Shown: positions 1 through 64,000 of the stretch, piece after piece | Layout: each line of letters begins with the position of its first letter | How positions within the stretch are numbered: position 1 is the first letter of the stretch | NCBI GenBank assembly: GCA_963575745.1 | Contig: CAUYUJ010015282.1 | Location: 1,249,651 to 1,313,650 of the forward strand | From: Prorocentrum cordatum | Taxonomy: Eukaryota; Sar; Dinophyceae; Prorocentrales; Prorocentraceae | Length of the DNA stretch: 64,000 nucleotides | Direction: 5' to 3' | Translations under genes and position numbers: made by a program | Notes under the pieces: model-generated | What the model was told of the DNA's origin: nothing | The model's database searches: none | The model's input: only the letters and a program-made list of their open reading frames with translations

Positions 1-1
1 C

Positions 2-1624
2 TCGGCGGCCGAGAGCGCCGAGCGGCAGAGACCCCAGACCACGGCGCCCCCGACGGCGGCCCCGACGCCGTCCCCGACGGAGGCGACCGGGCTGCCCTGC
101 CCCTGCCTGAAGGACGCTTGCTTCGAGGCCTACGACCGGGATTCCGACCTGTGCCTCAGAGAGGAGGAGTGTGCTGTCCAGGCGCCGCTGACGAACTGCA
201 GCAGCACGACCTGGGATCTGGACGGGGACGGCTGCGTCAACCTCTCCGTCGAGTGGCCGCTCATCTTCGACATGACGAACGGCAGCGTCTGCCCCGTGGA
301 GGCGAGGGCGGACCCGCCGGAATGCGGGGAGGGGTACTACCTCGACGGGAACCCGGTGGCTTGCATCCAGTGCACAACGGGCGCGACGCGTCGGCGACGC
401 TCGTTCGAGTGCTCCGCCTGCGAGTCAGGAGCTTTCGACGCCGGTGACTACGACGACTGCCGCGACGGCAGCTACCTACCGTCTGATGTCGGCGCGGGAG
501 ACATCAATATCCCAGTTACTCCGATTGACCCGCCGCTGGTGCCCGGCGACTGCATCGACATCTCCTCCATGTCCGAGTCTGGCGCATGCAACCAGTCCGT
601 CGAGACGGTGTGCGTTGAGAGCGTGGGTCCTGGCAATGAGGTCACCCTCAAGACGCCCCTGCAGAACAACTACACCAAGTACGCAGGCGTCATTATCTCG
701 TGCACGACGGTGGACGGGACGGAGCTCAGCCGCAAGCACGATTCTAATGGAAATTGTGGATGCAGGTCGGCGACCTGCGACACGACAACTATGTGCTCCA
801 TCGGTCCCGACAACTGCACAGCCACGTGCATCCCGACCGGCCCGTACCCGATCCATCCGACCCCGGCTCCGACCGTGGGCGCCAAGGGCGACCCGCACCT
901 GGTCAACCTGCAGGGCGAACACTTCGACATTAACCACGGCGGGGACTTCGTGCTGCTGCGGTTCCCACAGGACTCCGCGAAGGACGCCGAGCTCCAGGTG
1001 TTGGCCACCGTCCAACCGGAATTCAAGAAGCCGTGCACCACGTACATCACGCGGGTCGAGCTCTCCGGTTTTTGGTTGGGCAACGTGTCCGTCCAGGTGC
1101 GTTCCTACCTCCAGGCCCACCCCGGCCACGAGGGCGCCCACCTGGGGGCCCGCATCCTAAGCCCTGGGGGCGGAGCGGCACCCTGGCAGAGCATGGAGGC
1201 CTTCCTTGCCGACGGCCACGACCTGGTGCTGTCTACGCCGCACAGCAACTTCCACGTGTTGCTGTCCAAGAGCCAGTGGTTCCCCAAGAAGGAGATAGTG
1301 GTAGGCGCGCCCACCGTTGCTGGGATGTTTACGCTGAGCGTCCAGAACCGCAATGCCCCGTCGCCCGCCAAGATCGTAATCCGCCAGGACTTGCCCGAGC
1401 AGGAACACCTGAACCTGGCGGTCAAGCGCGTGTCTGCGCTCGGCAGGGTAGACGTGGGCGGCCTTCTCGGCTTCGACGCGCACCCAGCGAGCCTGGAGTA
1501 CGTCTCGGGCAAGTGCGAGCACCACAGGGCGACGGAGAAGTACAGCGTTGAGAGCCAGGAGGACAATGAGTACTATTACAGGCCCGTGTGGAAGCAGCGG
1601 TGGCGACAGGAGCCTCACGGCTGA
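2..1624 (+). CDS. von Willebrand factor type D-like extracellular protein, 5'-partial
   Basis: The frame is open from the first bases of the window, so the N-terminus lies upstream; about 540 codons are visible. An early segment rich in Thr/Pro is followed by Cys-rich stretches, with a 'GYYLDGNPVACIQC' type motif near residue 115 like the small Cys-rich repeats of receptor ectodomains. Near residue 295 a GDPHLVNLQGEHFDI motif matches the start of a VWD/VWF-like domain, and about 200 residues of beta-rich sequence follow. Such architecture implies a secreted or surface protein, possibly adhesive or matrix-forming; this comes from the family, not from direct proof. The last ~15 codons run into sequence that in another frame is LINE-derived, so the true 3' end is probably lost or lies across an intron. 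The segment from about 270 to 1,590 is the best supported. Confidence 0.7.
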   Translation, partial: SAAESAERQRPQTTAPPTAAPTPSPTEATGLPCPCLKDACFEAYDRDSDLCLREEECAVQAPLTNCSSTTWDLDGDGCVNLSVEWPLIFDMTNGSVCPVEARADPPECGEGYYLDGNPVACIQCTTGATRRRRSFECSACESGAFDAGDYDDCRDGSYLPSDVGAGDINIPVTPIDPPLVPGDCIDISSMSESGACNQSVETVCVESVGPGNEVTLKTPLQNNYTKYAGVIISCTTVDGTELSRKHDSNGNCGCRSATCDTTTMCSIGPDNCTATCIPTGPYPIHPTPAPTVGAKGDPHLVNLQGEHFDINHGGDFVLLRFPQDSAKDAELQVLATVQPEFKKPCTTYITRVELSGFWLGNVSVQVRSYLQAHPGHEGAHLGARILSPGGGAAPWQSMEAFLADGHDLVLSTPHSNFHVLLSKSQWFPKKEIVVGAPTVAGMFTLSVQNRNAPSPAKIVIRQDLPEQEHLNLAVKRVSALGRVDVGGLLGFDAHPASLEYVSGKCEHHRATEKYSVESQEDNEYYYRPVWKQRWRQEPHG

Positions 1625-2765
1625 GTCCGAGGTGGAACTAGACCGTGGGCTAGAGCTCACCAAGCAGTTCGATGCTGAAGTCGGGTTCGTGGAGAACGAG
1701 TCGAAGAGGCAGCACTGGTCCGTGCTGCAGGAGAGCAACTCTGTGGAGCACCTGGGCGTCATGTGCGACCCCGCTCGGGCTCGCATCCCGATCACCCCCG
1801 GCGGAGGATGGTCAGAGCTCGAGGCGGGAATCCAGATCCTCAAGACCTTCCCTGGACGTGCTGACGCGCGGGAGCGTATCGCCCTTGCCTACCTCCGCCC
1901 TTTATGGATGTGGGCCACGCCTTTCCTGGAGCCTGTTCCTCAACCTCTCGTAGGAGCTCTTTTCCAGGCAATTCAGAAGACTCGCTGTTCCTGGTGGTGT
2001 TCAAGCCGCTGGTGGGCGAGGAGGGCCTACCTCCACCCGCGCTTCTCCCCAGCCCTGCAAACGCTGAAGGTCATTCGATCGCCGCTGTTAGTGTCGAGTG
2101 TCCATCTACGTCATGCCCTTCGAGCTCACTTTGAGTGCCTTGAAGTTGAATATGTGGATCACAATTCCGATTGGGGTGTCAAGCTGCGTGTGCACCCTGA
2201 CGATGACCAGCGAGTTTAGGATATCACGGCCCCACTGAGGGATGAGGACGACACTTCCTGGACCACTACGCCAGCTGCGCACCATGCAGTGCGAAGCATT
2301 GCGAGAATTCGGATCTTGAACTTAATCCCATGTTCGAGACAGGACTCGGAAGGCTCCGAGGATATTGATGTGGAGATCTGCAGCCAGCAGAAGTGGAAGC
2401 GCTGGGAAAGGTCCCTCCCCCCTGATGATGTGCAGTATTTGACGGTGTTCATGGGGGGGGGCATCCAGACAAGAACGCGCAGGGGGACCAACACGTGCTG
2501 CCGCTTCTGCGACCACCCGTGCCCGAGTGCCCGACACCTCTGGGTTGAGTGCCCTCGTTTTCAAGCTGTGCGAGTTCGACTCGCACGTGAACATGCTATC
2601 CCGCCGCTTTTCTGGGGCACCCAGCCCCGCGTCACCAGCGAGAGCGGCTGGGTTGTACGCAGTGCTCATCCTTCCCTGGAGATGAGGACCTCCATGCAGC
2701 TCGCGGCGGTGAAACTCGGGATCGAGATCTGCCGTGGGAATTTCGAGCGGGACCGCAGGTGAGGT
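1596..2765 (+). pseudogene. 5'-truncated LINE (non-LTR retrotransposon), reverse transcriptase C-terminal part
   Basis: Two open frames (1548-2219 and 2289-2762) encode the end of a LINE ORF2. The first contains VEHLGVMCDP, then YLRPLWMWATPFLEP and CSWWCSSRWWARRAYLHPRF, a Trp-rich run that I recognise from dinoflagellate LINE reverse transcriptases downstream of the catalytic palm. The second carries CCRFCDHPCPSARHLWVECPRF, a C-x2-C-x7-H-x4-C zinc knuckle typical of the C-terminus of these elements. The catalytic FADD region is absent, so this is a 5'-truncated insertion. Stops and a frame change between the two parts mark it as dead. It abuts the 3' end of the VWD-like gene in the same orientation. 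Confidence 0.75.
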
Positions 2766-4055
2766 CTCTTTGAGCTTCTACCTCTTAGTTCAGGCGTGGC
2801 TTTCATTTTCCTTCAGATGAAGCAGAAGCGGAGGCTCGCCTCACAGGGCGAGGGCGCGCGCGATAACGAGGCAGCTGCCGCCCTCATCGACAGCAGGGAC
2901 TCGGGCTCAAGCCTGGCGTGCAAGTGCCCGACCGCGGGGGGGCCGTGGGCCGAAGGCGTCGTCATCGAGGAGCCGGCCGCGCTTTTCGCAGAGGCGTCCT
3001 GGGACTGAGGCCGTGCGCGATCTTGGCCAGCTGTCTCTCCGCGTTCGCTGGAAACGCCGTTTATTGCTCTTCCGCCTCGCCGCATGTGAGGGCCTGCCAG
3101 TCGCTCGCCTCGCCCTCTTACAGCGATGCGTTCCCAGATTTCCGGGTTTCCGCGCTGCGTTCGCCAGGGCTCCAGAGACGAGGGCCAGTTGTAAGCCAGT
3201 TGTAAGCTGGTGCTCCAGAGGCTGGGTGCTCCAAGTTGTAAGCCAAGCCGCCGACAGAGCGGCTCTGCGAGCATTCTTCTGCCCCGGAGTGCTCTGCCGC
3301 TGCTGTGGAGCGCACAGCACAGATCGCCGCAGTGGGCTGCTCGAGAAGCCGTGCGTCGCTTGCAGCGCGTTTGGCGCGCGGGCGGGGCGCAGCCTGCGCC
3401 CTGGCTCTGCCCGCGTACGCTTGCCAGCTCAGCGCGCGCTTGGCGCGTGGACTGGCGGTTTTCGCGATGACTGCTCCGCCGTTGCGCGCTGCTTCGCAAT
3501 GACTGCTTCGCCGCCCAGAAGAAGGATTAGCGCTTGCCAGGGGCAGACCAGTCAGGGACGTGCCGACGCGGGCTGCGCGCACCAACCCACCATTAGGAAT
3601 TGCAGCAGGACGCACAAGAGTGTTGAAATCGTTGTAGTGTTGGAGTCGTGGCCCAGAAGCGACCGCTGTTGCCGATGTCGAGGGGTAGCGGCTACGTTGA
3701 AAGATCCGTGTGATCCTTGGGGGTCAAAGGTGCATTCGGCGGCTTGAGAAATTGTTGAAATTGCGCCACGCAACCGCAACTTGGGAACAAAAGGGCAAGA
3801 GCATGTACGACCAGATCGCTGCCCTCAATGCATGGACAGTCGAAGATTGACCGGAAGCGGTGAGACGACACGGACATGGCACATCTCCTCGTCGGAATGT
3901 CACATTCGTTTGTGTTGTCAGGTCTGAACGATGTTTTTTCCCAACCCTCCTGCGTTGGGTTCTCGTTTTGAATAGAGCACTGCTCGCGCGAACCTGCCTT
4001 CTTTCCTTCCTTCCCGTCCCTCTCTTCCCCCTTGCCTTTGACCTCGCTCGTCGCT
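2766..4055. other. GC-rich stretch without recognised gene
   Basis: Only overlapping low-complexity open frames on both strands are present, none with a recognisable domain. Short direct repeats of AGTTGTAAGCC occur at 3188-3245. From about 3,940 there is T/C-rich sequence leading into the satellite. Confidence 0.5.
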
Positions 4056-4056
4056 G

Positions 4057-6095
4057 CGTGCCAGCTGGGGGGGGCTGCTGGGGGCCGCGATCTGTGTTTC
4101 GAGGGCTGCTGGGGGCTGCGATCTGTGAAACTGTCGCCACTTTCGAGGGCTGCTGGGGGGCCCAGCACAGTGGCGCCCGCGGCGGACTCAAATCGGACCT
4201 CGCCATCCCTGGGGGGCTGCGATCTGTGAAATTGTCGCCACTTTTGAGGGCTGCTGGGGGGCCCAGCACAGTCTGCACCCGCGGCGGACTCAAATGGGAC
4301 CTCGCCATCCCTGGGGGGCTGCGATCTGTGAAACTGTCGCCACTTTCGAGGCCTGCTGGGGGGCCCAGCACAGTCTGCACCCGCGGCGGACTCAAATGGG
4401 ACCTCGCCATCCCTGGGGGGCTGCGATCTGCGAAACTGTCGCCACTTTCGAGGCCTGCTGGGGGGCCCAGCACAGTCTGCACCCGCGGCGGATTCAAATG
4501 GACCTCGCCATCCCTGGGGGGCTGCGATCTGTGAAACTGTCGCCACTTTCGAGGGCTGCTGGGGGGCCCAGCACAGTCTGCACCCGCGGCGGATTCAAAT
4601 GGGACCTCGCCATCCCTGGGGGCTGCGATCTGTGAAACTGTCGCCACTTTCGAGGGCTGCTGGGGGGCCCAGCACAATCTGCACAGTCGCCACCCCTGGG
4701 GGGCTGCGATCTGTGGCGAGGCTGGGGCCCAGCACAGTCTGCACCTGCGGCGGATTCAAATGGGACCTCGCCATCCCTGGGGGGCTGCGATCTGTGAAAC
4801 TGTCGCCACTTTCGAGGGCTGCTGGGGGGCCCAGCACAGTCTGCACCCGCGGAGGAAATGTGACCTCGCCATCCCTGGGGGGCTGCGATCTGTGAATCTG
4901 TCGCCACTTTCGAGGGCTGCTGGGGGGCCCAGCACAGTCTGCACCCGCGGCGGATTCAAATGGGACCTCGCCATCCCTGGGGGGCTGCGATCTGTGAAAT
5001 TGTCGCCACTTTCGAGAGCTGCTGGGGGGCCCAGCACAGTCTGCACCCGCGGCGGACTCAAATGGGACCTCGCCATCGATCCCTGGGGGGCTGCGATCTG
5101 TGAATCTGTCGCCACTTTCGAGGGCTGCTGGGGGGCCCAGCACAGTGGGTACCCACGGCGGATTCAAATGTGACCTCGCCATCCCTGGTGAGCTGCGAAA
5201 TGTGAAACAGTTGCCACTTTCGAGGGCTGCTGGGGGGGGGGGCCCAGCACAGTGGGTACCCACGGCGGATTCAAATGGGACCTCGCCATCCCTGGGGGGG
5301 CTGCGATCTGTGAAATTGTCGCCACTTTCGAGGGCTGCTGGGGGGCCCAGCCCAGTGGGTACCCACGGCGGACTCAAATAGGACCTCGCCATCCCTGGGG
5401 GGCTGCGATCTGTGAATCTGTCGCCACTTTCGAGGGCTGCTGGGGGGCCCAGCACAGTGGGCACCCACGGCGGATTCAAGCTAGACCTCGCCATCCCTGG
5501 GGGGCTGCGATCTGTGAATCTGTCGCCACTTTCTTACCTCGCTCGTCGCTGCGTTTCGAGAGCTGCTGGGGGCTGCGATCTGCGAAATTGTCGCCATTTT
5601 CGAGGGCTGCTGAGGGGCCCATCACAGTGGGTACTCAACGCAGACTCAAATGGGACCTCGCCATCCCTGGGGGGCTGCGATATGTGAAACTGTCGCCACA
5701 TTCAAATGGGACCTCGCCTTCCTTGGGGGGCTGCGATCTGCGAAAGTGTCGCCACTTTCGAGGGCTGCTGAGGGGCCCAACACAGTGGGTACTCACCGCA
5801 GACTTACATGGAACCTCGCCATCCCTGGGGGGCTGCGATCTGTGAAACTGTCGCCCCTTTTCGAGGGCTGCTGAGGGGCCCAGCACAGTGGGTACTCTCC
5901 GCAGACTCATACTAGACCTCGCCATCATTGGGGGGCTGCGATCTGTGAAACTGTCGCCACTTCCGAGGGCTGCTGAGGGGCCCAGCACAGTGGGTACTCA
6001 CCGCAGACTCAGATTAGACCTCGCCGTCCCTGGGGGGCTGCGATCTGTGAAATTGTCGCCACTTTCGAGGGCTGCTGAGGGGCACAGCGCAGTGG
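4057..6095. repeat. ~102-bp tandem satellite, about 19 units
   Basis: The unit reads approximately GAGGGCTGCTGGGGGGCCCA, then GCACAGT, a variable CTGCACCCGCGGCGGACTCA part, GGGACCTCGCCATCCCTGGG, and GGCTGCGATCTGTGAAACTG followed by TCGCCACTTTC. Units begin at about 4145, 4246, 4348, 4450, 4551 and 4652, then continue to about 6,066, with spacing of 101-102 bases. Left copies carry CTGCACCCGCGG and right copies GGGTACCCACGG or GGGTACTCACCG, so sub-families are arranged along the array. Because 102 is a multiple of three and the unit lacks stops, long open frames run through both strands; they are not genes. Confidence 0.95.
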
Positions 6096-6335
6096 GCTTC
6101 CCGCACGTTTTTCTCCTGCTTTTCGTTCCCGACTCCCCATGTCCTCTTCGAGCCTGTAGTTGTCGCCCCTCGTTCTTGTATGGTTTTCCTGTGCATCATG
6201 CCATTGGCGCGTGTCCCAAGTTGCTTATATATCAAACAACGGATCCTGCAATTTGATTGTCCGTGCAAGTTTCGGCCAACTCCTCGTTTCCCATGATACA
6301 AATGGGTTGGGTACGTCACAGGGTAATTTTGTTTT

Positions 6336-6372
6336 CCTCTCTCTTCTCTCTCTCTCTCTCTCTCTCTTTCTC
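6336..6372. repeat. (CT)n microsatellite
   Basis: An almost pure CT dinucleotide run about 37 bases long. Confidence 0.9.
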
Positions 6373-6399
6373 CCAATATGTCTACTCAGGTGATCTGTT

Positions 6400-8515
6400 G
6401 CCGCTTCTTCGCCAGCGCAGGAGTATGGACCCTTCCTCACGGAGAAGATGCGTGCCTGGTTCGTTCACGGCCACTTCCCGGTCCGCGACGATCTTTTGGT
6501 GGGGATACCGAGAAAGATTGGCAGGGGAAGCCAGACAGCCACCAGACATTACCAGCCAAAGAGCCTTGGTTCGCGTCAGAAGCCGCGCCGCACGCACACA
6601 CACACAAACACATTACACAATGTTAATTAAAGTGTGGGCGCCGAGAGAATTACTTGTCAAATAGACGGAGTCGTTGCCCCGCCAAGGAAGTAATGCATCA
6701 GCGCATTCAGCTGCGTCAGCTTATAGTTGTGTTTGGTGAGGGCCACGGCCTGATTGAGGGGGATTTCGGGGCACGGTGATGAGCAGCTGGGGAGGAGCAG
6801 GAAGGAGAGGGGGTGGACGGGAGGGCTTGTATTTTGAGGGGCCCGACTTCGGGGAATGTGCGAATGTTTGTCGTGAAATGCGTTTGTGGGAAGCAGTGAA
6901 GTCAAGAGTCAGGGGCTCTCTCAGTGCACTTACCAAGTGGAACGCGAATAGTTCAGCGGGAGTCACATGCATGGTCAAAGGTGTTCCCCTCCCGCGTCGA
7001 CGGCACATTGACAAGGTAAGACTTCGAAATGCCCTTTTCGAAATCAAGCAGTCGTACATCTGAGTGCGGTAAAAGCCATCGAACACACATGGGGCGCCCC
7101 AAAATTGGTCTCGCGTTCTACGGATCGAGAGGTTGACCTGTCTTCCCTAGCGAAAGGTTGGCAGAAATTTGCTGGTAGATGCAACATGAAGGAGCGTCCG
7201 CCAGCCGGCGGAAGCGCAAGTCCCTTCCCCCCCGAGAGTTTGTGTTGTTGGATTCAGGGTCTTCGGAGCGTCCAGCATGGCTAGGCTCGTTCAATGAGAA
7301 GCAGTCATAGCAACTAGCAGCATTAGGAGTGTATAAGACTGATGAGGATCCAGCAGGCGTGTATCAGTAAATCGTGATGTTCAGCATAAGGCTTATGAGC
7401 CCCGCTTGAAACAAGGATCAGTACACATACGCGCATAATCATTACTTACGCGACGGAGGGAAATGCGCAGCATGCAATTCCTCCCCACAGGCATAACGAT
7501 GTTGGAGGAATATGCCACTCAATGTTCGAGGCTCCCGTCGCTGATTATACATTTTTTCGCTGCGCAGCTTGATTCCAAGCTAGTGTGCCGGTTGTGCACC
7601 GAGGCAACGTTCGGCATTGGTGATGGGACGCCATGTTGGTTTGTCCCGCGCGTTGCCAGCGGACGCATGTCTCGTCCATCGGAAACGCTCCGCCTCGCTG
7701 CACCCACCCGTTGTGTTCAACGGCGCCGAGTGCCTTGCTCTACGCATGTCACGGTGAGAATGCCATGTGACGGTGAGCATGTCCATTTTTCCATCGGGAG
7801 GTGCGCCTGCCCGAGTGGACGGTATATGCCCCCGTGAAGGACTGGGCGCCCCGCTCACGGGCCATCAAAGTGCGAAGGGCTAGCCACTGGACTCGTCCTC
7901 ATCCTGTGGGGGGGCAGGGACGGGTTATTTTTGTTGTCCCGGGGCCCGAAATGTGTTTCCGCACGCAGATTTGTTGCAAAGCGCCCCCCGACCTTTCTTT
8001 CGTGCGCTTTGAGGTCTAAGTGTTGCTCATCGTCGTCGAACGTGGCCCTTGATCTCGAGGAGGATCGGGAGACCGCTTGGGGCCGATTGTAGCAGATTCG
8101 GTCGGATGTTGTGTCTTGTTGTGTCTCCTGGATTTGTCGTCGTCCTCCTCGATTTCTTCTAGCCCTCCTCTGCCCCCAGGTAGCCTTCCTCTCCTCGTCC
8201 TCCCCTTCCTCATGCCATCGTCAACCCCGTCTCAGCCAGGCCCATCCACCTCTGATATTCGCAGCCTGGCGTCTTGTTTCTCCTGATTATGTTGCTGTCG
8301 TTCCCCCTGCTACAGCCGCTTCCCCACATCCTCCTCCGACCCTCAGAGCTTTGCATTACTTACCCCCCTTCCTCCTGCTCGGAAGCATCGGCGGCGCGAT
8401 GCGAATTACCTGAAACGCGCCTTACCCATTCTAACACGAGGCGGCTACCAATAAGAGCGCTCCATACAAAAGAACGCCTCGACAAACAACGTCGGACCAC
8501 ACTCAACGCCCCCCA
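6400..8515. other. No gene recognised
   Basis: Mixed-composition sequence with a short CA run near 6,597. Open frames of 60-125 codons occur on both strands, but none has a recognisable domain or convincing composition. Confidence 0.5.
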
Positions 8516-8518
8516 AGG

Positions 8519-8840
8519 GAGCGCGAGGTCACGTTTGGGTCCACGTACACCTCCGTTACGCAGGACATCGCAGGAGCCAACGACAGTGACAACAGTTGTG
8601 TTGCGCAAGTGACATCCCCCCGGGAACCGCGAGGTCTCGCCTGGGTCCGCGATACACCTCCGCTCCGCTGGACTTTTCAGGAGCCGCACACGAGTGGCGA
8701 CATTTACGCAGCTGGCAAGCCGCGAGGCCTCGTTTCGAGTCCGCGCACACCTTCGCTCCCGTGGGCCCCCCCAGGAGCCCATGACCGTGGCGACAGTTAC
8801 GCAGTTGGCTGCCCACCCAGGGGAACCGCGAATCCATGTC
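8519..8840 (-). repeat. Diverged, inverted copies of the 102-bp satellite
   Basis: Three to four units with spacing of about 108, 93 and 105 bases (anchors GCGAGGTCAC at 8521, GCGAGGTCTC at 8629, GCGAGGCCTC at 8722, GCGAATCC at 8827). Read on the reverse strand, the motif order GTGGCGACAGTT, GCAG, CCCAGGG, GCGAGGT, GAGTCCGC, GGGCCCCCCAG is that of the 4.1-6.1 kb array, so this is the same family turned around and much older. Confidence 0.7.
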
Positions 8841-9547
8841 GACCGACCGGCTGGCACCCAGCTGGGTGGGCGCGGGCCTCGGAGTAGAGGGGCTCAACGA
8901 GCCGCCTGCCCGCCAGATGCAGCGAACAATGTCGGGCTTCGGGGAGCTACTTCCAGGGGGACCTGATCGCCCCATCCCCGCTCGCCTCTCGACGCGGTGT
9001 GCTCCTCGGGGCAGCCTTGCGGAGGCCCAGATGCACCCGCCGTGCCTTTTTGGGTTCACCCCTTTGCGGGCTCTTCCCCGACCGCTGCCGCGTCACGAAG
9101 TCCCCAGTCGCCCTCCTCCTTCGGAGGGCGCCAACTGCACGTCTGCACCGATCTTGGGCACGGGGCCGACGCGAATGCGTAAGCATGCCGATCTTGGGCC
9201 CAGGAAGGGGGCCTGGCCAGGATCGGCGGGCAGCAACAAGTTCCGCCCGCCACCGAGTCAGCCTATATCGGGCCGAACGAAAGGGGGGATAGGGAAAGGG
9301 GGGGGGGTACGAAATCTGCTGCATGCAGCTGGTTTCGGCCCAGGCGCCGGGCCCATTCCTCGATACACGGGCGCCCCCCCGCGCCAGGAGGCGCTGGGAG
9401 AATCAGCTACGTGAGCTGATGTTCTACCCTACCCTTTGCTATCCCCCCCTTTCGTTGCCCCTGGCTATAGCACTCCGTGCGGTAACGTTTCGAGCACCGC
9501 CCAGCCCACAAGGCTGTGACATGTGACACCTCTCGTCTGTACAACCA

Positions 9548-9706
9548 GCCCGTATAATGAGGATGAGCGACTTTCCAAGGTTACCCTTGCATCCTTCTTC
9601 TTGGGCCCATCCTCGGCAGCTTTCACTGGCCGTACCCCGTTCACAAAGTGTCGGCATGGCCTTCCACGGCCCTTGCATCCATATCGTGCGTCCTTATCAT
9701 GCGGGT
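9548..9706 (+). repeat. Dispersed repeat DR1, copy 1
   Basis: About 160 bases resemble 59,236-59,395 in the same orientation. Shared blocks include GAGGATGAGCGACTTTCCAA (GCGATTTTCCAA in the other copy), CCCTTGCATCCTTC, GGCCCATCCT and GGCATGGCCTTCCA. I found no coding content or inverted termini. Confidence 0.7.
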
Positions 9707-9734
9707 TGACTGTAGTCTGGGAGGGGCTCTCATG

Positions 9735-10010
9735 GAGCTTACATGCGCCGTCATGGGGCTGTCTTGGGCTTCTGTGGGGCCATCTTGAACCCCCCCTTGG
9801 CCGTCCTTGGGTATTATTAGGCCGTCTTGGTGCTCTCTTGGGCCATATTGCGCCCCTCTCGGCCAGTTGGGCAGTCTCTAAGGGCTGTCTTGCGGGCCTC
9901 TTGGGGCTTCTTCAGGCCCTCTTGAGCTGTCCTGGGCCCCTCTTGGGCCGCCGGGGGGCTCTTGGGGTCCTCATTGGGCTATTTTGGCATCTGTTTGGCT
10001 CATCTGAGGC
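9735..10010. repeat. Degenerate CTTGGGGC-type minisatellite
   Basis: Loosely repeated words such as GTCTTGGGC, CTCTTGGGGC and CGTCCTTGGG recur every 15-30 bases. The same word family forms blocks at 11.9-12.06, 12.6-13.07, 13.5-14.15, 15.48-15.67, 24.1-24.36, 36.8-37.1, 57.7-58.15 and 63.48-63.62 kb. Confidence 0.7.
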
Positions 10011-11265
10011 GCTCTTTAAAAAGCATCTTGAGCCGAGAGAACCAGGAAGCACACCATCTTCAAACATCTAGTAGCACATCGAGTCAGTTTGGTGGTAGCC
10101 TCTTGGGCTGCCTCTGGCTTCTCTGGAATCTTTTTGGGCAGTCTGTCGGGCGGCCTGTGGGCTCAGAGCGGGCCATCTTGGCTGCCGCGGTGGCCTTCCT
10201 GCGCCGTCTTGGAAGCCATGGGGGGCCTTGGGAGCCAGTGGGCCTCGGGAGAGGAGGGGGGCGATGCGCGCTCCGTTGTGCGCCAGCAGCGCAGAAACCC
10301 TGCCAGAAAGCGCCTGGCACCCTGCCACGCCTCAGCGTGCCAGTGGGCACGTTGGCGGCCAGCCGGCTTCCTCCCCGCCCCTCCCGCTCGCTTCCCCCCC
10401 CCTCGCCCAGGCTTGCTGTCGACCACCAAGGCTCGCCGAGAGCACCTGGACCGCAGCTCTCGCGATTCGCTCCCGAAGCGCTGGGCCAGGCCTGGCTTTC
10501 TCGCTCCACCCGACAGCGGAAATCCTGCAGAGCCCCCCCCCCCCCCGCCCGGGGCCCGGCAGGAGCTCTACCCCCTGGACCAGGCCTTCGAGGGGCCGCC
10601 GCGCGCTGCGCCGCACCAGGGCCAGGCGCCCGCGCCGGCCCAGGTGGTGGGGAGGGGCCCGCGGGAGGAGGACCGCAGAGGCGGAGGCGGAGAGACTTGC
10701 TGCATTTGCTGCTGCTCCCTTTTTTCCATTCTCCCCCCCCTGCTGCTCTCCTCCGGTGGCCCGGCCGCGGGGCGTCTTCCTCGAGCTTGCGTGGAGCGAG
10801 CGCGGGGCGGCGCGTGCGCGCCCAGGCGCGTGCAAGTCGAGCAGGGGGACGCAGGCAGCAGCACTGGGAGTGTGCGCGGGAGGGGGCGAGGCGATCGGCA
10901 CGAGGCGCTCAGAATCAGATTCAATCACCAGTGGTGCTTGTGAATGCGTTGGGCGGCCGCTTTGAGCAAGCATGCCTGAGCATCAAAGTGCTTGTGGATG
11001 CGCTGCCCGTTTATTCTGAACAAGAACGAATTGAGCGATTAAATGTACGCACGCGTTCGGCTTGGAATGAGAGGATACGAATTAGCTGAAATCGAGTAAT
11101 TCAACGAAAGATCGCCAGTGCATCCACCTCTAATTGAAAAGGGTGTGCGTGCTCGCACAGACTCCCCCCGCTCCCCTCCGTCACGGGGGGAGGTCGGACC
11201 TCTCCCATTTCCAGCGCAAATGGGCGGGTGGCCTGGCATCCATATCTCTCGGTCCACGTGCTGGG
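10010..11265. other. GC-rich, no gene recognised
   Basis: Long open frames exist on both strands at 10.08-10.97 kb because stops are rare at this GC content. The predicted peptides are Pro/Ala/Arg-rich without domains. A coding role cannot be supported. Confidence 0.45.
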
Positions 11266-11268
11266 GTT

Positions 11269-11490
11269 GGGGTGTTAGGTTTACGGTGTTAGGGTTAGGG
11301 TGTTAGGGTTCGTGTGTTAGGGTTCGGGTTGCGGTTTGGGTGTGGGTATTCGGGTCAGGGGTGTTACGGTGTGTTAGGGTTTGGACGGTGGGGTTAGGTC
11401 TAGGGTGTTAGGGTTAGGATCAGGGTGTTCAGGTTTGTGCGTTAGGGTTAGGGTTAGGGCTGGTGTGTCAGGGTTCAGGTGTTACGGTCA
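11269..11490 (+). repeat. Interstitial telomere-like array (GTGTTAGGGTTAGGG variants)
   Basis: Degenerate repeats of TTAGGG and TGTTAGGGT with interspersed GGTT, TCGGG and TTACGG variants. It is followed directly by repeat block P. The same array-then-P order recurs at 39.5-39.6 kb once the large mobile element is removed. Confidence 0.9.
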
Positions 11491-11494
11491 CCAC

Positions 11495-11830
11495 ACTGAT
11501 TGCATCAAAATACCCCCCCCGTCTTAAGCCCATCCCACAAGATCGACCTATCCCTCTTACGGCGTCAGCGCGGTCTTGCATCCTCTCCACCTTCGGAACA
11601 CAGTTGGGGCGCCTCGAGGCGATCTTGGGGGGTGCCTGGGTCCTGCACTTACCCCCTCCCATTAGATCGACTTCCTCAACAATCTGAGCGCGTCAACGCG
11701 ATTTGACTTCGTATGCTGTTTGGCGCGCCTGGGAGCGTCTGGGAGCGCCTGGAGCAGCCTGGGGGGCGCTTGGGTTCAAAATCGGAGTCGGCGAGGGGTG
11801 CCCAAATCGCATCGATTTATTCAAGTGGCT
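11495..11830 (+). repeat. Dispersed repeat block P, copy 1
   Basis: This resembles 39,630-39,985 in the same orientation. Shared pieces include TTGCATCCTCT followed by CTTTCGAGCACAG or CTTCGGAACACAG, the run GGGAGCGTCTGGGAGCGCCT, and AAATCGGAGTCGGCGAGGGG with GCATCGATT near the end. Confidence 0.8.
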
Positions 11831-11899
11831 TACGCCACTCCGCCGACCCCCACCATGAGTGAGTGTGTGAGACGATCATGGAACTGACGTCTTGGGTCA

Positions 11900-12070
11900 G
11901 GAGCCTCCTGGATGAATCTAAGGATCTCTTGAGATGCCTCTCTGTGGCCTCTTGGAGATCTCTTGGAGGCATGTGGGAGGCTGCTTGGGGCCTCGTGGAG
12001 GCCTCTCCGGGGGCTTCTCATGGGCGTCTTGGAGGCTTCTTGGGGCCTCTTGGAGGGCCCTCAGGACCAT
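11900..12070. repeat. CTTGG-type minisatellite patch
   Basis: Repeated GCCTCTTGGAG, GGCTTCTTGGGG and CTCTTGGAGG words. It lies inside sequence that interrupts the P-Q order seen in the right-hand copy. Confidence 0.65.
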
Positions 12071-12079
12071 CAGAGTGGA

Positions 12080-12590
12080 CTACCAGAGTGGACTATTGGG
12101 TTTATAAGTTGCGGCTGATTCGGCCCTGGGGTACATAAACTCACGTCTTGGCTTAGGCAGCGGGGCAGTCGCATTGCAGTTGTTATTCTTCCATACTTTA
12201 AGGATTTCATGCAAATATAGCAGGCAGCGCGCCTGAGCTGTAGGTTCGGTTAGAGGACTGGTACCATAGTGTGCTTTAGACGGTCGGCCGTCGCCGAGGG
12301 TCGGGGTGAGCTTTACGCCTTGGGTCACGTTTAAGGGACCCTGCGCTGTTGCACCTGCACTGTTGCCGTGAGAGAAAAAAAAGAGTGTAGGAAGGCCCCT
12401 CGGGGCTTTGACCGCCCCGCCGCGAGCGCCGCCACCCCGGAGGGCCTGTGGGCCAACGCGGCGGGGACAGCAGGCTTGGGCCCTCTAGGGATGCGCCTAT
12501 TGCGAGCTCGGGCCCCCCAGCCCCGCAGTCACCCCGGAGGGCCTGGGCGGGCCGGGCAGGCGCGGCCAACGTTGCGCTCCCCTCGGGGGC
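12080..12590. other. No gene recognised
   Basis: GC-rich, non-repetitive sequence with only short, featureless open frames. Confidence 0.4.
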
Positions 12591-13075
12591 CCCTGGGGGG
12601 CTCGAAGGGCCATCTTGGAGAGGCTCGAAATGTCATTTCGCATTCCCCCTCTTGAGCTTTCTTGGAACCTTCTTGGGGCCCTCCAGGAGCTTTCTTGGGC
12701 CGTCTTGGGGGGCCCCTGGGGCTCTCTTTGGGCCCTCTGGGGCCGTCTTGGGACCTTGTTGGAGGCATCCTGGGCCGTCATGGGACGATCTTTGGGGCCA
12801 TTTGGGCCGTCGTGTTCGCTGTCAAAACGTAAAATGCGAATGTTCTGAACATGCGCGTTTTTCGAAAGGGAATGACATGATGTTGGCCTTTGGGGCCCTC
12901 TCGGCGATCCTGGAGGCGCTTTTGGGCTGTCTTGGGGGCCTCGTGGACCATCTTGACGCCATCTTGGATCGTCGGAAGGCTACCCTGGGCCGTCGTGACG
13001 CTCGCTTCACTGTCTTGGCGCTCTGCTTGGGCCCTGTTGGGCTGTCTTGGGGCTTCTTTGGGGCTCTGAAGCCCC
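12590..13075. repeat. CTTGG-type minisatellite block
   Basis: Dense recurrence of TCTTGGGCCGTC, TTCTTGGGGCC and CTTGGGGGCC words, reading as Gln/Pro/Arg-rich frames on the minus strand that are not genes. Confidence 0.75.
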
Positions 13076-13237
13076 CTGGGGTGCGTTGACGAGCTCGTGC
13101 CCCCCCCCTCCCTAGAATAGCATTTGGGACCCTAGGGGAGGGGGAAAGGGGGAGGGGGACAGCCAAAAGCGTCTCACACGCCTTTTCACCCCCAGCAAAC
13201 GGAGGGCGGCGGATAACGTATTTGCTGTAGAACACTT

Positions 13238-13330
13238 GATGTTTATGTTTCTTGTTCCCAGGCGCTCGTCGGGGCCAGGGAGAATATCGGTGTTCACGAT
13301 CAGCTGATGTGGGCCGGGTGTTTATTGAAT
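13238..13330 (+). repeat. Dispersed repeat block Q, copy 1
   Basis: The stretch from CTTGTTCCCAGGCGCTC through GGGGCCAGGGAGAAT to GATCAGCTGATG matches 40,018-40,085. In the right-hand copy Q follows P directly, whereas here about 1.4 kb separates them. Confidence 0.75.
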
Positions 13331-13504
13331 CGCTTCGCTCATTCCGCCGGCCCGTGATATGGCATCGCTGGTTTTTGTCTGTGTGTTCGTTGCCCATGTT
13401 GCGCTCTTGGGGGCGGGTGTCGTTCGGACGCGTTGCGTGGGGAGTTTTGATGGTGAAGCAGTTCCCTGGGGGTCGTCTCTCGATGGGGCGAAATAGAGTC
13501 GTCG

Positions 13505-14145
13505 TCAAGATGCTTCTTTGGGGGGCCTCTTGGGGTCTGTTGAGAGGCCGTTCGGGGGCGCCTGGGAGACATGTTTGAAGCCTTCTGGGGCTTCTTTTGG
13601 GCCTCCTGGGAGTCTCCTGGGGCCTCTTGGCGACATCTTGGGGCCTCTTGGAGGCCTCTTGGGGCCTCTTTGGGACCTCCTGGGCGCCTTCTGGGACGGA
13701 GGGCTCCATTTTTGAGTTCTCGGTATCCCTCCTGAGTCCCTCTTGGGCCCGTCTTGGGGCCTCTTGGTCCGTCTTGGGCGGCACTTGGGCCGTCTTGAGG
13801 GCTCTCTTGGGTCGTTTCGGCGCCGTCTTGGGAGCTTCGTGGGCCGTCTTGGAGCGGTCTTGGGGGCCTCTTGGGCCGTCTTGGAGCGTCCGGAAGCCGA
13901 AAAAGCCAGAACACAAAAAACATCGAAAAAACAATGAAAATCAACGATTTTGGCCTCTTGGGGCTCTCTTCGGAGGCCTCTTGGAAGGCTCTTGGGGCGT
14001 CTTGGAGGCCTCTTGGGCTGTCTTGGGGGCCTTTTGGGCCGTCTTGGGGTCATCTTCGGCGTCTTCGAGCGCTCTTTGGGCGTCTCGGGGGCCTCTTGGG
14101 CAGTCTTGGGGGCCTCTTGGGGCACTCTGAGCGCGCTCTGGGGAG
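13505..14145. repeat. CTTGG-type minisatellite block, longest
   Basis: More than 600 bases of GGCCTCTTGGGG, GGGCCGTCTTGG and GGCGTCTTGGAGG words with no fixed period. The AT-richer 13,895-13,950 interrupts it. Open frames of up to 370 codons span it on both strands and are artefacts of the repeat. Confidence 0.8.
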
Positions 14146-14337
14146 CCTGAGAGGCCGCACCCAGAAGGAAAACCATCTCTGAGTAGACTTGGTCGGGCGG
14201 CGACCGGGCGTTGGTCGGGGTACTTTTCGCCGGGGGACCCCCAGGGGCCGCCCCGCGCGCGCGAACTAGACATACTGTTAATACTGTTAACCAGTTACCG
14301 GAGATCTTAGCACGCCCTGGCCCGTTGGGCCGGCGAA

Positions 14338-14560
14338 TTGCATGCGGTGGTGGGGGTTGGGACGATGTTAAGATCAGTGGATGTGCACCGATTTGCATGT
14401 TTTGTTGAGGATGGTGGGTGTTGGGGCGCTGTGACCATCAGCCGATGTCCACCACACTGCATTGTTTTGCAAGGGATCATGAGGGTTGGGACTGATAATG
14501 CACACAGTTGAGATCAACCGCAGGGCACGATCCGTGTGCGGGCACAGGTATCGCGAGGAA
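14338..14560 (+). repeat. Dispersed repeat block S, copy 1
   Basis: Matches 40,110-40,310: GATGTTAAGATCAG, GCCGATGTCCACCACACTGC, ATTGTTTTGCAAGG and GGCACGATCCGTGTGCGGGC are shared or nearly so. The word GATGTGCACCG...GCATGTTTT...GGTTGG recurs at about 14,381, 14,443, 14,692 and 14,815, so the block is itself an irregular tandem repeat. Confidence 0.8.
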
Positions 14561-14590
14561 TCGGAACAGGCTGTTCCGATTCCTCGCGAT
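14550..14590. repeat. Near-perfect palindrome, 20-base arms, 1-base spacer
   Basis: The left arm ATCGCGAGGAATCGGAACAG is followed by a single G and its exact reverse complement. It could form a cruciform or mark an inverted duplication. Confidence 0.95.
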
Positions 14591-14655
14591 GCGATGCTGG
14601 AAAATGCGATCAGGCTGGAAAATGTTCCTCGGACGGAATCGGAACAGGCTGGAAA

Positions 14656-14710
14656 ATGCGATGCGGTGCACATCGGCTGTTCCGAACAGCCGATGTGCAC
14701 CGCATCGCAT
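14656..14710. repeat. Near-perfect palindrome, 27-base arms, 1-base spacer
   Basis: The arm begins ATGCGATGCGGTGCACATCG and ends GCTGTTC. The central base is C at 14683, and the right arm is an exact reverse complement. It shares the GGCTGTTCC and GCGATGC words with the palindrome 66 bases upstream. Confidence 0.95.
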
Positions 14711-14943
14711 GTTTTACAACGGATCGCGGGTTGGGAGGGCGAAATCGGGATGTGCACGATCCGTGCGCAGGCAATGGGACTGTACAGGTTGAGTAGGTGC
14801 GATCTTACGGTCGGTCGGTGTGCACTGGGTTCCGTATTTGGTTGGGGATCGCAAAAGGGTCGCGGCCCCGAGACGGTCTGGAGCCAGTCGAGAACGGGCC
14901 GGGCCCGAGTGAAAGGGTTATACATTGACAGTTTTAGAGAATA

Positions 14944-15193
14944 AGGATGGTTGCGATCTGGGGCTAGGGTTCGAGTGTTAGGTCTCGGGTATTAGGGTCA
15001 GAGCACTACAGCGTCAGGGTTAGCGTGTTAGGGTACTAGGGTGGGCAGGCACTCGGGTGTTAGTGTATTCCGGTGTTTGGGCATTCGGGTATTATGCTAC
15101 GGTTCGGATGTTAGAGTAACTGCATTATGGTTCGGTATAGGGTGTTAGGGTCAGGATGTTCGTGTAAGGGACGTTGGGCTTAAGGTGTTAGGG
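14944..15193 (+). repeat. Interstitial telomere-like array, left of the element
   Basis: Degenerate TTAGGG/GTGTTAGGGT repeats end exactly at the terminal inverted repeat of the large element. The array resumes at 39,511 in the same orientation. Confidence 0.9.
15186..15193 (+). other. Target-site duplication, left copy (TGTTAGGG)
   Basis: The eight bases before the left inverted repeat equal the eight after the right one (39,511-39,518). Eight bases is the duplication length of hAT-class transposases. Because the target is itself a TGTTAGGG-type repeat, chance identity cannot be excluded. Confidence 0.6.
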
Positions 15194-15272
15194 TTGAGAA
15201 GTTCTCTTACGTAGGAACAGATCAGGTCTTATTTTTCTAGAAAATACTTTTCAAATACTTTTCAAACACTTC
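15194..15272 (+). repeat. Terminal inverted repeat, left
   Basis: Terminal 25 bases, a diverged spacer, then AAAATACTTTTC and AAATACTTTTC in tandem followed by AAACACTTC (15,241-15,272). It pairs with 39,430-39,510. The tandem AAATACTTTTC words are the kind of subterminal motif that transposases bind. Confidence 0.85.
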
Positions 15273-15479
15273 ATGGTTTTGACAAAAAATCGATAACGTT
15301 AAACCTCAGGGGAGGAGTGGTAACGAAGAGGATGCAGAGTCGTATATCATATTCGAAGTCAAAAGGGCACTCGTGGAAACTGTGTTCGTTTTCAAGTAGT
15401 GGGGGGGGGGGTGCGCCAGCGCGGAGCCCGCGGAACGTGAGTGTTCCTTGCCCACCCGAATAAAGAAGGGGGCTCTTAA

Positions 15480-15672
15480 AACCTCGTTGGGGCCTCTTAG
15501 GGCGTCTGAGGGGACCCTACCCGTCTGTGGCGCCTTCGGAGGCCGTCTTGGTGCCATCTTGGAGCGCGTTTGGGCAGTCTTGGAGTTCTCTTGGGAGCCT
15601 CTTGGCCGTCTTGGTGCCATCTTGGAACGCGCTTGGGCCGACTTAGAGGCCTCTTGGGCTGTCTTGGAGCTA
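15480..15672. repeat. CTTGG-type minisatellite patch
   Basis: GTCTTGGTGCCATCTTGGA occurs twice (about 15,547 and 15,608), with GCCTCTTGG words around it. It lies between the left inverted repeat and the transposase gene and may be its 5' flank. Confidence 0.65.
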
Positions 15673-15722
15673 TATGTTAAGACTCTCCGGCCCCCTGTGC
15701 GGGAGGGAGGAAAGCTTCTCTC

Positions 15723-15742
15723 CCGCAGCCATTTTGGCTCAG
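15723..15742 (+). other. Relic dinoflagellate spliced leader upstream of transposase gene
   Basis: CCGCAGCCATTTTGGCTCAG matches the known DinoSL (CCGTAGCCATTTTGGCTCAA plus G) at nearly every position: one T-to-C change and one A missing at the end. A leader sequence in genomic DNA is the mark of a trans-spliced mRNA that was reverse-transcribed and reinserted. It lies 21 bases before the ATG at 15,764. Confidence 0.85.
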
Positions 15743-15763
15743 CGCCAACGCGGTTGGCAACGC

Positions 15764-18700
15764 ATGGCATCCGATAATGTAGACGATCGGCTACCACAGC
15801 CAAGTGATTCCAGCGACAATGAAAGTTTGTTTGAGCCTCTCGATGTAAACCCGTGGCTAGTAGATTCGCTTGAACACGCCGCCGCGGAGGCCAGCCCAGA
15901 CCAGCACATAGACGATTTCTTAACAGGTTGGATTTCTTTGTCGAACGGCGGCCTGGAGGACGACCCACCAGAAGAGAGACCCGACGTTGATCACCAGGAA
16001 AGTGCCATCATAGTAGCGGTACCAGATCCACCAGTGCCAGATCCACCAGAGCCGCCAGAACCAGAACCAGTTCCAGTTCCAGTCATGAGAGTTCACGCTG
16101 CCAGAGCGCAGCTTCGAGAGACAGCAAAGCAGGCCATACGTCTCGTAAAGACTGCACGTGGTGCAGCTTGTGGCCTAGAACGTATTGAGGACATCGACGG
16201 AATCGGTGCAGTACCACTTGATGAACCGCCGGAAGTAGGAGGAGAATCTGGCAATCACGACCACGACGTTAGTAGTGCCAATCATATTATCAGAGGAACG
16301 CCACAGGTCTTCAGAAACATCGCGAAGTTGATTCAGAATGGCAGCATCGACCGCATCAGAAAGGATGCGAATTTCGAGAAGGTTGCGAATGACATTGTAT
16401 CTAGACGTTGTGCGCTGCTCACAGTGAGCACTTACACAGAACATGCCAAGCGATTGGAGGTAACGAGGAAAGTTCTGTTGAAGACATCATCGAGATTAGC
16501 ATGTGTAGCATTGTTGTTGTTCTATTGGCAGATGCGAGACAACCTCGATCAGCTTTGCGAGAGGGTGTCGTCTTCGGACGGCGGGGTGCTTCACACTTTC
16601 ACTACGTCCTGGCGATACGACGAGACTCCAATGACAATGACGCTTATCGACCAGGACGAGCTGTACGGCGTGCCAGATGAGATATTGAAAAAACTACAAG
16701 CACTACCTCAGGGCACCGCTGGCGAGAGTGATAAGAGGGACACGGGGGTTGCAAAATTGCTACAATCAGAAATCGTTGTTGGAGCATTGGTTCACTACAA
16801 GTCGAAGTGGATCTTGTTCACGTGGAAGCCACCCTTGCCCCTGCTGTGCATGTCACGGACTACATCATCAAACTTTTATTTGTGCGTTGACTTGTTGCAA
16901 GATCTGTTGGACGTGGACTCCATCGGTTCCAGATTCAAGCGAGTCCAGCGGCTCTCCGCCAGCGACGGAGACGGCGCCATCGAGAGGGCTGAACGAGCAC
17001 GAGTACATGGGCAAGACACGAGTAAGCAGATGGTGGCAACGCTTCGCACACAGTGTTTCGTTCACAAGTGTTGTAACGCGAGAGAAGAGGTATGCAATTT
17101 GATGAAGTCAACGGTCTCCAAGCTGAAGCACGTTTCCTTGTCATTATCTTTCCAGAACCACTTGAAGCTGTTTCGCGGCGCAGTTCGCCGCGTTCTTTGT
17201 ACTGCATCGATTGAGAGAACTACACTTATCGCCCGCGACTCTTTGTGGAACGTGCGACAGTTGAACCGAGTACTGCCAGACACACCTGAGAATGTTTTTC
17301 GGAGGAATGAATTGCTGGCGATATTCAGTGGGCCCTGGCAGCAAGAGAATGGAAAGATTGTCGTGCACCGAGACGGTCCCGAGAGCGACGACGAGATCAT
17401 CAAGCAGCTCGTAACCAGAGGTACCAGAGCACTTGTATGGAATGGGCCAGGGTCATTCCCTAGCCGAAATTGGACACATTGCGAAGACTGCGTTCAATGG
17501 TGCAGCATAATGGAGTTGGTGTTCGGGGTGTTCTCGCGTGCGTATATGGACTACGCTGAGACCTTGTGCAGCGTTCGAGCGGGGAGTGCTGCAGCTATGA
17601 TTGTGGTGGGCGGCGATGTCGACGACGACGACGCCTTGCCGCTCCCAATAGAAGATGATCACGCAGAAGATGCTGGTGACGATGCCGATGGCGGCATAGG
17701 CATAGGCCCTGGCGCTGCAGCGGATCCTGCGGCCAAATGTGAGAAGCCCTCGGAGTCCAGCGTCGAGGAAGAAAAAAAAACGAGAACAGCACAGGTTTCG
17801 GCAGTCAGTGCGTGCATGGATTCAGTCTGGGAATGTCCTGGTCGAGAGCGTCATTCTGTTCACCGCCCTAGGCCCGCATATCAAGGTAATGGACAAGCTG
17901 CTGTGCATTGCTGGGGACAAATGGGAGAACAAGCAGAAAACGATCGAGATCAATGCAGCGCGCCAGGGGGGCGCTGCTGGTAGCGACCTTGGTGCGAGGC
18001 CGAAGCGGGAGATGAGGCTTCCTTTGGCGTACGAAGGCGTCGTCGAGAGCACGTTCATCGATGAGACTTTGGCGCTGATGACGAACCCTGATGCTTGGGC
18101 GATGATGCCAGCATCGCGTCGAACAAAGGCTTGGCAGACCAAGGTATTTACGTTGTTGGCTCGAGGGGCCTGCATCATGAACGAGCTGCGCGCGGCTCAC
18201 AAGAACTATCCGTACAAGACTTTCGGGATCATCAACCGACCTGATCTTGCCGATGAAGTTCTAGCGGATTCAGAGTGTGGGAAGCGCTTGGACGAGTGGT
18301 CTGCAGAGTTTGTTCGGTTCCATAAAGACTTGCTGTCTCCCAGTGCTCAGGCCGACCTGCGGAGCACAGCGCTCCTCATGTCAGATGAGGCAGTGCAGAT
18401 CGAGTACAGACATAAGAAAAACAGACGTTTCCAAGTGGGCAGGTCCGTGCAGCGACGAGTGCTTGATATGGCTGGGTTGAATACTTATTGGATCAATGAA
18501 CAGCTGGAGTCGTTAGCCAGAGGTTGTTGGGGGTTCAAATCAATTGCCAGGGCCGCCAGGGCCAGGGCCGAGCGTGGAGATGCGCCTGAAGCTGCTGGCA
18601 GTGACGGCCAAGGCGACCAGCCGAAGGCAAAATCTCGCAAGCTATCATCTTGGGACGCTTTTCGCGGTGAACAAACTGTCGGGCTGAAGGGGGCGGCTCG

Positions 18701-19664
18701 GCCCTCGCTGCAGCAGTTGTCCATCATGTACAAGGAACTCGGACCTGAGGGCATCCAGAAGTACCGGGACTTAGCTGACCGAGGGAACGAAGCGAAGGAG
18801 GCAGGGAACAAGAGGCCCTTCGGCGGCATCGGGCCCCAGTCGCAGTCAGATTCCAGTTCTTCGTCAAGAGCGCGCCCGTCATCAGACTTGCAATTGTCCC
18901 TCCTCAACCCAGCCCAGCTCGCCGAGAGAGGTCAGCTTGCGCGAGCCGCGCTGCGGAAGCATCGAGCTGCTGAGCTGGCTACGGCGGAGGCTGAGGCAGC
19001 CGACAATGCTGCGTGGGAGGCGTCACCGACTGGTCCCTTGGCTGACCTGGCCATGTGCGTGCCCTCTCACCTTCGCCGAGATCGTGACCACGGAGGTGCT
19101 GATGAGTGGAACGCTTCACCAGTTGGATCACGATTGTATTCGTTGTCTGCGAGGTTCCCGAACTGCAGGGAACTCGCGAAGCACATTGTTACCATGAAGA
19201 CGCATGGTTCTCCAGCAGCTGGTGGTATTCTTGGGATGATTGACAACGTGTACGAATCATTATGCGGAATTGTGCAGCATCACGAAGTGCCTGCCGTCGT
19301 CGCAGCAGGGCCGCCTAAGTTGTCCGACATCCTCTGCAAAGTTGCCAACCGTTGCTTGTGCGATCGGGATGGGAAGAACTCAGAGAAGATACGGAAACGA
19401 CTTGACGCAGCATCGAAGTCCTTCCAGAAGAATTCAAGTAATGTGACGTTACTCGCCCACGGTGAAGCAGTTGGCTTATTCATGGGGAGGGCCGTTGGCC
19501 CAGACTTGCCGAACCAGCTCGGGGGCACGTCGAGATTCTTCCTCTGCCACCTCGGGCACCTGAAGGCCAAGCCGTACAGGCTCAGCTGGGATAGCGTTGT
19601 TCAGGAGGGGAGGGCGTTGCATTGTTCGGGAAGGATCTCTCTTAGCAAGCAAACAAAGCTTGAG
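15764..19664 (+). CDS. hAT/RNase H-like transposase candidate (two frames joined at an A9 run)
   Basis: Starting at ATG 15,764, just after the relic leader, the frame runs to a stop at 17,983, but convincing sequence shifts one base forward at the A9 run 17,772-17,780 and continues to 19,667. Read across that point it is about 1,300 residues. An acidic, Pro-rich N-terminus (to ~130) precedes a domain with RYDETP near residue 285, SDGDGAIERAE near 400 and QCFVHK near 430. D...D...C-x2-H is the layout of hAT-type RNase H-fold transposases; a clear third acidic residue is not located. The C-terminal half is helical and rich in Ser/Ala. The 8-bp flanking duplication fits hAT. One extra A could be a mutation, a sequencing error or a slippage site. 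The stop at 19,665 is probably bypassed by splicing to 20,540. Confidence 0.6.
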
Positions 19665-20539
19665 TGAGTGAATGATAGGGAGGCGAAGGAGGAGGAGGAG
19701 GGTAGGGATTATTAGAAGGAGAGGCTGTTGAAGGGGATGAGAACGAGGAGAAGGTGGAGGAGTGCATGGGAGGATGGCGCGAGGTCACATGAAGCAAGTG
19801 TGCACCTGCTGCCACCCGCACCTGCTGCCCCCTGTATGACCTGGTCTCCCTGTTCCCACGCGTGCCCCTTTCTCATCTCACGCCGTGATGCTCTCCATCG
19901 GCCTCCCATGCTTGCTCGTCCACTCACCACTCACCCCTTTTCCCCAGGAACGGGGCGATGATGTTGTAGATGAGAATAATTGAAATGAGTAGATGATATA
20001 TCTGATAACAATTGAGTACCATCCCTATTTCAGGATAATAAACATAGAAAGCCACCCCTACTCTTATCACTTTGCTTCGACTCCTTGGGTCAGAAATCTT
20101 CGTTCCCCTGGAGCATTGGGGGCCCCTTGTTCTTCGTTATCCCGGAGTACCGCGCGTTCTTGGAACCGGAGCTCTTGGGGCCCCACTCTTCCGCAAATTC
20201 TGCACAAACAATGATGAAGCTTAGTGAAAGATATGTTCTATGATTTGCGTGCGGGGGGGGGGGGGACTGGGGCGGCGGATCGGAAGGAGGGTCGGGCATG
20301 GAGGGGTAAGAGGGAGGAGTTTTTTTTTAACATCCGAAAGGCGGTTGTCTTGGACGCACGCCGTAGCATCGTGCCCTCTCACTCGCCCCCTCCTGCTCTA
20401 GTGAGGGGAGGGCGGCGGCGGCCTTCAACTGGATTGTGCTGCTCTGGATGGGGCTCGCCTGGACGACGAGCTTCAATGGGTGGGGCGCGTGATGTCTGTG
20501 GTCTCATCGTTCTCACTTTCTGCTCCTTTCGACTTGCAG
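19665..20539 (+). other. Probable intron of the transposase gene
   Basis: The frame before it ends ...CTT GAG; read one base earlier, the donor is A|GTGAGTG. The 3' side is a pyrimidine-rich tract ending CGACTTGCA|G. Joining on the shared AG keeps the frame into 20,540 (...KLE-GVFDQ...). The interior holds GGAGGA runs, a G13 run near 20,253 and a T9 run near 20,321. Retained-G borders match those of the gene at 30.3-36.4 kb. Confidence 0.5.
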
Positions 20540-21313
20540 GGTGTTTTCGATCAGACAATGATGTGGGAAGTCGTCTTCTGGGATATCAATCTCACACACG
20601 AGCGCATCGGCATGTTTCTTCCAGATCGTTTCGATTGTATCCTTCGCGACGGCACAATACATTGCATATGGGACCCAAGGAAAACCAAAAAGGACCGTGG
20701 AGCCAATAACATTTCGTCTTGGGCTGCACTGGCAGACGAGTCCGAGTCGGATAGGGCAGATGATCATGTTTTCCATTCCCTTTCCGACGATGATCCAGAA
20801 TTGAGGCGCGACATAGGCATCCAATTGTTCGGGGCAGATTTTTATGCAAGTGATGCGTCGTCGTCCCTATTTTTGCCAACACCTGACGCATCCGAGGGTA
20901 GCGGCGACGAAGATCCTTCGTTGCCGCCTGGACCTCTTGTGGAGCCAGCGCCAGCGGGTCCTCCGTTGCCGCCTCCTGTGGAGCCCCCTCCCCCTCCACC
21001 AGCGCCACCTGCAGGAGGTTCCTATTTCCAGTTGCGCATTGGCGTTCTCGACGTGCAGCGTGCACCCTCCAAGAGGTCCAAGTGCACAGTGTGTGGCGAA
21101 TTTATCCCGCTTCGCGGGTTGCGTTTGGAGGTTAGCATTGCCGTGCGAAAGCCTGCGTGCTATCGGCACGTTGGTTGTTCAACTTACGACAACACTCCGT
21201 ATCAGGAGGGTAGTCATCGAATCATCTCGGATGCTAGGTTGCGCGACGTGTGGACTGATGAAGAGCTTGCCGAGATTGACGCATGCCTCGCGAGGCTGCA
21301 GGGGCCTCCATAG
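20540..21313 (+). CDS. Pro-rich protein segment with PARP-type-like zinc finger (probable last exon of transposase gene)
   Basis: 257 codons to a TAG. The segment opens GVFDQTMMWEVVFWD and continues through an acidic region and a Pro-rich linker (from about residue 135). The C-terminal part has KCTVCGEFIPLRGLRLEVSI...CYRHVGC, that is C-x2-C-x24-H-x2-C, close to the PARP-type zinc finger pattern but with a shorter loop; this implies DNA or nucleic-acid binding. If it is a separate gene, ATG at about 20,557 is the likely start. The preceding pyrimidine tract and AG, and frame continuity with the exon ending at 19,664, favour a joined gene of about 1,560 residues. Confidence 0.55.
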   Translation, partial: GVFDQTMMWEVVFWDINLTHERIGMFLPDRFDCILRDGTIHCIWDPRKTKKDRGANNISSWAALADESESDRADDHVFHSLSDDDPELRRDIGIQLFGADFYASDASSSLFLPTPDASEGSGDEDPSLPPGPLVEPAPAGPPLPPPVEPPPPPPAPPAGGSYFQLRIGVLDVQRAPSKRSKCTVCGEFIPLRGLRLEVSIAVRKPACYRHVGCSTYDNTPYQEGSHRIISDARLRDVWTDEELAEIDACLARLQGPP

Positions 21314-21620
21314 TGCGTGCATGTACTGTCACTGCTGGTGTTTCGCGCCTCTGACTTGCTGCAAAACACCTTTGACACCAGCCCCGACGTCATGATCACA
21401 CTCATGTGCGCTCGCGTAAAGTTCTTCGTGGGCATTGTAGTAGCCTCTCATCTTGCATGCCGCCACCTTCACATGCCACACTCATAGCACGTGCGGCACG
21501 GCATAGCGGTTCCTCAAACAGTGCGTTGTGCCGTCTTCTGGGTGCCTCTCTTTGGGATCCTTGGTCGATTAGGTAGGTGGCCTTTCTGCTGGGGTCTTCT
21601 TGGTGCATCTCTTTGGAGCT
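21314..21620. other. Intergenic spacer inside the element
   Basis: No coding sequence recognised between the stop at 21,313 and the next leader relic. Confidence 0.5.
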
Positions 21621-21622
21621 CT

Positions 21623-21645
21623 CCGTAGCCATTGTTGGCTCAAAG
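21623..21645 (+). other. Relic spliced leader upstream of HU-like gene
   Basis: CCGTAGCCATTGTTGGCTCA followed by AAG equals DinoSL with one G inserted in the T-run and one extra A. It lies 63 bases before ATG 21,708, leaving a short 5' UTR. Confidence 0.8.
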
Positions 21646-21707
21646 TTTGGTCCCGACGACCCGCTCCATATATCTTATTGTAGCAATCCAAGAGGGACCT
21701 CTTGGCC

Positions 21708-22316
21708 ATGGCCAAGCGGAGGCCCACGAGAAAGGTCAAAAGGGGCGTGCTCGAGCATCGTGCGTGGAAGACACAATCATCCAAGTGCAAGTCTTTCCAG
21801 CAGCTGGGGGAGGAGATCACCCAGCGGCTTAATATGAAGAAGGGGTCGGGGCAGGCGTTCCTCACGTGCTTCGCGAACATTTTCACTGAAGAGCTCCTGT
21901 TGGGAAAGAACTTCTTCTTGCCAGGCATCGGTGTTTTCGTGGTGGATCACAAAAACAAAGGGTCAGACCACGAGAAGATGGTGTTCGGGAAACTAATCAT
22001 GATCAAAGGCAAGCAGCCGCTTGCAGAGGTCAAGTTCACGGCTTTTGGCAACCTCGAGGAGGCGCTCACCAAGACCACCATCGCCGACAACTCTTCGAGC
22101 TCCAGCGACACTGAACACACGCAGGGGTCGTCACTTGCATCGTCCAGCTCCGTGGGGGACGCCACTGAGTTCGACGGCCTTTTTCCCAGCACGCCTCCGC
22201 CGCTCGAGCTTCGCGCCAGCCGCGCCGCCCTGCCAAGCCCCGTTGGCCCTTCCATGGTTCTGGAGCAGCAGTCTCGTGAAGTCGAGAGGCCATGCATCCC
22301 CACGAACGCCATTTAG
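21708..22316 (+). CDS. HU/IHF-fold DNA-binding protein with Ser-rich tail
   Basis: 202 residues from ATG 21,708 (CTTGGCCATGGCC context), the first good Met after the relic leader. A basic tail (MAKRRPTRKVKRG) precedes an HU-like domain: helices from FQQLGEEITQRL to about residue 65, then LPGIGVFVV near 72, the counterpart of the HU 'VGFGTFEV' strand, and PLAEVKFTAFGNLEEAL near 105-121, matching the HU C-terminal 'VPAFKAGKALKEAV' end. HU proteins bend and compact DNA; IHF/HU also assist some transposition reactions. Dinoflagellates are known for HU-like chromatin proteins, but this one sits inside a transposon and has an acidic/Ser-rich tail of 80 residues. The role as a transposition or chromatin cofactor is inference. 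Confidence 0.7.
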   Translation: MAKRRPTRKVKRGVLEHRAWKTQSSKCKSFQQLGEEITQRLNMKKGSGQAFLTCFANIFTEELLLGKNFFLPGIGVFVVDHKNKGSDHEKMVFGKLIMIKGKQPLAEVKFTAFGNLEEALTKTTIADNSSSSSDTEHTQGSSLASSSSVGDATEFDGLFPSTPPPLELRASRAALPSPVGPSMVLEQQSREVERPCIPTNAI

Positions 22317-22760
22317 AGTAAATTTAGAGCCCAGGTAGATTGATTGGCGAAGCCCAGACTCGTCTCGGAGCATGTGCGAGCTTGGTCCCAGGCTCAGTGC
22401 GCGCAGGAAAGAGTAGTTCTACCCGATATGACCTTTTGTGCACTCTATGGTAGAAGCGATGCGGCCATGCGTGGATGTGCATTGCGTCGGACTGCCAATG
22501 CCAATGCCACCAGCGTCTGGTCGAAATGATGTGTTTATGTGTGTGTGCGATTAGGGCCTAGCCTAGCGCCTAGCGTGTACCTAAGCTCGTGGTCTGGGGG
22601 TTTGTGCCCGATGGTCGTCCAATGCCTTAGCAGTGTTCGTTTCCTGGCGCCTTTGGTGGAGCCCTATGGTTGGTGCCGTCTGGCTTCCAGCCCCTGGCCT
22701 GTAGCAGATACCGCTGTTTGGGGTTCACGCGCTGGCGCTGCACCTGCGACGTGGGTGCTG

Positions 22761-22781
22761 CTGTTGCCATTTGGGCTCAAG
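22761..22781 (+). other. Relic spliced leader upstream of Pro/Ser-rich gene
   Basis: CTGTTGCCATTTGGGCTCAA plus G matches DinoSL at 18 of 21 positions and lies 14 bases before ATG 22,796. It is the third gene of the element with such a relic in the same place. Confidence 0.7.
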
Positions 22782-22795
22782 ACCGCGTTGTCTTT

Positions 22796-23821
22796 ATGGC
22801 GGTATACCAGTACCAGAAATTGTTGATAGTTGTGGTGGCCGCCATGGCGGCCCCCGTTGAAGGTTCCCCGCACATCAAGGTGAGAGGCAAACCCTTGTTC
22901 TTCAGCATCGAGGTTGGCGGCCTCCAGCCAGAACAGTACGGTACCGTTCGTTTACAATTGCCAGTGGACTTGCAGGTCAAACCCGCTCCGCTACCTGTCC
23001 AACCAAATGTGCCGCCGCCAGTGGTGCTACCTCACATCGGTTCTCAACCACCAGCGGGCCCCGCACGGCAAGCTGATCCAGCGCCTGCAGTTCGTTCGCC
23101 CGCGCAGCCCGAGCGAACGGCTCAGAGTGCAAGTGCTCGTTCGACCGACCCAAACGCCATGCTCGCCATGAAGAAACGCAGTCACGACGATGACGGTTCT
23201 AGCGACGTGGAGGTGGTCTCAGCTTCAGGGGCCAGCGGTTCGGGTAGCAACGGGTTGCAACTTCCTGTTCCCAATTATCCTCCACAGGACGCGGGGGGCA
23301 ACGCGCAGGAAGCAGGAGGCCCACGTGTGAAAGTGAACTGGATCGCGAAGAACGCCCACTTACATCACGAGAGTGCCGACGGGACCTCCCAGAGTGCCGA
23401 CCAGAAGGACCGCCACTTGCCTCGTCCTGTTTCGGGAACCACGCCGCTGCTCCCGCATGAGACCTTGACGGATTCGCTCACAATTCCAGCGACGATTGAC
23501 CCGTATTCTTCACCGCCGAGATCCAAGAGCAACGGTGCCGAGTTGAGCGACGATCGCTTGCGCGCATCTTTGGGCCAAGATGGCGACGGAAGGTCAAGAT
23601 CGAGGTCACCCCCAGCAGCTAGGGGGGCACAGCCCGGCGATCATGTCAGTGACAGCGCGCCCTCTGGCCCCGACCAGCTGGAGCTCTCGCAGCCAGCATC
23701 CACAGAGATGCCATCTTCTCTAGAGAAGATCTTGGCAAACTTCGGCTTGCGCGGTGTAGGTGAGCCTTTGCTAGATGACACTCCTCCCCCTGACACGTTG
23801 CCACCCGACTCGCAGCTATAG
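22796..23821 (+). CDS. Pro/Ser-rich protein of unknown function
   Basis: 341 residues from ATG 22,796, chosen because it follows the relic leader closely; an alternative ATG at 22,844 gives MAAPVEGSPHIKVRGKPLFF. The N-terminus is partly hydrophobic (KLLIVVVAAMAAPV), then HIKVRGKPLFFSIEVGG, a long Pro-rich linker, an acidic patch after a KKR motif, and an Arg/Ser run (GRSRSRSPPAARG). It ends with an acidic Pro-rich tail. I do not recognise a domain. Position as the third gene of the mobile element suggests an accessory role. Unlike the HU-like protein it is likely mostly disordered. Confidence 0.55.
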   Translation: MAVYQYQKLLIVVVAAMAAPVEGSPHIKVRGKPLFFSIEVGGLQPEQYGTVRLQLPVDLQVKPAPLPVQPNVPPPVVLPHIGSQPPAGPARQADPAPAVRSPAQPERTAQSASARSTDPNAMLAMKKRSHDDDGSSDVEVVSASGASGSGSNGLQLPVPNYPPQDAGGNAQEAGGPRVKVNWIAKNAHLHHESADGTSQSADQKDRHLPRPVSGTTPLLPHETLTDSLTIPATIDPYSSPPRSKSNGAELSDDRLRASLGQDGDGRSRSRSPPAARGAQPGDHVSDSAPSGPDQLELSQPASTEMPSSLEKILANFGLRGVGEPLLDDTPPPDTLPPDSQL

Positions 23822-23877
23822 TCTTCTTACGTGTGCTACATATCGAGACAGCGCCATGCGCGCACCAGGCTAACGGA

Positions 23878-24065
23878 GTCATCGTCATCATCATCCTCAC
23901 CATCACCATCGTATACCACCATCACCACCATCACAGCCAACATTCGATCATCATCATCACCCTCACCACACTTTTCATTTGCATGCTCGTCGTCACCGTC
24001 ACACCATCATTGCCTCCCTTCCTCCTCCCCTCCATCCTTCCATCCCTCCTCGCCCTCCCCTCCTC
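23878..24065. repeat. CATCAC/ATC microsatellite and CCTCC tract
   Basis: Imperfect ATC-ACC trinucleotides, then TCCCTCC-type sequence. The same pair of tracts follows the second gene group at 36.5-36.8 kb. Confidence 0.85.
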
Positions 24066-24069
24066 CCAT

Positions 24070-24960
24070 AGGACAAAGACACGTCTTGGGTTAGACTTAG
24101 ACACGTCGGGTTAGACATGGTATGGTCTCTGTGCGTCTTGAGTTAGGTGCGTATGTCTTGGGTTTCAAGTATGCGCATGGCATCTCAAGGCAGTCTTGGG
24201 GCCATATTGGGACTCTTAGCGCAATCTTGGGCAGTTTGGGGCTAGTAGGTATGTATGCTTTGGGTTGCACGTAAGCTTTAGGCATTCAGGGGCATCTTAG
24301 GGCGTCTTCGGTCCCTGATGGGCGTCTTGGGGTCTTTATGCACATCTTGGGCATTAGCCCTAGGCTTCCGCCTGCCGCCCGTTTGATCTCCAAGGGTTGG
24401 ATTGGGTCCGCGAATGGGGGCTCCCACGGGCGGGGGCGAAGGTCACGACCACCCTCCCTTCCAGTCCCAAGGGCTGGGAGGGGGTGCGAGGGTGGTGACT
24501 GCCCGTCCCAACCCCCTGTTCGCGGACGAATGGGGGCTCGCACGGGCGGGGGGGAAGGTCACGACCCCCCTCCCCTCCAGCCCAAGTGGCTCGGAAGGGG
24601 GGGTGGGGGGGGGCGAGAGTAGTGACTGTCCGTCCCAACTCCTGTTCGCCTAGATCCCGTGATCCGCGTGAGGGGTGCGCCTTTCTTGTGTATTCTTTGG
24701 GCTCTTCGGGGGCGTCTTGGGCACGTTGGGATCTTGCCGTGCCCGCTTGGTTTGCCGTGCTGGTCTGCCTTGCTGCTCTGCAGTGCTGGTCTGCCGTGTC
24801 GGTCTGTTGCGCTGGTTTGCCATGTTGGTTTGCTTTGTTGGTCTGCCATGTTGGTCTGCCGTGCTGGTCTGCTCTACCGTGCGGGTCCATATGGGTCCTC
24901 GGCCTTCCAGGGCCCAGGGGTCTCAGGGCTGCCGTGCGGCTCTCTTGGGTGCTCTTCGGG
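24070..24960 (+). repeat. Internal module R, copy 1
   Basis: Matches 36,805-37,700 in order and orientation: GGCATCTCAAGGCAGTCTTG, ACGTAAGCTTTAGGCA, GAGGCTTCCGC-type sequence, then GGGGGCTCCCACGGGCGGGG with GGTCACGACC. Inside, a ~117-bp piece is tandemly doubled (about 24,405 and 24,521). The end is CCGTGATCCGCGTGAGGGGT and a run of TGGTCTGCC words. Confidence 0.85.
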
Positions 24961-25028
24961 TGTTTGGGGAGATTGCGAGGATGTCTCACGCGACGCGTTG
25001 GGGAGATGGCGAGGATGTCTCAAGCGAC

Positions 25029-25262
25029 AGGTGGTCTGATCTCCCAATGATCCCTGGTGCGAGCGTGGGTGAGGGCAGCAACGCACCAAACAAGAACATA
25101 AACAGGTGGTCTGATCTCCCAATGATCCCTGGTGCGAGCGTGGGTGAGGGCAGCAACGCACCAAACAAAAAAAAAAACATAAACAGGTGGTCTGATCTCC
25201 CAGTGATCCCTGGTGCGAGCGTGGGTGAGGGCAGCAACGCACCAACAAAAAAACAATCCAGT
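25029..25262 (+). repeat. Three tandem copies of a 75-81-bp unit with growing A-tract
   Basis: Units begin AGGTGGTCTGATCTCCCA at 25,029, 25,104 and 25,185 and end CAGCAACGCACCAA plus an A-rich linker. The linker changes from AACAAGAAC in copy 1 to a long A-run in copy 2, accounting for the longer second unit. Confidence 0.95.
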
Positions 25263-25554
25263 GGCGCTGCCGCGCGATTCCGCCACCGCGCTGATGATGA
25301 TGGCGATGTGGTGGTGCTGATGGTGCACGCCGTCCTCCATCCGCGTAACAATTGCACGCGTCTGAAACGATTGTGTGGGCTCATTGGGCGTCCTGGCTCT
25401 CCTCCTCATCCTCCTCCACATCTGCGTCTGGCCCTCCCCTCCTTTTCCGCAGCATTCTCTTTCAGCCGCCGACAGGGAGGAGGAAAGACGAATGGAAATA
25501 TACATGTGGTTGTTTAGACGTTTCCGTGTGCGCCAGACGTTCCACCGAGGGCAC

Positions 25555-26015
25555 CGCGCGCCGCGCTGTCGGCGCGTCAAGCACCAATCTGTTAGATTGC
25601 GAGTCTGCGGGTCGCATCGCGGCAAGTCCTCCTGGTGCTTCAGCGCGCTGGCGAGCGCGCCGCGGCTTGTCCTCAACGCGGCAAGGCCGCCTCGTACGCG
25701 AGACGCCGCGTTTGCGAATCATGAGCTTCCCCGCGTTGCCGCGGGCGTGCAAGCGACGCACCCCAGCGGGGGATTATTTCTTTGGCGTCCGCGGCCGTCG
25801 ACGCGGGCCACTGTTTCGCGCACGCGATAAGGTCCGATAGGGTAGTTCCCGTGCAACTGCAATCACTCAACGCGCTGTCCCGCGTAAGCATTACGCCTTT
25901 TCCAACGCCCACGGGGCTGTGGGGCCGCATCGGCCCTGTGCTTGTATGGCGCCGTTGTGCGGCCGCGACGTTTGGCAACGTGCGCTTTAAACTGTTCGTT
26001 TGCGCTGGGTGGGGC
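25555..26015 (+). repeat. Internal module A, copy 1
   Basis: Resembles 38,590-39,025: GCGAATCATGAGCTTCCCCG, GCGGGCGTGC, CGATAGG, CGCTGTCCCG, CCAACGCCCACGGGG and TTGTATGGCGCCGTTGTGCG are shared. Here A precedes module B; in the second block B comes first. Confidence 0.8.
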
Positions 26016-26164
26016 AGCAGCGCGCGCGGTTGAAGACGTCGTCGCGCGGGCAGCTCGCAGAACCAGACCGTGCCGCATTGCGAACGCTCATGGCTCAGCA
26101 GCGCGCAGGGTTGATGTCTGCGTTCCCTCCTTGGGTTGTGCTGCGGTAGAGGCCAGCCGTAGAC

Positions 26165-26480
26165 CGCGTCCCACGATGCCCAGCTCCAAGGCAGGGCGGG
26201 GGGGGCGCGTGGCTGAAGATGAGGCAAAAGGCCACGGCCCGTGCCCCGTTGCAGCTCGGGCGGCCATTGGGCCAAGCCGCTGGTCGTGTAAAGGGCGCGT
26301 TGCTCGGCAACCATGACCATTCAGCAAGCCTTTGCCGCTACGCTACAGGACGAGGGGCAGGCCGCTGAGTTCGAGAAGTTTCGCGTCATTCAGCTCCGAT
26401 GGGCAGCCTTCCGACGTCCGAGATGTTGTTTGGCGTTTCCGCTCAGGGAGGGATGGAGATGTTGTTCTCTCAATGGTAAG
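26165..26480 (+). repeat. Internal module B, copy 1
   Basis: Resembles 38,025-38,310: GGCCACGGCCCGTGCCCCG, GGGCCAAGCCG, GGCAGGCCGCTGAG, CATTCAGCTCCGATGG and CGCTCAGGGAGGG. Confidence 0.8.
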
Positions 26481-26484
26481 GATT

Positions 26485-27115
26485 ACTCACTGCCTAATTG
26501 AAGCTGGAATGTGAAGGGCTCATCTCACCTCGCTGCACTTTGCGCAATGCTCCGTCGCCCGACCAGCGGAGCGCGCCTCCGCCGCGAGAGCCCCCCCACC
26601 CACCACTCCGTTCCATCTGTCGGCGCTTCTCCGAGCGAGGGTGGACAGAAGGGCGCGCCCTTCCGCTCCTCAGCACGCAGCGACCTTTCAACGAGGGCGT
26701 AGCAGAGGGGCGGAAGGAAGGTGCCCAAGAGCGCGACGCCTTCCTTTATGGACACTGCGCCTGATGGTGGCTGCGATGGCGGGGGAGCACGCGCACGCGC
26801 GGCAGGCAATGGGCGAGAGCTTTGGCGAGCGGTGTCGCTCGTCTCATCTCTCCAGCATGTGCGGGGGGCGGGCCAGTGATAGCATGGGTGCAGCGTCGCT
26901 TCCAGGGGCTGCGATGGTTTGCGCGCGTCGCGCCTGCCGCGCGCAAAGGGCGGCCTCGGGCGCCTCGCCCGACTGTGCGCGTGCATCTGCGGCGCCACGT
27001 GCCCGCGCTCATTATCCATCAGCGGTGCACTGTGCGTAACAGATGGGCCCGCCTTTGGCCAGTTGCAGGCCATCGCCGGCCCAGTTTGCCTGACTCAGGT
27101 AGGCGTATTGAGGCC
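26485..27115. other. No gene recognised
   Basis: GC-rich sequence with overlapping frames on both strands; no domains and no clear repeat. Confidence 0.4.
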
Positions 27116-27120
27116 ACAGC

Positions 27121-27292
27121 CGCTCCGATCGCCAGTGGTCGGCCGACCAATGGGGCCACCGCCCGCTCCGATCGCCAGGGATCGACCGACCAATGGGGGC
27201 ACCGCCCGCTCCCATCACCAGCGATCGGCCGACCAAGGGGGGCTCCGCCCGCTCCCATCACCAGGGATCGACCGGTGGTCGGGGCAAAATCG
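27121..27292. repeat. 43-bp minisatellite, four units
   Basis: Units start CGCTCCGATCGCC or CGCTCCCATCACC at 27,121, 27,164, 27,207 and 27,250, with GATCGACCGACCAATGGGGG inside. Confidence 0.95.
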
Positions 27293-27307
27293 CTGCCCGA
27301 TTTCCAT

Positions 27308-27500
27308 CCGAAAAAAAAATGGAAAATCCGATAAAAAATGGAAATTTCCATTTAAAAATGAAAATCCGATTTTTTTTCAAATTCCTGAGCGGCCCATGTT
27401 GAAATCGATAATTTTTCCCTTAGGCATTTTTCAGCCCAGGCAACTGCCGATTTTTTTGCCCTTAGGCATTTTTCAGCCCAGGTCACTGGCGATCGCAGCG
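27308..27500. repeat. AT-rich island with 44-bp direct repeat
   Basis: GGAAATTTCC and AAAATCCGAT words form an A/T-rich stretch unlike its GC-rich surroundings. CCCTTAGGCATTTTTCAGCC is repeated at about 27,418 and 27,462. Confidence 0.8.
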
Positions 27501-27854
27501 TGGTCTAAGTATAACACAACACAGCTTACCAGAAAAAGTGCTCCGAAAACGTCAATCTACCCCCCTCCCCCGCGCCGCGCCGCGCGCGGGCGCCGCGGGT
27601 TGCGCCCGTGAGCGGACCATATCTGCTCGTCAGATAGCGACATCGGTGTGAATAGGCTGGGTGCTCTGCCACCAGGCAGTGTATACGCAGGCAATTGCGC
27701 GCGTAGGGTTGGGTGTCGGGAGCGGTGGTGGTGGTGGTGGGGGTGGGTGGGGGAGTGGTGCGGTCTGGGGGCGTGGGGGGCGGCGTGGGCGCGGGTGGAG
27801 CGCGGGGGGAGTGCGCGCGGGGGGTGGGGTGGGAGAGGCGCGGCCCACGAGCGT

Positions 27855-28190
27855 ACCGCTAGACTTTAAACGTTGTACTTCGCGCCCCTCGGGGTTTCGC
27901 GCCGAGGTGCCGAGGGCCGCGCGCAGTGCGTCGCGCCTCACGGGGGCTTCGCGCCCAGGCGCTAAGGGCGCCGAGGGCCGCAGCGCTCTACATCGCGCCC
28001 CTCGGGGGCTTCGCGCCGAAGCGCCGCGGGCCGCGACGCACCGCTATACAGGGTACTTCGCGCTCCTCGGGGGTTCGCGCCGAGGTGCCGAGGGCCGCGA
28101 AGCACCGCTAAACGCTTTACATCGCGCCTTTCGGGGGCTGCGAGCCGAGGCGCCGAGGGCCGCGAAGTACCGCTAGCCGCTCCCGAGTCA
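27855..28190. repeat. ~65-bp GC-rich tandem repeat, about five units
   Basis: Each unit contains ACTTCGCGCCCCTCGGGG or a variant, TTCGCGCCGAGG, TGCCGAGGGCCGCG and CACCGCTA. The open frame through it is a repeat artefact. Confidence 0.85.
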
Positions 28191-28191
28191 C

Positions 28192-28412
28192 GCCCCAAGC
28201 CACCCCCGCGCCACCACCAAGCCACCTCCAAGCCACCCCAAGCCACCCCAACCAAGCCACCACCAAGCCACCCCAAAGCCACCCCAAGCCACCCCCACGC
28301 CACCCCGAGGCCACCACCAAACCACCACCCCCAGCCACCCCCAAGCCTCCTCCAAGCCACACCGAGCCACCACCAAGCCACCTCCAAACCACCCCCAAGC
28401 CCCCCCCCCCCC
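28192..28412. repeat. (CCAAGCCAC)-type minisatellite
   Basis: Period of 9-11 bases, with CCACCACCAAGCCACCTCC and similar words; ends in a C-run. Confidence 0.95.
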
Positions 28413-28424
28413 AAGCTCTTAGGA

Positions 28425-29440
28425 TTTAGGAACCCTGAAGTTTCCTCAGGACTCTTAAGGGACCACTTAGAGCCTGGAACTATTTGGGGCCAATGAATTA
28501 GGAAATCTTAGGTTCCTTAAGGCCCCTGTGAATTCTGTTGGAGCTGTCAGGCGCACTTGGGAAGTTTTAGGAGTCGTTGGGGAGCCTTAGGAATCTTCTG
28601 GGCCCATCAGGAACCCCTAGGAACATGCAGGAACCGCAGGGACACGTAGGAATTCTTAAGACGTCTCAGGGGCCCAGAGAAGTTTTTAGGACCTTTAAGC
28701 TTCCTCAGGAATCCTTTAGACCTTGTTTGGGTCCCCGAGGAATCCTTAACAATCCTGAGGAATGTTTTGGAACTTTTCGGCGTCCATGGTAATCGCTAGG
28801 ATCTTGGGTGTTCTCAGGCATCATCTGGAACCCGTTGGGCGCCTTGGATCTTAGAACTTAGAAGCCGTAGGGGTCCGCATAATTTCTGAAGGGCTCCTCA
28901 AGATCATGGTGCGCCTTCTATTATAAATAATACTGCTTAGGGTCACCTGAAGCATCCTTCGGACTCTGTGGGTTCCGCATGGATCCTTATATAGAGATAG
29001 AAGCCGTAGGACTCCTGCGGGGCTTTTAGGCATCCTTAGGCATCCTTAGGAATCCTTCCAGAGTCTTGGGGGTCTTCAGGGCTTCGTAGGAGTTCCTCAA
29101 GGTCTTTGGGGATCCTCAGGAATCCGTGGTAGCCCTTAGGAAGCCTTAGGGTCCCTTGCGGCTACTGACAAATATGAAAAGCGCGTTTGTAATAATTTCC
29201 TTGCTCCTTAGGAATCCCATGGGGTCCTCGGTCCTCAGGGGTCTGCACTTCGCTTGAAGAATGCATAGAAATCCTTACGAACGCTTACGGATTCGGGAGG
29301 CTTCGACATAATGCTCATGAGGCCCCAGGAAGCTTTCAGGAATCCTTGAAAATCCGATTGGGTCATCAGGGTTCCTTTGTAATATGTAGGAATATGTCAG
29401 GATTTTTCAGGGTACCTAAGGAATCCTAAAGGACACTTCG
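28425..29440. repeat. Degenerate AGGAATCCTTAGG-type satellite, ~1 kb
   Basis: Words such as CTTAGGAATCCTT, TTAGGCATCC and CAGGAATCCTT recur about every 12-25 bases without a strict unit. AGGAATCCTT is close to a palindrome, so the block can fold on itself. Confidence 0.8.
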
Positions 29441-29539
29441 GGATGACAGATGGGCAACGGGCGTTGTGGAAGAGCGCCGCATCTGATCATTCACATATGC
29501 GTAAATACGCTGAACGTGCTCTGGTTGGTCGGAGCGACC

Positions 29540-30175
29540 GAGGGCTCATGTTTGAATTCGAACCGTCCTCAATGCCTAGGTAGGACGTTGACCCCTTTAG
29601 GTTTGTTTGTGGGTCTCCTCCTTGTTGCCTTGTGTGACCACCACCTCTGGGCCTCGCCGTCAAGGCGCCTCCCTCTGGCTTTCCCCGCCAGAGATCCCCA
29701 AACGAGTTGCCAACGGGCGGGAGCCAAGCTTTGAATATGTGGCGCCCTCTATGTCTAGAGCATAGGATGTGGACCCCTTGGAACTTGCTTTGTGGGCCTC
29801 CTCATTGGTGCCTTGTGTGGCCCCCACCTGTAGCTGTAGGCCTTGCCGTCAAGGCGCCTCCCTCTTGGTTTCCTCATCATGAGGTCACCTAAGGAGTGTC
29901 CAGTGTGCGGGAGCCAAGTTTTGAAAATGAGCCGCCCTCTATGATGTGGGCCCCTTGTTTTGTTTGTGGGCTTTTTCTTTGTTGTCTAGTGTGGCCCCAC
30001 ATATGGGCCTTGCCGTCAAGGCTCCTCCCTCTGGGTCCCTCCTCCAAATGCCCCCTAAGTAGTTGCCAGCGGGTGGGGGGCAATATTTGAAGATGTGCCT
30101 CCCTCTATGCCCAGGAAGTGGGCCCCACTGTCTCTTCTGTGGGCCTCGTCCTCGTTGCCCTGCGTGACCAAAGTA
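29540..30175 (+). repeat. ~165-190-bp tandem repeat, about four units
   Basis: Anchors TTTGAATTCGAA, TTTGAATATG, TTTGAAAATG and TTTGAAGATG at about 29,549, 29,730, 29,920 and 30,087 each precede a CCCTCTATG (or equivalent), a GTGGGC segment and GCCTTGCCGTCAAGGC, itself a small inverted repeat. A GATATCGATAACG/GAGATCGATTG fragment at 30,177-30,225 resembles the GATCGA satellite at 43.7 kb. Confidence 0.8.
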
Positions 30176-30345
30176 AGATAGTGATATCGATAACGACGCA
30201 GTGAGAGCGACATTGAGATCGATTGCATAATCGTACCTCGCGCTTCGCGGCCTGAGCCGATGATCGGCGACGCGAGCTCATTCAGCGTTTTGGGTTCTGT
30301 TTCCAAGAAACTGTGCCCACGCGCCAACCCGCGCAGCCGTTGGCC

Positions 30346-31293
30346 ATGGCCTGGCGCGGCCAGGATGAGCCACCCGAGCTGTGTAAGTTCGCGGGTTCCG
30401 ATGTGGAGGTAGTTACTCCATACCTTGGGAAACGCGAGGGATACTGGAAGTGTCTCGCGTGCGACAAGTGGCTACAGAACGCGCAGCACCTGGTCAACTC
30501 TTCTCACTTGGACAAGGCTAAGACGTGGTGCTATGGAACTTCCACTGGCCCCGTTCGCAGGACGGCGCGCGCAGGTGATCTGATTTGGGAATCCCGCAGA
30601 GTCAATCAGAGATATTGGACTGATTCTCCTCCGACCGACGACGAACCCCCGATCTGGTCAAGTCAGAAATGGCAGCACGAAGGCGGAGGGCACCAAGTAC
30701 AGCATGGAGGCGTCAACGCAGTACAGCAAGGACATCAGGGAAACGCAAGCGGAGTACATCACGGACAGAAAGGACGTGGAGCAGTGCCAGTTTTCCAGAT
30801 GGGGAAAGGGTCCGACACAGTCGCGTCGCAAGTCGCATTGCCGCCAGGATTGCCGAGCAGCTCAGGTGAGTTGCAAGAGTCACCTCGCTGGTCATTGGCC
30901 AACTCCGTGGCGCACCTGAAGACCTTGCAGGAGGACACTTTGATCCCGATGGCCAAGACCATGGAGATGCTGAAGAACACTCACGAGGATGTGGTGGCCC
31001 CAGCGATCACAGAAGCGCAGGAACAGCAGGAGGAGATGATGGCCAAGATAATCAACATCGAGACCATGCAGACCAGCATGCGCGAGGAGATGGTGAGCAA
31101 GATCATTGGCATCGAGTCAGATATGAAAGAGATGAAGGATAAGATTGGCGTCATCGAATCTTTGTTGAACTCACAGTGTCTTCGTGGCCCTCGTCGTCCA
31201 GCACCTGGATTGAACAGTTCGTCCAGCACAGGGTCTTTGTTGCCGGCGTCGGTGACCCCGTTTGCGGGCGCCACGCAGCCATTGCCTCAGCAG
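30346..31293 (+). CDS. U1-type zinc finger plus coiled-coil protein (probable first exon of large gene)
   Basis: 316 codons from ATG 30,346 (CGTTGGCCATGG context). Near residue 37 YWKCLACDKWLQNAQHLVNS then SH is C-x2-C-x10-12-H-x5-H, a U1/C2H2-like finger of a type I recognise as frequent in dinoflagellate proteins. A linker rich in Gln/His/Gly follows, and from about residue 210 to 285 heptad-like sequence (AKIINIETMQTSMREEM and related) predicts a coiled coil, so it probably oligomerises. In this frame a stop follows at 31,294; with the same retained-G intron border as elsewhere in the element (CA|GTAGGTCAG ... TGTCA|G), it joins in frame to 31,827. As a stand-alone gene it would end at 31,296. 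Confidence 0.6.
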
Positions 31294-31826
31294 TAGGTCA
31301 GTGTAGTAGTCATGCAGGTATTCTGGAGGTGCATGTGAAGTGTAATCATGATGATGACGATGACGGTTGATGGCGGTGACCCCAGCTCAGCAGTTTTTTT
31401 GTGCTCAGCACGTTGCAAACAGCAGCATGCATTGAGCATCTTGCCTGGCCTCATGGCTGGGCCCGTCCATAAGCGGCCAGGCGGGTGTGACAGTCTGCCG
31501 ACCTTGATTATGGTGAAAAGCTTCTATGGCAATACATGTTTGTATCCTGGAGTGACGTCGGTGTAGCAGATATGATCTCTTTGGGTCACTTTTGGGGAGC
31601 CTTTGGGTCGTCTTGGACTGGCACGCGGCACGCCCGCAGACATCGCAAGTGTGCTCCCACGCTTCACATTTCAGCTTCAGTTGTTGATCGTCAGACATGT
31701 TTGTATCGAGGCGTTCGTGCTGCAGACCCAGCGGTCAGCACAGCTGCACGTGGAGGATCGCCCTTGTACTTCGTTTTACCAGTCACCACCACCGCAGCTT
31801 CTGTACTGTAACTTGTCACTTGTCAG
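31294..31826 (+). other. Probable intron
   Basis: The boundaries carry CAG on both sides and preserve frame. The interior includes a GATGATGACGATGACGG run and no convincing coding sequence. If it is not an intron, it is an intergenic spacer with the next start at ATG 31,830. Confidence 0.4.
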
Positions 31827-32996
31827 CCAATGTCCAGGAAGCGTGGCGATCCCTCTGCCATTCTCCAGACGCCTCCTGCGAAAGCTGCCAGGTGCGGTCG
31901 AGCGTCATCTGAGGCGTGCTTCTCCGTGGCTACAGCGTCCAATGCAGGGTCGGCCAGAGGCAGCGCCAAGAGTTCTGAGGTGAAGGGCGTCAAGAAGGGC
32001 GTCTTGAAACGTAAGCCCGACCAGCCCATGAAGCTTTCACAGGCTTTTCGCGCGGCAGCAAAGCAAGGTATCAAGCTCCTGGGCTCCGTCAAGTGCATGC
32101 GCAAGTCCTGCTCTACAACGCCAGACAAGGTCGAGAAGTGGGGCGCTTACGAAGAGAGTAAAGCCAAGGATGGGACCTGGCTCTCGAAACCCACAGGGCC
32201 CATCTGCGGAGACTGCCAAGACCACTGCTGGTTTGGGTACGAGAACGTAGGTACACCGCAGGAAGTGCTCCAGAAGTGCAACGGTGATAAGGACTTCGAC
32301 ACTGACTTCTCCATTTCGCTTCGCTTGAGGAAGAAACGCCTGCAGCTTTTCTACCCGTCCAACGTGTGCCGCAGTGAGAAGCGTTCCTTCAAGGCCATCT
32401 CGCGGTATCGAGGTCTCCGCCCAACCGAGTTCGAACGGATCTTCAAGAAATCCCCTGTCGAGGCGGGTCGTAAACTTCAGGACTTGCTTGACCCCCACAC
32501 GAACGAGAAGTGCAAGGGCGTGCTGCTGAAGGACAGCACGCAGATCGACCCGTCTATTGGCATCGAGTACGAGATGAGCGTTGAAATCGAGACGAGCGAG
32601 ACAGAGTTCAAGCTCCACCATTCGCAGCAGCGGCGCCAGGCCCAGGCTCGCGAGTACTTCGATGAGATGAATCGCCCATCAGGCCTCGAGTGCGACGAGG
32701 CCAGGAAGCTCCGCCTTTGCTCCGACACGTACGAGGATATCAAGGCCCACATCGAGGCTGGAGGAGTCGAAGTGCCTGCAGAGGAAGATGAGGACCTTGC
32801 AGGAGATGATGACCAACAGGATGAGGATGACGCGGTTCCTGGCGCCGCCAATAGCGAGGCTGGCGGCGAGGGGTCCATCGCGCAGTCGCCTGCGATCAGG
32901 GGCTTCTCGAACCAGCTCGTGGTAGACAACGTCACGATTTACACGGTGAAGAAGGTAGCGACGGCGGTCTCAAAGGGCGCACCTTTGCCCCTCAAG
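31827..32996 (+). CDS. Large element protein, zinc-ribbon-like exon
   Basis: The frame holds ATG 31,830 and reads MSRKRGDPSAILQTPPAKAA, a basic N-terminus, then a Cys pattern CMRKSC ... ICGDCQDHCWFGY around residues 88-135, which looks like a zinc-binding module. A helical, charged region follows (QQRRQAQAREYFDEMNRP) and an acidic stretch near residue 320-345. I do not recognise the family. The frame runs on to 33,158 but becomes Ser/Pro-rich junk translated from a CCTCC tract, so an intron starts at about 32,997: TCAAG lies at both borders and splicing keeps frame. ATG 31,830 would start a separate gene if the upstream exon is not joined. Confidence 0.65.
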
Positions 32997-33215
32997 TCAA
33001 GCATTGGTCGGGATTTGGCATCCTCCCAACCCTCTTCTCCCTCCCCATCCTTCCTCTCCTCCTCCGAGTTATCCTTCTCCTCCTCTTCCACTTGTTCCTT
33101 CTCCTCTTCCTGCTGTCACCTCCTCTCATCCTCCTTCTACTCGTTCTCCCCCTTCTAAGTACTACTCTCCTCCTCCTCCTCCACCCCCTGCCTCCTCCTC
33201 ATTTCCCCGATCAAG
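32997..33215 (+). other. Intron with TCAAG direct repeats at its borders
   Basis: CTCAAG|TCAAGC on the left and GATCAAG|CTTCAC on the right; the interior is a CT-rich tract with TCCTCC words. Removing it joins ...GAPLPLK to LHLRGNWIALKVHMA in frame. Confidence 0.6.
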
Positions 33216-33749
33216 CTTCACCTGAGGGGCAATTGGATCGCCCTGAAGGTTCACATGGCGCTTGGCGCCGAGCAGCTGCAGGCGTTTGACGACGCCGCGT
33301 CGGAAACTGGTTTAGGACAAAAGGCGGACAGTGCAACCGCGCGGATCGACGGCATCAACCTCGCCGTGATTGCAGCAGGTGCAAAGCGTTTCGGGCACAG
33401 GCGCGTCAGGATGGAGAAGCTGCGCGACGAGATGTCGAGCAGCGACAACAAGAACAAGCGGATTGATGCTGCTCGCTTCACTAAGCGGCTGGAGCTCGCA
33501 GATATCGCAGAGGATTGCTCCAAGGTGGAAAACATCATGGCCTGGGAGAAGCAAGTCCTAGAGAAGAAGCTTCAAGATTTGGTGGCTGCGGACATGAACT
33601 TCCCTGTGACGTTGGCTGGGAACCTGGTGGCCAGGGAGCTGCGGGAGATCGGCGAGCAGGTCGTCACGGATGGGGTCAACATCGAGGACTTTTTCCGCGT
33701 CGGCCTGCCGTGGGACGTCTCGGCGGTGGATGCGGAGGCCCATTGCCAG
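33216..33749 (+). CDS. Large element protein, third exon
   Basis: 178 codons beginning LHLRGNWIALKVHMALGAEQ, mostly alpha-helical and charged. Part of it, from 33,255, is the only Met-initiated frame. It includes RRVRMEKLRDEMSSSDNKNK and ends DVSAVDAEAHCQ. The in-frame stop after CQSSH at 33,761 is probably intronic. No domain was recognised. Confidence 0.6.
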
Positions 33750-33973
33750 TCTAGTCACTAGTCGTCCAGTCTTGCGTTGGAAGAGGAGGAAGAAGATGAT
33801 GACGAGGAGGAGGACCAGGGTGACCAGAGAACGAGGAGGGGGGGAGGTGGAGGAGGATGCAGGGGAGGAGCAGAATGAGGAGGAGGAGGAGGAGGAGGAT
33901 GTGGAGGAGGGAGGAGAGCGAGGAGGAGGCGCGCCTGCCGTTGTCAACTGTCATTGGCCGTGGTCGTCATCAG
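33750..33973 (+). other. Intron with GAGGAG microsatellite
   Basis: CAG at both borders (TTGCCAG|TCTAG ... CATCAG|GCC). The interior is GGA/GAA-rich. Splicing restores a frame of similar helical character. Confidence 0.6.
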
Positions 33974-34606
33974 GCCGACGACGTGGAGGACCAGCCCATC
34001 GACCAAGACTCGGAGTTCAACCCTCTGCACCCTATGGCATTCATGATCCCGTCCGAGACGGGAGCCGTTACTACGAACTTCGAGAAGTGGTGTTTCACTT
34101 ATTTCATCGCGCCGATTGCGCGTGCAACCGACAACAACACCCAGCAGAAGATGATGGACATTCTTGCAGAAGGAGAAAAGCACATGTTGAACCAGCCCTC
34201 AGATACCGATGAGGCTATCGTGAACTCTATTTCTGAAGTGGTGAAATCTTCGCGCGCGATTCGGAGCCTCTTGGCCCCGCGGAATGCAATGCTGGCCAAG
34301 GCGCTTGAGGCAGTCTCGGCGGCCACGGCAACAGATACTTCAGGAGGAACTTGGCAGGGCGTCGCCTACAACACCTGGGCTCTGCTGAAGGACCTGTCGT
34401 ACTTCAAAGTTTACATCGTCTCTTTCCGTATGACCAGGGCCACGCACTTTGACAGCGCGTTGAAGATGGCAGAGCACCTGGACAATATCAACTTGTGCCC
34501 CACCGAAGTCGGCAAGGTCGAGGGGCACGCGAGGGCCTTGGCGGATTTCTCCACCATCAAGAAAAACACGCGCGCAGGAGATTCGGCCTGTCCATGGGGG
34601 GCTCAG
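33974..34606 (+). CDS. Large element protein, fourth exon
   Basis: 211 codons from ADDVEDQPIDQDSEFNPLHP to ACPWGAQ. The sequence is balanced and non-repetitive, for example NFEKWCFTYFIAPIARATDN and KDLSYFKVYIVSFRMTRATH, with predicted helices. I do not recognise a family. The acidic start resembles a linker between domains. Confidence 0.6.
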
Positions 34607-35071
34607 TCAGTAGGGTCGTAAGGGAACTTTGGGCCTGATTCGTCTAGCGTTCGGTGCCTGCTCAGCCTCTTGTGAGTCCAGAGACCCCAGCAAGTCCAGC
34701 TCTTGGAAATTCCAGGGATACCAGCAAATCCAGTCTTATGAGCTTCGCAGTTCCATGTAAAGCTTTTGGGTGCTCCAACGCCATAACATTGCATCGTCTG
34801 GCCTAGCCCAGCGCATGGGGGCTTTTTCGGTAAGAGTGAGCGCGTTTTCGTTTCTTGATGTGCGCCTTTGGTCCCCTCCTGTTCTTTGTGGTGTATGTTT
34901 TTGATTTGAGGTTATCTTGCAGCCCAGCAAACGGGGTCCCACATTGTCCAAAACGAAGCAATGGACGGATGAGGGGGTGACAGATTGGGTTTTGGAAGGC
35001 AGCGTAATCGCAGAGCCCCCATACAGCCTCAGAGTTCCCATGGGACGGACCGTGGAGGGACTGTGTCTCAG
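34607..35071 (+). other. Intron with CTCAG borders
   Basis: GCTCAG|TCAGTAGG on the left and GTCTCAG|TGGGAG on the right. 465 bases of unique sequence with no coding content. Standard GT-AG removal would break the frame; retaining one G keeps it. Confidence 0.55.
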
Positions 35072-36385
35072 TGGGAGTCTACGTTGTCCAGCATTGCCGA
35101 CCGAGGGGCGCAACTTCTGAGCAGCGTGCAGAAGGGCGAGTCGCAGGAGTACAACCTCAACAGCGCCCCATCTTTGCAGGGCACGATGCACGTCGTGGAT
35201 ACTTACCGGCTGTTCTTCGATGCCTTGCGGAAATCGGGGTTGAAGATGAAGGCGTCTTGGGATGCAGCCGCAGAGATGACGCACGATATTGGGGCACGCG
35301 CTGGCGCAGCGATGTCCCGTGAGATATTGAAGCCGTTCATGAACAAGGTAAAGGGTAGTGATATTGTCAACGATGAGGAGAAGCTCGACGAGTTGGTGGC
35401 GAAACTGCTATCCGTTCTCACGTCCTCCGACGTGTCCGACCTCTACAGCGAAGAGCTCTCCAAAGATGTCAAGCGTGTCATCCAAGAGATCATCAGCGCC
35501 GTTACGTTCGAGGTGAAGCCAGGTACTATGACGTGCAAGGAGGCCCAGTTACCCTCGGTGATTGACAAGCTGTCGGAGTTCGTACCGAAGAGCGGCGAGG
35601 AGAAGGCAGAGTTGCACTGGGTATCTAAGTTTGTCGATGATATGGTGCAGTTGGTATCCAAGAAGGCGGAGATCATCGACGCGGGTGGTAACGTGGCGGA
35701 CAGGATGAAGGACGACCGCTGCCAGGAGCTACTTCAGTCCGTCGCAGGAATGGCCAAAACATTGACGGCATTGAAGGTAAAGGTTGGGAGCCAAAGCGAA
35801 GTCAGTTTGCCTGCTGTTAGCGATAAGCACCTCGAGGACACGAAGCAGTTCGTGGCTGACCATGCACCGTGCTTGTACAGCTCCATGAAGGAGACGATTA
35901 CTACGTTTGTCGACGCCCCGTACGACAAGGACTCGCCGCCCTCGGAGAGTGTCAAAATGGTGGCTCGTGGTATCCTGCTGGAGCCCAGCCACGAGAAGTG
36001 GAGTGACGCACTCAAGACGGGCACCATCGAGGAGATCATCGCCATTGCGAAGAAGTCGCTCATGGTACTTAAGGTGGACTCATACAACAAGGCGTGCGCT
36101 GAGTTGGGTGCGAAGTTGCAGACATTGAAGTTCACTCGCGAGTACTGCGACATCCAGGTTGACGACACGCTCGAGAAGGATTACACGAAGCTCTGCGATG
36201 GCATGCAGCTCACTTGCAAAGAGTGCGTGCTGGCGGCGCTGCTCGTCAAGTACCACGGCCAGGACACGAAGCTCAAGACCGCGCTCAACAGGGAGAAGGG
36301 CGCCCTCAAGAAGAGCAAGCATTGGGAGCTGGTCGATCCCAAGCTGCAGGCGGTTGTGGATAAAGCGATTGCATTCTTGCTCTAA
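35072..36385 (+). CDS. Large element protein, last exon
   Basis: 437 codons to TAA, starting WESTLSSIADRGAQLLSSVQ. The sequence is Lys/Glu/Leu-rich and helical throughout, for example ELVAKLLSVLTSSDVSDLYS and KVDSYNKACAELGAKLQTLK, with few Cys. It looks like a repeated-helix scaffold. No family was recognised. With the other exons the protein is about 1,530 residues, comparable with the transposase candidate. A 10-bp-stem hairpin follows the stop by 35 bases. Confidence 0.65.
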   Translation, partial: WESTLSSIADRGAQLLSSVQKGESQEYNLNSAPSLQGTMHVVDTYRLFFDALRKSGLKMKASWDAAAEMTHDIGARAGAAMSREILKPFMNKVKGSDIVNDEEKLDELVAKLLSVLTSSDVSDLYSEELSKDVKRVIQEIISAVTFEVKPGTMTCKEAQLPSVIDKLSEFVPKSGEEKAELHWVSKFVDDMVQLVSKKAEIIDAGGNVADRMKDDRCQELLQSVAGMAKTLTALKVKVGSQSEVSLPAVSDKHLEDTKQFVADHAPCLYSSMKETITTFVDAPYDKDSPPSESVKMVARGILLEPSHEKWSDALKTGTIEEIIAIAKKSLMVLKVDSYNKACAELGAKLQTLKFTREYCDIQVDDTLEKDYTKLCDGMQLTCKECVLAALLVKYHGQDTKLKTALNREKGALKKSKHWELVDPKLQAVVDKAIAFLL

Positions 36386-36419
36386 GCCACGCGATGACAA
36401 TGGCGAGAAGTTTGGTGTC

Positions 36420-36446
36420 GCCCACCTCGTTCCTGTCGAGGTGGGC
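36420..36446 (+). terminator. Stem-loop 35 bases after the stop codon
   Basis: GCCCACCTCG, loop TTCCTGT, CGAGGTGGGC: a perfect 10-bp stem. It may be a 3'-UTR processing or stability element. No other gene in the window has a visible counterpart, so its function is inferred from position only. Confidence 0.4.
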
Positions 36447-36494
36447 TCGGTGGCGAAAAATATGACAAACGTCATGGTCGCAACCACCATGACT

Positions 36495-36800
36495 CATCCC
36501 AACACGAGATGGCCACCGCCATCATCACACAATCACGCTCATCATCATCACCACCCACCGCCATTCACCATTCACCATCACAACATCAGCATTGCCATCG
36601 CCATCACAACCACACAACCATCACCTCACCATCACACTTATCATTCATCATCACCACCACCAGCACCACCATCACAATCATCATCTCATCACCATCACCA
36701 CGCGCACCACCTTCATGTTCATCACCACCATCACACCACCACCGCTCCCTCCCTCCCATCCCTCCCTCCCTCCCTCCCTCCTCATCCCCCCGTCCCTGCG
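36495..36800. repeat. CATCAC microsatellite and CCTCC tract, second block
   Basis: Imperfect CATCAC/CACCAT repeats over about 250 bases, then TCCCTCC repeats. It corresponds to 23,878-24,065. Confidence 0.9.
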
Positions 36801-36804
36801 TAGG

Positions 36805-37735
36805 TAGATCAAAGGCGTGTCTTGGGTTAGTTAGTTTACGTATGTAATGGCTAGGGGGTATGTATGTCTTGGTCTCTGCACGTTTTGGGTTAGGTGTGTA
36901 TGTCTTGGCATCTCAAGGCAGTCTTGGTGTCATCTTGGGGCTCTTGGCTTGGCGCAATCTTGGGCAACTTTGGGCTAGGTATGTATGTATTGGTCTATAC
37001 GTAAGCTTTAGGCACTCTGGGGCAGTCTTAAGGCGTCTTGGGGCCCGTATGGGCGTCTTGGGGCCTCTATGGACATCTGCGGCATTCACCCGAGGCTTCC
37101 GCTTGCCGCCTGTTTGATCTCAAAGGGTTGGAGGGGTCCGCGAATGGGGGCTCCCACGGGCGGGGGCGAAGGTCACGACCCCTCCCCCCTTCCAGCCCCA
37201 AAGGCTGGGAGGGGGTGCTAGGGTGGTGACTGCCCGTCCTAACCCCTTGTTCGCGGGCGAATGGGGGCTCCCACGGGCGGGGGCGAAGGTCACGACCTTT
37301 CTCCCCTCGAGCCCAAGTGGCTTGGGGGGTGCTAAGGTGGTGACTGCCCGTCCTAACCCCTTGTTCGCCTAGACCCCGTGATCCGCGTGAGGGGTGCGCC
37401 TGTCTTGGGTATTATTTGAGCTCCTTGGGGGCGTCTTGGGCACGCTGGGCTCCTGCTGTGCCCGCTTGGTTTGCCGTGCTGGTTTGCCCTGCTGCTCTGT
37501 AATGCTGGTCTGCCGTGTCGGTATGCTGCTTTGGGTTGCCATGTTGGTCTGCTTTGTTGGTCTGCCCTGTTGGCCTGCCGTGCTGGTCTGCTCTGCCGTG
37601 CGGGTCCATTGGGGCCCTCGGCCTTCCAGGGCCCATGGGGCCTCTGTGCCAGAGCCCAGTCCCTGTTCGCTTAGACCCCGTGATCCGCGTGAGGGGTGTG
37701 CCTTTTTGGGATATTTCTTGGCATCCTGTATAGGG
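36805..37735 (+). repeat. Internal module R, copy 2
   Basis: Corresponds to 24,070-24,960, again with the ~117-bp piece doubled (about 37,133 and 37,250) and ending in TGGTCTGCC words. A second CCGTGATCCGCGTGAGGGGT copy lies at 37,676. Confidence 0.85.
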
Positions 37736-38024
37736 CCAAGTATTGGCTCCTTCCCTCCTCCTCCTTCTCTTCCGATGCCTTGGCTCAAAGGGTTTATCTG
37801 ATTATCTGCGCGCCCCCCACGCAGCCACATACGGCATAGTGGGGGCGTCTGCGTTGGTGCTGGGTTGCAGCTGTTTGGGCCGCGAAGTGGGCTTGCCGCA
37901 ACTAAACGGGTCCACGCTGGGCCACGCCGTGGGCCCTGATTCAGTAGACTTAATCGGCGCTCGGCCGCGCCGTGGGCTCTGCCACGGCAGAGGGCCCCAC
38001 CTTTGCCTGCGCCCCCCCAATCCC

Positions 38025-38310
38025 CTGCTCCAAGGCAGGGCCTGGGGCGCGTGGCTGATATAGCGGGGCAAAGGGCCACGGCCCGTGCCCCGCTGCAACT
38101 TAGCGCGTGGCCGCTGGGCCAAGCCGTGGGCCGTGTAACGGCCGAATTGGCCGACGACCATCATCATCCACCAATCTTTCATCATAAAATGGGGGGGGGG
38201 GGAGGGCAGGCCGCTGAGCGCGAGAAGTTCCACTTCATTCAGCTCCGATGGACAGCCTCCCGACGTTCGAGATGCCTCTCGGCGTCTCCGCTCAGGGAGG
38301 GCGCTCTGCT
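38025..38310 (+). repeat. Internal module B, copy 2
   Basis: Corresponds to 26,165-26,480; here a G12 run and a CATCATCCACC insertion lie in the middle. Confidence 0.8.
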
Positions 38311-38589
38311 GAGCTGGCTGCCCTCTTTCTCTTGTCTATATTCTCTTTCTCTTCCTGCTCCCTGTCTCTCTCTGCAGCCGTCGCCGCGAAGAGTGGCCCG
38401 CCCGCGCAGGCAGGGCTCTTCGGCCACCTGTCGCCACTGTGCTGCCCTTTAACCTGCCCTCCCCCATCCCTCCCCCTCCCACTCCTTGGGAAACCCCGTC
38501 GCCTTGTTGGTCAAGGCGATTGGTCTCCCGCCGCTGGCTCGAACGTAAAGAATGCACGCGCGGGGGGCCCCGCGGCGACCCGATGCGGT

Positions 38590-39025
38590 CCGACCGCAAG
38601 TGCGGGATCCGCACGTGAAGCACCGATCTGTTGGATTGCGACCTTGTGGGTCGCATCTTGGCAATGCCTCCTGGCGCTTCGGCGCCCCGCCGAACGCGCC
38701 TGGGCTTGTCCTCAACGCGATAGCGCCGCCTCGTACGAGAGGCGCCGCCTTTGCGAATCATGAGTTTCCCCGCGTTGTCGCGGGCGTGCGTCCGACGCCC
38801 CAACGGGGGCCTAGCTCCTTGGCGCCCCGCGGCCGTCGTCGCGGGGCGCCGTTGCGCGCCCGCGATGAGATCCGATAGGTGGTTACTGATCAAATGCAAT
38901 CACACCTCGCGCTGTCCCGTGTAAGCTTCTACGTTTGTTCCAACGCCCACGGGGTTTTTGGGCCGCCTCGAACCCTGTGTTTGTATGGCGCCGTTGTGCG
39001 GTGCAAAGGTTGGTAACCTGCGCCG
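38590..39025 (+). repeat. Internal module A, copy 2
   Basis: Corresponds to 25,555-26,015. It is followed by about 400 bases without a recognised gene, then the right inverted repeat. Confidence 0.8.
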
Positions 39026-39429
39026 CGGTAGACCCTTTTGCGCTGGCGTGGACGGCAGCGCGCGCGCGGTTGAAGACGCGTCGCGCGGGCAATTCGCCGA
39101 ACCAGAGTGAGCCGCGTTGCGGCCGCTCCTCAACCCGCAGCGCGAAGGACCGATGTGCGCGCTCGAAAACTTGCGCATTACTGCGACAGCTTTGGCCACC
39201 GATGCAGATTGGGCCGCCATGCCTCGTCGCGCCCAGCGCCAGCGTTTGCCATTGCGGTATTTGGACCACGCGGTCGTTGCTTCGCGCGTGCCGATGGGCG
39301 CACGCCGCGCAGTTTGTGGGGCGGCGCTTGGCGTGCGATCACGTAGAACATCCTTGTCAAATGACAGCGTAGTGGCAGCGATCGCAAAATCGATTTTTTC
39401 GCGCATGTTCCATTTTTTTATGTTTTTCA

Positions 39430-39510
39430 GAAGTGTTTAAAAAGTATTTAAAAAGTGTTTTATGTTGAGATATGAGCATGTCAAGTTCCTACGATAAGAG
39501 AACTTCTCAA
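39430..39510 (-). repeat. Terminal inverted repeat, right
   Basis: The reverse complement begins TTGAGAAGTTCTCTTATCGT, with AAACACTTTTTAAATACTTT then TTAAACACTTC further in. It aligns to 15,194-15,272 with one indel in the outer 26 bases and 29/32 identity in the inner segment. Confidence 0.85.
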
Positions 39511-39518
39511 TGTTAGGG
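39511..39518 (+). other. Target-site duplication, right copy (TGTTAGGG)
   Basis: Identical to 15,186-15,193; the telomere-like array continues beyond it. Confidence 0.6.
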
Positions 39519-39622
39519 TTCATGTGAGGGCGCAAGGTCATTGGTGTGAGGGTCATGGTTCGTGTTAGGGTGTTAGGGTGTGGGTGTGGGTGGTAGGGTT
39601 AGGGTATGAGGGTCACCTAGTG
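39511..39622 (+). repeat. Interstitial telomere-like array, right of the element
   Basis: GTTAGGGTT, GTGTTAGGGT and GGTTAGGGTATGAGGG variants; continues the array cut at 15,193. Confidence 0.85.
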
Positions 39623-39629
39623 CTTGCGC

Positions 39630-39985
39630 GGATCATTCCCACCCCGCCCCAAGCTTTCCCCATAGGACAGACTTATTTGTTATCGCGTCAACACGGCCTT
39701 GCATCCTCTGCAACTTTCGAGCACAGCTGGGCCGTTCGGGGCGATTGCGGGGCGTGCTTGGGCCTTGCTGCTATCCCTTCCCATAAGATCGGGATCCCCT
39801 GAAGATAAGGATGTGGATGCTGCCGCTGCTGCTGCTGTCGGCGACGGCGAGCTCAGGAGCGGTTTGGGAAGCAAGTGGAGCGCTTGGGAACGCTTGGGAG
39901 CGTCTGGGAGCGCCTGGAACAGCTCGGGGAGCGCAGGAACCCCAAATCGGAATCGGCGAGGGGTTCCCGAAAAGCATCGATTCAT
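39630..39985 (+). repeat. Dispersed repeat block P, copy 2
   Basis: See 11,495-11,830. It contains an extra GCTGCCGCTGCTGCTGCTGT run at about 39,818. Confidence 0.8.
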
Positions 39986-40004
39986 TATGCGCTGGCTTTC
40001 GAAG

Positions 40005-40310
40005 CAGACATGTTTCTGCATCTTGTCCCCAGGCACTCTTTGGGGCCAGGGAGAATGTCTGTGTTTCAGATCAGTTGATGCGCGCCTATTGTTTTTGTAT
40101 GCGATGGGAAGGGCTGGGCCGATGTTAAGCTCAGCAGGTGTGCGGCGAATGATATATGGTGTCTAGGATGGTGAGTGGCCGTTGTGAAAGGTAAGCCGAT
40201 GTCCACCACATTGCATTGTTTGCAAAGGATATTGAGGGGTGACAATGAGACAGGACGATACTGAAATCACCGGAGGGGCACGATCCGTGTGCGGGCACAG
40301 GGATCGTCAG
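40005..40310 (+). repeat. Dispersed repeat blocks Q and S, copies 2
   Basis: Q (about 40,018-40,085) and S (about 40,110-40,310) follow P without the insertions seen in the left copy. The words GGGGCCAGGGAGAATGTC and GCACGATCCGTGTGCGGGCA mark them. Confidence 0.8.
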
Positions 40311-40369
40311 GGTTCGCGCCAGAGCATCGGAGCCATCCATAGGGGGGGTCATATCGTTTCTCATGGGCT

Positions 40370-41000
40370 CCCCATGCGCCCTGCCGTATGAAGGGTGCGC
40401 CGAAATGGTGACGAGAAGGCACGCGGGCGCAACCACTGGGGCCATAAGTGGAGCTCCCTCGGGAGCCACGGAGCGTGTGAGGGGTGTGCCAAAATGGACA
40501 TGCGGAGGGCGGAGACAGGCATTTGGAGGAGGGAGGAGGAGGGAGGAGGACGAGGAGGAGGAGGAGGAGGAGGAGGAGGAGGAGGAGGAGGAGGAGGAGG
40601 AGGAGGAGGAGGGAGGAGGAGACCGCCACCATTGCCACCATCACCGCCGACCCGACCGCACCCGCCCCCGGCCGCCCCTCTCATGTCCTCTCCCTGCCCC
40701 TGTCGGGCCGCCCTTGCTGCCGCACACGCCTTACGCTTCGCCTCCGGCTTCTTCCTCGCCCTTCGCTTTCCTTTGCATGCCTCCTTGCGTCATTCACTGA
40801 ATTATTAGAACTCGCCCGGGGGTCCCCTTTGGTGACGGGGGTGGGGACCACTCGGGTGCCTACAGGCTTTTCCAGGGAAGGAGGAGGAGAGGAGAGAGGA
40901 GATGATAGGACGCGGGGCGATACATATGCAAAACGAGGACCCAGCACCACGGGATGGTTGGGCACAAAACCAAACAAGTCCATGAGTTCTCCACCCCCAT
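40370..41000 (-). repeat. Inverted dispersed repeat related to 58.4-59.04 kb
   Basis: On the minus strand, GCCCAACCATCCCGTGGTGC then TGGGTCCTCGTTTTG resembles the head at about 58,441-58,478, and GGCACACCCCTCACACGCTC with CCGTGGC units (about 40,370-40,500) match the 89-bp satellite there. A GGA microsatellite lies between. Confidence 0.7.
40535..40622. repeat. (GGA)n microsatellite
   Basis: Nearly pure GGA/GAG repeat, about 28 units. Confidence 0.95.
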
Positions 41001-41426
41001 CCGTGCGCCGCGCCCGCTACACTGCAGAGGCCGTCCAGCCGAGCCAAGAGCCCGAGCTCGGGTGCACCATCGGCATGCTGGACCGCTGGCCTCTGCCGCG
41101 AAATGCGGGCCTGGCGTCGGGGGCGGAGGCGGGCCTAGCGGGAGGGGCCCCTTCCCGCTCCTCTTGTTCATCCTCCTTTTGCCCCTCGTAGGGTTTTTCT
41201 TCCTCTTCCTCGCCCCGCAGCTCGCAGAACTTCCGCTCAGGTATCGGCGCCGTCCGACGCGGCAGGATGATTCATCGGCTAACCGCGCTCCTCCCGACGC
41301 ACCGATTTTCTCGTCCCCCTCCGGAGTTCCCTCGCCCTTGGCCCCCCTTGGCGTCTGTCTATTCTTCGCCTTCGTCCTCTCCCCATCTTTTCCCCGAGCC
41401 CTGAAGGGCGAGGGGTTCCTCCTCCT

Positions 41427-41447
41427 CCGTAGCCATTTTGCCTCAAG
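41427..41447 (+). other. Relic spliced leader, 20/21 identical
   Basis: CCGTAGCCATTTTGCCTCAA plus G differs from DinoSL by one G-to-C change. It is the best preserved relic in the window and lies 22 bases before ATG 41,470. Confidence 0.85.
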
Positions 41448-41469
41448 AGGCGACAGGCGACAACTGGTT

Positions 41470-54189: not shown

Positions 54190-54357
54190 TTCAAGATGCG
54201 GCGGATATGGATATACGTCTTGCCTGCGAGGACGGGGAGTCCGTCGCCGCAGCGGCGCGCCGCCTGCCGTCGCTGCCCATCGGTGAGGATGCCGTGGTGC
54301 TGGTGGGGACCAACGACGCCCTGCTGGAGCTGGCCACGAGGCAGGCGGGCCACGACC
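54190..54357 (+). CDS. SGNH/GDSL hydrolase, exon with GxND block
   Basis: KFQDAADMDIRLACEDGESV then EDAVVLVGTNDALLELATRQ. VLVGTNDA is SGNH block III, whose Asn helps form the oxyanion hole. It lies in a different frame from the GDSHT exon, about 150 bases later, so an intron or frameshift lies between. The end is placed at the CCACGACCAG donor-like site. Confidence 0.6.
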
Positions 54358-54359
54358 AG

Positions 54360-55320
54360 GGGAGCTGTGCTCGTTACCCCTCTCGGGGGCCGATCGGCTT
54401 CGACGCTCCTCTCCATGGATTGTCGGGGCGGTGGGTATCCTCCAAAGGGGTACTAAAGACAGCCCCCCCTGTCGAGCGACGTGCAAAAGCGAGGTCTGCA
54501 GCATGGCCACCCGCGCTCAAGCTGCCCGGATGTATCTAAGCGCCCGCGTGTCTACGCGGCGTGCCGCGCTGGCGGCCCGCGTAAGCCACCGCGTAAGGCC
54601 GACAGGTCGTCCGGCGTAAGACCCTTTTTTCCTTCGTCGCTCAGTCGTGGCTGGTTGTCGAGGGCCGGGAACTCCAGGACCGCGCGGATGCTGCGCGTGA
54701 GCAACGGCCTCCCCGCGGAGTACGAGCCCTCCGCGCGCATCTTTGGGCACCTGCTCCGTGGGTTGCTGAGGAGCTCCCGGGGCGAGAAGGGAGGACGGGG
54801 GGAGGGAAGAGAACACGAAAGGCGGAGGGCCCAGACCCCCGCGCGTCGCGAGCAGAATCACGGAGGTGGGTTCCTGTTGCCATCCTCGGCCTCTGGGGGG
54901 GCTCGCTGGGCCCTGGGGAGATGAAACGACGGCTCGGGACGAACGGGGGGTCTTGACGAGCGGGTCGAGACCTCTTGAGGGGCCACCGTGACAAGGCGCG
55001 GCGGCATTGAGGGGGGGGGGCGGCGGGGGGGGAGGTCGGAAGAGCCAGCGAGCGAGAGCGGGAGCGGTTGGGCGGTCGGGATCAGGAGCTCAGCACCCTC
55101 CTGCTCCTTCCTGCCCCGGGGGGGAGGGGACGGGGAGCACGACTCGTGCCCCGCCGATCCTCACCCTGTTGCTCGTTCTGCACGAGCAGCATGGTGAGGA
55201 TCGGGAGGGGGACAGCGGGAGGGAGGAGGGCGGAAGGCGAGAGAGGGGATGGGGAGAGGAGGGCGGAACGGGAAAGACGAGGGAGGGGGGCAAAAGGGGG
55301 AGGCGGAGTGGGAAACAGGG
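54360..55320. other. Intron-like sequence of the SGNH gene
   Basis: GC-rich, with a coding-like peptide MLRVSNGLPAEYEPSARIFG around 54,688 that I could not place in the hydrolase fold. Confidence 0.3.
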
Positions 55321-55324
55321 GGAA

Positions 55325-55620
55325 GAGGAGGAATCATAATGGAGGAGGAGGGAGGGAGGAGGAGGGAGGGAGGAGGGAGGAGGAGGGAGGAGGAGGGGGA
55401 GGAGGAGGAGGAGAGGAGGGAGGAGGGAGGCGGGAGGAGGAGGGAGGAGGGAGGAGGAGGGAGGGAGGAGGAGGAGGAGGAGGAGGAGGAGGAGGAGGAG
55501 GAGGAGGAGGAGGAGGAGGAGGAGCAGGAGGAGGAGAGGAGGAGGAGGCAGGAGGAGGAGGAGGAGGAGGAGGAGGAGGAGCAGCAGCAGCAGCAGTAGC
55601 AGCAGCAGCGGGAGGAGAAG
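55325..55620. repeat. GGAGGA/GGAGGGA array ending in GCA units
   Basis: GGA and GGGA words over about 270 bases, finishing with (GCA)n near 55,580-55,606. Confidence 0.95.
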
Positions 55621-56059
55621 CTCTACGGGCACCCGCCCCGCTGGCCTGCCGAGGAGCTGCCCGGCACGCCGTTCGGTAGTCGTCAGCTTGCCTCCCATCG
55701 GCGAGGCGGCGGACGGGCAGGCCGCCGAGGCTCGACAGCGTTGGCACCGTGGCCGCAGTGCTGTCACTCCTCATCAGCACGCGTCGTACAGCGAGCACCG
55801 TCACCGCTATCATGCCTCTTCATCAGCAGCATCATCATCGCCATGTTCCACTTCATCCAACGTCATCGCTCGTCATCTCTCTTGCCCCCCGTCGTCGTGA
55901 CCGTCGTCCTCCTCGGGAGGCAGGGGCGGGAGGAGCAGGAGGAGGACGGGGAGGAGGAACAGGGAAGACGATGATAGGGTTGAGGGCAGAAACAAGGACG
56001 AGCAGTTCTCGGGGTCCTCGCGTGGCTCTCCCAGCTCCTCATATTGCTGCTCGTGCCAG

Positions 56060-56295
56060 TCTGCCTTTCGACACGGGCGTGTGGGGCCGAGTTTTCCCTG
56101 TCTGCCTCTTGATCTGGCCGTGAGGCGAGGAGCCTTCTCCAGTCCGCCTCTTGATACGGCTGTTTGGAGACGAGCCTTCCCCGGGTTTCTTCTTGACGTG
56201 GGTATTTTGGGGTTGGCCTTCCACAGCCTATTTCTTGATATAGCTGCATGGAGGTGAGCGTTAGTGCCTTCCCCAGCCTGCCTCTTGGCATTTCT
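56060..56295. repeat. ~43-49-bp minisatellite, five to six units
   Basis: Anchors TCTGCCTCTTGAT, TCCGCCTCTTGAT, TTTCTTCTTGAC, CTATTTCTTGAT and CTGCCTCTTGG at about 56,101, 56,143, 56,186, 56,228 and 56,277, each followed by a GAG-CCTTCC element. Confidence 0.8.
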
Positions 56296-56699
56296 GATTG
56301 CGTATGGGGTGAGCAGCAGTCTCCAGACTGGCTCTCGCTATGGCGCGGACAGGGTGGTAGCCTTCACCAGTCGTCTGTTTGTTCCCCACCCGACAGGGTG
56401 GCGTTGTTAGACCGAAAGCAAGGAGCACCCGACCCTTCTCACGCACCCTGCATACCGCGGCCGCCAGGCCTAAAGCTTGCCGGTGCTCCCACACATCCCG
56501 CCACGCGTCCTCGACGAATGGCGACTGCATACTTCGGCCGCCGGGCCCAAAGTGTGCCCATGCTCATTGGGGATTCCGTCTCTCGTTCTCCGGACGGAAT
56601 CCCGGAGCAAAATGTGTTCTAATCGCGGCGAGTTCGAGACATCTACACATATAATGATTGGTGCGTGTATTTGTGCCTCGAGGCTCGCGCTCCTCATGC

Positions 56700-56890
56700 T
56701 GGACACAGCCTGGCGGCAAGGCTGGTGGTCCTGCGTACCTTCCACACATGCCTAGTCACGAGGGACAGATCTACATGACGCAACCCAGCGGAAACGTTGG
56801 CGGCCCTGCGTACAGCCGCGCCCCTATCTGGGGGGGCACGGACCACCAGGATGTAGCCCAGCGGCAATGCTGACGGTCTTGCATACTTCG
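56700..56890. repeat. Three diverged units of a ~75-bp repeat
   Basis: CAGCCTGGCGGCAAGGCTGG, CAACCCAGCGGAAACGTTGG and TAGCCCAGCGGCAATGCTGA each precede a (CC/TC)TGCGTAC or TTGCATAC word. Confidence 0.7.
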
Positions 56891-57729
56891 ATGTGAGTTG
56901 TCTTGTCTCACCACTTGCGTGGGTGCCGAGGTCTCCTCCACCCACAGCGGCTGCGTCTGTTTCACCAGTGCCAATCGTGTACCGGGAACAGCCAATCTCA
57001 CAAGCTGTGTAATCCAGCAATGTACTCCTGCTCGTCCTCTTTTTCTCCACCTCATCCCCCGTCTTCGGGCCACCCCATTCAAACACTTTTGGGAACCAGC
57101 CGGACATCTCCCACAGCTTCCAGAAGCTTTGCAGGCCTTGTCGTCCCCATCTTCGTCCTCATACTCCTCCTCAGACACGGGGGGGCGCTCGCGCGCCCAC
57201 ATCGAGCAAATTGGGCTGGACTAGTTTGGGATGATTCAAGAGGCTTCCGCCATTCCGCCGACCTCTAGACGAAGTGAGGCCTTGTGGACGTCTTGGTGAG
57301 CGTCTTGCGCGCTGGTTCAAGACGCGTGCTGGGTGCTTGCTGGCTGTTTCTGGGGTGTCAGAGTTTCCTGTGCGCTTGCTGGCCGTTTCTTGGACGCTGT
57401 CGCGCGCATGGGATGCCTTCAAAGGTCTGGGTGTGTGGAAGGAGTGACCACCGCGCAGTTGCTACTCTACGCATGGGGCTAAATCATCCCGCGCTTCTCT
57501 GGAGGGTGCACTGAAATATGTTGCGCGTCGCGCATGAAGCGAAATGCTCCCGGCCGGAGCCACGCCGCGGATGGTTGATATAAATTTCTCTTTTATGGAT
57601 TCGGAGAATGAGGGGGGAGGAGGAAAAGGATCAAATAGATAACGACGACGGTGAGAGGAAGGAAGAAAAGGAGGAGGAACGAGTCGGTTTGTAATATTGT
57701 CTGGGCTTCGTTTGAGGCCCCCCTCAAGA

Positions 57730-58150
57730 AGCGGGGGGGTGTCCTTGGGGATTCTCGGAAGTCTTCGGGGGGCCTCATTTTGAGCATGTTTAAAGCCTCC
57801 TGGAGCTTGTGGGGGCATGTTCGGGGCCTGCTGGCGGCCCGGGTGGCGGCCTCTTGGAGCTGTGTCGAGGCTCCGGGAGGGTTTGGGGGGGCGCCCCTGG
57901 GTGGTTTTTTGGGGGCTTCTTGGAGCCAGTTGGTGGTTTTGGGAGTCATTTTTGGGGGGAGGGCTCCTCGGGCCTTTGCGGTTTTCCCCCTCTTGGGCAT
58001 TTCTTAGGGCCACACTCAAATGGTTTTTGCCGTCTTGGGGGCCTCTTGGGCCGTCTGGGGGCCCTCCTTGGCCGTATCCTAGCCGTTTGGAGGGTCTCTT
58101 GGGCCGGCTTGTGTCAGCCTGCGGGCCTCCTTGGCCGTCTTGAGCGAACA
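57730..58150. repeat. CTTGG-type minisatellite block
   Basis: GGCCTCTTGGGCCGTCTGGG, GGGGCTTCTTGGAGCC and similar words; long open frames on both strands are repeat artefacts. Confidence 0.75.
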
Positions 58151-58554
58151 GACGCCAGAGAGCCGAAAACGCGAGAATCATGCAAACAGATTATGGGGAG
58201 TCCATGTTTATTGCATCTTGAGGTCCTCTGGGAGGTCTTCTTGTGGTTTTTTCAGCGTCTTCGGTCGTCTTGAGACTATCCTGGGTGTTCTTGAGGCCCT
58301 CCGGCGTATTGGAACTCGTTCGGAGCCATCTAAGAATCTTAAATCGCATCTTGGGATGTTGGCGGGCCACGGGATGATTTGGGGGTCCGGAGCTCTCAAC
58401 GCAAGTAGTCGTATGGATTTCCAGCCATGGGTCGTTTTTGTTGCCAACCATGCTGTGGTGTTGGGTCCTCCTTTTGAAGAAAGCGCACCCCGCGTCCTTG
58501 TTCCTCTCCTATCCTCCTCCCTCCTCACATCCTTGCCGCCTGCCTCCGCATGCC

Positions 58555-59040
58555 CATGTTTCGGCACACCCCTCACACGTTTCGTGGCCCCATAGAGAAC
58601 GCTACCGAATGCCCCAGTGGCCATGTTCGCATGTGGCCGCCCCGCCCATTTCGGCGTAACCCTTACACCTTTCGTGGCCCGCTAAGGAGCTCCACCTAAG
58701 GCCCCAACGGCCATGTTCGCATGTGGCCGCCTTACCACCCCTCACACGTGTCGCGGCCCCGTAGGGAGGAAGGTCCCACTGGCAAAGTTCGCATGCGGTT
58801 TCCCATCCATTTCGGCACACCCATCACACACTCCGTGGCCTCCTGGGGAGCACCACCGAAAGCCCCAGTGGCAAAGTTCGCACGCGGGTACTCCCAATTT
58901 CGGCACACCCATCACACGCTTCGTTGCCCCATAGGGGGCTCAACCGTGTGCCTCAGTAGCAACCTTCGCATGCGTTTCCCCGGCAATTTCGGCACACCCC
59001 TCACACGTTTCGTGGCCTCATAGGGAGGTCCACCGAAGGC
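58555..59040 (+). repeat. ~89-bp tandem repeat, six units
   Basis: Each unit has TTTCGGCACACCCCTCACAC, CGTTTCGTGGCCCCATAGGG, a CCCCAGTGGCCA-type piece and GTTCGCATG. Anchors are near 58,559, 58,649, 58,735, 58,810, 58,898 and 58,987. Related inverted units lie at 40,370-40,500. Confidence 0.9.
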
Positions 59041-59235
59041 GATACCCACAACGACGGTATCCACAACTGCACATGGTTGGGCCCTTCGCCAGGATACTTT
59101 TGGAGGGGCCCAGGAACCGACCTGGGGGTCCGGAGGTCTGAGCTCAGAAGACTGGGCCCTCGTTTTTTTTGCCAAGACGTCGCAGGTCGGACAGTGCGGA
59201 CACATATTCGCGCGGTCTTGATGCAGGTGACAGTC

Positions 59236-59395
59236 AACCCGCATAGTAAGGATGAGCGATTTTCCAAGGTTGCCCTTGCATCCTTCCACTTCGGCCCATC
59301 CTTGGCCGCTTTCGCTGGCCATGCCCCGCCCGCAAAGTGCTGACATGGCCTTCCAAGGCCATGACATCCTGACCGCGCGTCCTTATTGCACGCGT
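59236..59395 (+). repeat. Dispersed repeat DR1, copy 2
   Basis: Corresponds to 9,548-9,706. It ends about 30 bases before the third SGNH exon. Confidence 0.7.
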
Positions 59396-59423
59396 TACCT
59401 GTGTGGACTCTTGTTTCGACAAG

Positions 59424-59637
59424 CTGTTGCCGCGGGGAGGAAACATGCCCTCTTCCGAGGTGGTGGGCGCCTACAACGAGCAGATCAGGGCGGCGGCCGC
59501 AGCCTGCGAGGGCGCGAAGTACGCGCCCTTCGCGGAGGCGCTAGGCCCAGCCTTGCCGCGCAACGGCGGCGGGGTGCCGTTTGACGCCTCGACGGCCGGT
59601 TTCGGGCGCTTCGTGCGCGAGATGGTGTGGCACAGGG
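59424..59637 (+). CDS. SGNH/GDSL hydrolase, third recognised exon
   Basis: The frame reads LLPRGGNMPSSEVVGAYNEQ, IRAAAAACEGAKYAPFAEAL and ends REMVWHR. A 'N..IRAAAAA' helix is what one expects between blocks III and V of SGNH proteins, where many dinoflagellate homologues carry 'NAALRAAA'-like sequence. Open sequence beyond 59,637 loses this character, and GTGGCACAG looks like an exon end. Its place is supported by being on the same strand and in the right order between the GxND and DxxH exons. Confidence 0.5.
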
Positions 59638-59639
59638 CC

Positions 59640-60205
59640 CGAAGGCCTCCCCCTCCTGCCTGCTCGTTTTCGTTTCCCTGCTCATGCTTCTTTGCAGTTC
59701 CTCTTCGCCCCGGGTCATTCCGTGGTCGCCGTCGTGCCCCTCGAGCTCGAACTCTTCGACCTCGCAGGCGGCACAAACTGCTTTTTGCTTACGACTGTCC
59801 TCGGGCCGCCCGTGCTCGCTGCGGAGGTTGTCTGCTCCTTCTGCTCCAGCCCGGGCGTGGCGCATGCTCTTATTCGGGGGCCGGGCAGCGCGCGGGAGAG
59901 CTCAGCGCTGCCCTCGCCTGAGCGCCGCACAGAATGTTGCCGAAACGTGCGCCCCGTCGCCGCGCACGTCATCTGCTGCTCGCCAATCCGGCTTGGGAGC
60001 GGGGCCGACCGCGAGAGACTAAGCCTCGCTCTCACCTAGGTGCCGCGCAGAGATAGCCCTCAAGCTGTGCTTCGGCTTGGGCGCGGCGCATGGTTTCCAC
60101 CCGCCGATTCCCGCCGAGGGCTTGCACCAAGGAGGCAACGCTTTGAGAGCACGAGTGCTTTAACACATGACACGCTGCGTGCGGAGAGCCCGCTATCCAC
60201 TCCTT
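59640..60205. other. No gene recognised (probable intron)
   Basis: GC-rich sequence; CTCGCCTGAGCGCCGCACAG and CTCACCTAGGTGCCGCGCAG are a diverged direct repeat about 100 bases apart. Confidence 0.35.
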
Positions 60206-60207
60206 GT

Positions 60208-60462
60208 CTCAGATGGGGTCGGAGTAGATGGGGTCGGAGGATCGCGCCGCATCGCCGATGCATCGGCGATGCGGCTCGATGCGGAGCCCGACCTGCTTCA
60301 CGTCGACGTTGCCGATGCATCGCCGACGTCGACGATGCATCGCCGTTGCATCGCCGATGTGTCGGCTGTGCATCGCCGATGCATCGCCGACGCATCGCCG
60401 ACGTATCGGCGAGGCGGCGCGATCCTCCGACCCCATCTAGCCCGATCCTATCTAGGAGGCGT
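60208..60462. mobile_element. Foldback (MITE-like) element, copy 1
   Basis: The left arm contains AGATGGGGTCGGAGGATCGC then GCCGC, the right arm the exact reverse complement ending CCGACCCCATCT. Arms are 25 bases, with an outer diverged duplicate (GATGGGGTCGGAG left, CGATCCTATCTAGG right). The core is a run of GCCGATGCATCGCCGATG words with CGTCGACGTT inside. Confidence 0.8.
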
Positions 60463-60477
60463 TTTTTTTTGTCTGAA

Positions 60478-60498
60478 CTCACACACACACACACTTGT
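60478..60498. repeat. (CA)n microsatellite
   Basis: Short AC dinucleotide run. Confidence 0.8.
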
Positions 60499-60787
60499 TG
60501 GGCGTCAGCGGGCAGGCGCAGCGCCATGCCGTCCGAGCAGTAACGCGGACGCGCGCGCTGGCAACGAAGGAAGCGGCAAGGCCCTCATGGGGGCAGCGGC
60601 AGGGCCTCCAGGCCCCTCTAACAACACACTTGTTTTGTCAACGGCGAGGCGGCGAACTCCGCTCCAGCGAGAAGCTAACTAGCGAATTGGCCGGCGGGGA
60701 CAGAAGGGGGGGGACGTCCGAGAGGAAGGAAGGGACGTTCAGATGTCGAAGAGTTCGACGATGAGCAGCCAGGGGGGCGCTCCAAAC

Positions 60788-60832
60788 ACACACACACACA
60801 CAAACAAACAAACAAACACACACACACATGCC
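60788..60832. repeat. (CA)n and (CAAA)n microsatellite
   Basis: Symmetrical arrangement: CACACA, AACAAACAAACAAAC, CACACA. Confidence 0.9.
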
Positions 60833-60839
60833 ATCCATC

Positions 60840-61830
60840 CCGCGCCCTGTCGATTTCTCTGCTGCCCACTGCCAGTGATCTTTACTGGTGGACGCCATCT
60901 TACTTCGGATTGCACCCACGCGCCACAACCGATCATGATGCTTGGGTGCGACGGCTTTCCCGTTTCCGCTCTCGGGCAACATTGTCCCACGCCGTGTTCG
61001 CTTCGCGCAGGAATTCGAGTATCAAATCGGCCATGTTTTTTGAACCTTGTCGTGTGGGGATTTTGCCTTTTGAACCTTTTGAACCAACCTTTTGAACCTC
61101 GGCCATCGCGTCGACGGTAGTTCTTCCAATGTTATGGGAAGGGATGGAAGCGGGTTGGGCCCGCAGCCTCACTGAGCTGTCTACGTATAGCTTCTCAAAC
61201 TCATTTTGCTGCTCTTGCTGCTGATCCTGCTCTCCTCCTTTTTTCCTCCCGCCCACTCCTACTTGCTTCTAGCGTTTTTACCACCACTTCCATTATGCTA
61301 CCACCGGTCCGCGAGCTCACACAAGCGCCTCCGCGATCGTCACTTGACCACGCCAGGCTACTGGCAGCATGCCGCCAGCGTTGGACACGAGAGGACGCAG
61401 CAAGCAGCGTGCTCCCAAGCAGTCAACCTCTTGACGCGCGGGAGGACTGTAGACGATTCAATCGGGTCGACGGGTGTGAATACAAGACGATTGTAAAGTC
61501 CAGGATGCCCGCCGTTCGCAGCAAATTCGCCCAACGGGAGATCATGTACCAAGACTGTCTTGATAACACTTCGTACTGTTATAACTCCCACTCCCGTTCC
61601 CACTCGTACTACCCCTGTTCTTATTCATAATCGTAAGTATTCCTGCTCATCCTCATCTCCCCGTGCTTCTCCCCATTTTACTTCTCGGCACCTTTACCCA
61701 CTCCCGTGCTCCTCCCATCTGCTCCTTCTTCCTCCTGTTCCTGCTTCTCCTCTCCACCCTTTGGTCGTCCTCTCCCTCCCCTCCCTGAGGGAAGAGTGAC
61801 GGAGGGGGAAGGGAAGGGCGAAGGACGAAT
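60840..61830. other. No gene recognised (probable intron)
   Basis: AT content is higher than the surroundings. A TTTTGAACC word is repeated three to four times at 61,035-61,098. Confidence 0.35.
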
Positions 61831-61934
61831 CAAGGTATAGCATCCGAACGGGATGGAAACTAGCCGATCGGACGATATGAAGGGCAGCAGCTCAGAGGGC
61901 CGCCACCAGGTGCACGCCGAAGGCGAGCACCATG

Positions 61935-62736
61935 AGCGGAGGAGGGGGGAATGGGGGCCGACCATGCGCGCAAGCGGCGGGAATGGAACCACCCCCACCC
62001 CTGCTGCACCCTTCTCCGCTGCTGGACGGCCTCCTCGCCCCGATGGGGCGAAGGCCGTGGCGACGATCTCCAGCAGCAGCTTGCTGTCGTCGCCCGAGAG
62101 GTCGTGGGCGCCCGCCGCCTGGATGAGGGCGCGGGTGTCGTCGGGAGGGGCCCCCAACCGCGAAGCCAGGGCCGCCCTCTGCGCCGACAGCGTGGCCTCG
62201 CCGCGGGACACCAGCGCCGCCAGCACTGGGTCCGCCGCGATGGAAGCCGCGCTCGCCGCCGGCGCCGTGAGCTCCGCGGGCACCGCCGCCGCCTCAAACA
62301 ACCACCGCCGCGCCAGGGGCGTCGGCCCACTCGTCGTCGATGCTGGAGGCGTCGGCGTGCGCGCCAGCCCCGACCTCCCTCCCGTCCCCCACCATGTGGG
62401 CAGCGCCATCAGCAGCGGGCCCGCCACGTCGCGCGCGGCGGCGGCGCCTCCGAGGCGCGGCAGCGCCTGCAGGAGGCTCGGCCGCCGCGGGCGCGGCAGG
62501 AGCTGCTGCGGCCGCCTCCCCACGAGGCGGTAGGGCTGCGGCAGGCGGGCGAAGCTGCGCGGCCTCGAGCTCCGCCACCGCCGCGCGGCAGGTCCCCCCA
62601 GCGGCCCAGCGGCGCGCAGCAGGCGGCAAGCCGCTGGCGTGCGCCGCGAGAGGCCCGCCGCCGCGTGAATCGGCAGCGCCGCCCCACGGGCGGCAGCCAG
62701 CGCGTTGTGCAGCTCGCGCTGCATCTGCGGCGCCAT
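61935..62736 (-). CDS. Possible antisense gene, Ala/Leu-rich protein
   Basis: On the minus strand, ATG at 62,736 opens MAPQMQRELHNALAAARGAA, followed by Pro/Arg-rich sequence and a better-looking segment AADPVLAALVSRGEATLSAQ, RAALASRLGAPPDDTRALIQ and LSGDDSKLLLEIVATAFAPS (about 62,290-62,040). The frame stays open to 61,678, but the last part is low quality, so the 3' end is arbitrary. It may be an exon of a longer minus-strand gene lying in the last intron of the SGNH gene. No domain was recognised. High GC makes long frames cheap, hence low confidence. Confidence 0.4.
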
Positions 62737-62867
62737 CCGCTCCAGGGACAGAGGCGGGCGGCGAGCGCGGCCCTGCGGCAGATTTTGGGAATGGCAAGAT
62801 GGCTCGGAGGGGGCAGGGAGGGAAGGCGGAGCAGTGGGAGGTGGGAGGGCGGAGAGGGAGGAGTCCA

Positions 62868-63012
62868 GGAGGAGGAGGAGGAGGCGGAGGAGGAGGAGGA
62901 GGAGGAGGGGGAGGAGGAGGAGGAGGAGGAGAACGAAGAGGAGGAGGAGGAGGAGGAGGAGGAGGAGGAGGAGGGAGGAGGAGGAGGAGGGGGAGGAGGG
63001 GAGGGCGAGGCC
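62868..63012. repeat. (GGA)n array
   Basis: GGA/GGGA trinucleotides immediately before the last SGNH exon. Confidence 0.95.
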
Positions 63013-63044
63013 TCCGCCCTCCCCCTCTACCGCCCCCCCGCGCG

Positions 63045-63189
63045 ACGCAGGGCGATGCCCGCCGCCCCCTCGCTGGACCAGCTTGCCCAGCGGCGCGGCC
63101 GCCGGGTGACGCACGACGGGGTCCACCTGACCGAGGCGAGCGCGGCGGTCCTCGCGGACGTGGTGGCCGCCGCGCTCGGCCCGGGCTGA
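63045..63189 (+). CDS. SGNH/GDSL hydrolase, last exon with catalytic Asp-His block
   Basis: RAMPAAPSLDQLAQRRGRRV then THDGVHLTEASAAVLADVVA and AALGPG before TGA. DGVHLT is SGNH block V, DxxH, which supplies the catalytic Asp and His; the trailing helix is typical of the C-terminus. The 5' border is uncertain because the frame is open into the GGA array. With the GDSHT and GTND exons it completes the catalytic set in the right order on one strand. Confidence 0.65.
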
Positions 63190-63244
63190 CAAGGGGCCCG
63201 GGTTGAGTTGCTGCGAGGAAGGCACAGGGCGAGTCTTGGCCTCC

Positions 63245-63412
63245 AAGATGGGGTCGGAGTTGATAGGGGTCGGAGGATCGCGCCGCACCGCCGATGCATC
63301 GGCGATGCTGTGGAGTTCGATTTTCTCCACGCCCACGTTGCCGATGCACCGCTGACGTCGCCGATGCATCGCCGATGCGGCGCGGTCTCCGGCCCCATCC
63401 AGGAGGCCTCTA
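63245..63412. mobile_element. Foldback (MITE-like) element, copy 2
   Basis: Shares GATGGGGTCGGAG, GGGGTCGGAGGATCGCGCCG and the GCCGATGCATCGGCGATG core with copy 1, and the CAGGAGGC flank after the right arm. The right arm is diverged (GCGGCGCGGTCTCCGGCCCC). Confidence 0.75.
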
Positions 63413-63479
63413 TCTAATGGCATTCGGCCCATCCCGCCACCACGCCTGGGTTGTAGGTATGAAGCCTAGTGGATGTTTG

Positions 63480-63620
63480 TTGGGATCTCGTGGGCGGGCC
63501 TCTCGGGGGCCTCTGGGAGGTGGTTTGGAGGCCTGTTGGGGGCCGTTTGGGGGCCTCTTGGGGCCCCTTCTGGGCCCCTTGAGGGCCTCCTGGGGGCCTC
63601 CTGGGTGGCCCTCTGTTCTG
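63480..63620. repeat. CTTGG-type minisatellite patch
   Basis: GGCCTCTTGGGGCCCCTTCT and GGGGCCTCCTGGG words. Confidence 0.65.
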
Positions 63621-63849
63621 GTCCCTCGGCTGCGAGCCGAGGCCGCCTGGCACGGCCCGCTCCGAGCCGGCGCGCCGGCAGCGCTGGCGCGGGCGGCCAA
63701 GGGTCGGGCGACGTATGGAGCTGTGTGCGATCTCGGATCGGCGGCGAGAGCCGCGGTCGTCCCAGGCTGAGCGATCCGCGCGGGGCGAGAGGCCGTTGGG
63801 GTGACAGTCGTTAGTCGGCGGCGAGCGAGGGGGGGGAGTGAGATGGGGA

Positions 63850-63990
63850 AGGCCCTCTCAGAAGGCGGCGGGGCTCATCAGAGGCCCTCGCGCCTTCTGA
63901 GATGTGTTCTGTTTTCCGGGGAAGGCTCAGGTAACTTCTCAGAAGGCCGGGGGACTTCCGAGCCTTTTGAGAAGGCCCGCCCCTCCTCAT
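63850..63990. repeat. TCTCAGAAGGC repeats, partly inverted
   Basis: TCTCAGAAGGC at about 63,856 and 63,937, and its inverse GCCTTCTGAGA at about 63,892. The array may continue past the window. Confidence 0.65.
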
Positions 63991-64000
63991 TCCTCCCCCC

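Follow-up and report, generated by a model that had tools for sequence, protein, structure and literature searches.

A 24.3-kb multi-gene transposon with terminal inverted repeats in the dinoflagellate Prorocentrum cordatum

Two sequences that match in inverted orientation lie 24 kb apart in the genome of Prorocentrum cordatum and enclose several genes. Do they delimit a single mobile element, and if so, to which kind does it belong? The window, that is, the whole stretch of 64,000 nucleotides that was analysed (contig CAUYUJ010015282.1, positions 1,249,651 to 1,313,650), had been annotated in a preliminary description made from its letters alone. Following up this description, we find that the unit at positions 15194-39510 (24,317 bp) is a single transposon.

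Ends, target sites and dispersed copies

At the left border, a terminal inverted repeat of 25 bp (15194..15218, + strand), running from TTGAGAAGTTCTCTTA to CGTAGGAAC, matches with one indel the 26-bp repeat of the right border (39485..39510, - strand), read from 39510 to 39485 on the reverse strand. Further inside, subterminal repeats made of AAATACTTTTC units (15241..15272, + strand) continue the terminal match and find their inverted counterpart at 39430..39461 (- strand), with 29 of 32 bases identical; both the outer and the inner match of the preliminary description are therefore confirmed. Local alignment of one end with the other gave a score of 77 over 83 columns with a first scoring scheme and of 47.5 over 101 columns with a second, the maximum in 500 mononucleotide shuffles being 24, and the subterminal part alone scored 27.5, a value reached by 0 of 500 shuffles. 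With up to three mismatches allowed, TTGAGAAGTTCTCTTA occurs twice in the window, both times with none. The terminal 16-mer has no internal copy in the unit; such a copy would have hinted that two elements had fused at the internal duplication described below.

The same flank had been noticed at both ends, and it corresponds to an 8-mer, TGTTAGGG, found at 15186..15193 and 39511..39518 as the left and right copies of a target site duplication. Because the flank of the unit is a degenerate satellite rich in TGTTAGGG, where the chance of sharing an 8-mer at two positions is about 0.0016 (0.005 for any length from 7 to 12), the duplication at this locus is by itself suggestive, and it is the other copies that settle it. 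A paralogous site without the insert (11270..11669) aligns with the joined flanks with a score of 216, versus 131 and 137 with one flank plus the element. On its left side this site shares only satellite with the flank of the unit, and the unique sequences to the left of the two satellites (14100-14993 versus 10000-11300) do not match (score 64, null maximum 86), so that the case for an empty site is made by satellite on the left and by unique sequence on the right; in this alignment, one and two copies of the duplication are indistinguishable (216 versus 218). As for the surroundings, the region of the window presents satellite-like flanks and tandem paralogy, no Rfam family or tRNA was detected in the window, and Pfam yielded nothing above cut-off for 10 open frames lying outside the unit.

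The same 4.13-Gb assembly holds, besides the window unit, four more complete copies of this family (family 1), with pairwise identities of 97.8-99.0%. All five have the terminal inverted repeats in common, their left and right ends are paired at 24.2-24.3 kb, and each is bordered by a perfect 8-bp target duplication, different in every case (TGTTAGGG, AACTAATG, GACTACAA, CCCTACAG and TCTTGGGG). The check proposed in the preliminary description, a search for paired inverted ends with 8-bp duplications elsewhere, was thus passed, and its proposal of a 24.3-kb multi-gene transposon with terminal inverted repeats is supported. Discrete ends, several copies, paired ends and perfect 8-bp duplications are demonstrated here, and the level of identity indicates that the insertion of family 1 at five or more sites was recent. 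Compared with the assembly, the left 107 bp gave 18 matches: nine left ends of family 1 (96-100% identical over 107 bp, the window's own counted), four left ends of a related family and five right ends. A central TA is present in 7 of 11 distinct target sites (binomial 4e-10, for a pattern picked after inspection). A codon-phase bias was looked for among the five complete copies and none was found.

The satellite-like flanks and the tandem paralogy of the region could suggest that two unrelated solo ends happen to lie there, or that a host gene cluster underwent segmental duplication, but five copies with identical end points and five different 8-bp duplications and flanks refute this reading, whose probability is practically negligible. 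Nested host insertions as the source of the non-coding interior were likewise rejected: the interior is colinear throughout the complete copies, so the non-coding part moves with the element.

A candidate DDE transposase and its nearest relatives

The transposase-like protein, of about 1,300 aa, is encoded by a single gene that a frame break divides in two; the halves match one and the same protein colinearly. The N-terminal half (15764..17770, + strand) contains the codons of the first D (16619) and of the second D (16964), followed 30 residues on by a CxxH; the C-terminal half (17781..19667, + strand), in another frame after an A-run, contains the codon of a candidate catalytic E (18402). 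The frame is unbroken in none of the copies checked. The D/D/E and CxxH residues are conserved: among eight homologous proteins, several of which are fragments, RYDETP, [TS]DGD and CxxH are common wherever the region is covered, and IExxHxxxRR-type motifs are present in all three homologues reaching that region. The spacing between the second D and the E is 463-469 residues, and the CxxH lies 26 residues past the second D in both proteins where this was measured, versus 30 in the window protein. The structure predicted for the N-terminal half consists of three strands, a helix, a strand, a helix and a strand, with D101 in strand 1 and D216 just past strand 4, an arrangement which, with medium confidence, the model places in RNase H order. 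From these features we infer that transposase activity resides in the large protein and relies on D/D/E chemistry.

Its relatives were difficult to identify. No transposase-type Pfam match was obtained for the window halves, P0001-P0005, P0007 or the majority-rule family core; the core gave nothing at E up to 10, and single members gave unrelated sub-threshold matches only. Fold searches with the model were weak and gave no clear relative, and the fact that no hAT structure stood among the matches listed excludes nothing. Queried with the N-terminal frame in full, the protein search had no match at E 10, whereas restricting the query to residues 205-610 brought out three relatives, low-complexity N-terminal words being the likely cause of the empty result; both searches scored only the approximately 8,000 candidates sharing most words. 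Bacterial and archaeal genomes scanned with the transposase homologue P0004 yielded no relative.

Two known groups deserve comparison. A giant, highly diverged hAT transposon of the Buster type is an unlikely identity, since usual hAT transposases have about half the length of the window protein, the distance from the second D to the E is 463-469 residues, the Pfam scans listed above contained no hAT domain, and a size of 24-30 kb is unlike the Buster group. What speaks for this identity are the 8-bp duplications, the CxxH after the second D at the distances given above, the short subterminal repeats, and the nnnTAnnn centre of most sites (7 of 11), which is the target consensus described for Buster elements (PMC3517528).

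The second group is that of the giant KDZ (Kyakuja-Dileera-Zisupton) transposons, which resemble the unit in their size, the length of their transposase and their 8-bp duplication; the earlier statement that the unit fits no known giant type was therefore overstated, and KDZ elements are its nearest known kind, membership being unproven. Pfam probably includes a KDZ model, whose reach may fall short of such divergence; the window transposase has no sequence match to any transposase model, the family core and the single members behaving as described above, and no TET/JBP domain appeared in the scans of the frames tested. Duplications of 8 bp, found in all five complete copies, are described for Zisupton, which also has terminal inverted repeats, and for a Dileera-lineage element, that of Kyakuja being 7 bp (PMC12730594). 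According to another account, KDZ elements usually exceed 10 kb and reach 30.3 kb in Ectocarpus and 31.7 kb in an actively transposing element of Chlamydomonas, their transposases can exceed 1,300 aa, accessory genes are carried, and the transposase of giant families is often predicted to be pseudogenised (PMC12477816). The large transposase, the accessory genes, the giant size and the decayed frames are all matched here, but the gene set (a PARP-type finger protein, an HU-fold protein and a large conserved protein) was not encountered in these accounts. Genuine membership of the KDZ superfamily, in the Zisupton or Dileera branch, with a sequence beyond the reach of Pfam and with accessory genes as in fungi and brown algae, is possible, if on balance rather doubtful. 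In architecture the transposase is closest to the hAT/KDZ group (a CxxH behind the second D, a long interval up to the E, an 8-bp duplication), beside which it probably forms a separate, uncatalogued family.

Other giant elements were considered as well. Starships have as their hallmark the DUF3435 tyrosine recombinase, for which the 10 frames scanned gave no Pfam match, and unlike them the window unit has terminal inverted repeats. Teratorn duplicates TTAA and not 8 bp, and no herpesvirus-type domain was present among the frames scanned. The likeness is that of a giant transposon with a DDE transposase, here a candidate one, as reported for this piggyBac-herpesvirus fusion (PMC6431247). An integrating element of viral type (Polinton/Maverick or polinton-like virus) would agree with the size, the terminal inverted repeats and the many genes, Polintons being described as typically 15-25 kb long (PMC6431247), but it is highly improbable: 8-bp duplications border all five copies and, as had been noted beforehand, polymerase B, retroviral-type integrase, protease and capsid are absent, together with packaging ATPase, from Pfam scans of 10 unit frames and of 9 further segments (8 from another copy and family 2). 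The sole capsid-like line was a caulimovirus coat domain at E 0.076, far under the cut-off. Neither the N-terminal half of the transposase nor HU matched a phage protein, and IMG/VR yielded no relative for P0001, P0004, the window transposase core, HU or two large-gene segments.

Core genes and cargo in two families

The coding signal of the unit, scored with a codon table for which the transposase gene served as training set, lies nearly all on the + strand, and all genes given here are on that strand. The second gene (20492..21313, 273 aa) has a sub-threshold PARP-type zinc finger and an acidic W-x-x-L-A motif also present in transposase N-termini. It is followed by the gene of an HU-fold DNA-binding protein (21708..22316), whose match is slightly below the curated cut-off (PF18291, E 1.4e-5, 25.6 bits versus 26.2), by a Pro/Ser-rich open frame with weak coding signal (22796..23821), and by an open frame with a possible C2H2-like finger (30346..31296; Pfam E 0.21, not significant). 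The large gene region comprises two first open segments (31830..33761), which form one 642-aa frame in copy C20496, then a third (33857..34621) and a fourth (35186..36385). Because no domain match in this region (31.8-36.4 kb) is significant, the label of zinc-finger gene given to it in the preliminary description is unproven; the rest of that gene list (transposase-like, HU-fold and Pro/Ser-rich genes in one orientation) holds in outline. Two non-coding blocks (23889..26452 and 36619..39164) are copies of an internal duplication, with 79.6% identity over 1,066 columns in the longest segment.

A second family was found to keep the transposase, the second gene and the large gene between ends that are related though diverged. 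At locus C19044 it measures 29,229 bp with the duplication CCTCTGCG; its elements are 29-30 kb long, and its right end is 77% identical to that of family 1 over 139 bp. The 8-bp duplication is present at both loci where both ends were located, one of them lying in (TAG)n and hence uninformative, and at two further loci the right end was not found within the sequence pieces examined. The three retained genes stand in the same order. Between the families, the alignable fraction is 97% for the left end, 99% for the right end, 86% for the transposase, 45% for the second gene and 54-64% for the large gene segments, compared with 2% and 4% for the two non-coding blocks. An excess of third-position changes is clear for the transposase, the second gene and the first half of the large gene (L1-L2); it is weak for the fourth segment (44% amino acid identity) and absent for the third (42.5% over 120 codons). 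The HU, Pro/Ser and zinc-finger genes were detected in family 2 neither by tblastn (E 1e-3) nor by phmmer (E 1), a search that a very diverged homologue could escape; because they went undetected there, these three genes look like family-specific cargo. Together, the two families separate the core genes that were kept from cargo detected in one family only.

Proposed mechanism and significance

The unit is very probably a giant class II cut-and-paste DNA transposon which encodes its own RNase H-type DDE transposase of about 1,300 aa and inserts at an 8-bp stagger. This hAT/KDZ-like enzyme would bind the terminal and subterminal repeats, excise the 24.3-kb unit and insert it at a staggered cut, generating the 8-bp duplication, with a preference for sites with a central TA. 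The HU-fold protein, by bending the DNA, and the PARP-type finger protein may help to join or protect ends that lie 24-30 kb apart, and copies with broken frames would have been moved in trans. It is a serious possibility, which we put forward tentatively, that these elements constitute a new superfamily among the giant DNA transposons of eukaryotes, marked by a DDE transposase lineage of its own, a conserved core consisting of the transposase, the PARP-type-finger protein and the large protein, and an HU-fold protein recruited in one branch.

Eukaryotic DNA transposons are held to be limited in size, the efficiency of transposition being reported to fall above about 6 kb of cargo (PMC6431247). 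In this 4.13-Gb assembly, family 1 placed its 24.3-kb unit at no fewer than five sites, and family 2 reaches 29-30 kb. The nucleus of dinoflagellates is described as having few nucleosomes and as using HU-like proteins (PMC11453091). With core and cargo told apart, one can test which accessory proteins enable units of this length to transpose, and whether a nucleosome-poor nucleus that uses HU-like proteins plays a role. We know of no earlier eukaryotic transposon with its own bacterial-type architectural protein, and if the proposed role in joining the ends is true, the element of P. cordatum could be the first.

Copies of the unit in the host assembly

The host assembly (G000) comprises 4,128,499,153 bp in 21,875 contigs, and the left 107 bp of the window element (15194–39510; 24,317 bp), used as query, gave at least 18 matches to it. 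At least nine are left ends of the same family (family 1, 96–100% identity), at least four are left ends of a related family (73–79%) and at least five are right ends (78–79%). Seven family-1 loci were read across most or all of their length, and five copies are complete (the one in the window and those on contigs C15223, C19625, C20496 and C18355), with lengths of 24,187–24,328 bp and pairwise identities of 97.8–99.0% over ungapped columns. The search for paired ends proposed in the preliminary description returned at least five complete copies of 24.2–24.3 kb, each with an 8-bp duplication. Because these duplications are perfect in all five and all different (TGTTAGGG, AACTAATG, GACTACAA, CCCTACAG and TCTTGGGG), there is strong evidence that the entire 24.3-kb unit transposes.

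The copy on C19088, the right end of which lies outside the fetched sequence, contains some 6 kb of internally duplicated sequence (pieces L031–L033) in which element positions 11078–17231 are repeated, either a real feature or an assembly artefact. The copy on C4435 is truncated by the contig start, carries a 3.3-kb insert and shows about 1.6 kb of other sequence ahead of its right end. This insert (about 2961–6228 of the fetched piece L040) sits in the HU gene region and may be another transposon, since CTTCGCATCAG, close to its left end, stands in inverted orientation to CTGATGCGAAG, close to its right end. Four additional loci (C17873, C15704, C20347 and C19599) were seen by a single end.

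Eleven distinct target sites were compared: one from each of the five complete copies, one from a family-2 copy and five seen at one end, with the 8-mer common to C17873 and C4435 entered once. C18427 (microsatellite), C114 and a second C19044 copy (its flank identical to that of the first) were excluded. TA occupies positions 4–5 in seven of them (binomial 4e-10, for a pattern picked after looking); the other four are TCTTGGGG, CCTCTGCG, CTCTGGAG and CCCCAAAA.

Ends and insertion site of the window element

The inverted ends were found as previously described, with 25 bases matching with one indel, followed by subterminal repeats. Their local inverted alignment covers 83 columns under a first scoring scheme and 101 under a second, which scores it at 47.5, whereas none of 500 mononucleotide shuffles exceeded 24; the terminal 16-mer, with up to three mismatches permitted, occurs at the unit's two ends only. 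Identical 8-mers on both flanks (TGTTAGGG) were likewise confirmed; the flanking sequence is degenerate satellite, where a pair of positions has an 8-mer in common with a probability of ~0.0016, so the window locus on its own is suggestive.

A paralogous stretch at 11270–11669 aligns over the joined flanks with a score of 216; alignments to one flank and the adjoining element score 131 and 137, and none of 200 left-flank shuffles reached 216 (maximum 209). On its left side this match consists entirely of satellite, and farther left the unique sequence had no match at the paralogous site (score 64, null maximum 86); the alignment therefore supports a putative empty paralogous site, insufficient alone as proof.

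Degenerate TGTTAGGG-rich satellite blocks lie on one strand at 11264–11669 and at 14950–15193 plus 39511–39791; they belong to a repeated unit holding the insertion site, pieces of 11441–14553 matching 39564–40306. Elsewhere in the window, 42545–43931 and 46297–47780 form a long diverged repeat pair (76% over 1.5 kb) containing TGA/GAT-rich trinucleotide arrays, and 4111–6096 is an array of ~102-bp units of high identity. The GC content of the window is near 0.60, and an excerpt of a review gives 59.7% for P. cordatum (PMC11453091).

A second family and the state of the genes

A family-2 element of 29,229 bp lies at 121807–151035 of contig C19044, with ends 79% (left) and 77% (right) identical to those of the window element and a perfect duplication, CCTCTGCG. 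A further copy on C18427 (~30.4 kb) has TAGTAGTA on both sides, but within (TAG)n, and is hence uninformative; the pieces fetched for C114 and for the second copy on C19044 yielded no right end. The C19044 element carries the transposase (window 15764–17770 and 17781–19667), the second gene (20492–21313) and the large gene region (31830–36385) in the order and orientation of the window element. Amino-acid identity between the families is 56% and 59% for the transposase halves over aligned codons, 54% for the second gene and 42–64% for the large gene region. Split by codon position (1/2/3), mismatches occur at rates of 0.31/0.28/0.56 and 0.28/0.23/0.49 in the two transposase halves, 0.36/0.29/0.55 in the second gene, and 0.27/0.25/0.50 and 0.28/0.20/0.39 in large gene segments one and two; the third-position excess is weak in segment four (0.37/0.34/0.47) and absent in segment three (0.24/0.41/0.31). 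Beyond ends and genes little is alignable (2% and 4% of the two non-coding blocks), and no homologue of the HU gene (21708–22316), the Pro/Ser frame (22796–23821) or the zinc-finger frame (30346–31296) was detectable in the C19044 element.

None of six family-1 copies checked has an unbroken transposase frame, and the breaks differ among copies; two read through the A-run site (904- and 1,039-aa frames), and the family-2 transposase is likewise in pieces in the copy checked. Either an intact source copy is unseen, or movement occurs in trans, or the breaks are assembly errors. No codon-phase bias is seen in the substitutions that separate the five complete copies, as expected if copies decay after insertion. 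Indel runs in these copies number zero in the zinc-finger frame and in large gene segments one and four, two (both of 3 bp) in segment two, and 55 and 38 in the two non-coding blocks.

The first two large gene segments (31830–33761) form a single 642-aa frame in the copy on C20496, and Pfam scans of both families gave no significant domain match for this gene. A PARP-type zinc finger is matched below threshold in the second gene (E 0.0014 in the window element and 0.095 in family 2), and the gene's acidic W-x-x-L-A motif recurs at the transposase N-termini of five of eight relatives and of the window protein; single occurrences are marginal over shuffles (0.058–0.104), and the double occurrence in three proteins is clear (0.002 or less). 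The HU-fold gene matches PF18291 slightly below the cut-off (E 1.4e-5). The non-coding blocks 23889–26452 and 36619–39164 are partly duplicated copies (74–80% identical) with two segments swapped in order, one copy ending near the right terminus; blastn found no third copy in the window.

Relation to known transposons

No account of the window element was found among the matches listed in the open-licence literature, and the available part of a dinoflagellate paper (PMC11071213) mentions giant transposons in its reference list only. Likeness to hAT-Buster is confined to the central TA (excerpt of PMC3517528) and CxxH. The nearest known kind are KDZ transposons, for which excerpts of two papers report 8-bp duplications (PMC12730594), transposases sometimes longer than 1,300 aa, accessory genes, sizes reaching 30.3 kb in Ectocarpus and 31.7 kb in Chlamydomonas and, in giant families, an often pseudogenised transposase (PMC12477816). 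Because no sequence match was found, KDZ membership is a candidate assignment only; by analogy, the window element would work like a KDZ transposon.
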